Both the position numbers and the translations under genes were made by a program. A stretch of 64,000 nucleotides of DNA from Physcomitrium patens (taxonomy: Eukaryota > Streptophyta > Bryopsida > Funariales > Funariaceae), in assembly GCF_000002425.4 (NCBI RefSeq), contig NC_037265.1, positions 5,954,323-6,018,322 of the forward strand, read 5' to 3'. Positions within the stretch are counted from its first letter, which is position 1. Every line of letters begins with the position of its first letter. This document shows, piece by piece, positions 1 to 64,000 of this stretch. The notes beneath the pieces are model-generated. The model saw only the letters and a program-made list of their open reading frames with translations. It made no database searches and was not told the origin of the DNA.

Positions 1-4
1 TTAT

Positions 5-721
5 TTAATATGCAATCATATGATCAGAATCGTCAATAATATCTGGAGGAATTAAGTACTCTCCCTGTCCCCTGCACTGGTATTTCATTCTAGTGTGTTC
101 AACAACTTGCCTTGTATCAACATAAATTGGTTCAAGTGCACCAATTTCTTCTTTTATAGACTCATCTTCACAATTTGACGTGAATTTTGAACTGACAACT
201 TGAATTTCTCCGTGATATTGGACAAGGTACATTTGAAGCACAATTTTATCATTACCTTTCTCAATTGTCAATGTACCATGGCCCTAGTCATTTCGAGCTT
301 TAGCTTGATACAATCACGGTCACCTCAATAAAATTGGATATGACAATATAGAGCTTGGCAATCAAAAAATAATATAATCAATTTTGTAGGTAATCCTTGC
401 AATTACTGTATCAATACTTCATAAAATACCCATAGGTTTAACTCGACTGGAATGAACTATTCTCAAAACTACTGTAGTAGGTAATAAGTGATCCAAATCC
501 AACTCCTCTATTGTAGCGGCATTCATAAGATTTACACTAGATCCTCCGTCTACTTGCACTCCCGATAATAACACTCCATCAATTGAGACATCAATTATTG
601 GTGCACCTAGATCGGGATTCAAACTTACTTCTCGGATTTCTTCATTTCGAGATCTGTAACAAATTAATGAGGTATTCAAGATAGTTCGACACTTAGGTAC
701 TACTACCAATAGTTGTTTCAT
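5..721 (-). pseudogene. E1 retropepsin and downstream pol linker, decayed
   Basis: The open piece at 419-721 (100 residues) holds a retropepsin core. The sequence VQVDGGSSVNLM matches the hydrophobic-D-(S/T/G)-G-(S/A) active-site block of gypsy aspartic proteases, with DGGS in place of the usual DSGA or DTGS. A second open piece (5-271) lies downstream in the expected pol linker position, before RT, and shows no domain I can name. The two are separated by stops. The protease would cleave Gag-Pol inside the virus-like particle. Good match by motif, but too short to place in a family. Confidence 0.6.
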
Positions 722-1271
722 AGAGATAGTGGGCTATATGGTGCCCAAATCTTTTAGAATATCATATGATTCTGTATTAGTGATAATTTCCAATGTTTAT
801 TTTTTCTTCCCAGTCTTAGACACAGACGCAAGTAAATTGATTTTCTATATATTAAAAATTGGTAAAGCTACTGGAACTAAATTTGATGGAGCCTGTAAAA
901 TTGGTTCTTTCAATGGGTAAGATTTTTCTCTCAATTGGGCCAATATTGGTTCCTTGGAATTCATGCCTTTGAGAGGATCTTTCAACAAAAAGGACGTTTT
1001 TTAAAATTATATAGAAAACGGAATAGCTTGAAATGGAACCGAAGCCTCCGTAATTGGTACCTCATTGGGGTGCACAACTGATTTAGGTCTTATACTGAGT
1101 AAAGACCCATGTCAGGACCTAGATTGGATGTCCACGTAATTGGGTCTAATTGATTCTTTGCTTCAGGATCATCCAAATGTTGAATTGGTCCCTTTCTCTT
1201 TTGCTGACTTCTTGTAAGGATAGCTTAGACTACTTCTACCCGATGAACTGGTCAATCTTAAGGACCTTGAT

Positions 1272-3029
1272 TTATCTCCTCCATTGTTCCTTGATTTTGG
1301 ATCTACTGATCTTGATTATTAAAATTGAACGGAGCATTACATTGTTGATAAATATGTCCCGACTGCTTGTAATTCGTACACACTGGTGCATAATCATCAC
1401 TGGCTTTGAGATTGAGACATTCATTAGCATAATGACTAATTTGTCTGCAACGGAAACAATGAAGTCATCTTCTTGCACCTCCATTCGGCATATTGGATGT
1501 CTCCATCGGTATATATCTATTAGGCTTGTTCCATGTAAGGTTAGAAAATGATCCTAGTTGTTTCGTTGGTATACAAGATACCTAGTTCGATGACGCCAAT
1601 AGAGCATATTGCTGATACCTCTGTTGCTCCTTCTCATAGTTCTAGGAGTTTGATGCAGACCCCATATTAAAATTGGAACTTTTAAAGTTATTGAATGTTC
1701 AATTTTGTCGATTAGATCGATTTCCATTCCATCCATACGTATTTCTCATTTGAACTTGATTGACTTTTTACTGAGTCAATAGGATCATGGTCTGATTATT
1801 GAATTATTGTTACCTTTGTAAATGCTAGCAGTTTTGGGTAGGGTGCTTTCCTTCGTAAAATGGACATTGAATACCCGTTTGTCTAGGTGATGGATATTCC
1901 ATATCAAAATGACCTTGTCCCTTACAATTATTATACCATACATTAGGTCTCGTATTAAAAGGCTTAAGTCATTTTTCCTTGTCTTTAGACAAATTCATGG
2001 CTAATTCTTCCATCTTCTTTGTTAGATTTAATAACAAGGCTTTATTTGGATCTTTAATAGTCGCATTTGTGAACAACTATGGTTGTTGATAGGTGGTGAT
2101 GTAAAATAAGGTGTCATTGTCATTGGCGCTATTGCTTGGAGTGGTGTAGCATTAATTGGTTGTTGCAACATAACATTCTTCACATTGGAGGTAGCCATTA
2201 GTGGATAATTATCCATGGACACATTTCTCGGTTGTATTTGTTGGCTTCCTGAACTTGGAATCATCATGGCCCCCACTGTTAATAATTGCTCATAATGACA
2301 TTCTTTCCATATCTTTGCTCATGCTAACGATGCCTCTATCATAGCTCGTCGAGCCTCTTTTACAAACATTTAAAATTCTTGTGGATAAAAATCATTGATT
2401 AATATCGATAATATAAATGCATCTGGCATTTGATTATTTGACCATTTGCAAAGTATATCCACGATCCGGCCATAATAGGACTCTACTGATTCTCCCGTAA
2501 ATATCTTGCTATTCATAAAACTTTCTCGAAGTCGATCTTCAAATCGAATTGGTCTAAAATGGATTAGGAAGGCATTCCTCAAGGCCTCTCAATTGAAAAA
2601 TCTATCCACTGGTTGCTGAATATACTATTCAAAAGTTATAACTTTTTAAGTTGCTGGCAATCATCTCAAGCAAATGTCTTCAATTCTACTATTATTAGCC
2701 ACACAGACTGTCAAGAATTGAGATATATGATAATCGAGATTTGAACCCGGCCAACCACTAAAAATAGGTAATGGTGCCACATTTGTAGTTCAATCTCCTA
2801 CTGCTCCTATTTGTACTGCAATTGATACTTCTAGCACTCCTACGGCCATTGGTGTTATCACTGGTCTCTTTGCTATTTGAATTTGAATTTTTCTTCTTTT
2901 GGTTTTATTTAGACCTACAATTCCTTTTTGTCGTTCCCGTAGGAGATTTCTTATGTGTAATCGCTCCTGTCTTTCTTTTGCTTGTTGATTAATTCTTTGA
3001 TAATCCTCCCCTTTATGATTATCACTCAT
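1272..3029 (-). pseudogene. E1 gag (capsid and double zinc knuckle), decayed
   Basis: Open fragments at 2790-3029, 2370-2582 and 2028-2276 read in the gag direction. The 2370-2582 piece contains a retrotransposon capsid-like stretch (FTGESVESYYGRIVDILCKW). Further 3', about 1330-1500, the minus strand encodes cysteine and histidine residues spaced as two CX2CX4HX4C knuckles. This is clearest by comparison with the related segments at 52031-52231 and 60571-60725. Gag would form the particle and bind RNA. Several stops and frame changes separate the fragments, so no product is expected. Confidence 0.6.
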
Positions 3030-3180
3030 AATCTTTCATTCTTCTTTACAAAATCAATACTATCTTGAATTATAACTCACATATTTGTAATCTTAAAAAT
3101 GCTTCTTTTCACGTTCTTTTTCAACATATAATTCCATCTCCCATACAATCAATTTCTAACATTTCATATTATTATCATTT

Positions 3181-3197
3181 CCCTGGCAACGGCACCA
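3181..3197 (-). promoter_or_regulatory. E1 primer-binding site, tRNA-Asp-like
   Basis: On the minus strand this reads TGGTGCCGTTGCCAGGG. It is close to the plant gypsy primer site TGGCGCCGTTGCCGGGG, complementary to the 3' end of tRNA-Asp, with two differences. It sits 3 nt inside an LTR edge ending in CA (minus) at 3201, as expected for tRNA-primed reverse transcription. Confidence 0.7.
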
Positions 3198-3200
3198 AAA

Positions 3201-3800
3201 TGTTATTCTCGTTGTGTTCAAGCTTCAATATACTAAAGCAATTGAACTAATAGAGGTGGATTTGAATACAGGAAAAGACTGGTTATATGAATTGGGTCTG
3301 TTAGTGTCACAATTGACTATACTCTAGCTATCTGAAATCAATCATCAAACTACAAAACACTAAGGCTTATTACTTCCATCTTAATTCAACCCATAATCCA
3401 TTCTACGATTATCAATTCAACAATACTTTCATATTTTTATCTGTTCATCTCCCACTTACTCTCTTTACGATTTATATATATTAAATTACTGATCTCGAGC
3501 TTACCTATTGTATTCAATTTTTCAATTCATCACACAGAATTCAATATCTCAGCTTACAATTCTCACAGTCTGGCTCTCGGCTTACGACTCTCACAGTCTA
3601 GTTCTGATCTCTCTTTTCTTAACCTCTTTATGCTACCAATAAGATGATCCATCAGCCAGCGGATTTCAAAGGTTATGATTCTTTGAATTCTTAAATATTT
3701 ATTCTACTAACAACCTACTGTTACCAACTAAACTGTCTAACCATCAGTCTAATTCTTAAGGTTATTAATAACCAACCAGTAACTTAACACAAAGTTTATT
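3201..3800 (-). repeat. E1 5' LTR (outer edge approximate)
   Basis: The inner edge at 3201 is fixed by TG on the plus strand (CA on the element strand) next to the primer site. The outer edge is estimated: RT coding of the neighbouring plus-strand element F becomes readable by about 3810. The partner LTR lies outside the window, so identity and target duplication cannot be checked. Confidence 0.5.
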
Positions 3801-3809
3801 TACTTATTC

Positions 3810-5258
3810 TATACATATCCACTTTTATATATGGATGATCTTCTTAATCAACTTCAAGTTGTGACTATCTTTAGCAAATAAGATCTTCAAAGTAACTATT
3901 GGTAGACACTTATTGTAAGCGAGGATATAAAAAAGATGGCATTTTATATGTGCTATCGACATTTACAATGACTTGTTTTACCTTTTGGCTTCACCAATGC
4001 TATAACCTCTTTCATGGATCACATGAAAAATTATTTTGGAACCTTTTGGATAAGTATATAAATGTCTTCATTGATGATATCCTCATATATAATAAAATCT
4101 CTGAAGAGCATGAACAACTCCTACAAAAATTGTTGCACCATTTGCAAGATTATCACTTTTATTGCAAGCAATCAAAATGTAAATTTAAGAAGTCAAAAGC
4201 CACCTTTTTGGGATATGTGGTATCTTTTGACCGTATGCACATGAAGTAGGATAAGGTAAAAGCAGTAGAGGATTGACCAACCTTCAAAGATGCTTGTGAA
4301 GTTTGCTCATTTTTAGGTCTTGCTAGATATTATTGCTGTTTTTTTGGAAATTTGCACACGTTTTTGCCTCATTAATAAATCTATTAGAGCAGGGTGCTTC
4401 ATTTGAATGGAAACTAGAATAGCAAAACACCTTTGATAGGTTGAAAGAGAGATTTATTACTGCTCCAATATTATAATCATATGATCCTAACTTTCTTTGT
4501 ATACTTCACATTGATGCTTTCAACTTTACTGTTGGAGTGGTCCTTCAAAAATACTTTTATAGGAACCTTCAACCTTTGGCATATGAATCACATAAGCTCA
4601 GAAGGGTAGAGCTTAATTACTCTCTATGTAATTGAGAGCAATCAACAATTAAATATGCCACAAAGGTGTAGCTACACTATTTATTGGAGAAGCCAATAGT
4701 TATTTAAACTGATTATTGATCCTTGCTATACAATTTGTATCTAAAACATATGAAATCATGACATTAATGTTATTATTGAGAAGAAAAATTGCAACTTTTT
4801 GATATCTAGCTTGAATTCAAGCAAGGACGAGAATATGTTATGCTAGAAAACTTATTGCATAGATCAGACTTGAAAGCCAAATGAAGAGATAAGGTAGAAG
4901 TTGCTACCATTAATAGTGTCATTTCAAATCTAATCAAAGTGAAAAAATGGAAGGAAGCTATATATTGGGGTACTTATTTTAAGATGGTTAGCGATCGGCT
5001 CGAAGTGGACAATATAAAATATCAAGATTACAATCTTAGTGATGGCTTACTCTATTTCAAGAAGCAAATTTATGTACTTGATAATACTATACTCTGGATG
5101 TGCATACTTTAAGATAAACATGACATTCCAATATTTGGACATTTAGGGAGAAAAAAGACTATAGAACAGATTTCAAGGATATGTTTTTGGCAGGTTTGGA
5201 TTGTAATATTTAAGCTTTTGTATGCTCTTGCAAGTCATGTCAATGTAATAAAGCACGT
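3810..5258 (+). pseudogene. Element F pol: RT, RNase H and integrase zinc domain, decayed
   Basis: Plus-strand gypsy pol. RT is recognisable from about 3830; the catalytic box reads FIDDILIYN (about 4068-4094), followed by the KCKF...FLGYVVS block. RNase H follows (IDAFNFTVGVVLQ near 4510). The first part of integrase follows near 5110-5258, with the HHCC zinc region (CKSCQCNK). Coding breaks off at 5259, where the X1 insert begins, and resumes at 6812. Frameshifts and stops are numerous. The 5' LTR and gag of F are missing, probably lost where E1 abuts. Confidence 0.7.
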
Positions 5259-6811
5259 TGTTGTAGTACATATTTTTCTATTTAGGAATATATTAAATAT
5301 CTAATTGTGGAGAGCTTATTTGTAGTTTAATGGCTTCTTACTCAACAACCAACTTATCTATAACAGTAAAAAATTACCAAAATTCTATGAATATAATAAT
5401 TGCAATAGTAAAAATAACCAACAACAGTAACAATAATCAATAATTAATAACAATAACCAATAGTAGTAACAATAATCAATAATTAGCAATGGTAATTGAA
5501 TTTGGTAATAATAACCAATAGTAGTAATAATAATCGATAGTAATAATAGTTATCAATAACCAATAATAATAACTAATAGTAATAACAATAGCTAATAACC
5601 AGTAGCAATAACCAATAGTAGTAATAATAATCAATAATCAATAACAATAGCTAATAGTAGTAACAGTAACTAATAACTAGTAATAATAACCAATAGTAGT
5701 AATAGTAACCAATAACCAATAATAATACCATCTTTAAAATAATTTAATGTTAGCACTTAGTTTTTTCCAATCTAACTATTAGATTGAGTTAAATTTTTTT
5801 GAGAGGTAAGATAATACTCTTAACTTCTACTATACAAAAAAAATCAATAATAAATTCATTACCAAACTCCAGATATTGTGTGTTTAGTAGCAAGTGTGGT
5901 ACATATTATCTTTACAAATATCCATATATTGATTTCATAATATCTTGCTAATTCAAAATTCAAATACCATAAATCTCATGTATAAAGTTTGATAATATGA
6001 AAATATACATTCTTGAAAATGTTTAGCCAAAACCTTTTTAAATTGCACAAGATATAGCTCAAAACACAACTACTAGCAATTCAAGTCACTTACTACTTCT
6101 TAGATTCCAAGTGCTAACTTCAACTTCTAATATCTCCATTGTCCTAATTTAAAATTTATCAAGCAATATATATAAAGTATAGTCAAAAAAATATTCTTTC
6201 TAATTTTAGTTGCTGATCTTCTATTGCTTCCTGTGCACGTGCATTCTCTCCAAAAGAATGATAGTAGATATCCAATCAACACCTTTACTTTGAGTGCCTA
6301 TATCTCTTTTATAAAAACTCCAAATGATACAAAATTTTGACCAAAATCCTAACCAAAAACCTAGATCCATTGATCCTAGACTCTGATGTTTGAATGCCTC
6401 CCTCTGAATTTTATCCTAGGCCGTCGTTTTAGTGGCCAGAGATTTGATTTCGATCCTTTCTCACATATAGTCGACCCCTTGGTATCAACCGAATATATCC
6501 TAAGGATTTTTTAGTCCAATCCTATCCTCAACTTAACTCTAGTATCAACTTTATTAATTATTTACCTTTTTAACTTGATTTTATCAATTTACGATTTTTC
6601 TAAAGTAGTAAAAGAGTCTTTATAGCCAAAAGATAAAATTACTAATTAATCTTCTATCTACTAACTATTAAGATAAAAAAATAACCTAAGAGGCTTTTAT
6701 AAAAGATATGTTTAGATACCTTGAATCATTATTAAATTAAGATAATTAGATATTAATTTAAAATTTAATTTTGATTATAGTTTCACTATATAATCGTATT
6801 ACATCACGACA
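5259..6811 (-). mobile_element. X1: solo-LTR-like insert in the integrase of element F
   Basis: F integrase is cleanly interrupted: the zinc region ends at 5258 and the next conserved block (FRLL..IPLPTV) starts just after 6812. The insert is about 1.55 kb. Read on the minus strand it begins TGTCGTGATGTAATACGA and ends ACTACAACA, so it has TG...CA ends and imperfect terminal inverted repeats. A related insert (X2, 56269-58064) shares the start and an internal GC-richer block (about 6380-6500 here against 56551-56650). It has no coding capacity. Calling it a solo LTR is inference; a clear target duplication was not found. Confidence 0.5.
5370..5735. repeat. Degenerate trinucleotide-type tandem repeat
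   Basis: About 360 bp built almost only from AAT, AAC and AGT triplets in units such as caataaccaatagtagta. It lies inside X1 and contains no gene. Confidence 0.8.
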
Positions 6812-7705
6812 ATGCAATATGGCATTTTTTAGACTATTGTAGCTAATTCCACTACCTACAGTACATTGAGAATAGGTGACTATAAATCTTATTAAGTATT
6901 TGTCAAAAATGCCTCATAATCACATTACAATTGCCATCTTTGTGGATTGACTCTCAAAGTAACTTCACTTAGCCGTGGTGCACTCGGATATTGGTGCCTC
7001 AATACTTGCATGGGTCTTCTTTGATATTGTCTTTCATCACCATGGATTATTTTTTGTCATCATTTTAAATTAGGATCCACGCTTCACAAGAAGTTTTTGG
7101 CAAGCCTTATTCAAGGTAATAGGCATACAACTTGCTATGTCTACAACCTTCAATCTCCAAACAGATGAATAAACAAAGTATACAAATCAAACCTTAGAAA
7201 ATATACTATAGATATTTGTGGTAGTTCATCATGATGATTGAAATGAATATTTGATGCCATTTAAGTTTTATTGTAATCATAGTATTTAAGAAAGTACCAA
7301 TCATTTATCATTTTTTCTTAATATCAAACAATATCCAATTATACTAGTAATTCTCTATTATTCCATTGATACTAATAATCCAACAATAGAGGACTTTATA
7401 CAACGGTTTATAAGGCCTTACAAGAGGTAGAGAACTGCCTCTTTATTGCATAGAATTGATAGAAGTAGTATGCAAATAACTACTAGCAACACAAGACTTT
7501 ATGGGAAGGTGATTAGGTGTTACTCTCTTATATCAACTTGCCACTTGTTACATCAATCCAAAATCATAAATTAGCACCTCAGTGGCTAGGATCTTTTTAC
7601 ATTTCTATAATAATTTTTAATATTGTATATTACCTTGAACTTTTGTCATATATTCACGTCCATCCAAACTTCTATATTTTACAATTGAAGGAATTTCATA
7701 CCAAG
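6812..7705 (+). pseudogene. Element F integrase core and C-terminal part, decayed
   Basis: Integrase resumes after X1. Recognisable blocks are AIFVV (about 6930), FWQALFKVIGIQLAMSTTFN (about 7095-7155), then the TDE tract of the HPQTDGQ motif. The GPY/F-like C-terminal region (KLAPQWLGSFYI, about 7575-7610) and HVHPNFYILQLKEFHT follow. The reading stops at 7705, where the complete element C1 is inserted (duplication ccaag). It continues at 14101 into a chromodomain. Multiple stops mark it as dead. Confidence 0.7.
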
Positions 7706-8266
7706 TCTCAAGGACAAGAACTCGATGAAAAAATAATTCAGAGAAGTGAGCCTTCACTCAAAGAAAGATAACAAAATATAAATAAGCAAGTATGTATATT
7801 AAAAGAGAAATTGGAATGGTTATTGCCAAAGACTAGAAAACATGAAGACTCTTGAAACTAGACTGGAAACAAGAAAAGAGTTGATAAGAGTGAAGAAGGC
7901 TTCACTCTTATCTTTATATATACTATCTAATAAGAGGCTACATGGCAACGTTCTATATGACCTCCAATATGAGTTGAATTTGTAGGACACATGCCTTGAC
8001 TTACAAGGCAAGTTTTTCTATGTGTAGACCACATTATTAACTTCGACTTCAAGCTAACAACATGTGTGGCACATGGCCAACTTGTTGACTACGTTTCTAA
8101 TCTAAAAAGTCAATTAAAGATACCTATAAAGTCAAAGTAGTATCTATGAAGCTTTTAGAAAGCTTCTATATCCAATATTATAGAATTAATTTACTTTTAT
8201 CTACTTTTACTTACTTCTACCTATTTATATATGTAATTATTGGCTTACATGAGTATGTTTGTGACA
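7706..8266 (-). repeat. C1 3' LTR
   Basis: 561 bp, the same length as 13535-14095 and alignable throughout. Its outer dinucleotide has decayed (tc for tg on the plus strand). It is preceded on the element strand by a purine-rich tract (plus strand 8267-8282). Confidence 0.92.
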
Positions 8267-8307
8267 TTATCTCCCCTTCTAGGGACAAGTTCTATAAGGA
8301 GCGATTA

Positions 8308-8774
8308 TCATATGTTGAAAAAATCTATGATGCAACGAATTATATTCACTACATACTTTGATCTTTGTTCTCTTCGAAGATGATTGATAAGGCCTCTCAA
8401 CCATCGCTAGTGTCCCATACTAGGATAGAAAGACCACCCAATTATTTGATCGTTGTTGAGGCCTTCATAACTTCCTTCAAATAGAATATTTGGAATACAA
8501 TCAAAAGTTGTTCTTACCTCTAGTAAAATCAACAAAGATCGGCAGTTCCTTCCCAAGTCATGATACCAAATGCATTGTATATCGCCATCTATTCGAGGAA
8601 GAACATGTCGTTCTTAAAGATCTTCATCTCAATTGTATTATCTTGATGGTTGTAACAATCATAATGTCTTGTCCGGTAGGTCAGCAAATCAAGGCTCTTG
8701 AGTCAAATCTGCTAGTTGTTGGTTCTCTATCTCCTAAGTGTCACAACCACAAAGAAACTACAAACAAGGATTGA
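8308..8774 (-). pseudogene. C1 extra ORF (ORF3 homologue), decayed
   Basis: It lies between the chromodomain and the 3' LTR in the pol sense. The minus-strand translation between about 8520 and 8308 contains RWLRGLINHLRREQ followed by a hydrophobic IIRCIIDFF tail. This aligns with RWLQGPMNHLPREQQ and MRQIFIFL in ORF3 of elements A and B. One stop falls just before RWL and others lie upstream, so this copy is broken. I do not recognise the family and assign no function. The homology to A and B is visible by eye but moderate. Confidence 0.6.
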
Positions 8775-8824
8775 AAGTAGAATGTTATCTTACCTAGATG
8801 TTGTTTCTTTCATAAAAAATGTTT

Positions 8825-11800
8825 TCATCTTGATTTTGATAGATTTTGTCGATGAATAGCCTCTACCGCCTTTGCTGCATTTACAAGATTCTTTATTGGC
8901 TTCCATGTACATTCACTAATATCATATCCTTGCCAATGGACAAGATATTCTAATTTATTTTGGTACCGCCTTGAATCTAAGACTTCTTCTACTTGAAACT
9001 CTTCATTATTGACCACTTCTATTGGAGGAGGTAGAGCTTGTCGTCTTCTTGGTATGTCCAATGTCTTGTATGGTTCAAGAAGAGACATGTGGAATATTGA
9101 ATGGATTTTCATTGACTCTGGTAGATACAAACGACATGCAACTGGATTGATTTATGTAGAAATAGAAAATGGTCCAAGCCTTCGATAGTCCAACTTGTCA
9201 CAAAGACAAGTAGTCTTGATATTATGACAAAGTAGCCATATCTTATCATCCAAGTGGAATGGTGGTTGTTCCTTTTGATAGACATCTGCATTGATCTTTT
9301 GTTATTCTTGAGCTTCTTTTAATTGCACCTTTATCGTTGCATGTAGCTCTGACAAATGAATCGCCAAATCTTTTGCAGCAAGATTATCAACTTTTGAAAA
9401 GTCAAAAGTATCAAGTCATGGATGATAACCATAATTAACAAAGAAAGGTGTTTGTTTTGTAGAAGAATGTACCATATTATTGTAAGCAAACTCTGCCAAT
9501 GGCAAAAAAGTTGTCCAATCATCTTGTTGATAATTAATGGTACATCTTAAATATTGCTCCAAAACTTGATTAACACGCTCCGTTTATCCATCAGTTTTAG
9601 GATGGAATGTCGAAGATAGTTTTATATCCACTTTTAGAATCTTAAAAAGAGTACGCAAAAAACTTGATACAAATTGAGTTCTCCTATTTGATATAATATC
9701 CTTGGATAATCCATGATAGCGATAGATATTGTGAAGAAAGAGTTTAGCTATTTCTTCACCTGTGATAGATTTTATACATGGTACAAAATATGCCATCTTG
9801 ATAAAACGATCTATTATCATGAATACAGAGTCATAAGAACCTGAGATTGGAAGATCCATGATGAAGTCCATAGAAACAAAAAACCATGGTTGTAATGGAA
9901 TAGGTAATGGCTGAAGAAGTCTGAAAGATCGATGATGAGGAATTTTTGATCTTGAGCAAACATCACATGATTGTACAAAATCTTTGACTGCCTTTCCTAT
10001 TTGAAGCCACCAAAAATTCCTAGATATCAGCTCCAAAGTCTTATTGTATCCAAAATATCCTGTTGTTTAGAAGCCGTGACGAGCTTAAAGAACACGTAAA
10101 CGTGCTTCTCCTTCTAAAACATATAGGCATCCTTTGAAATAGAGTAGGTTGTTTTTGAACTCGAATTTAGAGGAATCATGAGATTTAAAAGAATTATTCT
10201 TGATATCATGAACAAGAGGGTCTGAAGACATACTTAACTAGACTTGCTTAAGAAAAGTTAAATCAAGAGTCAATGTTGATTTTATTGCTCGAAGATGAAA
10301 TTACTCCGGCTTCAAGAAAACCATTCTTTGTTGTTCAAAAGCTGCTTCATCTTCTTTTGATACAAGATAAGAATGTCTAGACAAGACATCGGACAAACCT
10401 TATTATTTTTCTGGCTGATAAGTGATGATGAACTCAAATCTTGATAAAGACATACTCCAATAAGCTTGACGATGATTTAATACACATGTTGACATGAAAT
10501 ATTCAAGGTTCTTGTAATTCATGTATACGGTGACTGGATTGGAAGCGCCTTCTAAATAATGATGCCATTCTTGAAAAGAATCTACAATTATAAGAGGTTC
10601 TTTGTCATAGATCTCATAATTGATTTCTGCTACTGAAAATTTTCTTGAATAAAAGACTACTGCATGAAGTTTGTCATCTGTTCCTATTTATGACAAAATT
10701 GCATCCACATCAAAGTCTGATGCATTTGTTTCCATAAAGAATGCTTTAAAAAAATCAACACAATACAAGATTGGTGCAGAAACAAACGTTGTCTTCAAAG
10801 ATTCAAAAGTAACTTTCGCTTCTTGATTCCATTGGAGTTTGTCTTTACAAATCAAATGTGTAAGTGGAGTTGCAATTTGAAAGAAGTCTTTGATGAAGAT
10901 CCGATAGTAGTTGGCATATTCCAAAAAACATTGTACATCTCTTACCGTTTTTGGGATCTTCCAATCTATAATAGTTTGAATTTTCTTAGGATCCATCATA
11001 AGTCTATCATTTGAAATGATGTAACCTGAGAAATTGACTTGAATAGTGTAGAATACATACTTTTCTATCTTGGCATAGAGTTTTGCATCTCTTAATTTTT
11101 GTAACACACGACGAACATGAAGTTCATGTTCTTCTAGATTCTTAGAATAGATCAAGATGTCGTCTAGATAACAGACTACAAAATCATCCAAAAACTCTCA
11201 AGAAACATCATTCATTAGATGTTGAAAAGCTATTGATGCATTTATAAGTCCAAAAGGCATGACGTTGTATTCAAAATATCTATACCTAGTTTGAAATGCA
11301 GTCTTCCATTTATCTTCTTTTTTGATGCTTACTAGATTGTATGCTCCCCGGAGATCTATTTTTGTATAGATCTTAGTTTGATTCAATTGATTAAGAAGTC
11401 CAGATATTAAAGATAGTAGATGCTTTTTCTTGATGGTAATCTTGTTGAGTCCTCGAAAATCAACACTCATCCACGATGATCCATCTTTTTTCTTCACAAA
11501 TAGAATTAGAGCTCCTATTGGAGTTTTAAAATGGCATATGAAATTCTTGGCTAGATTTTCTTCAATATACTCCTTGAGTTTAGTCAATTCATTTTGTGAT
11601 AAACTGTAGATTGGTCCGAATGGCAGTTGTGCTTATTCTTGAAGGTCAATTGAGTAATTATAGGGATGATGTTCCGGGAGTGTATCCGCATTCTTTTTTT
11701 CAAATACATCTTGAAATTCTTTATATTGGCTTCAAATGCCACTTGAAGTCTTTGCATCGTTAAAAACGGATGTGGCATAAATCATATATGGTGAATCTTT

Positions 11801-12313
11801 CATAGCAGCATGCAAGAAAGCTTTTGTACCTATAAACACGGGTTTAATTGAACTGGACTTATGACTCTCTATTTGATTAATTACACTAGTAGTTATACTT
11901 TTAGAGAAATTAAGAGTTCGGAAAATCCAATTTATTTGAAGGTTGTATTTTTTTAACCACGATAAATCTAAAATGATTGAATTAGATAGAGATCTAATGA
12001 TATTAAATACTACAAAGCTATTATGACCATTGATTATTACTTCTATAGGAAGGATTTCATGAGTAATATCTCCAGAAGACAATTGATGACCATCTATGAC
12101 TTCTACATGAACAAGTTTAATTTTCTTTATTAAAGATATGTTATGTCTTTTAGTAAATTCTTCATCTAAGAAATGCGTTGAGGCTCCTGAATCTAACAAG
12201 CTACAGGCTTTATAATGTTTAGGTCCTAAAATAACATTTAATGTAAAACAAGGAGAGGGTTCTGAAGAGAGAATAGGACCTTTACTAGATGTTGTGCAAG
12301 ATTCCAACTGCAC
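8825..12313 (-). pseudogene. C1 pol: protease, RT, RNase H, integrase, chromodomain
   Basis: The protease has LLDSGASTHFLDEEF (intact DSGA). RT is spread over 11587-10688 with YLDDILIYS. RNase H begins at METNASDFDVDAILS. The integrase piece 10036-9584 has the CDVCSRSK zinc end, SMDFIMDLP (first Asp) and SNRRTQFVSSF, where the usual catalytic Asp of the DRGTQF block is replaced. The C-terminal piece 9130-8825 is a chromodomain (FQVEEVLDSRRYQNKLEYLVHWQGYD...TWKP). All named pieces are in one frame, interrupted by stops, for example near 10687 and 9583. Chromodomains are thought to direct integration to marked chromatin. No functional polyprotein remains. Confidence 0.88.
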
Positions 12314-12339
12314 GATCCCTATTGTAGTTGGACAATTTT

Positions 12340-13253
12340 ATTTTTTGACATATTGTCTTCTTTGACTGCCATACTCCTCATTTTGTGGTTGCGTCATTTC
12401 TTTGGACAATGTTGAACAGTGTGTTTTGGTTCTCTATAATATAAACATAATCCTTCTTGACGACGATGAGTCTTTTTTTGTTTAGTAAGACATTTGAAAC
12501 GTATTGCATTGATTTGTATATCTTTTATTTTTAAAGATATGTGTTGAGAAGACGTAGATGTTGCCATTAAATTATAAGAATGTTGAGGCCTACTTATGTG
12601 ACTCTCAGATCAAAATTCAAAAAGTCGATTATCACATTTTACAGCAAAATCAATTGCTTGACTCAATGTTTGAGGATCGAGTAAATTGAGCATCAAATTT
12701 TTTACCTCTTATTATAGTCCATAAAAGAATTGCCTAATAAATGCAACATCATTCCACTTGGTATCAATCACAAGTTATCAAAATTATGAAGCATATATTG
12801 TTATAGATTGATTTCATTGTCACAAGATACGGATCTTATTTGTTGTAACATGAACTGTATCATGTTCTCTATACATAGATCAAAATTCTACTAGGAAAGC
12901 TTCTAAATTATCTAATATTTGATCTTGTCATTCAAGAAAAGATTAAAACTATGATAATGGAGAACCAGAAAGTAGTGTTCTAATAAACCTGACTTATGAT
13001 CTTGGAGTTAAATGCTTTGGAGTTGAAGTTCAATTGTCAATTGTACTTGATTGATGAATCCTCGAAACTTTGCTCTCGTACCATCAAATTTCTCGGATAA
13101 GGTAATTCTTGGTTCTCTAGCATTTGAATGGTGTTCCATCATGAGAGAAGGGACATGATTCGATGTAGATGTTAAGACAGCTCTGACTATCTCTACATCT
13201 CCACTTTCTGTTATTCTTGTTTCTCCTTCTGTTGGTGAATTAAGTTGATGCAT
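12340..13253 (-). pseudogene. C1 gag, decayed
   Basis: The open N-terminal piece at 13008-13253 contains the family block ITLSEKFDGTRAKFRGFINQVQL, shared with A, B and C-inner gag. Further on (about 12610-12720) a segment corresponds to the capsid tail (LNLLDPQTLSQAI-like). Near 12400-12480 there is a knuckle whose second cysteine is lost (CLYY instead of CLYC). Stops break the frame. Confidence 0.7.
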
Positions 13254-13521
13254 TACAAGTATTAATTACCTTAGTTGTTTTTATATTTGTGTCATTACAC
13301 TCTTCAATTCGACAAGCTCTGCCCTGGTAACATCTAGAAAAAAAATATCTAATATTGCTCAAGACAAGTAAGAGAACGGACTTGAGAACAAAGAAAATAC
13401 TAAAAACAATATCAGTTTAAAAGAGGGTAATCCACAACTCTTAATACACTTATGTCTTATCAAGAAAAAGAGGTAATCTACTCTTAATTAAGAAAAGACA
13501 AAGCTCTGATATTGTAAGTGT

Positions 13522-13533
13522 ACTCTTGTCAAT
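13522..13533 (-). promoter_or_regulatory. C1 putative self-priming primer-binding site
   Basis: The plus strand reads actcttgtcaat; the element strand ATTGACAAGAGT starts 1 nt inside the 5' LTR. It is a perfect 12-nt complement of the LTR segment at 13709-13720, which begins 31 nt downstream of the TATATATA box. Tf1-type elements prime reverse transcription from their own mRNA 5' end in this way. A tRNA-iMet-like TATCAGAGC lies further in but cannot define the LTR edge. Confidence 0.7.
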
Positions 13534-13534
13534 C

Positions 13535-14095
13535 TGTCAAGAACAAGAACTTGATGAAAAAGCAATTTAGATAAGTGAGCCTTCACTCAAAGAAAGATAA
13601 CAAAATATAAATAAACAAGTATGTATATTCAAAGAGAAATTGGAATGGCTATCGCCAAAGACTAGAAAACATGAAGACTCTTGAAACTAGACTAGAAACA
13701 AGAAAAGAATTGACAAGAGTGAAGAAGGCTTCACTCTTGTCTCTATATATACTATCTAACTAGGGACTACGTGGCAACATTCTATAAGACCTCCAATATG
13801 TGTTGACTTTGTAGGACACATGCCTTGACTTATGAAGCAAGTTTTTCTACATGTGGGCCACATTGTTAGCTTGGTCTTCATGCTAACAACATGTGTGGCA
13901 CATGGCCAACTTATTGACCACGTTTTTAATCCAAAAAATCAATTAAAGATACTTATAAAGTCAAAGTAGCATCTATGAAGCTTCTAAGAAGCCTTCATAC
14001 CAAATACTATAGAATTAACTTACTTTTATCTATTTTTACTTACTTCTACCTATTTATATATGTAATTACTGACTTACATGAGTATGTCCGTGACA
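13535..14095 (-). repeat. C1 5' LTR
   Basis: 561 bp with intact TG...CA ends (TGTCACGGACAT start on the element strand). It contains the TATA box, an inverted repeat GACAAGAGTGAAG/CTTCACTCTTGTC across the predicted start site, and a weaker GAA/TTC cluster near 13979-13998. Confidence 0.93.
13744..13751 (-). promoter_or_regulatory. C1 LTR TATA box
   Basis: TATATATA in the 5' LTR. From its first base (13751) to the first base of the 12-nt self-complementary motif (13720) is exactly 31 nt, the usual TATA-to-start distance in plants. The spacing is identical in elements A and B. Confidence 0.65.
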
Positions 14096-14100
14096 CCAAG

Positions 14101-14700
14101 CCAAAGCGCTTTTTAGATCGATACCAACTACTACTACCACCAATTATAGTTGATGACAAATAAGAATATAAAATAGATAATATTTTGGAACACCGCTAAT
14201 TGTGCTATGGCAGCAGATGTCTATAACTTCAATACAAAGTTCTTTGGAAGAATCATCCTATCCACAATATAATGTGAGAACTTGTACAGAACCTAATTCT
14301 ATTGCTAAGAGACAATTTGGAGATACCATTGGAAGCAAAACGAGGATGTTCTGTATTAGTAGAGGAGGATTAACTATAAGAGGGTATAAATAAGATATTT
14401 GTATTATTGACACATAAAGATAGATAGTTGAAACTATATTTGAGAAGTTATGGAAGTTTCTAGAATTGAGGTTACATTAGTGGATTATGTAGGATCCATC
14501 TTAGAATATTCTAGAAAGAGTTTAAGAGAGTTATTTAAGTGAAGTCCATTATTTAAAATATTTTTAGAATGTCTAGAGTACTAGAACAAAGTATAAATAA
14601 GACTAACCAGGGCCTTTTTGGCAGCTGATCAGGTGTAGCTTTGGATCTTTTCTCTTAGTAAAATTTGATTTTGCATCTTGTTGTTCAGTTCAATTTTGTT
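14101..14700 (+). pseudogene. Element F chromodomain end and probable 3' LTR remnant
   Basis: Continues F pol across the C1 insertion site. KPKRFLDRYQLLLPPIIVDDK is followed, after a stop, by a chromodomain-like stretch (EYKIDNILEHR ... LQYKVLWKNHP, about 14164-14260). F is therefore also a chromovirus. Beyond a purine-rich tract near 14360 there is a TATA-like gggtataaataag (about 14379) and tagaatattctagaaag. These are plausible 3' LTR features, but no partner LTR is present to confirm it. Confidence 0.5.
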
Positions 14701-16639
14701 CTATTTCTATTTGTTTAGTTTTATCTTTCATGTCTTATTCTATTTAATTTTGTTTAATTTTATTCTTGTCCATATAGTCCTACTTTGTGATGAAGTTTTA
14801 TGTTGCTGTCAATTAGAAGGATCTTAAATTCTCAAGATTGACTTATCCTGTTTCATGATGTAAATGCAATCTAATCAAGTAAATTTGATTAAATTCAAGC
14901 CAAAAAATATTATTTGCTTCACTACAATTTTTTATTGTAATTTTAAATAATTCTTTATTCTATTGCACCTCACTATGTTATTATTAAAAATAATAAAAGT
15001 ACCTTCAAAATTGAATGAATTGTATGATGTCTCTTGTATTAGGCCATTTTCAATGAAGTTGATTGCCTTATTTTTGAATAATAGCTTGTTGCTTACAACA
15101 ATAAGACAATAAATTTTTTAACTTGTTGTGTCATTCAATAATAAACTTTCACTTCAATTGTAAGTTTTCAATAATAAAATTCATTGTTATCACTTCTATA
15201 CACAATGGCTTGAAATGCCTCTAACCTTCTATTTTTCATATAATTCAATTAATACAAAAAGATATATACAACTTGAAGCTACTTTGATTACTTCTAATAA
15301 AATATCTTAAATTAAAAATCAAATAATTTCAAAATTCTACACAATGTCATAGTAATATATAATATCATAATAACTTTGAACAATCAAATTTTATTTGATT
15401 ATTCATATATTGTTTCTAAATTTGAATAATTAACTACTAAAATGATAGTAAATACAACACTCAAACCATTTCACCTTAATACACTCACTTTGAAATTTCT
15501 GAAAATATGCTTATTCTACAATGCAAAGTACAATGAATTTTTTTTGTATTTCAAAAATTATATAGAATTTTTTTTTATATAATTTTTTGTATAATACTCT
15601 ATAATATAAAGTATAATAGAAATTCTAAAATGTAATGTAATGTAAATACATATAATTTTTTGAATCTTATAAAATATCTAAAAATATACTCTCTATGCAA
15701 TACAAAGCATGGTAACATGATTTTAAAAAAATAAAGAGCATGGTTTTTGAAAACTTTGAATTTTTGTTAAATTTTTCTCTCAAATCAAATTATAAACTTA
15801 TCCTTGTTTTGTCAGTTCACTCATAAATTCTTCAAAAAAATCTTAGAGAGAAGCTCAAATACAATGCACGAATACTTAGATATAAAAAATAAAACTTTCA
15901 GCAGATACCTATTGCAATTATAGAGTGCAATTTCAAAAAAATACAAAAAATTGCAATTATGTCTTCTTCTCTATCAAGGATCAAACTTCACTTTCAATTG
16001 CATTGCATGCATATAAAAAAAATATATATTTTTAAACCCATCTATGTTGAATTAAACTCTAGTATTTTATATTCAATTAAACTTTAATAATGATGGATTC
16101 ATTCATCAAATAAGGACCACTATTTTTTTTGGCTGTTTATCTTGAATTCACATCATACAATGCTACTTGTATTATGAGCCTTGAGTCTACAACAATCAAG
16201 TGCTTGATAGATCCATTCTTTATTAAACAATTTTTATTTGAATAATATTTGGAGAGATTCTAAAGCCACCTGAATCAAAAACTATTGTTGCTTATTAGTC
16301 AAAGCGTCTCTCAAAGCTTTAAGCCTTTTGCCACAATTTAGAATCCCTTATGAAATACCTTGATTAATTGTAAAACTCCTTATAAAATGCCTTGATTATT
16401 TATAAAATGTCCTATGAAATGCCCTGAAAACTTCACAGAAGACAAACTTTTTTGATGGAAATAAAGATTCATCCATGTAACCATTGAGAATCACTACTTG
16501 AAGCTTGTAAAACTACCCAATTAATTAAAAAACACAATGATAAAACATGTCATGAATTCTACAAAACATGAATCTTTTTGATAAAAACAAAGATCAATCC
16601 ATGCACTGAATGAGAGCTATTACTTTTTTATTTAAATGA

Positions 16640-16692
<53 letters not shown>

Positions 16693-17485
16693 TTACATAT
16701 AATATTATTTATATTATTTATTTATTTTTTATAAATAAATAAATAAATATATAATATATTATAATATATTTACTATAAAGTATCTTCATCAAATATTGAA
16801 ATGATTTTAGCTATAAGTTTAACTTATAATTCAAACCAATTTTTATTTATTGAAGCCTTAATAATTATTTGAGATATTTTTATAAATAGCATAGATTCTT
16901 TATTTTTTAATATTTTATTAGTTAGATAGAAAAACTTTATTAGTTTAAAATTTGAAGCCAACATGGTAAGTTTAAAAAGTATATGTATTTGTAATTCTTT
17001 ATAAATCAAAGTATGTGTCATATTTCTAACAACATTTCTTCTATCTTATATTGAAGTTTGAATATAGGACCTTGGTACAAAATTAATATTTATAAGGCTA
17101 ATTGACAACAACAAGTAACCTTAAGTAATACGATATTTACATTTTCTATGATGATCATATAAGCTATTTAGTGTCTTATTGATAATATATATTATAGTCT
17201 TGGTTGTTGTTTAATAACTAACATTTGTCTTGATGTACTATAAATACTAATATTTGAAGCAAAAAAAATTAGTCAAATGAGATGTAATGACTTAGTCTAA
17301 TAAAGCTATACCATTGAATATCTTTTCAAGCTCTACAATCTTAACTTTCAAGGCTTTTCTTCATCTAAAGAAAGTTGATTGTTGAATATAGAATGTAGTA
17401 ATGATTTCCACTATTGTTGAATTTATTACAATAAGTACACTTCAATTTCTTTTTTACAAATCTCTTTTGTATTATCATGGCAAAA
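14701..17485. other. AT-rich intergenic DNA, no gene seen
   Basis: About 2.8 kb of very AT-rich sequence with short homopolymer runs. No coding segment or RNA gene is recognisable; the few short open frames have low-complexity composition. Confidence 0.7.
16645..16690. repeat. (TA)n microsatellite
   Basis: Nearly pure alternating TA followed by further interrupted TA and TAA runs to about 16760. Confidence 0.9.
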
Positions 17486-17489
17486 ATTG

Positions 17490-17930
17490 ACACTAAAAAT
17501 TATCTAGATAAAAATAATTAAATAGAAGTTAATAAATTATATAACCTCTTAAAGAAAAGCTTATTAGAAGCTTTATAGATGTAGATCTAACTTTATACAT
17601 GTCTATATATATTTGATAGGTTGAAAACTTGGCCAATAAATTAGCCATATATTACACATGTTGGCTACTTATGGTACAAGTTGATTATATAGTGTACATA
17701 TAAAAAACTTGTCTTATAAGTTAAATACATATCTTAGTTGAATACTTATCATAGGTCCCAAAGAATATTGCTATATAATTCTTAATTAGATAATATTTAT
17801 CAAGACAAGAGTGAGACCTTCATCACTCTTGTGAATGTCTTTCTTATTCTTATTCTTGTTTTAAAAGTCTCTAGTCTTCTTATCTTTGGCAATAGCTATT
17901 CTAGTCTTAATATTATAGCATTATTTAATC
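17490..17930 (+). repeat. Old C-family LTR fragment
   Basis: Aligns in the plus orientation with the C-family LTR at 47067-47624. Shared landmarks in order are agaagctttatagatg, aacttggcca, acaagagtgagaccttcatcactcttgt (the start-site inverted repeat) and ggcaatagctattc. It is strongly diverged and its ends are not defined. No internal C sequence adjoins it, so it is a solo LTR or remnant. Confidence 0.6.
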
Positions 17931-18284
17931 ATTACCTACTCTTTTCTAGTGATACAAGAGTATATTGATCCTTTGATTCTTTGTAATTGGTATCTTTAAT
18001 ACTTGCCTTAGTCACCTTTGTCTTTTGCTTAGGCTTTTATGTATGCTAGGTCTTTTTTTTAAAAAATAATTTGAATCATTCTCGATATGAATAATTTGAA
18101 AAGCTTCTAATCAATGTTGGATATATATATTTAAATAAGTTTATTTTTAGAAAATACTTCTTCTTATTTTATTTCAAAGTATGCTAAATGAATATATATA
18201 ATGTGTGGTATTTATTTATTTATTTATTTTTAAGTCAAAAATTCTAAATGAATTGTATTTGATTATATATAAAGCCTCTATACT

Positions 18285-18663
18285 TCTTAATAGAGTGTGT
18301 AACTCGTATTAGAAATAAAGTAGAAAGGGCGATTGAGACTGCTTTGCCAGTTGACAAGTTATAGCTGCCATTTGTTGGTGTTAATTTTATTTAACTACTA
18401 TAGCCTGATAAGCTGTCATATAATCTAATAAAACAAGTGTTTACATATTAATTGGACATTGTTGATTAAGCTAATTTTTTATATGTTCACAGTAGAAAAT
18501 CCATGTGCTTAGACCATAGACTTATGCTATATAAAGAGTAGAAGTAGAAGTTCATTTCAAGCATTTGTGCTCTTAAATCTTTAATAGTAAGGTAGTGAAT
18601 TCTTTTGCATTTACTTCATAAAACTTCTATTTTAGCATTATACTTCTTTTTTATTTTTTTACA
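18285..18663 (+). repeat. Copia element G 5' LTR
   Basis: 379 bp ending in TTTTTTACA directly before the primer-binding site. Matches 35244-35622 along its whole length. Confidence 0.9.
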
Positions 18664-18676
18664 TGGTATGAGAGCC
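18664..18676 (+). promoter_or_regulatory. Copia G primer-binding site (tRNA-iMet type)
   Basis: TGGTATGAGAGCC directly abuts the 5' LTR. One base differs from TGGTATCAGAGC, the site complementary to plant initiator tRNA-Met, used by most plant copia elements. It is a useful contrast to chromoviruses A-C, where no tRNA site abuts the LTR. Confidence 0.85.
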
Positions 18677-19370
18677 TTGATACTATAGATTTATTCTTTG
18701 AAAAATTTGAGTGAATCAATTGAAATTGTTTTATAAAACTTGGTCTTTTGATCAACTTTGAAGAATTTTTACTTTTAGCATTAGCTTGAAAGGAGTTAAA
18801 CCTCTAGTAAGCATAAAATTCAAGCCACTAATATTTTTGGTAGCTTATAATTGTAGCAGCAAGGCATTAATTTTGAAGGAGAAAGAGCATTTTCAAATTT
18901 TAGTACTACAAGAAATAAGTATTGGAGCTTGTAGCTACTAATCTAATCAAATTAGCAATAGAATCTACCAACAATGATAAGATTTGATGGCAAAAGCAAG
19001 ACTTGGTAGCAACAACAGCAAGACTTGGCAATGGAAGGGGGGGCCAACATAGTCCAAGGAACTCCAACAAGACCATGGAACTCCAAATTTGATTTTTTTT
19101 TTTTCGATTTTTTGGACATAGTTTTATGTAGAAAGTTCTAAAAATTACAATTTTTTAGAATTTTGAATTGAATGTTTTTGAAAATGCTAATGATATAATT
19201 TCACATATTTTAAAAATATTTTGGAATATTTTGAAAATTCTTTAATATTTTTTTATTGATATTCAAAAAATCTATAAGTAGGTGTGAAATCTTACCTAGA
19301 TCTCATTTCTATTTAACTTCTATTTCTTCTTCTATTTTTCTAATTTCTTCTATTTAGGATATATTTCTTG

Positions 19371-20150
19371 CAAGATGACAATAAAGTAATATATTATAGA
19401 AAAATTTGATAGAGACAATTGGCATTTGTAGAAGAAAAGAATCTACTTTATCCATATTGACAAGGATTTATGGAAGGTTGTTTGTGGAAAATACAAGAAA
19501 CCTATTGGGTCACCTATAGATCTAGAAGACTTAGAAAAATGGGAGGATATAGACTAGAGGGTAAAATTTGCGATTTGCCTACATCTTACATGTACAAAAT
19601 TTTTAACCACAAATAAGGCAGAAAGCACAAAAGCAGAATGACAAGTTTTGGAAGCAATATAAAAGGTAAAAAATACTTTGAGCCTATTATACTTGATTTA
19701 CAAGTTCTAAACCATGTAAATAAGTAAATATGATAACATTGTTATGCATATAGGTAAGCTATGGAAGATGATTAAGCAACTTTCTTCTATTAGTGAGAAG
19801 GTTTTTGATACACAGTTTATAATGGTATTATTAGGGAGTCTCTTTGAATCATATTAGACATTGGTGGTGGTACTAGAAACAAGATCTCTAGCAAAATTAA
19901 CATTATAAATAATCACAGCTCAACTATTGTACCAAGAATCTTATGACAAGAATGTGGGATCAACTTCCAAAGCGACATTGGTGGAAGAAAGAAAATCTAA
20001 GTAACGTTCTCATATTCATACTCATATAGGGTCTTCACATAATTATAAGAAGGATGTCAAATATATATATTATGGCAAGAAAGGTCACTATGAGAGAAAG
20101 TGTTAGACTAAAGAGAAGGACAAGAAGTGAAGAAAGTTAAAAAAGACTTT
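19371..20150 (+). pseudogene. Copia G gag, decayed
   Basis: Starts near ATG 19374. The translation shows the copia gag features FDRDNWHL near the start and a knuckle with lost cysteine (YYGKKGHYERKC, about 20070-20105). Several stops interrupt it. Confidence 0.65.
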
Positions 20151-20199
20151 TCAAAAAAAACAAGCTAATATAATAGACAAAAAAGATCAAAAGGATGAT

Positions 20200-21300
20200 A
20201 AATCTATCTTTGTAGCTACATCATCTGTCACTATAAGCTGCAAAGAATGATATATTGAATTTAATGCTTCTCAATATATGACAAGAAATCAAAGTTGGCT
20301 TTTAAGTTATAAAAATCTATCATAAAAGTTTATTTAAGCAATAATACTAGACTTTCCATCAAAGAGAAGGATAAGATCTCTTTCCAATTTTCAAACAATG
20401 TTTGCAAGGATATACATGATATCTTGTATATTAAAAAATTGACCAAGAATTTACTTTTTATTAGCAAAATGATAGATCAAGGTTACAAAATCAATTTTAG
20501 CATTGATACATGTCACATGAAATGAGACAACACAACTATCAAAGGTGTTAGACATGGTAGCTTATATAAGCTATTGGAATCTTTAAATGAAGATTAAAAA
20601 ACTTCTTTTGTTATTGAGACAAAACAAACTTTGAACAAGGCTAACCTTTGGCATCAATAATATAGTTATTTTGGCATTTTGGGCTTAAAGAAACTACTAG
20701 CAAGTGATATGATTACTCATCTAGACATAGACAAGTACAAAAAGTTAAAAATTTGGAAGGGATGTATTTATAGAAAACAACATTATAATTTTTTTTAATA
20801 AAAGGTGTTATTTGTACAACAAAGCTCTTAGAATTGACATATTCGAATATAGATGATCTTATGAAGATAAAATCTCATATAGGAACAAAATACTTTATTA
20901 CTCTTATTGATGATTTTTCAAGAAAAACTTTTGTATATTTTTTGAAACAAAAGTTCAAAGCCTTAAATAAATTTTGAATATTTAAGGCTCTAGTTGAAAA
21001 ACAAAAGGACTTAGAGATTCAAAAATTACATAGTGGCAATAGTGGGGACTACACATCTAAGGCCTTCAAATAGTTTTGTGAGCAATATGGTATTGAAAGA
21101 TAATTTTCAATGCCTTATACACCCCAACAAAATGGAGTTGCAAAATGCAAGAATTGATCATTATTTGAATGTGTGAGGTGCATATTACAACATAAATAAC
21201 TTTCAAATACATAGTAGATAGAAGCCATTAATACTACAATATAATACATTAATTGAGCTCCTACTATGGTTGTAGAAGAAAAAATACCAAAAGAAGTTTT
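20200..21300 (+). pseudogene. Copia G protease and integrase, decayed
   Basis: The integrase core is recognisable: LIDDFSRKTFVYFLK (first Asp, about 20900-20950), then HSGNSGDYTSKAF where the catalytic Asp of the usual SDNGGE-type block is lost, then MPYTPQQNGVAK with the Glu of VAE replaced by Lys. Upstream, LWHQ... and a Cys/His region mark the zinc domain. Inactive. Confidence 0.7.
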
Positions 21301-21399
21301 ATTAGGTATAAAATCTTAAGTAAAATATCTTTGTATCTTTGGATGTAATATCTATATATATATTCTGGATGAAAAATATACAAAACTTAATCCTAAAAA

Positions 21400-21618
21400 C
21401 AAGAAATATATATTTTTGGGCTATGTTGAGGATACTAAGTGCCATTATTTATATGATGTTAAAAATGGCTCTATAATTAAGAGTCATGATATTAAGTTTA
21501 TTGAGTGTAAAGATTTTAAGCAAATGGAAGGAACTTTGAAGGTTTATATTGATAAACCTCAAAAAATAAGGATTAAAATTAAAATTATAGAATCTTCATC
21601 AGATTCAAAAAGTGATAT
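21400..21618 (+). pseudogene. Copia G pol between integrase and RT, left of insertion A
   Basis: The open piece 21416-21652 starts GYVEDTKCHYLYDVKNGSI, the conserved block that precedes RT in copia pol. It runs into the LTR of element A at 21619, so the last residues of this open frame are LTR-encoded. Gatat (21614-21618) is the target duplication repeated at 33346-33350, where copia pol continues. Confidence 0.8.
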
Positions 21619-22113
21619 TGTCACGGACACAAAATACAGACTTAAAATCTAACAAGAAGTTCAAGAAGAAGTGGCAAAACTAGATTAAACAGATGAGTAT
21701 AAGAACAACACCAGAAAGGTGAGCTAGAACTCCAAGACATGTGTTGTCGAGACTGAAGAACTCTTCAGCCTCGATCCCTATATATACTCTTACTTAGGAA
21801 GCTTCTCGAGCTACTTCTATTAACTAGGAAGCTTCTAGAAGGTTCCAGAGGCTTCCTTTCTAGAAGGTTCTAGAAACTTCTCGAGCTACTTCTATTAACT
21901 AGGAAGCTTCTAGAAAGTTCCAGGGGATTCCTTTCTAGAAGCTTTTAGAAACTTCTCTTCTAGAAGATTCTAGAGACTTCCTTTCTAGAAGCTTCTAGAA
22001 ACTTCTCTCTAAAAGGTTACAGAGGCTTCTCTTCTAGAAGGTTCCAGAGGCTTGTTTTCTAGAAGGTTCAAGAAACTTCTCTCTAGAAAGTTCTAAGCAA
22101 TATGTCCCTAACA
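21619..22113 (-). repeat. Element A 3' LTR
   Basis: 495 bp, TG...CA. On the element strand it is preceded by the purine tract complementary to plus 22114-22127. It contains the heat-shock-type block array (21796-22100), TATATATA (21779-21786) and the self-priming partner motif (21744-21755). Confidence 0.95.
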
Positions 22114-22160
22114 TCACCCCCTCCTTTAGCTTCCAGGTCTCTGAGAAGCAATGTTTTTGA

Positions 22161-22514
22161 TCAATACCCATGCAAGAAAATGAAGATCTGTCGCATAACT
22201 TCTGCTATGAACTCCAACTGTTGTTCACGAGGTAAGTGGTTCATCGACCCTTGAAGCCAACGGTAGTGACCCACACCTTCGACTTCTGACCAAGCATGAA
22301 CTTCCGTGTCCTCATTGTGAAATTGTCCTGCAAACACGCCTTCTGGTTGACCATCGTAAGCAGGTTCGATTTCAAATACGATCACCAGTGATTGATTACT
22401 CGGTATCCTCCGTCGTCATCGTGGTACATGTAGTTCTTCATCTCGGGGTCGCCTTCGTGAGCTACTCGGTTGCGATACTCTGACTGGCATAGTATCTATC
22501 TCTTGGCTATCCAT
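22161..22514 (-). pseudogene. Element A ORF3, extra ORF after pol (one stop)
   Basis: 117 codons, the same length as ORF3 of element B and collinear with it. It starts MDSQEIDTM, has an arginine-rich stretch, then YDGQPEGVFAGQFHNEDTEV and GHYRWLQGSMNHLPREQQ. One in-frame TGA replaces a CGA Arg codon in the arginine cluster (near 22409). It lies between the pol end and the polypurine tract in the pol sense. The family is unknown to me; an additional ORF at this place is not part of the standard chromovirus plan. Confidence 0.75.
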
Positions 22515-22630
22515 ATCAAAAGACCAAACTACGATCTATCTTGGAGAAAATAACTACATCAACTATGAATTTTGCTGGTGCTCTCCCCTTTTCTTATATT
22601 GTTGGGAGAACAAGCTTCAGAAAGAAGCTA

Positions 22631-24557
22631 TCATCGAATTGATTTAGGTTTATCGGGATGTCGTTTATGAAACTCCTCTACCTTTTGTGGCGCATTCGCA
22701 AGATTTTCAGCTGGCTCCCACGTTCGCTCATTAATGTCATAGCCACACCAATGAACAAGATATTCTAAAGAGAGATCTCCAAAAATTTGACACGAACTGG
22801 GTACCTCGATCTGATATAATATCATCTGGTAGTCCATGATATCGATACACATTATCGAGAAAGAGTCTTGCTGTGACTTCACTGGACGATGTCTTCTTAC
22901 AAGGAACAAAGTGTGCCATCTTCGTAAGCCGATCTACCATGACAAAAATGCTGTCAAATGAGTTTGATGATGGCAAGTCCGTGATGAAGTCCATAGAAAT
23001 TGAAGACCATGGTCGACGTGGAATTGGCAATAGCTGTAGAAGTCCATAAGGGCAATGCCGAGGATTCTTAGATCTTGAATAGATGTCACAAGAGAGGACA
23101 AAATCTTTCACATCCTTCCACATTTGGGGCCACCAAAAATCTCGGGAAATAAGCTTCAAGGTCTTGTTGAATCCAAAATGTCCCGCAGCTGGAAAATCAT
23201 GGCGAGATTGAAGAACTCGGAGTCGTGCTAGTCCTTTTGGAATGTACAATCGCTCTTCAAAGTATAAAAGATCTCCCTCCACCTTGAACTTGTCGTCATT
23301 GGTATGTTGCTTGATATCAATGGCTATTGAATCTTTAATGGTCATAGCACGTACCTGGTTTAGGAAGTCAGCATCAAATGATACAATAGTAGCACAAAGT
23401 TGAAATCTCTTTGGCTTCAATAACGTTGTACATTGTTGATCAAACGCTGCTTCTCCAGCCTTTGGTGCAAGATACGAATTCCTTGATAAAGCATCGGATA
23501 GTCCTTGCTGCCTTCCAGGTCGATAAGTGATAACAAAATCGAATCTAGATAGCGACATATTCCACCAAGCTTGACGCCGATTTAAAACTCGAGCTGTCAT
23601 GAAATACTCCAAATTCTTGTGATCCGTATATATGGTTACTGGATGTGCAGCTCCTTCAAGAAAGTGACGCCATTCTTCAAAGGAATCCACTATAGCAAGA
23701 AGTTCCTTATCGTGGATCTCATAATTGATTTCAGCAGCAGAAAACTTCCGAGAATAGAATGCAACTGGATGGAGCTTCTTATCTTCACTCATTTGTGAAA
23801 GCACAGCTTCCAAAGCAAAATCTGAAGCATCAGTTTCTAAATAGAATGCCTTTGTCTGGATGTATCAAAATTGGAGCTGTAGTAAATGCTGTCTTCAAAT
23901 CTTGAAACGCCTTCTCTGCCAAAGGTCTCCATTCCAACTTATCCTTGCATGTTAATCGAGTGAGAGGAGCAGCAACTTGAGAATAATTCTTGATGAAGAT
24001 CCGATAGAAGTTAACAAAACCAAGAAAGCATTGTACGTCTCTAACCGTCTTCGGAACCTCCCAAGACATGATTGCTTCTACTTTCTTAGGGTCCATCTTC
24101 AAACCTTCTGTAGTCGCAATGAACCCCAAAAATTCCATCTCCGTCTGGTGAAATAAACACTTTTCTAATTTGGCATATAGTCCTCGCTTGCGTAGTTTCT
24201 CCAAGACCAAACGAACATGCTCTTCATGCTCTTCCTCGTTTTTAGAGAATATTAGAATATCGTCCAAGTAGATGACAACAAAATCGTCGAGGTGTTCTCG
24301 AAAGATGTCATTCATCATATGTTGGAAAACCGCTGGAGCATTGGTAAGACCAAAAGGCATGACATTATATTCGAAATGACCATACCTTGTACGGAATGCT
24401 GTCTTCCACTCATCTCTTTCCTTGATTCGTACGAGATTATAAGCTCCCCTTAGATCAATTTTTGTAAAGATCTTCGCACGTCCAAGTTGTTCTAAGAGAC
24501 TAGAAATCAAGGGTAATGAGTAACGATTTTTCTTTGTTACCTTGTTGAGGCCTCGAT
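22631..24557 (-). pseudogene. Element A pol, downstream part: RT to chromodomain, with internal deletion
   Basis: The reading starts RGLNKVTKKNRY at the junction with element B. RT has VIYLDDILIFS (intact YLDD). After a short deletion near 23840-23870 that shifts the frame, RNase H (ALDEE-type blocks [28 protein letters not shown]) and integrase (CDIYSRSK with one knuckle Cys changed, [21 protein letters not shown]) follow. Near 22780 the sequence jumps from the integrase core to the chromodomain ([19 protein letters not shown]), losing the GPY/F region. It ends at the stop at 22631. Confidence 0.9.
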
Positions 24558-24969
24558 TGTCACGGACACAAAATACAGACTTGAAATCTAACAAGAAGTT
24601 CAAGAAGAAGTGGCAGAACTAGATTAAACAGATGAGTACAAGAACAACACCAGAAAGGTGAGCTAGAACTCCAAGAGATGTGTTGTCGACACTGAAGAAC
24701 CCTTCAGCCTCGACTGCTATATATACTACTGAATAGGAAGCTTCTCGAGCTACTTCCGCTAACTAGGACGCTTCTCTAACAACTTCTACTAATTAGGAAA
24801 CTTCTCGAGCAACTTCCTAGAATCTATCAGAATATTCTAGAACCTTCTAAGAGAATCTTTAGAGAATATTCTAAGAATCTTCTAGAACCTTCTAAAAGAA
24901 TCTTTAGAGAATCTTTAGAGAATATTCTAGAAGAATATTCGAAGAATCTTCTAATGTATGTCCATGACA
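24558..24969 (-). repeat. Element B 3' LTR
   Basis: 412 bp, TG...CA; the purine tract lies at plus 24970-24983. TATATATA is at 24718-24725. The partner of the self-priming site is at 24683-24694, with one mismatch. Confidence 0.95.
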
Positions 24970-25019
24970 TCACCTCCTCTTCTAACTTCGAGGTCTCCGA
25001 GAAGCAATGTTGTTATCAG

Positions 25020-25373
25020 TCAATACCAACGCAAGAAAATGAAAATCTGTCGCATCACATCCGCTATGAATTCCAATTGTTGTTCGCGAGGCAAATGATT
25101 CATCGGCCCTTGGAGCCAACGATAGTGACCAACACCTTCAACCTCTGACCAAGCGTGGACTTCTGTGTCTTCATTGTGAAACTGTCCTCCAAACACACCT
25201 TCTGGCTGACCGTCGTAGGCAAGCTCGACCTCAAATACAATTACTAGCGATCTGTTGCTCGGTATCCTCCGACGTCGTCGTGGTGCAGGCGGTTCTTCAT
25301 CTCGCGGTCGTCTTCGTGAGCTAGTCGCTTGAGATGACATAACAAGTGTAGTATCTTGACTATCCATGTCCAA
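25020..25373 (-). CDS. Element B ORF3: intact 117-residue extra ORF after pol
   Basis: Intact from ATG 25373 (a second ATG lies two codons on) to the stop at 25020. Residues about 18-43 are rich in Arg and Pro (SSRRRPRDEEPPAPRRRRR), resembling a nuclear-localisation or nucleic-acid-binding stretch. The rest is acidic and aromatic, with YDGQPEGVFGGQFHNEDTEV and GHYRWLQGPMNHLPREQQ, ending in a hydrophobic MRQIFIFLRWY. No transmembrane segment or signal peptide is evident. Homologues exist in A (22161-22514) and, degraded, in C1 (8308-8774) and C-outer (45447-45900), always between chromodomain and 3' LTR. Function unknown; I recognise no named family. Confidence 0.8.
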   Translation of the reverse strand: MDMDSQDTTLVMSSQATSSRRRPRDEEPPAPRRRRRIPSNRSLVIVFEVELAYDGQPEGVFGGQFHNEDTEVHAWSEVEGVGHYRWLQGPMNHLPREQQLEFIADVMRQIFIFLRWY

Positions 25374-25493
25374 AGGCTAAAATGATGAGAGCAAACTATA
25401 GTTGCTAACAAAGTTCTACACTATCGAACTATGGGTTTTGGAGGTGCCCTCCCCCCTTTTTATGTTACTTGATGAGCAAGCTTCAGCAAGAAG

Positions 25494-28400
25494 CTATCGT
25501 TGAATCGGCTTAGGTTTATGAGGATATCGTTGATGAAATTCTTGTACCTTTTTTGGTGCATTGGCAAGATTTTCGGCACGCTCCCACGTTTGTTCATTGA
25601 TGTCGTATCCACTCTAATGTACTAAATACTCCAATTTTCTCCTATTACGCCGTGAATCTAGTACCTTTTCCACCTCGTATTCCTCATGGTTTTCAATTTC
25701 GATACTTGGTGGCGGACTTTGTACTCTTTGGGGAAAAGCTGACTCTCGATAAGGTTCCAACAAAGACACATGAAAGACTGGATGTACCTTCATAGTAGCT
25801 GGTAACTCCAGACGATATGCCACCGGATTGATCTGCTTCCCGATAACAAATGGCCCTAATCTCCGATAGTCCAATTTGTCACATGGCCGCTTGGTCTTGA
25901 TATTCCGTCGAAGAAGCCATACTTTACTTCCAACTTTAAAAGTAGGCACCTCATTTCGATATTTATCTGCAGATGCCTTGTAACTCTCTTGGGCAGATTG
26001 TAATTGAAGCTTCAACGTCGCTTGAATCTCCGATAGTTGCTTCACAAATCCTTCAGCTGCTGGGTTGTTATTTGCTGAAGAACTCAATAAATCGAGCTTA
26101 GGGTGGTATCCGTAGTTGGAGAAGAATGGTGTTTGTTGAGTTGACGCATGAAGAGTGTTGTTGTATGCGAACTCAGCAAGCGGTAGATATGCAGTCCAAT
26201 CATCTTGTTGATAGTTGATGCTGCATCGTAAATATTGCTCCAAAACTTGATTCACCTGCTCCGTTTGACCGTCAGTTTGAGGATGAAAAGCCGAAGAGAG
26301 CTTAATATCCACCTTCAATATCTCAAAGAGAGACCTCCAAAACTTGGATACAAATTGAGTACCTCGATCCGACACGATATCATCTGGTAGGCCATGATAA
26401 CGATATATGTTATCAAGAAAGAGTCTTGCGGTGTCTTCACTTGACGATGTTTTCTTGCAAGGCACGAAATGTGCCATCTTTGTAAATCGATCCACCACAA
26501 CAAAGATGCTGTCAAATGAATTCGATGGCGGTAGGTCCGTAATGAAGTCCATAGAAACTGAAGACCATGGTCGGTGCGGAATAGGCAATGGCTGGAGAAG
26601 TCCATACGGACGATGTCGAGGGATCTTGGATCTTGAACAAACATCACAAGAAAGGACAAATTCCTTCACATCTTTCCACATTTGAGGCCACCAAAAATCT
26701 CGTGAAATGAGCTCCAAAGTCTTGTTGAATCCAAAATATCCCGCAGCTGGAAAGTCGTGGCGAGTTTGAAGTACTCGGAGTCGAGTTGGTCCTTTCGGGA
26801 TATACAACCGCTCCTCAAAATACAGAAGATCTCCCTCCACCTTAAACTTGTCATTATCGACACGTTGTTTGATGTCAAGAGCTATAGAATCCTCACTGGT
26901 CGCAGTACGTACCTCGCTAAGGAAGCCGTCATCGATAGTTGCAACAGTAGCAAAAATCCTGAATTTTTTTGGTTTCAACAATGTTGTACATTGTTGATCA
27001 AACGCTGCTTCTCCAGCCTTTGACGCAAGATACGATCTCCTCGATAATACATCAGATAATCCTTGCTGTTTTTCAGGGCGATAGGTGATAATAAAGTCAA
27101 ATCGTGATAGAGACATATTCCATCGAGCTTGACGACGATTCAAAATTCGAGCTGTCATGAAGTACTCCAAATTCTTGTGGTCCGTATAAACAGTCACTGG
27201 ATGTATAGCTCCTTCGAGGAAGTGACGCCACTCTTGGAAGGCATCCACTATAGCAAGCAACTCTTTATCGTGGATCTCGTAGTTGATCTCAGCAGCAGAG
27301 AACTTTCGTGAATAGAACGCAACTGGGTGAAGCTTCTTGTCTATGCCCATCTGTGAAAGCACAGCTCCCAAAGCAAAATCTGAAGCATCGGTCTCTAAAT
27401 AGAAAGCCTTTGCAAAGTCAGGGTGTACCAAGATTGGAGCCGTAGTGAATGCCGTCTTGAGATCTTGAAATGCTTTTGCTGCTTGTGATCCCCATTCGAG
27501 CTTGTCTTTGCTTGTTAGACGCGTGAGTGGTGCAGCAACTTGAGAATAATTCTTGATGAAGATCCGATAGAAGTTAGCAAATCCAAGAAAACATTGAACA
27601 TCTCTAACCGTCTTCGGAACTTCCCAAGATATAATTGCTTCTACCTTTTTTGGATCCATCTTCAAGCCCTCTGTAGTCACAATGAAGTCCAAAAATTCCA
27701 TCTCATTCTGGTGAAATTGACACTTCTCCAACTTGGCGTAGAGTCCTCGTTCGCGTAGTTTTTCAAGAACCAAACAAAGGTGCTTCTCTTGTTCTTCTTC
27801 ATTCTTGGAAAATATCAAAATATCATCCAGATAGATGACAACAAAGTCATCGAGGTACTCCCGAAAGATGTCGTTCATCATATGCTGAAAGACCGCTGGA
27901 GCATTGGTAAGACCAAAAGGCATGACATTGTACTCAAAATGGCCATACCTTATACGAAAGGCTGTCTTCCATTCATCTCCTTCTTTGATTCGCACAAGGT
28001 TGTAGGCTCCTCTTAAATCAATCTTTGTAAAAATCCTTACACATCCAAGTTGATCTAAGAGGCCGGAGATCAAAGGTAAGGGATAGCGATTTTTCTTGGT
28101 CACCTTGTTGAGTCCTCGGTAGTCCACGCACATCCGCAGTGAGCCATCCTTTTTCTTCACCAATAGGATTGGTGCTCCAGCTGGTGACTTTGAATGTCGA
28201 ATAAAATTCTTGGCTAGATTCTCATCGATGTACTTCCGCAATTCTGCCAACTCCGTCTGCGATAGGTTGTATATTGGACCAAAAGGTGGTTGCGCTCCTT
28301 CCTCTAAGTCTATGGCGCAATCATATGGTCGATGTTCCGGTAGTATATCGGCGTTCTTCTTCTGAAACACGTCTTCAAAATCCCTATATTGCTCTGGTAT

Positions 28401-28964
28401 ATTCGATGTTGAGATATTCTCGCCGCTAGTTGGAGCTGCATAAATGACAAATGGTGCGCCTTCCTTGGACGATCTTAGGAATGCTCACGCTCCAATAAAC
28501 ATGGATTTCTTCATGTAGGTTCTACCAACAGGTTTATTATTATTTTTTTCAGGAAATGTTATCCTTCGTAGCCTCCAATCAATGGACGGATTATGATCTT
28601 CTAACCAAGAAAGACCAACGATAACAGGGCTTGATGGGGTTCTAATAATATTAAAAATAACGTGACTACTATGGTCCTTAAACACCACTTCTATAGGTTC
28701 TGATTCGTGGGTAATGTTGCCTGACAATAAGGGTCGTCCATCTATCACCTCTACGTGAACAGGTTTGGACTTCTGTACTAAACGGATCTTGTGGCGTTTA
28801 GCAAACTCTTCATCTAAAAAACAAGTAGATGCCCCCGAATCCAATAAAGCTAAAGTTTTTTGTTTTTGAGGGCCTAAAAACAAAGGAATTGTAAAATTAC
28901 GGGCAGGTTGGACAATGAAGGAAGAACCTGATTGTTGTCGTGATATTAGATTGTCCAGCCGCAC
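25494..28964 (-). pseudogene. Element B pol: protease, RT, RNase H, integrase, chromodomain (two stops)
   Basis: One frame of about 1156 codons. The protease has LLDSGASTCFLDEEF (intact DSGA). A TGA at 28485 separates it from an open stretch of 918 codons: RT with YLDDILIFS; RNase H with [15 protein letters not shown] and HDKELLAI; integrase with HHCC ([25 protein letters not shown]), [21 protein letters not shown] and [20 protein letters not shown]; and the GPY/F-type LGPFVIGKQINPVAYRL. The chromodomain (YEVEKVLDSRRNRRKLEYLVH) is cut by TAG at 25614 where related copies have Trp; its remainder stays open to 25494. The active-site residues I can check are present. Confidence 0.93.
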
Positions 28965-28969
28965 GGTTC

Positions 28970-29971
28970 CTACTGTGGCTGGGCGTCGTCATTTTCCAGA
29001 ATCATCGCACTTCTAGTCTTGACAAGGTGCCAATTTTGCTTCTTTGGGCAATTTCCAACCTTGTGACCTTCTTCTCCACAGTACAAACATAACCCTTCCT
29101 CCATACGTCGTTTCTTCTCTGTTGGAGTAAGAGATCGGACACGCGCCGTGTCGATTTGCATGTCTGTTGCCTCCGAATGTGAGTTTAAGCTATTTGCAGA
29201 CATAGTCACGTCGTAACGAGTCATTTGGTGTCTTGGACGTTGGTCTTGGCGACGCTGGAATAGGCGGTTGTCACACTTTACAGCTTGGCTAATAGCTTCT
29301 TTGAGCGTTTGAGGATCAGGAAGAGATAACAGCAAGTCCTTCACATCATCCTTCAAGCCCCAATAAAACTGACTCACCAACGCCTCTTCACCCCAATTAA
29401 TGTCACTTGCCAATTGTCTGAAATCCGAGGTATAGACTGATGCAGAGCGTGTTCCTTGTCATAGCGATCGGATCTTTGTTGTAGCCCATCGAACTTTATC
29501 ATGCTCGCCACATGCTTCTGCAAACGCCTCCAAGAACGTTTCAAAGTTGCTCAGGATTGGCGATCGCTTCTCGAACAAGGGAGTAAACCAAGACAGGGCT
29601 TGTGCTGTAAGCAAGGTTCCAACAAGCCCAACACGCGCTTCCTCCGTCGGATAACGTTCGGGCTCTAAAATTGTTATCAACCTGATTTGGTTGACAAAAC
29701 CTCGAAACTTGGAACGAGTTCCATCAAACTTATCCGAAAGACTAACTCGAGGCTCCTTTCGTTGTAGGACTACTCGATCTTGTTGAAATGGAGGTAGAAC
29801 TGCTTCTTCTGGCGCAGAAGTTTGAGGCTGATATGCTTTAGATGGCGCTATCTCAGATGCTCCATTGTTATGGAGTCCTACTATGACTCCTTCGATCTCT
29901 GTTGTCCTATGTGACAACGAGGCAAGAGCATTTATGATGGCGTCTAGTTTGGATTCCAAACTTTCAGCCAT
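28970..29971 (-). pseudogene. Element B gag (one internal stop)
   Basis: About 333 codons from ATG 29971. The N-terminus (MAESLESKLDAIINALASL) could form a coiled coil. The family block RVSLSDKFDGTRSKFRGFVNQ and a capsid region follow, then one zinc knuckle CLYCGEEGHKVGNC. A TGA at 29459 interrupts the frame where element A has CGA. Pol (28964) is offset by -1 relative to gag, with a short overlap; the same offset is seen in A and C-inner. Confidence 0.88.
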
Positions 29972-30260
29972 TTTAACGTCTTAACCTTCGGCTAACCTTC
30001 AGAAAGAAGAAAAAAGAGTTTTGACAAGAGGACAATATTGGTTCAGAGGAGAGTACTCCGCAACCTCTAAAACGCCTTAAGACTCCAAGATGAGGGGTAA
30101 TCCACTCTCTCCAAGAAGAATAAGGCTCCAATATTGAGAAAGAAGAGATATCAGTTTAGAGGAGGGTAATCCGCAACCTCTAAAACACTAGCACACCTTC
30201 AAGAAGAGGGGTAATCCACTCTCTAACAAGAAGGAACTAGCTCTGATACCAGTGAAAATG
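29972..30260 (-). other. Element B leader between primer site and gag
   Basis: About 290 nt of non-coding leader with repeated gaggggtaatccactctct-type units. It contains, 24 nt inside the LTR, the element-strand TGGTATCAGAGC, a perfect match to the tRNA-iMet primer site but displaced from the LTR edge. Confidence 0.7.
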
Positions 30261-30272
30261 CAGTCTCGACAA
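30261..30272 (-). promoter_or_regulatory. Element B putative self-priming primer-binding site
   Basis: Plus strand cagtctcgacaa (element strand TTGTCGAGACTG), 2 nt inside the 5' LTR. It is complementary to the LTR motif at 30400-30411 with 11 of 12 positions paired; the element A LTR partner would pair at all 12. The motif begins 31 nt downstream of the TATA box at 30435-30442. Confidence 0.72.
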
Positions 30273-30434
30273 ACTGTCACGGACACAAAATACAGACTTG
30301 AAATCTAACAAGAAGTTCAAGAAGAAGTGGCAGAACTAGATTAAACAGATGAGTACAACAACAACACCAGAAAGGTGAGCTAGAACTCCAAGAGATGTGT
30401 TCTCGAGACTGAAGAACCCTTCAGCCTCGACTCC

Positions 30435-30442
30435 TATATATA
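30435..30442 (-). promoter_or_regulatory. Element B LTR TATA box
   Basis: TATATATA, 31 nt upstream of the motif matching the primer site. It is followed by the inverted repeat GAGGCTGAAG/CTTCAGTCTC around the predicted start. Confidence 0.65.
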
Positions 30443-30546
30443 CTACTGAATAGGAAGCTTCTCGAGCTACTTCCGCTAACTAGGACGCTTCTCCAACAAC
30501 TTCTACTAATTAGGAAACTTCTCGAGCAACTTCCTAGAATCTATCA

Positions 30547-30668
30547 GAATATTCTAGAACCTTCTAAGAGAATCTTTAGAGAATATTCTAAGAATCTTCT
30601 AGAACCTTCTAAAGGAATCTTTAGAGAATCTTTAGAGAATATTCTAGAAGAATATTCGAAGAATCTTC
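30547..30668 (-). promoter_or_regulatory. Element B U3 heat-shock-element-like array
   Basis: Phased nGAAn/nTTCn blocks, for example gaatattctagaaccttc and gaatattctagaagaatattcgaa. This is the binding pattern of heat-shock transcription factors (alternating GAA and TTC every 5 bp). The array lies about 105-230 bp upstream of the TATA box on the element strand. The same array is in the 3' LTR (24839-24955). Heat response is inferred. Confidence 0.65.
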
Positions 30669-30691
30669 CAATGTATGTCCATGACATCGAT

Positions 30692-31538
30692 AGTCCACAC
30701 ACATCCGTAATGATCCATCTTTCTTCTTCACAAATAAGATAGGTGCTCCAGCTGATGATTTTGAATGATGAATGAAGTTCTTGGCTAGATTCTCGTCGAT
30801 GTACTTTCGTAACTCTGCCAACTCCGTTTGCGATAGATTGTAGATTGGGCCAAAAGGTGGTTGTGCTCCTTCTTACAAGTCTATGGCACAATCATATGGT
30901 CGGTGTTCCGGTAGTATGTCGGCGTTCTTCTTTTGAAACACGTCTTCAAAATCTTTATATCGCTCCGGTATACTTACTGTTGAGATCTTCTCCTCGGTAG
31001 TTGGAGCCGCATAAATGACAAATGGAGTGCCTTCCTTAGATGATCTTATAAACGCTCTTGCTCCAATGAATAAGGATTTCTTTTTTTGAGGTTTTTTACT
31101 AGGTTTTTTCTTGGGTGGTTTTGTGGGAAAAGTCATCTTCCGCAACCTCCAATCTATCAATGGATTATATTTTTCCAACCAAGAAAGACCAAGAATAACA
31201 GGATTTGATGGGGTTCTAATAATATTAAAAATAATATGACTACTATGGTCTTTAAACGTTACTTCTATAGGTTTTGATTCATGGGTGATGCTACAAGACA
31301 ATAAAGGTCGTCCATCTATGATCTCAATATGAACAGGTTTTGATTTTTGTACTAAAGGGATCTTATGACGCTTTGCAAATTCTTCGTCTAAAAAACAAGC
31401 AGATGCTCTTGAGTCTAGTAGCGCTAAGGTTCTTAGTTTTTGAGGGCCGATAAATAGAGGGATTGTAAAACAAAGTGCAGGTTGGGCAGAAAGAAAGGAA
31501 CCTGATTGTTGTTGGGATATTTCATTGTCCAGCCACAC
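30692..31538 (-). pseudogene. Element A pol, upstream part: protease and start of RT
   Basis: The protease has LLDSRASACFLDEEF; the Gly of the DSG active site is Arg, one G-to-A change. The frame continues through a lysine-rich linker, a TAA at 30873, and the RT N-terminus ([17 protein letters not shown]...[13 protein letters not shown]), where element B is inserted. It continues at 24557. The first readable pol codon is GTG at 31538, in the -1 frame relative to gag. Confidence 0.88.
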
Positions 31539-31543
31539 AGTTC

Positions 31544-32569
31544 CTACTGTGGCTGGGCATCCTCGTTTTCCTGAACAAATACTCTCCTAGTCTTGACTAT
31601 GCCTCGATTTTGCTTTTTGGGGCAGTTTTCGACTTTGTGGCCTTCTCCACCGCAATACAAGCATAAATTTTCCTCTATACGTCGCTTTTTTTCTTCTATA
31701 GTAAGAGATTTGATACGTACCGCATCAATTTGCATGTCTTCCACCTTTGAATGCGAATTCACACTACTTGCCGACATAGTTGGAGCATGGCGAATTGTAT
31801 GTTGTCTTGAGCGTTGGTCTTGGCGACGTTGGAATAGGCGATTATCGCACTTCACAGCTTGGCTAATGGCTTCATTGAGCGTTCGTGGATCAGGAAGAGT
31901 TAACAGCAAATCCTTCACATCATCTCTTAAACCCCAATAGAATTGACTCATCAACGCTTCTTCATCCTAATTGATGTCGCATACTAATTGCCTGAAATCC
32001 GAAGCATAGACTGATGTAGAACGCATCCCTTGTCGTAGCGATCGGATCTTTGTTGTAGCCCATCGAACCTTATCGTGTTCACCAAATGCTTCCGCAAATG
32101 CTTCCAAAAAGGTTTCGAAGTTGTTTAATATGGATGATCGTTTCTCGAACAAAGGAGCAAACCATGATAGAGCTTGTCCCGTAAGTAAGGTTCCAACAAG
32201 CCCAACACGTGTCTCCTCCGTTGGATATCGTTCGGGCTGTAAAACTGTTATCAACCTGATTTGATTGACGAATCCTCGAAACTTGGAACGTGTTCTATCA
32301 AACTTATCTGGAAGGCTAACTCGAGGCTCCTTATGTTGTAGAACTAGTGGTTCTTGTCGAACCTGAGGTAAAGTTGTTTCTCCAAGTGCCGAAATTTGAG
32401 GCTGGTGTAGTTTAGATTGTGCTATCCCTGATACTCCATCATTATGAAGCCTTGCCACCACTCCTTCAATCTCTGCAGTTCTTTGTGATAATATAGCGAG
32501 GGCATTCATAATAGCATCTAACTTAGACTCCGAACTTTCTGTCATACTAATGTCTTGACCTCCGGCCAT
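31544..32569 (-). pseudogene. Element A gag (one internal stop)
   Basis: 341 codons from ATG 32569, collinear with element B gag: the SESKLDAIMNALAIL helix, RVSLPDKFDRTRSKFRGFVNQ, the capsid part, and a zinc knuckle CLYCGGEGHKVENC (about 31640-31690). A stop at 31967 replaces the Trp codon seen in B. Confidence 0.88.
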
Positions 32570-32836
32570 TCTAAAAGAAGGACAAAAATGACCCTATAAG
32601 AGGCAATATTGGTTTATAGGAGGGTAATCCACAACCTATAAAATGCCTTAAGAATTTCAAGAAGAGGGATAATCCACTCTCTCTAAGAAGAATAAGACTC
32701 CAATATTGTAACAGAAGAAGTATCAGTTTAGAGGAGGGTAATCTGCAACCTCTAAAAAATGCTAGTATACCTTCAAGTAGAGGGGTAATCCACACTCTAC
32801 TAAGAAAGAACTAGCTCTGATATCTCAAGTTAGTGA

Positions 32837-32848
32837 CAGTCTCGATAA
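32837..32848 (-). promoter_or_regulatory. Element A putative self-priming primer-binding site
   Basis: Plus strand cagtctcgataa, 2 nt inside the 5' LTR. It pairs with ttgtcgagactg at 32976-32987 (and 21744-21755) at 11 of 12 positions; the mismatch is a C-to-T change relative to element B. Confidence 0.7.
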
Positions 32849-32850
32849 AC

Positions 32851-33345
32851 TGTCACGGACATAAAATACAGACTTGAAATCTAACAAGAAGTTCAAGAAG
32901 AAGTGGCAAAACTAGATTAAACAGATGAGTATAAGAACAACACCAGAAAGGTGAGCTAGAACTCCAAGAGATGTGTTGTCGAGACTGAAGAACTCTTCAG
33001 CCTCGATCCCTATATATACTCCTACTTAGGAAGCTTCTCGAGCTACTTCTATTAACTAGGAAGCTTCTAGAAGGTTCCAGAGGCTTCCTTTCTAGAAGGT
33101 TCTAGAAACTTCTCGAGCTACTTCTATTTACTAGGAAGCTTCTAGAAAGTTCCAGGGGATTCCTTTCTAGAAGCTTTTAGAAACTTCTCTTCTAGAAGGT
33201 TCTAGAGACTTCCTTTCTAGAAGCTTCTAGAAACTTCTCTCTAAAAGGTTCCAGAGGCTTCTCTTCTAGAAGGTTCTAGAGGCTTATTTTCTAGAAGGTT
33301 CAAGAAACTTCTCTCTAGAAAGTTCTAAGGAATATGTCCCTAACA
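32851..33345 (-). repeat. Element A 5' LTR
   Basis: 495 bp with TG...CA ends, followed on the plus strand by the duplication gatat (33346-33350). TATATATA is at 33011-33018, 31 nt from the self-complementary motif. Confidence 0.95.
33027..33335 (-). promoter_or_regulatory. Element A U3 heat-shock-element-like array
   Basis: About 300 bp dominated by 5-bp-phased GAA and TTC blocks such as gaagcttctagaaggttc and ttctagaaggttctagaa. Runs of five or six consecutive blocks occur. It is placed immediately upstream of the LTR TATA box on the element strand; the same array is in the 3' LTR (21796-22100). A strong match to the known heat-shock-factor site pattern; activity is inferred. Confidence 0.7.
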
Positions 33346-33350
33346 GATAT

Positions 33351-35220
33351 TGAGGATACAATGGGAGATTTGGACACTAATAAAGGTTACTAATAACCAA
33401 CTATTGAATCTTCATCTTCATCTTTTGTTTGAGTTATTTAAATATAAGCTCAAATACTTAGATATTAACATGTAGCTTTAAATATACTTCTAAGTCTACT
33501 TCCACCTTCACCTATAATGACATGTACAAGAGCTTGATTTTTGATATAATAACAAGCAATTGATGAATAAGTAATGGCTTAGATTCTTTCTAAGTTATTT
33601 ATATCTTTAGCATATATGGAACATGCTTTTTATATAAGCACTAAAGAATCAACTATTATTATTGAAGCTATGAAAATGGATGACACTTGAAAGTCAAAAG
33701 AAGCAATGGATTTAGAGTACGAGAGTCTCATTGACAACAAGACTTGGACTTTGACACCATTACTAGTAAAAAAAAAAAATCAATTGGTTGTAAATAAATT
33801 TTCAACATCAAATATAATGCTAATGGTTCAATAAAATACTATAAGATAAGACTTATTGCAAAATATTATGAACAAAAAGAAAGTATTGATTACAATGAGA
33901 TTTTTGCTCCAATGGCAAAAATAACCTCAATTTGTATACTACTTGCACTAGCTGCAATTGAAGATTTGAAAGTTCATCAAATAGATATCAAGATAGGATT
34001 TTTGAATGAAGATCTTGAATAAAGAATATATATGAATCAACCAAAAAGCTATATATCAGAGGATAAAGAACGATTGATGTATAAAGTCTTTAAAACTTTT
34101 TATGGGCTCAAACAATCTCCTACGACATAGTATAAGAAAATAGATGATTATTTTGCCTCACAATATTTAAAAAGAAGCCATGTTGATTCTAATATTTATG
34201 TTTTGTGGACAGGTAATGGCTTCTTCATCATTATTGCATTTTAGGTGGATGACTTGTTGCTTATGTCCAATAATAAGAAACTCATCTTAGAAATATAAAA
34301 AAAATTTACTGAGAGGTTTGAATAAAGGAATTAGAAGAAATTCACTATATTTTGTATGTGTAGATTATAAAGAATTAAAAGATTTGTAAAATCTACTTCA
34401 GTTAGAAAAGGTATGTAGAAAATATCCTTGAAAGATTTGGCATGATAGATTGTAAACCTTTGGCTACTTCTTTGGATTCTAATAGTAAATTTTCAAGAGA
34501 CATGAGTCAAAAAATTCCTGAGGAGATTAAAGAAATGAAAGAGATTCCATACCAAAATGCAGTGGACAATTTAATCTCCGCAATGATAGGGACTTGGATA
34601 GATATTTCATATCTAGTAGGAGTTATTAGCTAAAATATTGTAAATTCTGGCCTACAATATTAAATAGCAATAAAATGTATTTTGCAATATCTTCAAGGTA
34701 CATTAGATCATATGCTATAATATGGTGGAAGTCCTTTGAGTTTGTAAGTGATTGATCACTATGATGTAAACTATGTAGGAGATATTGATACACAACGTTC
34801 AACCATTAGTTATACATTCTTATTGGCTGGTAGTGCAATTAGTTAGAATAGCAAGAAATAACCAAAAGTTGCATCATCTACAACCAAAGTAGAGTACATG
34901 GCAGCTATTCATGCTACTAAAGAAGCAATTTGGCTTTAAAGGTTTTTTTTAAAGATATTGGATTTTCACAAGAGAGTCCTTTTATTATTTTCAATGATGG
35001 TCAAAGTTACATTTTTCTTTTAAGGAATCTTACATTCTATGCTGATACTAAGTATGTTGAAATTCAATATCACTTTATTTATAAAAAGATTGAGAGTGGC
35101 AACATCAATTTAGTTTTTTGCAAGATTAAAGAGATGGTTGCAAATGTTTTGACCAAAGGTCTAATTTGTGAGAAATATTGTAAATTCAAGGAGATGATGG
35201 GCATCATCAAATTGAATTAG
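33351..35220 (+). pseudogene. Copia G RT and RNase H, right of insertion A
   Basis: Copia pol resumes with a serine-rich stretch, then RT in shifting frames (WTLTPL near 33745). It ends with RNase H: STTKVEYMAA near 34880, and YFIYKKIESGNINLVFC-type sequence in the open piece 34930-35220 that closes with VLTKGLICEKYCKFKEMMGI, the classic copia C-terminus. Many stops and frameshifts. Confidence 0.8.
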
Positions 35221-35243
35221 TCTAATATATCATTAAGTGAGAA

Positions 35244-35622
35244 TATTAATAGAGTATGTAACTCCTATTAGATATAAAGTAAAATGGGTGATTGACACCA
35301 CTTTGCTAATTGACAAGTTGTAGCCGCCATTTGTTGGTAGTAATACTATTTAACTATCATAGCCTATGAAGTCGTCATATGGCCTAACAAGACAAGTATC
35401 CACATATTAATTGGACATTATTAACTAGGCTAGTTATTTGTATATTCACACTAAAAAGTCCATGTATTTAGACCATGGACTTGTGCTATATAAAGAATAA
35501 AAGTAGAGGTTTATTTTAAGCATTTGTTATCTTGAATTCTTGATAATAAAGTAGAGAATTCTTTTGTATTTGTTTCATAAAACTTCTATCTTAGCAATAC
35601 ACTTCTTCTTTATTTTTTTACA
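35244..35622 (+). repeat. Copia element G 3' LTR
   Basis: 379 bp, matching 18285-18663; preceded by a weak purine tract (aagtgagaa) and followed by the target duplication atact. Confidence 0.9.
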
Positions 35623-38279
35623 ATACTTACTCTTCAAGTGGACAATGAATATTTAGAGCAGCTCAAAAGATGGTTGTTTTTTTATTCTACAGAAAGTCTC
35701 ATCTACAACTTGAGCCATCAAAGACTATGTACAAGGTACTGCTATCTAAAGCTTTCATAATGCTATTATATTCTATTTTGTGTCTTAAAATTATATTCTA
35801 TTTTTTTTAGTGGATCTCTATTTTTTAATATAAGAATTGGATTTAAAACAATACCTTCTATAAAAGTAGAAATAAGCTCTATTTTGGCCTTTTAAGAATG
35901 TTTTAGCTTGTGTTATTGTAGTAAAATTATTTTATTCTATCTCTTATATATTTAGAATGCCTCTTATTCCAGATATTGTAGCAATAGTTTAAATACATAC
36001 CATTCATTTAAAGTAGAGGATTGTTAGTATTTTTCTATTATCTAGGTTTAAAATCTTATCTTTCAATCTAAAAATGAAATGTCTTTAGTCTGTCTTAATA
36101 ATCAATTCTTTACTATACTATAGAAATTATCTTTTATATAGTAAAATATACCTAGATTTTGAGATCCAAAGTTTCTTAGTCATATTCAATGCAAAAAAAA
36201 GTTGAAAAGCCTTGATGGCATCTACCACTAACTCAAAGTTCTCAACATGATTACTTTCTAAGTACTTTGATAAAAGAGATTGATAATATTGATTCTTGGT
36301 GTGTACCATAAAAAAACTACTTTCATACTTATTACTATCTAATGGCTTAAGAATAACTTGTATATGTACTTACAATGAAGACCAATTTTGTAATTTATTA
36401 GTAATCACCTCTAAGAAATTATATGACTAAGAATTATTGCCTATTTGGTGCAAAAAAAAGGATATTGTTGGCCAATAATCCAACCTCATCTTTATAGTAT
36501 GCTTATAAACATAAACTATATATGATAAAAAATAGAATAGTATTAGATATATTTAGAAATAATACTTATAATAAGTAGAAGATATTAGAAACAAAAGTTA
36601 AAAATCTAGAATTAATCTTTATTCTAATAATATATAAGCAAAGTTCAAAAGTAAACCAAAGCAACTAATACTTGCTTATAGTTGATGGTCATGGATTGCA
36701 GGATTTGTAATAATAAATAAGATCGTATTAAAGTCTAAAATCTTAAATTATATACTTCACAAATATATTAATATTAAATTATTCTAAAATTCATAATTTT
36801 TACTTCTAAATTATTAATTTTAATCTCTAAAATTTAATTCTTAAATCCTACATCAAAAAAATACCTAATATAAATGGAATATAAGTAAGAAAAAAATCTA
36901 ATATAAAAAGAATCTAAATTTAAAAAATTATATAAAAGAAGTTAAAAGAAGAAAAAAAAAATTGTGTAAAAATGATTAAAAAAAAAAGAAATTAGAAATA
37001 GTTAGTATGAATAGAAATATAGTTAGTCACCTATATTCTTAATAAGATAAGATAATTAAGCCACCTTAGGTAGTTGATGTAGTTAAAGTAATTAAAAAAA
37101 GATACACTTATTTAATTAGACAAGGTGATTAAGCCATTTTAGATAATTAAGGTTGTTAAGATAGTTAACAAAAAGATAGATTTATCAAGATTAAATAATA
37201 AGAAAAATAATCATTATAAGAAAGGCTATGAATATATATATATATATATATATATATTTTTATTTTTATTTATTATAATAATAATAATAAAAATTAATAT
37301 TCTATTATGTTCTACTTCATTTGTGCATAGATAATTCTAAGTCCCAAGTTACAAAATGATTCAAGAAAGGATTCATAAAGGCTTTTTGGTTTTCAATTCA
37401 AGATTAAAGAAGCTTTGGAGCCAAGGCTATAGAATTAGAAAGCAAGCATGATGACTATTAGTCAAGATTTATTAAGTGCAAGGTAAAGATTTATCTTAAT
37501 CAAACTACATCATTAGACTACTTTGAGCTTAACAAAGATTTACTTGGTGATAGTTAGATATTACAAGATATATAAAGATGTAAAGGAGAAGAGATTGGAG
37601 AACCAAGATGACAAAGTTAGGCTTAGAACTTATTAGCTAAAGAAGAATTAGTCGATCTTTACCTTGATATTTACCTCAATATTAATATTGACCTTGACAA
37701 AGATCTTAACTTTAACCTTTTTATCAATCCAAAAATTGCTATGTAGAAATAAAAAGAAGTTCATAAATTTGAAGACTTTGTGAGTATTGTAGCATATTTA
37801 TAGGTAAAATTTTGTCAATTTTATCTTGAATATTTTTAAAAAAATTGATATTAATCAAATAATTAGATTGATGATTATGAGGATTTTTGTAGATTATAGA
37901 CTTAAATCATTGAAATTTAGAATCAAGGAGGATTTTTGCAATTTTGTAACATTTGCTAATTCAATTGAAGAAAAAATTGATGAGAGCAATTTAGTCTTAG
38001 AAACCTACATATTAGCCAATTTTTCAAGCAATTTAATAATTCAATAAAAGAAAATTTCCATTGGAAGAACAACATTCAAATTGGAGGAAGAAGGCAGCAA
38101 ATATTTGGAATGTTTTAGAAGCTTTTCTTTTAATTAGTGAGTTTGATTTTTTTAAAATTTTATGTACTTATTAATTGCTTATAGGTTGAAATGTGAGTAA
38201 AATTTTAGTCAAGATCAATAATTTTATTAATATTTATTGAGATTTAAAAATAATTTAAAAAAATGATTGAAATTTATTC

Positions 38280-38420
38280 AGGATTTACTTTGGATTTGAT
38301 TTAGGATTTAAGATTTAGGATTTGGTTTAGGATTTAGGATTTAGGATTTGGTTTAAGGTTTAAGATTTGATTTAGGATTTAGTATTTGGTCTAGGATTTG
38401 ATTAGAGGTTGGTTAGATTT
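38280..38420 (+). repeat. Degenerate telomere-like tandem repeat
   Basis: Repeated ggatttaggatttggtttag units related to the plant telomere unit TTTAGGG. The following T-rich sequence resembles that after the larger array at 57300-57780, so it may be part of another X-type element. Confidence 0.7.
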
Positions 38421-38525
38421 TGGTTTTTTTTATGTTTTTAAATATTTCTTTAAGATCATTATTAATTCTTTAAGGATATTTTTTTGTATTTTTTAAGATT
38501 TTTTAAGTTTTTTAGGTATTTTTTA

Positions 38526-38526
<1 letters not shown>

Positions 38527-38560
<34 letters not shown>
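38527..38560. repeat. Poly-T tracts
   Basis: A run of about 30 T here, and another run of about 27 T near 38964-38989. Confidence 0.9.
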
Positions 38561-38563
<3 letters not shown>

Positions 38564-39000
38564 GATTTATAATTTCTTTATGTTTCTTTTGTAGTTTCTT
38601 TTAAATTTCTTTAAAGTTAGTTAAAATTTGATTAGGATTATTACAGTATATTTTTAAAATATTTGGATTTTTATGAAATTTGAGAATTTATGGTTTAAAA
38701 AATTAGTATACTATTGGAGAATAATAAAAAGGTTTGATAAAGTATAAATTCATAAAAATAATATATAAAATAAATATAATAATATAGTATTTTTTAAAAA
38801 AAATTAACCAAATCATACATACTTATATTATTGAAAAATTATACTTTCATGGATTTACTTTAACATCAATAAAATTTAAAAATTATTTTTATATCTATAA
38901 AATTTTAATTTTTTCTTTATTCAAACTATGTAAGTTAGAACAATGTATGGAAGAAAGAATGAGTTTTTTTTTTTTTTTTTTTTTTTTTTCTGTAAATTAT

Positions 39001-40430
39001 ATTTTGTACCTTAGACCAAATACAAATATATCACAAAAAAATACAAGACCTTGGTCAAGTTTTGTTTATTAAAAATGTATTAGTATTATTTATTAAAAAA
39101 TCTATTTGTCTTTCATGAAGGATACATGACATGTTATTTACATAATTTTCTAGAAGTGCCTTAATATTATTCCACACAATGACACCTAAAAGTGAGAAAA
39201 AGAATTTAAAAAGCTTAATGGCATGAAATACAATGATAACTGCTTTACATTTTCATTATTTTATGATGCTAAGGATCACCTTATTTGAAAGTAAATCTTT
39301 ACTAATTAACGAAGCTTTGGACTCGAGGTTCACTGTCTCATCTGCATCAAATTTATAATCGTAAACATACCAGCTCCCACTTGTGTACTGTTAAACTCAA
39401 CTTCATCATTATAGCTATCACCTGTTACAGCATAGGAAGTATCTTTTTCTGTGTAAAAATAAAATTTTCGACTGTTGTTTTCATGGCAAGTTTCATTGCT
39501 ACCTGTGCCAATTATATCCAACTTGAGTCAACAACTTGTGTTGAATTATACCCATACAACCAATGCAACATCCAATTATTTGATTGAACAGTAACCGACA
39601 ATCACACTGAACATGATGACGAAAATTATTATTATCATCATTATTATTATTATTCTGTGTGCAACCAGGTATAATTCAACCCAATTCATGTCAATTTCAT
39701 TTCACCTCATTAGCAACTTGCTAGAACATTCCCAATAGAGCTTCTAATTGATGTTTTCAAACCCTGAAGCAAGCTGTTGTGCTTTGGAGTATCTCCAATT
39801 GCTATTCCCAGAGGTAGGTTGAGACAGATTCTGCTTGTGAATAAAGAAACAAGGTATTGTTTTTATTGTTATTATTCGTGCATAATTCGGAATGTATTTG
39901 ATGAAGTTTTTGTATACTAGAACAAGATCTGGTCGGTGTTTTACGACACTTTCAACGTTGATTATTAAGCTAACAATGCCAAACTTGTGTGGTCCACAAA
40001 TGAACAGAGGAATGCTGGTATGGTCCATTATGATTAATCATAGAAAGGAATGTTGTTGTCTGATTGTATAAATCTCGAAAAATGGGTAACCAGGACAACG
40101 TCTTGTTGTGCACAAGACACGAATCATGGGTTTGGTGCTCACCCTGAATCCTATTACCAATAATTTAAAAAGAAAAGAACTGCACGAATAGATCTACATG
40201 CACTGTTACAATAAGCTAGTTGGGTACGCCCTCAGCTACACTAGTTAAAACACAAACTCATTTCATATCTAACACATCTCGACGTCGTTACTGCCGAAGG
40301 CATGCCATCGCATAAGAGTATGCTGGTAGCGTTACCGGCGAAGAAATAGGCAGTCAACGTAGGCAAAAAAAATGGACCAAAAGAATAGCGTCACAGAAAT
40401 GTGTACCATAAATCTTTGCGTCCCAATACT
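39001..40430. other. Intergenic region downstream of the fucosyltransferase gene
   Basis: A transition from AT-rich DNA to more balanced composition. A short open frame at 39330-39521 (minus) has no recognisable domain. The 3' untranslated region and polyadenylation site of the minus-strand gene should lie in the right part (below 40484); I cannot place them. An ATT microsatellite lies near 39628-39655. Confidence 0.5.
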
Positions 40431-40483
40431 AGAAGCGGTATTGATCGAATGAGGATGGATCGACAATCTGAGATCCTATAGGC

Positions 40484-42250
40484 TTAAGGAATCTCAGGTT
40501 GCTTTGTAATGAGCTGCAAACCAGGGGTGTCAGCTTCCAAACACTTCTGAATGTCAGGGTAGACCGTGCTAATCTCTTTTCGATGAACCGCAGAGTCGTA
40601 GCGGCACTGAAAGACATAATCAAGCGGAACTTGGAAGCATGTATCCACAGTCTGTCCACGGGTGCATGGAGGACGCGTTTCTAGTTCATCGCGGAATCCA
40701 ATGAACCAAGGGATGAGCCCGCCATATGCCTGAGCAACTCCACTGAACGTCGACTGAGGCGTGACAAACAGGTAGTCGGAGTAGCTGAGAGTGATGATCT
40801 CCGCCAGCGCGTCCTGGAAAATCTTCACGCCGAACTTCTGCAGGCCTTCGTGGGAAAACTGAAAAACCTCGACGTGTTCGCCAGTTTCAGTTGGATAGGT
40901 AGCGAATGTGTCACTGAGATTATTTTTTACACCATCAAACAACGACGCTACGAAGACGGAGGTCGTTCTGTTTGAAACATGGGGTAACATTCGCCGAGAA
41001 TTGGTCACGACGGGTGGAAGAAGATGATTGTTTATGGCGCACTGCCAAATTCGAGCCTCAACAACCCGATCCATCCTATCGAACTGCTCCTTTTGGTAAC
41101 GATACCGAACTTGAATGCCTAACCGACGATCAGCTCGCTGGAGCCCATAGTCTCGCTGAATGCTCTTGACTTGCTCCCAAACCACGTCAGATGGCGACAT
41201 AACATCGCGCAAGAGGTTCGTGAGCATCATCTTATCCGGAAATAGAGCGTCCAGAACCGGCCGGAATGAGGGCACAGCGTATAATTTTGGCGCGAAGTAG
41301 ATGCAGCCCATGATATACACCCATGTCACATTCTTGTAATAGTCCTGTTCCGTGTCGCAAAAAAATCTGCTGTCGAGTTGCTCCGTATACCCACCTTCGC
41401 CATTCGCCACAGCGTAATCCATAATAAGCTGCGACGTGTCATCCCCGCCTTCAGCTCCACGAGCTATGTCAATGCGGCTGTGGAAACTTCCAGACTTATT
41501 CCAGTAACTGCCCAGCCCTCTAGAGTCTCGATTAAAGGGCGTCACAAGCTGGTTAGGATCGAAATGCAACCATGAGGATCCTTCAAAGGGCTCGCAGAGC
41601 AACTGAGGAGGCAGAATTCCGGGTCTGGCAATAAGCAGCACGCGCTGAGTAATGAGAGAGTAAGCAAACGCCGACGCAATCATCACCAACCTATTTCCCA
41701 ACCCCGCTGCTAACTCTGTGTCCAATATTGTGAACTTGCACTCAACGGTGGAGTTTTGGCTCGTGAAATACGCCACCGGGTCACCAATCCTATGCAAACA
41801 AGTGCGGTGGAGTTTGGAGTATTCTCGGAGAACCTCTTGCCACTGGGAATTCGGCTCCACGTAGGGAACGTGTTTCCTTTGCTTGTATTGTAGCCGCATC
41901 TCTCTGCGGCTGAGACACGGATTCTCTCGATTCCATTTCACTCTGGCCTCTTCTGTGAACCAATCGCTCTCATCCTCCCCTCCCGTGGCTAATCTTGTAG
42001 ATTCTTGTAAAGAAGTTATGAAGTTTTCCAAAAGTTTTACACGCCTTTCTCTCAACTCAGTGTCATTCAGCTCAATTATAGGCAGGAGTCCGAATTCGTC
42101 CAAATTTTCTGAAGACACCGGGACCTTCGCAGAAAAATACAGGCAAGAGAAAATGAGTACCATGAGAATGAAGAGGAAACTGATCCCTCGGTGGACGCCG
42201 CAGCGTCTTGACGACGTCATCAAGACAGGTGTTTCTAAGCCAGTCTTCAC
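40484..42250 (-). CDS. Xyloglucan-type fucosyltransferase (GT37 family)
   Basis: 588 residues in one uninterrupted frame, ATG at 42250. Plant GT37 enzymes transfer L-fucose from GDP-fucose to galactose on cell-wall polymers in the Golgi. Residues 1-22 are a short cytosolic tail and 23-41 a single hydrophobic anchor (type II membrane protein). Then come a stem and the catalytic domain: NPCLSR (110-115), CKFTILDTELAAGLGNRLVM (171-190, the GLGNR block), GIQVR (378-382, the GDP-fucose-binding motif of this superfamily), and SDYLFVTPQSTFSGVAQAYG (491-510). N-glycosylation sequons include N62, N166, N251, N308 and N427. The length fits the family. It sits alone in a GC-richer island between retroelement regions. 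Substrate (xyloglucan or arabinogalactan) is not decidable here. Confidence 0.93.
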   Translation of the reverse strand: MKTGLETPVLMTSSRRCGVHRGISFLFILMVLIFSCLYFSAKVPVSSENLDEFGLLPIIELNDTELRERRVKLLENFITSLQESTRLATGGEDESDWFTEEARVKWNRENPCLSRREMRLQYKQRKHVPYVEPNSQWQEVLREYSKLHRTCLHRIGDPVAYFTSQNSTVECKFTILDTELAAGLGNRLVMIASAFAYSLITQRVLLIARPGILPPQLLCEPFEGSSWLHFDPNQLVTPFNRDSRGLGSYWNKSGSFHSRIDIARGAEGGDDTSQLIMDYAVANGEGGYTEQLDSRFFCDTEQDYYKNVTWVYIMGCIYFAPKLYAVPSFRPVLDALFPDKMMLTNLLRDVMSPSDVVWEQVKSIQRDYGLQRADRRLGIQVRYRYQKEQFDRMDRVVEARIWQCAINNHLLPPVVTNSRRMLPHVSNRTTSVFVASLFDGVKNNLSDTFATYPTETGEHVEVFQFSHEGLQKFGVKIFQDALAEIITLSYSDYLFVTPQSTFSGVAQAYGGLIPWFIGFRDELETRPPCTRGQTVDTCFQVPLDYVFQCRYDSAVHRKEISTVYPDIQKCLEADTPGLQLITKQPEIP

Positions 42251-43275
42251 TTAAGCCGATCTCGACCATTGACCTACAGAAGAACGCCTAACCTTTGACC
42301 TGGGTCTGAAGTATCACACCGTTCAAGGGTAAGAACTTTTATGTGGTACGTGCTGGAGAAGGATTGGCTAGCTCACATTGGAGAGGTTAGAGTGGCGGCG
42401 ACGAATGTAATTCAAGAAGATAGCCGTTAAGCAAATCCCAGAAACAATCCGACTAGCGGCACCTTCTCGATCTGGTGCAAGAATTTACAACTCTATAAAA
42501 AATCGCAAGATCTCGAATCAATCACAGGCTGGAATTAAGAGCTATTTCATGTGCGACCTGCTCCTGTCGATTGTACCAAGCTGCACGTTCTTAGCCTGTG
42601 GAGGTCGTCCAGGTGGTTCAATATCAAATCCAACACTAACGAAATGTAAAAGAAAATAGCAATCCTAAAACTGAGAGATCGAAAGAGGATGCTTGAAAAG
42701 CGTCCGGAATTCAAACAGGACTGAGCGCGAGAGATCTCACCGTGAGCCAACCATCCGCGCTACACACACCCGTGGAGTTGAATCGACCCAAATACTCTCC
42801 ACCACCACCACCACTCGCGGAATCCTCCTAACTTCTAAAGTAAGTCACGAAGTTCGGGGGCTGACTAACTAATCCTAAGTTGCAGGTTTCTGGAACCGAT
42901 TCTGGAGCGAAATCCACGAAGTAGCAGGACCATCACCGAGGAAGGAAGCTTTGAGGGAGAAGCCTGTGTTACACGGCACAACTACCCGAAACGCTCGGCT
43001 AGAAAATGCCAGGGGGCTACACACATCGATTAACCGCATCGACACCAAGACTTCAATTAGATCAGTGTGCTCCAGTAACCACCTCCAGTAACCACCTCCA
43101 GTAACCACCTCCAGTAACCACCTTCAGCACCCCGACAGGCAGGCCGAGTTGGGAGAATGCGCCAGTTATGAACCGGAATCTTCTATTATTAGAGCCGTGA
43201 TTGGAGATCACTTGAGATGGTTTCTTCTTTGCATCTATCCATCGATCTATCGATTGATCAGTTCGGTCGCGGGGG
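42251..43275. promoter_or_regulatory. Upstream region of the fucosyltransferase gene
   Basis: About 1 kb with clearly higher GC than the flanks, presumably 5' untranslated region and promoter of the minus-strand gene. Short open frames here lack domains. No TATA box or start site could be assigned with confidence. Confidence 0.45.
43072..43123. repeat. 13-bp tandem repeat, four copies
   Basis: Four perfect copies of ccagtaaccacct, about 0.8 kb upstream of the fucosyltransferase start codon. Confidence 0.95.
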
Positions 43276-43457
43276 GTGGTCATGTCGATCGTGCGGGGAC
43301 TTAAGCGCGTGCTGACCCTCATTCGGCGCCAGAGTGCAGAGGCCTCTCCTTCGGAACACCACAACGAATGGGACCATGCTCGTCAACACGCATGCAGACA
43401 CGAAGAGACACGCAACCTTTTACTTTCTACGGTGAAAAAGATTGCAAAGTTAATGAG
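43276..43457 (+). other. Possible exon with splice donor, plus strand
   Basis: An open frame from ATG 43276 (61 codons) in GC-richer sequence reaches ATGAG|GTGAGT at about 43457, a good plant splice-donor match, just before AT-rich DNA. It could be the first exon of a divergently transcribed gene or transcript. No downstream exon or domain was found, so this is speculative. Confidence 0.25.
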
Positions 43458-44108
43458 GTGAGTATTACATGAGTGAACTAGCTGGATTTATTTTATTTTA
43501 TTTTATTTTTTCTTTTGGATCCTTTTTTCTTATTTGAATTCATATGGAAAGTTCAAATAGAAATTTATCACGGTCAACATGAGTCTAATCAACTACAAGA
43601 AGGTTGGACTACATGTATTCTTTGGAGAAATTTACTCCAAATTGTTACCTGAAAGCAATTCCTACCAATGTTCACATTGACTTACCTTTAAAACTTTATT
43701 GTATTGTTATCTGATTTTATTTTTTGTAACAATTTGATACTATTTGTGCTAAATAACATATAACATATTCATTGATGCTTAAATTGTATAATTTTTAAAT
43801 TTATGATAATTATTATAAAATAAATAAATAATATAAATCATATGATATTTGTAATAAATAATAATGAAAAAATATACATTTGAAGTTTAAAAGTTGTAGA
43901 CATTATTGTTATTAACTTACAATATATCTATAAAGTTATTTTTTTTAAAAATTATCTTCTAAATTTTATCTTTTATATTATTATTATTATTATTAAATAT
44001 AATTAAATAAATATAATAAATCTTTAAAAAATTAAGGATTTCTTCAAAAATTCTTTTACCTCTTGAATTAAAAAAAATCTCATCATTATTTATTGTTATT
44101 GTTGTTAT

Positions 44109-44165
<57 letters not shown>

Positions 44166-44847
44166 TTTTTAACTATTTTAAATCAAAATTAATATCATTT
44201 TGTTTAGATGATAATAATTCATAAATAAATGTATTAACAAATACAAAATAATTCCATTTAATGCTTATTGCTGATTTTTAGCATAAATTTTTAGATTAAA
44301 ATAAATATATAAAAGCTAACAAAATATCTTATTTTTAAATCTAGACCTTAACAATATTTGAAATATAAGTATTTTATCTAAAGTTTTAAACTAATTTCTT
44401 GAAATATTTAAAAATTATTTTTTTATTTTTTTATTTTTTCTATTTTTTATTTTAAAAAATAAAAAAATATTTTATAAAATTATAATAATGATTTCAAAAT
44501 TTAATTAGATCTTATATTGTTATTAATTTAGTAATTATATATTAACTTTTTTGAAATAATAATAATAATAATAATAGTAATAATTATATTAATAATAATA
44601 ATCATAATAATAGTAATAATAATTTCTTCTACTTGCCAATTATCTTTCTTTGATAATTATAATTATCATCCATGACTTGGTGCTTTTGACTTTTTAAGAG
44701 TTTATAATCTCATGGCAAAAGATTTAACAAATCGTTTATCAAAGCTACATGCAAAAATAAAAGTGCAATTCAAAGAAGCTTAAGAATGATAAAAGCTAAA
44801 ATGTAAATGCCTATCACAAGGAACAATCACAATTCAATATGGATAAT
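43458..44847. other. AT-rich intergenic DNA, no gene seen
   Basis: Very AT-rich, with a TTTTA run near 43484-43510 and ATT/AAT microsatellite stretches near 43978-43996 and 44550-44625. No coding evidence. Confidence 0.7.
44118..44162. repeat. (TA)n microsatellite
   Basis: About 22 uninterrupted TA units. Confidence 0.95.
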
Positions 44848-45405
44848 TGTCAAGGACAAGAACTTGATAAAAATAAATGAAGGAGTTAGACTTTTTTTAA
44901 AGAAAGATGAAAAAATAGAAATAACTCAATATCTATATTAAGAAAGAAACTAGAATGGCTATTGCCAAAAGACAAGAAAACTAGAGACCCTTGAAACTAG
45001 ACTAGAAGTAAGAAAGGAGTTGATAAGAGTGAAGAGGGCTTCACTCTTGTCTCTATATTTACTATATAACTAGGAGCTATGTGGCGATGTTCAATAGGAC
45101 CTCCAATATGTATTGACTTTGTAGGACACATGCCTTAACTTACAAGATAAGTTTTTCTACATATGGGCCACATAGTTAGCTTGGTCTTCAAGCTAACAAC
45201 ATGTGTGGCACATGGCCAACTTGTTGACTACGTTTCTAATCCAAAAAGTCAATTAAAGACACCTATAAAGTCAAAATAGCATCTATAAAGCTTCTAGGAA
45301 GCTTTTATAACAAATATTATAGAATTAACTTACTTTTACCTATTTTTACTTACTTCTATTTAGTTATACATGTAATTATTGGCATACATGCATATGTCCA
45401 TGACA
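44848..45405 (-). repeat. C-outer 3' LTR
   Basis: 558 bp with TG...CA ends; matches the C1 LTRs. A purine tract on the element strand lies next to it (plus 45406-45422). Its 5' partner is beyond the right end of the window. Confidence 0.88.
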
Positions 45406-45446
45406 TTACCTTCCCTTTTAGGGACAAGTTCTATGAGGAACAGTCA

Positions 45447-45900
45447 TCATATGTTGAAAAAGTCTATGATACGACGAATTATATTTGACACATACTCTGA
45501 TCTTTATTTTCATCAAAGATGATTGATAGGGCCTCTCAACCATGAATAATGTCCCATATTAGGGTGGAAAGACCACCCAGTTATTTGATTATTGTTGAGG
45601 CTTTCATAACTTCCTTCAAATAAAATATTTGGAACACCATCAAGAGTTGTTCCTACCTCTAGTAAAATCACCAAACATTGGGAGTTTCTTCTAAGATCGT
45701 GATATCAAACGCATTGTATCTTGTCATCTATTTGAGGAAGAACATGTTATTCTTGAGGATTTTCATCTCAATTACATCATCTTGAAGGTTGTGGCAATCG
45801 TAATGTCTTGTTTGGCAAGTCAGCAAACAAAGGCTCTTGAGTCGAATCTGCTAGTTATTCATTCTCCATCTCTTCAAAGTCAAAACTACAAAGAAGCTAC
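45447..45900 (-). pseudogene. C-outer extra ORF (ORF3 homologue), decayed
   Basis: Same position as in C1. The minus-strand translation contains GHYSWLRGPINHL and a IIRRIIDFFNI tail, matching ORF3 of A, B and C1. Stops follow NHL. Unknown function. Confidence 0.6.
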
Positions 45901-45959
45901 TAACAAAGATTGAAAGTAGAATGTTATCTTGCCTAGACCTTATTTCTTTTATAAGGAAG

Positions 45960-47066
45960 GTTTTCATCTTGATTGTCATGGATGTCGTCAATGAAAAGCC
46001 TCCACTATCTTTGCTGCATTTGCAAGATTCTTTACTGGCTCCCATGTGCATTCACTAATATCATATCCACACCAATGGATAAGATATTCCTATTTATTTC
46101 GGTGCTCCCTTGAATCTAAGACTTCTTCCATTTTGAACTCTTTATTATTGTCCCATACTATAAGAAAAGGTGGAGCTTGTCTTTTTCTTAAGATGTCCAC
46201 TATCTTGTATGGTTCAAGAAGAGAGACGTGGAATACTAGATGTAATTCCATTAATTGCAGTAGGTATAAACGATATGTAACTGGATTGGTTTATGCAAAA
46301 ATAGAAAATGGTCCAAGCCTTCCATAGTTCAATTTATCATAAGAACGAGTGGTTATGAGATAATGATAAAGTAACCATATCTTATCACATACATGAAATA
46401 GTGATTTTTCCTATAAATAAACATCTACATTGATATTTTGCTATTCTTGAGCTTCTTTTAACTATACCTTTATCGTTGCAAATAGCTCTAATAAATGAAT
46501 TTCTAAAACTTTCGCAGCAAGATTATCAACTTTTGAAAAGTCAAAAGTATCAAGTTGTGGATGATAACCATAATTAGCAAAGAAAGGTGTTTAATTTGTA
46601 GAAGAATGTACCATATTATTGTAAGCAAACTCTATCAATGACAAAAGAGTTGTTCAATCAACTTATTGGTAGTTGATGGTATATCATAAATACTACCTCA
46701 AAACTTGATTAATACGCTCTGTTTGTCCATCAATTTGAGGATGGAATGTCGAAGCTGGTTTTATATCCACTTTTAGAATCTTGAAAAGAATTTGCAAAAA
46801 TCTTGATACAAACTGAGTTCTCCTATCTAATGTAATATCCTTGAATAATCCATGATAGCAATAGATATTATCAAGAAAGACCTTAGTTGTTTCTTTACTT
46901 GTGATAGATTTTATACATGCTACAAAATATACTATCTTGGTAAACAAAAAATCTACTATTACGAATAAAGAGTCATAAGAACCTGAAATTGAAAGATCTG
47001 TGATGAAATCTATAGAAACAGAAGACCATGGTTGTTATGGAATAAGTAATGGCTGAAAAAGTCCGT
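45960..47066 (-). pseudogene. C-outer pol C-terminus: integrase core and chromodomain
   Basis: The open piece 46693-46947 carries the integrase core (DRRTQFVSRFLQ, HPQIDGQTERINQVL). A chromodomain-like stretch (FKMEEVLDSREHRNK ... HWCGYDISECTWEP) lies at about 46140-45970. Multiple stops. The right edge is the insertion point of C-inner. Confidence 0.75.
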
Positions 47067-47624
47067 TGTGATGGATATAGGCATGTAAGCCAGTCATTAC
47101 ATATATAAATAAGTAGAAGTAAGTAAAAGTAAAAAAAAGTAAGTTAATTCTATAATATTTGCTATAAAAAATTCCTAGAAGCTTTATAGACACTTCTTTG
47201 ACTTTATAGGTGTCTTTAATTGACTTTTTGAATTAAAAACATAGTCAACAAGTTGGCCATGTGCCACACATATTGTTAGCTTGAAGACCAAGCTAATTAT
47301 GTAGCCCATATGCAAAAAAACTTATCTTATAAGTCAAGGCATGTCTCTTACAAAGTCAATACATATTGGAGGTTCTATAGAACATTGCCATGTAGCTCCT
47401 AGTTATATAGTATATATAGAAACAAGAGTGAAGCCTTCTTCTCTCTTGTCAACTCTTTTCTTGCTTTCACTCTAGTTTCAAGGATCTCTAGTTTTCTTGG
47501 CTTTTGGCAATAGCCATTCCAATTTTTTTTTTTATATATACATCAAGTTATTTTTATTTTGTCATCTTTCTTTGAGAGAAGTCTCACTTATTGATTTATT
47601 TTTGTCATATTCTTGCCCTTAATA
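47067..47624 (+). repeat. C-inner 5' LTR
   Basis: 558 bp, aligning with C1 and C-outer LTRs in inverse orientation. It starts TGTGATGG (TGTCACGG in C1). It contains TATATATA near 47415 and a decayed version of the start-site inverted repeat. The inner edge is followed by the decayed primer motif attgacaagaat. Confidence 0.85.
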
Positions 47625-47836
47625 AATTGACAAGAATATACTTACAATATCAGAGCTTTGTCTAATCTTGATTAAGAGTGGATTACCCTTTTCTCTTGAT
47701 AAGACGTAAGCATATTAGAAGTTACGGATTACCCTCTTCTAAACTGATATTGTCCTTAGAATTTTCTTTGTTCTCAAGTCCTCTCTTCTATTTGTCTTGA
47801 GCGATATTATACATCTTCTATTTTCTAAGTGTTATC

Positions 47837-48841
47837 ATGGTAGAACTTGCTAAAATGAAGAATGCAATGGCACAAATGCATGAGCAATTGAGAGAGTTAA
47901 TACTTGCGATGCATCAACTCAATTTACCACCACAAGGAGCAACAAGATTGGTAGAAAGTGAAGATATAGAAATGATTGGAGTTGCTTCAACATCTGCACC
48001 AAATCATGTCCCTTTTCCTATGGTGGAACGCCCTTCCAATGTTAGAAAATCAAGAATTGCCCTACCCGAGAAGTTTGATGGCACCAAATCAAAGTTTAGA
48101 AGATTTATCAATAAAGTATAACTTGTGATTGAACTCTAACCCCAAAGCTATCCAACTCCAAGATCGCAAGTTAAATTTATTGGTACACTTCTTTCAAGTT
48201 CAACATTATCATGATTTTCATCTTTTCTTGAACAATGAGATTTAATATTAGATAATTTAGATGCTTTTTTGGCAGAGTTTCATTCCATGTATGGAGAACA
48301 TGATACAATTCATGTTGCAACCAATAAGATCTGTATTTTATGACAAGACAATCGATCAATAATATTGTATGCTTCATAATTTTGACAACTTGTAACTGAT
48401 ATCAAGTGGGATGATGTTGCACTTATTTGCCAATTTTTCTATAGATTATAATATGAGGTAAAAAAATTAATGCTCAACTTACCTGATCCTCAAACATTGA
48501 GTCAAGCAATTGACTTTGCTGTGAAGTGCGACAATCATCTTTTTGAATTCCAATCTGAGAACCATACAAGAAGACCTCAACATTACTATAATTCAATGGC
48601 AACACCAACATCTCTTCAATACATACATTCAGAAGTAGAAAATATGCAAATTGATGTAATACGTTTTAAACCTCTTATTGAGCAAGAAAAGATTCATTGC
48701 TGTCAAGAAGGATTATTCTTATATTATGGAGAACCTAAGGGCATTCTTCAACATTATTCAAGAAAGCGACGCAACCATAAAATGAGGAGTACAGCAATCA
48801 AAGTAGATAGCATGTTGGAAAATGAATTTCTCCAGCTATAA
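47837..48841 (+). pseudogene. C-inner gag, decayed
   Basis: Two open pieces in one frame: 47837-48121 (MVELAKMKNAMAQMHEQLREL helix; ALPEKFDGTKSKFRRFINK) and 48470-48841 (LNLPDPQTLSQAIDFAVKCD; a knuckle degraded to LYYGEPKGILQHYSR). Stops lie between them. From 48193 on, this segment belongs to the inverted repeat with 61521-64000. Confidence 0.8.
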
Positions 48842-50672
48842 TAGGTACCGTATGGCTGGAACCTTATACAACACCTAATGAAGGTCCTATTCTCTCCTTA
48901 GAACCCTCTCCATGTTTTACCATAAATGTTATTTTAGGACCTAAATATCGCAAAGCCTCTACCTTGTTAGATTCAAGAGCCTCAACATGTTTCTTAGATG
49001 AAGTATTTGTTAAAAGAAATAGCATATTTTTAGTGAAGAAAACTAAACATGTTCATGTAGAAGTCATAGATGGTCGTCCATTGTCTTTAAGAGATGTTAC
49101 TCATGAAACTCTTCCTATAGAAGTAGCAACTAATGGTCATAGTAGCTTTGTAATATTTAATATCATTAGATCTCTCTCTAATCCAATCATTTTAGGTTTA
49201 TCATGGCTAGAAAAATATAATCCTAAAATAGATTGGACTTCTCGTAGTCTTAACTTTTTTGAAAGTATAACTAAGAGCGTAGTTAATCAAGTAGAAAGTC
49301 ATCAGTCTAATATAATTAAACCTATATTTGTAGGTGTAAGAGTTTTTTTGCATACTACAAAAGAAGGATCACCTTGTATCATTTATGCCACACTTATTTC
49401 TACTAGTGGAAAGACTTCAAGTGGCATTCCAAGCCAATATCAAGATTTTTAAGATATATTTGAGAAGAAATATGTGAATATTCTTCCAAAACATCATTCC
49501 TATGACAGCTCAATTGACCTTCAAGAAAGAGCACAACCGCCATTTGGATCAATCTACAATTTATTACAAAATAATTTGGCTGAACTGAAGGAGTATATTG
49601 AAGAAAATCTGGCCAAAAACTTCATATGCTATTTCAAATCTCCAATAGGAGCTCTAATTTTATTTGTAAAGAAAAAAGATGGATCACTACAGATGTGTGT
49701 TGATTATCGAAGATTCAACAAAATCACCATAAAAAATAAGTATCCACTACTTTTGATATCTAGACTCTTTGATTAGTTGAATCAAACTAAGATCTATACA
49801 AAAATAGATCTATAAAGAGCATACAATCTGATACGCATCAAAAAAGGAGATGAATGGAAGAATGTGTTTCAAACAAGGTATGGACATTTCAAATACAATG
49901 TCATGCCTTTTGGACTTACAAATGCATCGGCAGCATTCCAATATCTAATGAATGATGTCTTTGGAGAGTTTTTAGATGATTTTGTTGTCTGTTACCTAGA
50001 CGACATCTTAATCTATTCTAAGAACATAGAAGAATATGAACTTCACGTTCGTCATGTATTACAAAAACTAAGAGATGCGGGATTCTATGCCAAGATAGAA
50101 AAGTGTATATTTCACACTACTCAAGTTGACTTCTTAGGATACATCATTTCAAATGATGGACTTATGATGGATCCTAAGAAAGTTCAAACTATTGTAGATT
50201 GAAAGATCTCAAAAATAGTAAGAGATGTCTAATACTTTTTGAGATTTGCCAACTACTATCGAATCTTCATCAAAGACTTCTTTCAAGTTGCAGCTCCACT
50301 TACATGTTTGACTTGTAAAGACAAACTTCAATGGAATCAAGAAGCAAAAACAACATTTAAAGCTTTAAAGATAGCTTTTGTTTCTACACCAATCTTGTAT
50401 TGCATTGATTTTTTTAAGCCATTTTTTATGGAAATAGATGCATGAGACTTTGCTTTCGATGCCGTATTGTTACAAATGGGAATAGATGATAAACTTCATT
50501 CAATAGCTTTTCATTCTAGAAAATATTTAATAGTAGAGATCAATTACGACATCCACAATAAAGAACTTCTTGTAATCATGGATTCGTTTCAAGAATGACG
50601 CCATTATTTAGAAGGTACTTCTAGCCTAGTCATAATATACATGGATCACAAGAACCTTGAATATTATACATC
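48193..50672 (+). repeat. Left arm of a near-identical inverted repeat
   Basis: Every base position p matches the complement at 112193 minus p in the right arm (61521-64000), with no length change over 2480 bp. I saw only about five substitutions where I compared. Identity drops sharply at 50673, although both sides are still C-family RNase H. The outer end of the repeat lies beyond the window. Confidence 0.92.
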
Positions 50673-50707
50673 AGCACGTGTTTCAAATTGTCCGCAAGCT
50701 TGTTGTT
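48964..50707 (+). pseudogene. C-inner pol: protease, RT, start of RNase H, decayed
   Basis: Pieces 48964-49452, 49474-49776, 49864-50202 and 50239-50445 share one frame, separated by stops. The protease has LDSRASTCFLDEVF (Gly of DSG changed to Arg). RT has CYLDDILIYS and FLGYIIS. RNase H is readable to about 50700 (HNKELL). Coding ends at the junction with the LTR-like segment that starts at 50708. Confidence 0.85.
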
Positions 50708-52504
50708 GTATTACGTACTTTCTAGCTTAAAATTGCACCGGGTGTCTGGTTGTAGAAGATAAAATAATATTTTGCAAGTATCCAAGTAATCTAGTAGGTT
50801 TCAACCCTCTAAATACAATCTATTTTGGATTATGTAAAAGCTTAATCCCAATATAAAGTGCTTAGAAACACTATTTTAATAACTTTTAGATATTATGAGC
50901 ATAAATTCTTTTGTTATTTGTTAGTTTTATTTTTATTTTTTATTTTTTTGAAACTCTAATCCTAGACAGCGAGCTTCGGCAAGCTATAATTCACAATCTG
51001 ATCATCCGATTATTGTCAAACTTCTACTACTAGTGTCTTTGCAAGTCTTCTAAATGCTCAAGAAGTTCAATCGAATCCAACTTACAGATTGCAAGAAAAT
51101 GCCGTAAATCCACATTGATGTCCCTTGATTGCCGCCTAGAAAGTTGATGACAAACTTTGACTTATAATTTCTCCTTCTTTAACTTTTTATTCTCATTCAA
51201 ATTTTGTGTGTAGCTCCGCCTTTAAGTCCTCGACTTATTACGTCAAAATTCACCTTATTCAAGCTAATAGCTCTCCCAATATTACAAAAATCCTAAACAA
51301 CCCCAATATGCCAACTTCTGATACCTCTTTATACTAATGATCAAATATCCTCTATCCGTATCGTTAGATTAATGAAAAAAATTGCAAGCACTTGGCATAC
51401 TCAACCATCTATATACCTCTAAAATTTAAACTATAGATGTCTCTCTAATTTCATAAAACAGTCAAGAGTACTAGTCTTAACTTTATTGTAAGAAAAATCC
51501 AAATCACAATATAAACACTAACTTCGAACAATGATTGCTTAGTCCTCTCAACCCTATGAAAAAAACTAAGTCTTACACCTTTTGAAGGAGCTTGAAGCTA
51601 GCTCTCCGACCTCCAAAATCCCGATCTCCCAATGCCTCCTTCTTTTTCCTCTCTTTTCATTTTACTCTGTAAGGTCCCCTCTTCTTGCACCCTAGACTGG
51701 GAATTGGAACAGCAGACAGCGTTTCTCCAAAATATCATAGAGAACGGAACAACTTGAAATGGAACTAAAGACTCTATAATCGAGACCTCATTGGGTTGTC
51801 CAACCGAATCAGGTCTCACACTAGGTAAGAGGCCCGTAACAAGACCTGGATTGGATGTCTCCATAATTCGGTCAAACTGGTCCTTCAAATCAGGCCCCAA
51901 ATATTGAATTGGTCCTTTCTTCTTTTGCCGACTCATAATAAGAACAGCTTGGACACATTCCACTCGATTTATCAAAGAATCTTAAGGACCTCAATTTACC
52001 TCCTCAATTTTTTTCTTGGCTTTGGATCTACTAATCCTGATTATTGAAATTGAACAGAGGATTATATTGTTGATAAGTATGCCTTGACTGCTTGCAATTC
52101 CTACACATTGGCGCGTAATCGCCACTAGCTCTGAGATTAGGACATTCACTAGCATAATGATCAATCTGTCTGCAACGAAAACAACGAAGTGGTCTTTTTG
52201 CACACCCATCAGACACATTGGGTGTCTCCACCGGTATATACCTACTAGGCTTGTTCCATAAAGGGTTAAAAAATGATCCTGGTTGTCCCGTTAGTATAGA
52301 AGGTACTTGGTTTGATGACGTCGATGGAGCATATTGTTGATGTCATGTACAGAAGTATAGCTTGCAATGGGGTGACATTAATTGGCCCGTGAATATTGGT
52401 ACTGGAATTGGCCACTATTTCTAATATCCAAGATGACTAAATATTAATAAAATCTTTTTCATTTATATTTTTACCATATAGTCGTGTTACAATACGACAT
52501 CCAC
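50708..52504 (-). repeat. LTR-like segment 3' of element D, containing a foreign gag piece
   Basis: On the minus strand it starts TGTCGTATTGTAACACGAC at 52504, directly after a polypurine tract (plus 52505-52518), and ends AATACAACA at 50708, about 1.8 kb. The start matches X1 and X2; the end part (gtgtctggttgtagaag near 50745) matches the X2 end. Between about 51720 and 52341 lies a gag segment of element E type. It is interpreted as the D 3' LTR with a captured gag fragment; moderately uncertain. Confidence 0.5.
51598..52341 (-). pseudogene. E-type gag fragment with double zinc knuckle
   Basis: Minus strand; CFRCRQIDHYASEC and CRNCKQSRHTYQQY (second knuckle with the last Cys changed) at 52031-52231. 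It is followed by an open proline-poor tail (51598-51975) that corresponds to E1 only up to about 51720. It stops at 52341, where the sequence departs from E1. The inverted counterpart is at 60437-60764. Confidence 0.6.
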
Positions 52505-52679
52505 CTCCCTCTGAACCTGTGCATCCTCTAGTATGCACCAAATAACCTAGTTGTTGTTTGATTCATAATATGTTCTCCATGTCCTCGTCTAAATCTTCTT
52601 CATCACTTTTGTTGTCCAAGTCTAATTCATCTTCTTGTTGAAGAATATCTATGTCCTCATCAAGGTCTTCTATATTTAT

Positions 52680-53720
52680 TTATGTATATCTTTGTTTAAA
52701 TATTTTTACTCACTTCTCTACAATTGGTATTTTTAACCTTATTCCATCTAACTCCCGCAATGAATAAGTTGCATTATCATGAACAGTTGTTACCACATAC
52801 GGTCCAAACCATTGTTTAGAAAACTTCTTTAAAGTACTATGTTGATTGTCCAAGCTACTATCATAGACCAAAACTCAATCACCTTCTTCAATTAATTTAG
52901 GACTCAATCGATGCTACTTATCAAATCCTGCCTTATTTTCTAACCTCGCTCTTTTTAACCTTCTTAATGCTATTTGTCCATCTTTTGATCTTTGTTCTAA
53001 TTGTTGAATTGTAATAGCTAGAAGTTCTTCTCTTGTCAATCCATCTTTCCATGGTAGCATACTCCAAGTAGGTACTTTTTCTTCAATTGACATAATTGGT
53101 TTTTGACCTGTCATAAGTTCAATAGGCATATATCCTATTACTGAGCTATGAGTTGTTCAATCAGCTGATAATACAAATGAAAAAAGTCGAGGCCATTCTT
53201 TAACCTTCCCATTATAAGCTTTAACTAATGCTTTCACAATCGGTGGGTGACCACGTTCACTTTTTGCATATCCTTCAAGATTATAAGCAATTGTCAGTGA
53301 TAGTTTAATTCCACATCTTTCAAAGAATTCACGAGCTTCTTGTGCATTTAATTCTCCACGATCTACACTGATTTTTCTTACACATCTGTAGCGGCAAATA
53401 ACATCTTCAAGCAAAAATCTACAAATTTCTTCCATAGATTTTGTTTTCAATACTCTTCCTTCTACTTGATTTGATAAATCTTCATGAGCTAAGATCAAAT
53501 ATCTCATTTGCCATAATTCGATTGGCATAATAACCAAATCAATGACCAATTAAAATGAATAGCTAGAGGATATGTAAGATGAAGACTATCTCGATGTCGT
53601 ATATTAGAATACGCTTGACAAATTTTACATGACTCTACAAATAAGAGCACATCTCGATACATATTTTTCTACCAATATCGTTCTTTAAGTTTAGCAAAAG
53701 TAGCAAAAATTCCTCTATGT
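52680..53720 (-). pseudogene. Element D integrase, decayed
   Basis: The zinc region spans FHDSLWERHRGIF (53690-53740) and CKICQ near 53630. The core has SVDRGELNAQEAREFF (second Asp) and SERGHPPIVKALVKAYNGKV (Glu region) in the piece 53157-53549. After a stop, the conserved MPIELMTGQKPIM (52914-53129) and a C-terminal part read DWVLVYDSSLDNQHSTLKKF ... QWFGPYVV. Stops and at least one frame change occur. Confidence 0.8.
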
Positions 53721-54700
53721 CTTTCCCATAAACTATCATGAAATCCCTTTAATAATTTTTGTTTCTCTTCCTTATTGCCTATCACTCTTTGTAGCATTCC
53801 AATTCCTTTCTTTGGTCTCTTCCATAAAAATCCTTCTTGAAGTAAAAATCCATATGCTTTTTTTCTTATTTGTTTAAATTTTTTTATAGACCAATTTTCT
53901 TGCTTAGTCAAGGTATTCAAGTAATGACCAATATCCAATAATTCTCCTTCATAAAATTCTTCAAGAAATAGCTTGTCTTCTTTGTTAAGATTTGATATTG
54001 AATAGAATTTTGATCCAACATCATCAATGTCTTCAACCATTTCGTCTTCTCTTTCATATCTTGCTTGAGATAGCATGTCTGTTACTAAATTGTCTTTTCC
54101 AGCAACATGCTTAAATTCCGAATTTAATGACTTAATATAAGCAATCCATCTTAACATTGCAATATGAGGCGTTGAATAATTAGTAATCATTCTAAGTAAT
54201 GATAAGCAATTTGTTTCAATTACTACTACTGCACCAATCAAATAATCCCTTTCAGATTTCATAGCCGAAACAACTTCCCAAAGCTCTCTTTTGACTTGCG
54301 AATATGCATGTTGACGAGTACTTAAAACTTTAGCTCCAAATCAAACTGCAAATCTATTTCCACTTAAATCATCTTGACCCACAGCCCATCCAATAGCAAT
54401 AGGACTTGTATCCATAGTAAGAATTACTTATATATTACAGTCAAAATCAATTTTTCTTAAAATTGGAGGTGTCACCAATAACACCTTTAGCTTTTGCATT
54501 GCTTTAGTATACTTTCTTTCTCATTTAAATCGATAACCCTTACGTAATAATTCATACAATAGATCTGCTATATAAGTATAATAAGGAATCTATATACGAT
54601 AAAATACATAAGATCCTAAAAACCTGCGTACTTCTATTAAAGAGTCACATGAATCTTTCATCCTTCCAATTGCATCAACTTTGCTTGGATCTGGCTTTTT
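53669..54700 (-). pseudogene. Element D RNase H and RT C-terminus, decayed
   Basis: The open piece 53669-54262 (197 residues) contains the RNase H end (VVIETNCLSLLRMI, LRWIAYIKSLNSEFKHVAGKDN) and the linker to integrase. Upstream, 54263-54700 reads in shifting frames, including RELWEVVSA-like and FRSYVFYRI-like stretches of the RT thumb and RNase H start. Confidence 0.7.
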
Positions 54701-54766
54701 TTCATAAAATCCACACAAATGCCAAATAATAAGAACTTCATATACTCCAAATATAGATTTTACTCT

Positions 54767-55534
54767 TCAAAGTATAAGATGAATCTCTCCAAGTCGAGTT
54801 AAAATCTTTTCATAATCTTGTATATGATCAACAACATATTTGCGACACCCTCTTTCATCTAAAGTTTCATCTTTTTTTCCTTCTTTACATCCTTTGATAG
54901 GAACATCATCTAAAAAAGGCATAGTTTTTTCAGGAATGTAGTCTCTTAATACCTTGTTCATCCCATTCATCATATGTGCAATTGAGTTAGTAGCACCTTG
55001 TGAGAGAGTACACATTTTAAGTAATCTAAGTGGCATTCTCATAGTTATTAGATTTCTACTCCCATGCGTAAGTTGAAATTGATCATAACTTGAATATAAA
55101 TCACCTATTGAATAAATTGTCCTTCCCGCAAACACTTCTACAAACTCATCTACTAAAGGTCTTATACTTACATTTCTTATAGTTACTGCATTCATTGGTT
55201 GCATATCTTGAATAAAACATAACGATCCATTTTTCTTAGGCACCGTAAACCAACGACTAGAATATGGAGTAAAAAAAGGCTCCAAAATTTTTATTCGTAT
55301 CTTTTCTTTCAATAATTCCATCAATTTAGGTAAATGTGTCCTCGACACGGAAATTGGCCATAAGTTCCAAAGTACATGAGGTACTGTAAAGATAACCATA
55401 AGAGCAACAACATTAGGATCTACACATCTTATTTCACAAGACCCAAAGGTAAATGATTTACCTCGTTTTGCAAGCATTTTTTTTAAATATTCAATTTCTA
55501 TTGGAAATAAAAAACCATCACATCCAATTTTCAA
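54767..55534 (-). pseudogene. Element D reverse transcriptase
   Basis: 255 open residues: PYSSRWFTVPKKNGSLCFIQD (fingers), SIGDLYSSYDQFQL (first catalytic Asp), CTLSQGATNSIAHMMN, and FLDDVPIKG (catalytic DD). It stops shortly after the palm. RT copies the element RNA. Confidence 0.8.
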
Positions 55535-55558
55535 TTCTTCAAAAGTCTTCTTTGTAAA

Positions 55559-56002
55559 CTAATGTCCAATCTTCTTTGGATCTCTTAAACTCTCTTCTTT
55601 TGATGCTTCTTCCATTTGCTCCTTAGAATCTTCTGATAAAGGTCCGGCAACAGGTTTTACCTTTTTATCTATTGTTTTATATTTTGTCTCTACAATAACT
55701 TCTGGTGCTTGAAAAGATTCAAGTATAGTATAAACCTCCTTGAAATGAATTTTCACAATCTTATCATTATCTCTTAATCCAATAGATGCAATTAATCCCA
55801 AAGAATCCTCCAATCCATTTTCTTCATAAACACCTAAAATCCTCTCATCATCTTCTAATGTCTCTAATTTGTATAATTTCCTTTCAATACTATATAATCT
55901 TTTTCTTTCTTTTTTTTTAAAATCATCAACTTTCTTATATATAATATTTATATTTTCAAAAATATCAATAAAACTCACATCAAAGGTACCTACATCTCGC
56001 AA
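55559..56002 (-). pseudogene. Element D pol linker between protease and RT
   Basis: 147 charged residues with no domain I recognise. Position and orientation place it in pol, upstream of RT. Confidence 0.5.
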
Positions 56003-56268
56003 GAGTACCTCCTCTTTTGTACCTCTATAATCGTGCTTTATAGTGGTACTTCTCCAAAATCCTTAAATTCTTCAATAACCCTTAACAATGATTTCTTCTT
56101 CAATCTATCTCGATTTTGTTCATGATTAAGAAGTACCATTAGAAATTGTACAGTTTTTTTTTCATCTTCACTATGTACCCTAGCATAAGCAGAACCATTG
56201 TCAAGTACTTTTGTTTCCATCCGTATTGTCATAATAAAAGGCTGTCCTAAAATCAATAAATAAGACAA

Positions 56269-58064
56269 TGTCGTGATGTAATATGACTAGTAGGTGAAAG
56301 GGTGAAAAAATATATCATGTTTTGAGGATCTCACTTCAAAAATATTGTAGCAAGTTATCTTGGAAAAATAGATATTAGTAAAAGGGTAGAAAAATTAAAG
56401 GTGCTAATGCTGCCTTTTTACAAATTATGCTTCTATTTACTTTGTAAGGCCATAAGTAAGGCAAAACAAGGTAGATTAGAAAAATAAAGGATATAGACAT
56501 ATGTAGGGAGGAGTTAGGAGTGCAAATTAGTAAAAATTACCTCAAGAAGACGAAAGTTGATACCCGGAGAGGACCGGTTATGAACCAGGGTCGAAATCAG
56601 ACCCTGAGGCACAAAACCGAGTCTCGACGACGACTCCAAGACTCTTTGGCAGATCGGAGAATGGGGTCTGATAGAAGATTGGATAGGGTTTCTATGGGCA
56701 TTGATTTTGGATGATTTGGATTTGATATGACTTTGTAAGAGCTTTACAAAAAGAAGTTTTGTTTCGGATGACTTGGGTTTTATGAAATAAAATAGGGTTT
56801 ATGTTTTGAGTGATTTTGATAGTTTTGTTGCAGATCTATAAGTGAAATTTTTTGGATTCATGATTATAGTTGTATTAAATACATGTTGTAAATTTGAGCT
56901 CGATCTAACGGTTGAAGTAAGAGATATTGAGGTTTAAGCAGGTCAAGGTCTCAAAAAGTAGAATTTTAGGTTTAGTGAGGGTTTTTAAGATTTCATGCAA
57001 TCTACAAGTTGAATTGGAGTAAAACTTATGTGAAAGGATATTAGACTTGTTTTTCTATATCCATGAAAAATTTGAAACCAATCGAACGGCGCAAAAAAGA
57101 GAAATTGCCTCTGGAAAGTTAGCATCAAGATTAAAGAAGGAGGCTGGCTAATACTCGAACACATTTTTGTGGTTTTCGCCAATTTGGTAACTCCGATCCT
57201 TTTCAAATTTTTTTGTACTTGTTTTAAACTTGATTTTTAAGAAGTATACAAATTTTTAATTGAGATCAACGGTTTATTCATTAGATATTGAGGTTTAAAT
57301 CTATCATAGGAATTACTAGGATTTGGATTAGGATTTGGCTAGGGTTCGATTTAGGGTTTGATTTAAAGTTTAGAATTTGGATTAGGATTTGATTAGGGTT
57401 TGATTTAGGATTTGGATTAGGGTTTGGATTAGGATTTAGGGTTTGATTAGGATTTGGTTAGGATTTGATTTAAGGTTTAGTTTAGGGATTAGGGTTTGGA
57501 TTAGGGTTTAGGATTTAGTTAGGATTTGATTTAGGATTTGGATTAGGATTTGGATTAGGGTTTGGATTAGAGTTTGGATTAGGATTTAGATTAGGATTTG
57601 GTTAGGATTTGATTTAAGGTTTGGTTTAGGATTTAGGGTTTGGATTAAGGTTTAGGGTTGATTTAGGGTTTGAAATAGGGTTTGATTTAGGGTTTATTTT
57701 AAGGTTTGTTTAGGATTTGACTCAAGATTTAAGATTTATTCGGATTTAAGATTTAATTAGGTTTGGTCTAAAGTTTGAGTAAAATTCAATAGGATTTTAA
57801 TTAGAATTAAATTAAGGTTGAATTGATATATATATTTGAGTAATATTTGTGATCATTCTAATATTTCTTTAAGAATTTTATTGTTTTTTTGAAATTTCTT
57901 TGAGTTGTTTTGAATTTGATTACGTTAGTTTACCATTATTATAGTCTAATTAGAATATTGTTAGTATTCTATTAGAATTAGGATTTTATTATCGCAATTT
58001 CTATTCTTCCTTCTACAGCCAGGTGCCCAGAGCATTCTCAAGCAAGACTTCATACATTACGACA
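56269..58064 (+). mobile_element. X2: solo-LTR-like insert in the protease of element D
   Basis: About 1.8 kb, TGTCGTGATGTAATATGAC at the left and ATACATTACGACA at the right, so TG...CA with terminal inverted repeats. It splits the protease exactly. It contains the GC-richer block shared with X1 (near 56551-56650) and a telomere-like repeat array. Edges are ambiguous by a few bases, because gacaa occurs at both junctions (56264-56268 and 58061-58065). Confidence 0.6.
57300..57780 (+). repeat. Degenerate TTTAGGG-like tandem array
   Basis: About 480 bp of variants such as gatttagggtttggattagg, related to the plant telomere unit but not perfect. It lies inside X2. Confidence 0.85.
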
Positions 58065-58425
58065 ACGTTGTATCTTGAACAAAGAAATGTTGTTATGTCG
58101 CAACATCTCTAATCCAAATTTTGACATCTGAACAAGCTCCATATAATGTGCCTTGTGTGTTATTAGCTACTCATATTGTCCATCCATGTTCCATATCAAT
58201 TGGCCAATTCCACTTCTTATAAAGATCCTTAGACACAAGATTTATTTCAGAACCATCATCGACTAAAGCAACAATTGGTTCTTCTATATCTCCTACTTTC
58301 ACAATTACTTCAGCAGTTGCCCTTGTCTAATACTTTCAAGTATAATGGCTTGAAGCTTCCATTTCCTTATCACTATAATCTTTGAAATGTATTCGTTGAT
58401 TATATCTATTCTTTTCATTTGTTGA

Positions 58426-60275
58426 TTACTTGTAACCATTATCAACCTCTTCTTCATCTTTATATAATCTCGCATCAATAGCATGACTCATTCTAGCTTC
58501 GCCCATTAATTGCCTCTTTTGTTTAATGTTGTTAATGATAACATCATGAAACTCCTTCTTTACAATTTTCAAAATTTCTTTCAATGTGAATTCCACCTTA
58601 GCATTTAATATACGTTCTTTCAATACCAATTTTAAATTTTTTGCCACTTCAATATCAGAAAGTAGCTTATAAGCAATTGATTTACCTTTATCTTTTGTCT
58701 CCTTTGTTTTTTCTTCCAATGATGCTGAAGTATCCTTTATAGGTAATTCTTGTGAAGCTCCCTCACGAGCCTTGTCTCCTCGAGTTTACCTCTTAGAAGA
58801 ATTTCCTTAACTTGTATCATCAAAATTTTCTCATCTCTTTTCTTCCATCAAAGCTTCATATTGGCTCTTAGCAATATATGCATGAATTGAAAGAAACTCA
58901 ATAAGATCTTCTCAACCTGGTGCACCTCGTATTATAGCTGCAGTCCTTAATAACGCTTCCCTAGGCATTTTTCCTTTTTATATTGTAGAAATGGCAAAAG
59001 CCCAAAATTCACCAGTTTCTATACTTCTATCAAAGTCATCATCTATTCTAGCACCATAACTTGCACTCTCCCATATTGCTATTTTATTTTCTATTAAATA
59101 ATCTTGAATCAATGCTCTTATACCTCCTTTGCCAAAATTGGTTTGAAAGAGATCCTATATATCCTTTAATGTAATCTTTTCATCTTTTCAGTAAATAACT
59201 TTTTGTTGTACCATATTATTAAATTCATTGCAATCCTTCTTAGTATGTGAAGCATCATCACACCAGATACATCTTTGTACATACCCTTGTTTTGAAACAT
59301 TCTTCAAATTATTTGTAGAAGTATTTTCTTCAAGTCTTGTCAATTTGATTTGAAGATCTCACATTCCACGTATAATTTCTTCAATCTCCATATCTCCTTT
59401 CTTCAATAAAGATGTTGCAGGTTGAACAGTAGGCATTGTTGGTTGTGTTGTATGTACTAGAATTTTAGATGCTTATACTGCTTTTGAAATATTACTTCTA
59501 TCCTTCCTCCTTTCTCTTTTTGTAAGCAAATCCACCGCATTTTCAACATTTTTCTACTTTTTTGTCAATCCTTCATCTTCTTCTTTGTCTTCAAGAAGCA
59601 ACTCCAATTTTACTTATAATTCTCCATCAGCAGCTTGAAAAAATAATTCAACCTTGTTCGGCTCTAATGTCAATTTTCTACCTTTGATAATTGAGAATAT
59701 TACCTCTCAAATTCTCTTAGTAGCTGTGTTGCTTGCAAATTCTTATTAGGCCGCTCAATCCATTCTAAAAATAGTTTCTGAGTAACATGATCAATGTCCT
59801 CCAAGAAATATTCATCTTTTAATACATATAAAAAAATCTCCCATGAATTTCCATAATGCTCCATAATTGATGTAATATGCACTCTTATTTCCAATATCGT
59901 AGCAAGTCCAAGTAATTCAATCATCTTCTTCTCAGAAATCCGATTTAATTCCATTTCCCGAACATAACATCTTAAATACTTTGAAATATCCCTTCCATCA
60001 AATTGATCAATTTTATTGACCACTACTTGTAATGCTTTGGTTGCTAAAGTTTCTTTGCAATCATTTCTTTGTTGTTGCTGCAAAAATAATGATAAGGCTT
60101 GAAACATACTAGCAATGGACAGATCCATGTACATACCTTGTCTTTTAAAAGAAATCCCACTAGAAGCTCTATTTGAAGCTCCTCTCAAAGTTCCTTTAAA
60201 ATTTTTATTCTCGTTCTCCATAAAATAAAAATAATAATAAACAAATTCCAATACCTTCCACTTCAAGCATTTCAC
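58426..60275 (-). pseudogene. Element D gag, decayed
   Basis: The open N-terminal piece 59700-60275 contains VNKIDQFDGRDISKYLRCYVREMELNRISEKKM, typical of this gag type (at most 20 residues would be diagnostic: FDGRDISKYLRCY). Near 59285-59215 there is a knuckle CIWCDDASHTKKDC. A C-terminal open piece (58426-58719) is lysine-rich. Many stops lie between. Confidence 0.7.
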
Positions 60276-60283
60276 GTCGATGT

Positions 60284-60764
60284 CATATTATAACATGATT
60301 ATATGGTAAAAATATAAATAAAAAAGATTTTATTAATATTTAGTCATCTTGGATGTTACATATAGAAGCCAATTCTAGTGCCAATATTTAGTGGCCAGTT
60401 AATGTCACCCCATTGTAAGCTATACCACCGTATGTGACATCAATAATATGCTCCATCGGCGTCATCGAACCAAGTACCCTCCGTACCAATGGGACAACCA
60501 AGATCATTTTCTAACTCTATATGGAACAAGCCTAGTAGGTATATACCAGTATAGACACCCAATATGCCTGATGGGGGTGCAAGAAGACCACTTCATTGTT
60601 TCCATTGTATACAAATTGGTCATTATACTAGTGAATGTCGCAATCTCAGAGCTAGTGACGATTATGTACCAATGTGTGGGAATTGCAAGTAGTCGAAGCA
60701 TACTTATCAGCAATGTAATGCTCCATTCAATTTCAATAATCGGGATCAGCAGATCCAAAGCCTT
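60284..60764 (+). repeat. LTR-like segment 5' of element D, in inverted orientation
   Basis: Plus strand starts TGTCATATTATAACATG and matches the minus-strand start of the segment at 52504, including the motif tattaatatttagtcatc. It then carries the same E-type gag piece (knuckles at 60592-60633 and, with one internal stop, near 60678-60720). It is cut at about 60764 by the C-inner 3' LTR fragment. A normal element would have this LTR in the same orientation as its partner. Confidence 0.5.
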
Positions 60765-60950
60765 CACCACTTTGTCAATTCCTATTTTGCCTTCAATCTA
60801 GTTTCAAGGATCTCTAGTTTTCATGGCTTTTGGCAATAGCCATTCCAAATTCTTTCTTTATATACATATCAAATTATTTCTATTTTATCATCTTTTTTTG
60901 AGAGAAGTCTCACTTATTGATTTATTTTTATCATGTTCTTGTGCTTGACA
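60765..60950 (+). repeat. C-inner 3' LTR fragment (R-U5)
   Basis: Matches 47440-47624 of the 5' LTR (ttcaaggatctctag, ggcaatagccattcc, gagagaagtctcacttattg) and ends CTTGACA. Confidence 0.8.
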
Positions 60951-63229
60951 TTTGTAAGGACAATAACGAAGAGTTTCTGATCTTGAGCAAATATCATAAG
61001 ATTGTACAAAATCTTTGACTGGTTTCTACATTTAAGGCCACCAAAAGTCCCTGGATATTAGTTCCAAAGTTTTATTGTACCTAAAATATCCTACTGCTGG
61101 AAAGTCATGACGAGCTTGAAGAACATGTAATCCAGCTTCAGTTTCTCGAAAATATATGCATCCCTCAAAATATAGTAGATTCTCCTTGAATTCAAACTTG
61201 AAAGTATTATAGGACTTTGAAGGATTTTTCTTAATATCAAAAATAAGAGGATCAAAAGACATACTTGACTGAACTTGCTTAATGCAAGTTGGATCAATAA
61301 TTAATATTGATTTCATTGCTCAAAGATGAAGATGCTCTACCTTCAAGAGAATAGTCTGTGGTTGATCAAAAGCAGTATCTCTTTCTTTGGTGTAAGGTAA
61401 GATCGTCTAGAGAGTGCATCTGACAAACCTTGTTGTTATCCTAATTGATAAATGAACTTAAATTCAAATCTTGACAAAGACATACTCCAATGGACTTGGC
61501 GACAATTCAAAACATGTATTGATGTAAAATATTCAAGGTTCTTGTGATCCATATATATTATGACTAGGCTAGAAGTACCTTCTAAATAATGGCGTCATTC
61601 TTGAAACGAATCCATGATTGCAAGAAGTTCTTTATTGTGGATGTCGTAATTGATCTCTACTATTAAATATTTTCTAGAATGAAAAGCTATTGGATGAAGT
61701 TTATCATCTATTCCCATTTGTAACAATACGGCATCGAAAGCAAAGTCTCATGCATCTATTTCCATAAAAAATGGCTTAAAAAAATCAATGCAATACAAGA
61801 TTGGTGTAGAAACAAAAGCTATCTTTAAAGCTTTAAATGTTGTTTTTGCTTCTTGATTCCATTGAAGTTTGTCTTTACAAGTCAAACATGTAAGTGGAGC
61901 TGCAACTTGAAAGAAGTCTTTGATGAAGATTCGATAGTAGTTGGCAAATCTCAAAAAGTATTAGACATCTCTTACTATTTTTGAGATCTTTCAATCTATA
62001 ATAGTTTGAACTTTCTTAGGATCCATCATAAGTCCATCATTTGAAATGATGTATCCTAAGAAGTCAACTTGAGTAGTGTGAAATATACACTTTTCTATCT
62101 TGGCATAGAATCCCGCATCTCTTAGTTTTTGTAATACATGACGAACGTGAAGTTCATATTCTTCTATGTTCTTAGAATAGATTAAGATGTCGTCTAGGTA
62201 ACAGACAACAAAATCATCTAAAAACTCTCCAAAGACATCATTCATTAGATGTTGGAATGCTGCCGATGCATTTGTAAGTCCAAAAGGCATGACATTGTAT
62301 TTGAAATGTCCATACCTTGTTTGAAACACATTCTTCTATTCATCTCCTTTTTTGATGCGTATCAGATTGTATGCTCTTCATAGATCTATTTTTGTATAGA
62401 TCTTAGTTTGATTCAACTAATCAAAGAGTCTAGATATCAAAAGTAGTGGATACTTATTTTTTATGGTGATTTTGTTGAATCTTCGATAATCAACACACAT
62501 CTGTAGTGATCCATCTTTTTTCTTTACAAATAAAATTAGAGCTCCTATTGGAGATTTGAAATAGCATATGAAGTTTTTGGCCAGATTTTCTTCAATATAC
62601 TCCTTCAGTTCAGCCAAATTATTTTGTAATAAATTGTAGATTGATCCAAATGGCGGTTGTGCTCTTTCTTGAAGGTCAATTGAGCTGTCATAGGAATGAT
62701 GTTTTGGAAGAATATTCACATATTTCTTCTCAAATATATCTTAAAAATCTTGATATTGGCTTGGAATGCCACTTGAAGTCTTTCCACTAGTAGAAATAAG
62801 TGTGGCATAAATGATACAAGGTGATCCTTCTTTTGTAGTATGCAAAAAAACTCTTACACCTACAAATATAGGTTTAATTATATTAGACTGATGACTTTCT
62901 ACTTGATTAACTACGCTCTTAGTTATACTTTCAAAAAAGTTAAGACTACGAGAAGTCCAATCTATTTTAGGATTATATTTTTCTAGCCATGATAAACCTA
63001 AAATGATTGGATTAGAGAGAGATCTAATGATATTAAATATTACAAAGCTACTATGACCATTAGTTGCTACTTCTATAGGAAGAGTTTCATGAGTAACATC
63101 TCTTAAAGACAATGGACGACCATCTATGACTTCTACATGAACATGTTTAGTTTTCTTCACTAAAAATATGCTATTTCTTTTAACAAATACTTCATCTAAG
63201 AAACATGTTGAGGCTCTTGAATCTAACAA
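60951..63229 (-). pseudogene. C-outer pol: protease to integrase zinc domain, decayed
   Basis: Protease 63229-62741, RT pieces 62719-62417, 62329-61991 and 61954-61748 (YLDDILIYS). RNase H runs to about 61500, then, in another frame, integrase N-terminus 61316-61032 ([25 protein letters not shown]). The reading ends at 60951, at the C-inner insertion. Protease and RT are almost identical to those of C-inner, including the shared stops. Confidence 0.85.
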
Positions 63230-64000
63230 GGTAGAGGCTTTGCGATATTTAGGTCCTAAAATAACATTTATGGTAAAACATGGAGAGGGTTCTAAGGAGA
63301 GAATAGGACCTTCATTAGGTGTTGTATAAGGTTCCAGCCATACGGTACCTATTATAGCTGGAAAAATTCATTTTCCAACATGCTATCTACTTTGATTGCT
63401 GTACTCCTCATTTTATGGTTGCGTCGCTTTCTTGAATAATGTTGAAGAATGCCCTTAGGTTCTCCATAATATAAGAATAATCCTTCTTGACAGCAATGAA
63501 TCTTTTCTTGCTCAATAAGAGGTTTAAAACGTATTACATCAATTTGCATATTTTCTACTTCTGAATGTATGTATTGAAGAGATGTTGGTGTTGCCATTGA
63601 ATTATAGTAATGTTGAGGTCTTCTTGTATGGTTCTCAGATTGGAATTCAAAAAGATGATTGTCGCACTTCACAGCAAAGTCAATTGCTTGACTCAATGTT
63701 TGAGGATCAGGTAAGTTGAGCATTAATTTTTTTACCTCATATTATAATCTATAGAAAAATTGGCAAATAAGTGCAACATCATCCCACTTGATATCAGTTA
63801 CAAGTTGTCAAAATTATGAAGCATACAATATTATTGATCGATTGTCTTGTCATAAAATACAGATCTTATTGGTTGCAACATGAATTGTATCATGTTCTCC
63901 ATACATGGAATGAAACTCTGCCAAAAAAGCATCTAAATTATCTAATATTAAATCTCATTGTTCAAGAAAAGATGAAAATCATGATAATGTTGAACTTGAA
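61521..64000 (-). repeat. Right arm of the near-identical inverted repeat
   Basis: Complement of 48193-50672 without indels, running to the end of the window. Confidence 0.92.
63352..64000 (-). pseudogene. C-outer gag 3' part, decayed, cut by window end
   Basis: The open piece 63352-63723 matches C-inner 48470-48841 residue for residue except one (FFQL against FLQL at the end). The upstream part continues past the window edge. Confidence 0.8.

Follow-up and report, generated by a model that had tools for sequence, protein, structure and literature searches.

The layout of three elements (A, B, and C1) in the window, a 64,000-nt stretch of Physcomitrium patens DNA, is best explained by self-priming: the elements are very probably Ty3/gypsy chromoviruses whose reverse transcription is primed by nt 1-11 of the element's own RNA. 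An 11-nt primer at the predicted RNA 5' end, the position of the PBS, compensated changes, and folds that pair the primer (R) with the PBS fit self-priming of the Tf1 type, and support the original prediction, which had read the layout in this way.

The three elements lie on the minus strand, with B inserted inside A (Table 1). Their 5' LTRs end in ...TGACA (A 32851, B 30275, C1 13535), and these ends are fixed because target-site duplications flank all three elements. The C1 chromodomain matches Pfam Chromo (5.5e-15) and has Phe, Trp, and Tyr at the cage positions; Trp and Tyr are seen in A; in B, the first and last Tyr are present and the Trp position reads as a stop (cage positions assigned by eye in all three). 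These chromodomains appear to fit the Tcn1 type. The closest solved structure for the RT and integrase is that of Ty3, a match that does not separate clades.

Table 1. Positions of the features of elements A, B, C1, and D in the window
Element	Feature	Position	Strand	Remark
A	5' LTR	32851..33345	(-)	Target duplication ATATC/ATATC at 33346-33350 and 21614-21618
A	U3 arm of palindrome	32995..33007	(-)	Pairs with 32978-32990 (R-4 to R9; R9 unpaired in family A)
A	R1-R11, proposed self-primer at predicted RNA 5' end	32976..32986	(-)	
A	11-nt PBS	32838..32848	(-)	2 nt inside LTR; one mismatch in window copy
A	Leader three-way-junction module	32717..32826	(-)	Closing helix includes TATCAG of iMet-like site
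A	3' LTR	21619..22113	(-)	98.0% identity to A 5' LTR
B	5' LTR	30275..30686	(-)	Target duplication ATCGA/ATCGA at 30687-30691 and 24553-24557
B	U3 arm of palindrome	30419..30431	(-)	Pairs with 30402-30414; 20 family B copies
B	R1-R11, proposed self-primer	30400..30410	(-)	One mismatch in window copy
B	11-nt PBS	30262..30272	(-)	
B	Leader three-way-junction module	30147..30250	(-)	Begins within TGGTATCAGAGC
B	RT, RNase H, integrase	25614..28370	(-)	Terminates in chromodomain start
B	3' LTR	24558..24969	(-)	
C1	5' LTR	13535..14095	(-)	Target duplication CTTGG/CTTGG at 14096-14100 and 7701-7705
C1	U3 arm of palindrome	13729..13741	(-)	Pairs with 13712-13724
C1	R1-R11, proposed self-primer	13710..13720	(-)	
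C1	11-nt PBS	13522..13532	(-)	
C1	Leader three-way-junction module	13406..13515	(-)	
C1	Integrase chromodomain	8828..8998	(-)	Aromatic-cage Trp and Tyr; first cage position Phe
C1	3' LTR	7706..8266	(-)	89.8% identity to C1 5' LTR
D (further C-type)	PBS	47627..47637	(+)	5' LTR from about 47067; decayed

Reading of the sequence reproduces the complementary 12-mers of the original prediction at their coordinates, starting 1-2 nt inside the LTR (12/12 pairs in C1, 11/12 in B, and 11/12 in A). The unit shared by A, B, and C1 is not 12 nt long, however, but an 11-nt box, R1-R11, complementary to a PBS that starts 2 nt inside the LTR; the box is found in four families, A, A2, B, and C (120 copies). 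Likewise, the predicted distance of 31 nt from TATATATA holds for the 12-mers as quoted, but with the A of a CA dinucleotide as the common reference point of all families, the distance of this A (R1) from the first T of TATATATA is 31-32 nt. The PBS starts with TTG rather than TGG, and therefore does not show the usual complementarity to the 3' end of a tRNA.

Pairing was scored position by position, ungapped, on 120 copies (A, 30; A2, 37; B, 20; C, 33). Copies L001-L080, among them window C1 (L001) and window A (L031), were picked by similarity to the window LTR and leader; L081-L120 were taken from the listed matches of a pattern search that set PBS1 and PBS2 to T, PBS3 to G or C, PBS4 to any base except C, and the base after the PBS to T, leaving R and PBS5-11 free. 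Each of R1-R11 is paired in most copies, with the lowest values at R6 in A2 (20/37) and R7 in C (19/33). R12 is mostly unpaired (A, 0/30; A2, 0/37; B, 0/20; C, 5/33); R-1 is paired in 4/30 copies of A, 15/20 of B, and none of A2 (0/37) and C (0/33); isolated constant matches beyond the box (R-3, R16) are in line with chance expectation. All 11 Watson-Crick pairs are formed in 23/30 (A), 16/37 (A2), 17/20 (B), and 13/33 (C) copies, and at least 10 of the 11 in 29/30, 31/37, 20/20, and 26/33, respectively. Gapped scoring of 119 copies, without L029, which the ungapped scoring kept, gives identical numbers with n = 32 for C. The mismatches of the window A and B copies are atypical for their families: the PBS variant of A is present in two of the 30 sampled A copies, window copy included, and the R variant of B was not seen among the 19 relatives compared.

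A chance origin of this complementarity is very unlikely, because in each family the complement coincides with the expected start of transcription. Of 1000 dinucleotide shuffles, 13 (A), 6 (B), and 0 (C1) contained a complement of the 11-nt PBS at least as good as the best one in the real LTR, the A and B copies entering with one mismatch each and the C1 LTR taken 7 nt short.

Comparison of the two primer types, AGTCTCGACAA (C) and ACTCTTGTCAA (A/B), reveals differences at 3/11 positions, R2, R6, and R8, all compensated in the PBS. The C sequence had been taken as unrelated to that of A and B; the primers are homologous. What is conserved is thus the pairing across three compensated substitutions, perhaps on one branch. 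In an alignment of 35 chosen copies (32 distinct), 97.7% of R:PBS cells are paired; sliding the partner by 1-3 columns lowers this share to 32-41%. The R:PBS covariation score is 0.303 vs. 0.127 in shuffles and is reached by 0/500 of them; the number of pairs changed on both sides, four, is not above shuffles (106/500 reach it). The main compensated changes may belong to a single branch, because all of them separate A/A2/B from C; covariation of the R start with the PBS over further copies, as anticipated by the prediction, is seen between these types, but not within families. Variants at R6 in A2 (37 copies: C opposite A in 10, T opposite G in six, and T-A in one) look like independent CpG decay.

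R:PBS pairing is present in the predicted minimum-energy fold of 10/10 A, 10/10 B, and 11/14 C selected copies (34 in total), and, with 120 nt of extra leader, in eight A, eight B, and 10 C copies. The minimum-energy folds of the window's own A and B copies, with one mismatch each, lack it.

Under self-priming, transcription would begin at R1, by analogy with Tf1, and R1-R11 would fold back onto the 11-nt PBS; again as in Tf1, RNase H would cut after R11, and the freed primer 3' end would then be extended into U5. The plus strand, copying the primer, would rewrite the PBS from R in each cycle, and would therefore restore the pairing automatically.

A palindrome of 12-13 bp spans the predicted start site, its U3 arm pairing with R-4 to R8/9 and changing along with the primer between types. 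At least 12 of 13 positions are paired in 26/30 (A), 23/37 (A2), 20/20 (B), and 29/33 (C) copies; compensated changes are observed (35 chosen rows), and 272/500 shuffles reach its number of pairs changed on both sides. The U3 arm would be absent from the mRNA 5' end and present at the 3' end. As a less certain addition to self-priming, possible rather than probable, the arm might sequester the 3' primer copy in a hairpin of 12-13 bp and leave only the 5' copy to the PBS; this would settle the choice between the two primer copies, and primer, PBS, and mask would form a three-way covarying set. Nine copies were folded in a simplified model: the 3' copy leads in 9/9 when the U3 arm is omitted, and the 5' copy keeps the PBS in 9/9 when it is present. 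The competition strengths are indicative at most, as a linker of 40 A stands for kilobases of RNA. A literature survey by title or opening of the abstract, with the primary Tf1 papers outside its range, found no self-primed element described as having a palindrome at the start site or a mask of the 3' primer copy, which does not amount to absence.

Equally well, the hairpin might act at the 3' RNA end or in the promoter DNA. A palindrome that works in the promoter or in 3'-end processing, at the DNA or RNA level, and takes no part in priming is a serious possibility, if somewhat short of an even chance; it bears on the mask alone, not on self-priming. The position of the palindrome between TATA and the start site and its GAAG/CTTC core, identical across the four families save for scattered mutations, agree with such an element; however, the primer-overlapping part differs between types together with primer and PBS at R2, R6, and R8, which counts against a protein site, because a protein site is expected to keep its bases.

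Compensated change is evidence of pairing, not of priming, and either R copy could pair with the PBS, the 3' copy winning in the fold model when the U3 arm is omitted. Hence the R:PBS pairing might serve to package, dimerise, or cyclise the RNA, the true primer being another, e.g., an internal tRNA fragment. This is decidedly improbable: the box stops at 11 nt, its first base is the one expected to start the transcript, and its position is that required of a primer to define the LTR end, and the identical layout is the established primer in Tf1, according to the part of PMC7175516 consulted.

In the leader, the tRNA-iMet-like site forms one strand of a three-way junction that is conserved and covaries; its TATCAG pairs with CTGATA about 100 nt downstream. 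In an alignment of 27 chosen rows, the junction comprises 31 pairs with 95.3% of cells paired (43-49% in slid controls) and a covariation score of 0.294 vs. 0.190 in shuffles; 10 pairs are changed on both sides, a number reached by 155/500 shuffles. An Rfam search of 32500-33000 gave a sole match, SAM-II on the plus strand (25.4 vs. a gathering score of 44 bits, E 0.012), taken as chance.

No PBS starting with TGG within a few nucleotides of the LTR, as in the tRNA-primed type, was found in the elements; a TGG-like site lies 24 nt inside and is seen only in B copies. There, TGG precedes TATCAGAG in 18 of the 19 scorable copies, together forming a full match to the iMet PBS, and most of the aligned A, B, and C leaders retain TATCAGAGC. 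Nevertheless, priming by tRNA-iMet at this TGGTATCAGAGC-like site, with another role for the 11-nt complementarity, can hardly be right: the target duplications place the LTR end 24 nt upstream, the inspected A and C copies have no TGG to pair with the tRNA CCA end, and a working PBS here is less likely because TATCAG belongs to the covarying leader helix. The prediction had also regarded the site as non-priming, correctly as to the LTR end; the site itself is better explained as folded leader, and may originate as an old PBS.

A search for a third primer type (TGACA LTR end, PBS unlike both types, TATCAGAGC) gave 33 matches vs. four for a control pattern. Six resemble altered A, B, or C copies; seven are alike, with TTTCATTGGTATCAGAGC (two exactly) or close to it, and may represent an ordinary iMet-primed family with the PBS one base inside the LTR; the rest look unrelated. 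Further primer types may exist outside this pattern, because it presupposes TGACA and TATCAGAGC. No relatives were confirmed in viral contigs (3 and 12 pattern matches).

As in the Tf1/sushi group, the PBS of the four families is complementary to the RNA 5' end through the 11-nt box, the start being placed by TATA spacing, and the chromodomain is of the aromatic-cage type (group I), restricted in plants to non-seed plants. Tf1 and Tf2 of Schizosaccharomyces pombe resemble the moss elements in having a chromodomain integrase and, directly inside the 5' LTR, a PBS complementary to nt 1-11 of the RNA, as described in the consulted parts of PMC7175516 and PMC10085805; according to the first of these, bases 1-11 are the Tf1 primer and RNase H cuts between bases 11 and 12. 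In contrast to Tf1 and Tf2, the host of A, B, and C1 is a plant, and a U3 arm masking the 3' primer copy goes unmentioned for Tf1 in the same parts of these sources. The Tf1 pretzel consists of three duplexes, in which the two flanks of the PBS pair with LTR sequence located behind the primer. Its flanking helices were not recognised in six moss copies, the candidate helices having no form common to both primer types.

The tRNA-primed plant chromoviruses (Tekay, Reina, CRM, Galadriel; mostly tRNA-Met) have the same gene content, TG...CA LTRs, and 5-bp target duplications, but carry a TGG-starting PBS just inside the LTR, absent from the moss elements. TAR-lineage Ty1/copia elements (Houba, Osr-1) are also plant elements with predicted self-priming, likened here by description only, and belong to another superfamily in the classification excerpted from PMC6317226.

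Moss and lycophyte chromoviruses of the Tcn1 clade, PpatensLTR elements among them, are also similar, with non-seed-plant hosts and aromatic-cage chromodomains (PMC6317226, PMC2864245, PMC3350952, as far as consulted). On the host side, the best structure chains of ordinary length for one Lhcb gene are 8htu and 7xqp, both of Physcomitrium patens, ranking below 9vfj, a two-repeat chain of 620 aa. Self-priming is not new in this clade: the 2019 survey, in the part consulted, already predicts it for moss Tcn1 chromoviruses and for the majority of plant Tcn1 elements (PMC6317226), taking complementarity of 10 bp or more as its basis and, in that part, without primer length, covariation, palindrome, or leader structure. 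For SM-Tcn1 of Selaginella, the consulted part of PMC2864245 states that a priming site was not found. Self-priming of moss chromoviruses stands as a prediction in PMC6317226, so far as consulted; the 120 copies compared here, from four families, set the complementarity at 11 nt, the Tf1 length, and show compensated change between two primer types. The mask, if true, would answer a problem of self-priming, namely, how the PBS distinguishes two identical primer copies; the two primer types make this question directly testable.

Pairing between the 5' LTR and the sequence just inside it occurs in the LTR retrotransposons A, B, and C1 of the window with the bases and positions first noted (A, 32837–32848 with 32976–32987; B, 30261–30272 with 30400–30411; C1, 13522–13533 with 13709–13720), although the shared unit has 11 nt, not 12. 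The analysis covered 120 copies from the window's genome: 30 C-type, 30 A-type (the window's own C1 and A being L001 and L031), and 20 B-type. A pattern search supplied the other 40, 37 being assigned to an A-like family, A2, and three to C. In ungapped scoring, all four families show pairing between the proposed primer, positions R1–R11 at the inferred transcript start, and the PBS, an 11-nt segment just inside the 5' LTR. R12 pairs in 0/30 A, 0/37 A2, 0/20 B, and 5/33 C copies, and R-1 in 4/30, 0/37, 15/20, and 0/33, respectively, the C total including L027 and L029, seemingly solo or 3' LTRs. Since R1–R11 pair across families while R12 and R-1 mostly do not, the unit is bounded at 11 nt; lone matches beyond it, e.g., at R-3 and R16, do not vary within a family. 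Gapped scoring of 119 copies, L027 among them, agrees. The unit's first base is the A of a CA, and 2 nt separate TGACA from the PBS.

The primer is AGTCTCGACAA in A, A2, and B and ACTCTTGTCAA in C. These were first taken to be unrelated, but differ at three positions, R2, R6, and R8, each difference being matched in the PBS. Pairing is seen in 97.7% of 352 cells (35 aligned copies, 32 distinct), falling to 32–41% when the partner is slid by 1–3 columns; the covariation score is 0.303 vs. 0.127 in shuffles, and 0/500 shuffles reach it. Four pairs are changed on both sides, including R7 in one copy, a number reached by 106/500 shuffles. As the changes at R2, R6, and R8 divide the same two groups, the three main compensated changes may represent one evolutionary branch. 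Covariation of R and PBS is seen between primer types; within families, mismatches resemble decay instead. At the R6 pair of A2 (L081–L117), A in the PBS stands opposite C in 10/37 copies and T at R6 opposite G in 6/37, apparently by independent CpG decay on each side.

Self-priming by the RNA 5' end, as reported for Tf1 of fission yeast, is the best reading for these elements, given a start site deduced from sequence. It is suggested by the Tf1-like length, the distance of 31–32 nt from TATATATA, which bears out the spacing first noted, the PBS without TGG, and the LTR ends. The R:PBS helix is present in the minimum-energy fold from R1 in 10/10 A, 10/10 B, and 11/14 C selected copies, and, with 120 nt more leader, in 8, 8, and 10; it is present in the fold of C1 and absent from those of the window's A and B copies, with one mismatch each. 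The primer should be copied during plus-strand synthesis, so that the PBS would probably be renewed from R in every round.

Elements and other features in the window
Feature	Position	Strand	Description
Element A	21619–33345	minus	LTRs 495 bp, 98.0% identical; target duplication ATATC
LTRs of A	21619–22113; 32851–33345		internal repeats, offset about 75 bp
Possible second leader module of A	32604–32708
Element B	24558–30686	minus	nested in A; LTRs 98.3% identical over BLAST match, internal repeats with offset about 45 bp; target duplication ATCGA
Element C1	7706–14095	minus	LTRs 89.8% identical; target duplication CTTGG
C-type LTR fragment	17753–17901	plus	degenerate; palindrome and start-site region still recognisable
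Two C-type LTRs	44847–45405; 47067–47625		opposite orientation, 1.7 kb apart
Inverted copies	48193–50711; 61482–64000		99% complementary over 2.5 kb, spacing about 10.8 kb

The LTR ends are secure because 5-bp target duplications flank each element; the termini are TG...TGACA, except that the C1 3' LTR ends in TGAGA. Among A, B, and C1, the LTR starts read TGTCAC/TGTCAT/TGTTAG..GGACAT, and A and B end in TGTCCGTGACA; hence, the LTRs have terminal inverted repeats reaching about 11 bp. Judging from LTR identity, C1 is older than A and B. In B, RT, RNase H, and integrase are encoded together with an SH3_Tf2-1 domain and a gag of the DUF4939 type; C1 has a clear chromodomain. The two inverted copies match the C-type internal region and are either a recent duplication or an assembly effect, and the two oppositely oriented C-type LTRs apparently belong to two elements.

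A palindrome lies on the start site: its U3 arm (R-21 to R-9) is complementary to R-4 to R9, with a 4-nt loop between them. Twelve or more of the 13 positions are paired in 26/30 A, 23/37 A2, 20/20 B, and 29/33 C copies, R9 pairing being rare in A (1/30) and A2 (1/37). As its span (R-4 to R8/R9) differs from that of the PBS complementarity (R1 to R11), the two are separate features. It is the longest hairpin of each LTR in A, B, and C1, and equally long hairpins arise in 3/200, 1/200, and 1/200 LTR shuffles, respectively. The palindrome changes along with the primer, with 92.9% of cells paired (24 distinct rows; slid controls, 37–49%) and a score of 0.287 vs. 0.137 in shuffles (0/500 reach it); four pairs are changed on both sides, a number reached by 272/500 shuffles. 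With transcription from R1, the U3 arm would be missing at the RNA 5' end and included in the 3' LTR. In a simplified partition-function competition model of nine copies with a 40-A linker, the 3' R without the arm takes more of the PBS than the 5' primer does in 9/9, most narrowly in C_L020 (0.583 vs. 0.365) and C_L013 (0.769 vs. 0.18); with the arm, the 5' primer keeps the PBS in 9/9 (0.83–0.98; 3' copy, 0.0). We propose that the U3 arm serves as a mask for the 3' copy of the primer; a serious alternative is a promoter or 3'-end element rather than a mask.

Priming by tRNA-iMet would use TATCAGAGC, which in A, B, and C lies 24 nt internal to the LTR. The B site, TGGTATCAGAGC, matches the iMet complement, with TGG present in 18/19 scorable B copies. 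TATCAG of TATCAGAGC forms a helix with CTGATA, some 100 nt further downstream, and this helix closes off two stem-loops whose loops resemble GGATTACC. The iMet-like site therefore has a structural explanation, as a strand of a three-way junction, and TGGTATCAGAGC need not be a PBS. Junction pairing is seen in 95.3% of 803 cells (27 aligned leaders, 26 distinct; slid partners, 43–49%), with a covariation score of 0.294 vs. 0.190 in shuffles (0/500 reach it); 10/31 pairs are changed on both sides, a number reached by 155/500 shuffles. Regularity is lowest in the closing helix (88.9%); RNAalifold alone yields both inner arms without this helix, which was added from single-sequence folds. A second, similar module with GGATTACC-type loops seems to follow the first in the A and B folds, and the C1 fold has one module; these modules are candidate packaging signals. 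Separately, 7/33 matches of one pattern (G000:C3:17579132–17579167 and similar) share similar sequence at TTTCATTGGTATCAGAGC and may represent an ordinary iMet-primed family of the same genome.

P. patens elements had been placed in Tcn1 by 2010 (PMC2864245), and a 2023 tree that contains Tf1/sushi elements includes one of them (PMC10085805). Group I, aromatic-cage chromodomains are described as a Tcn1-type marker (PMC3350952), and the window's chromodomains, judged by eye, fit this type. A 2019 survey predicts that most Tcn1 elements of mosses and club mosses are self-primed and states that self-priming is used by no other plant chromovirus group (PMC6317226). The proposed mask and the leader junction find no mention in the literature searched, its scope lying outside the primary Tf1 papers and the supplements of that survey. 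The priming layout is already known in kind, and is now better documented.
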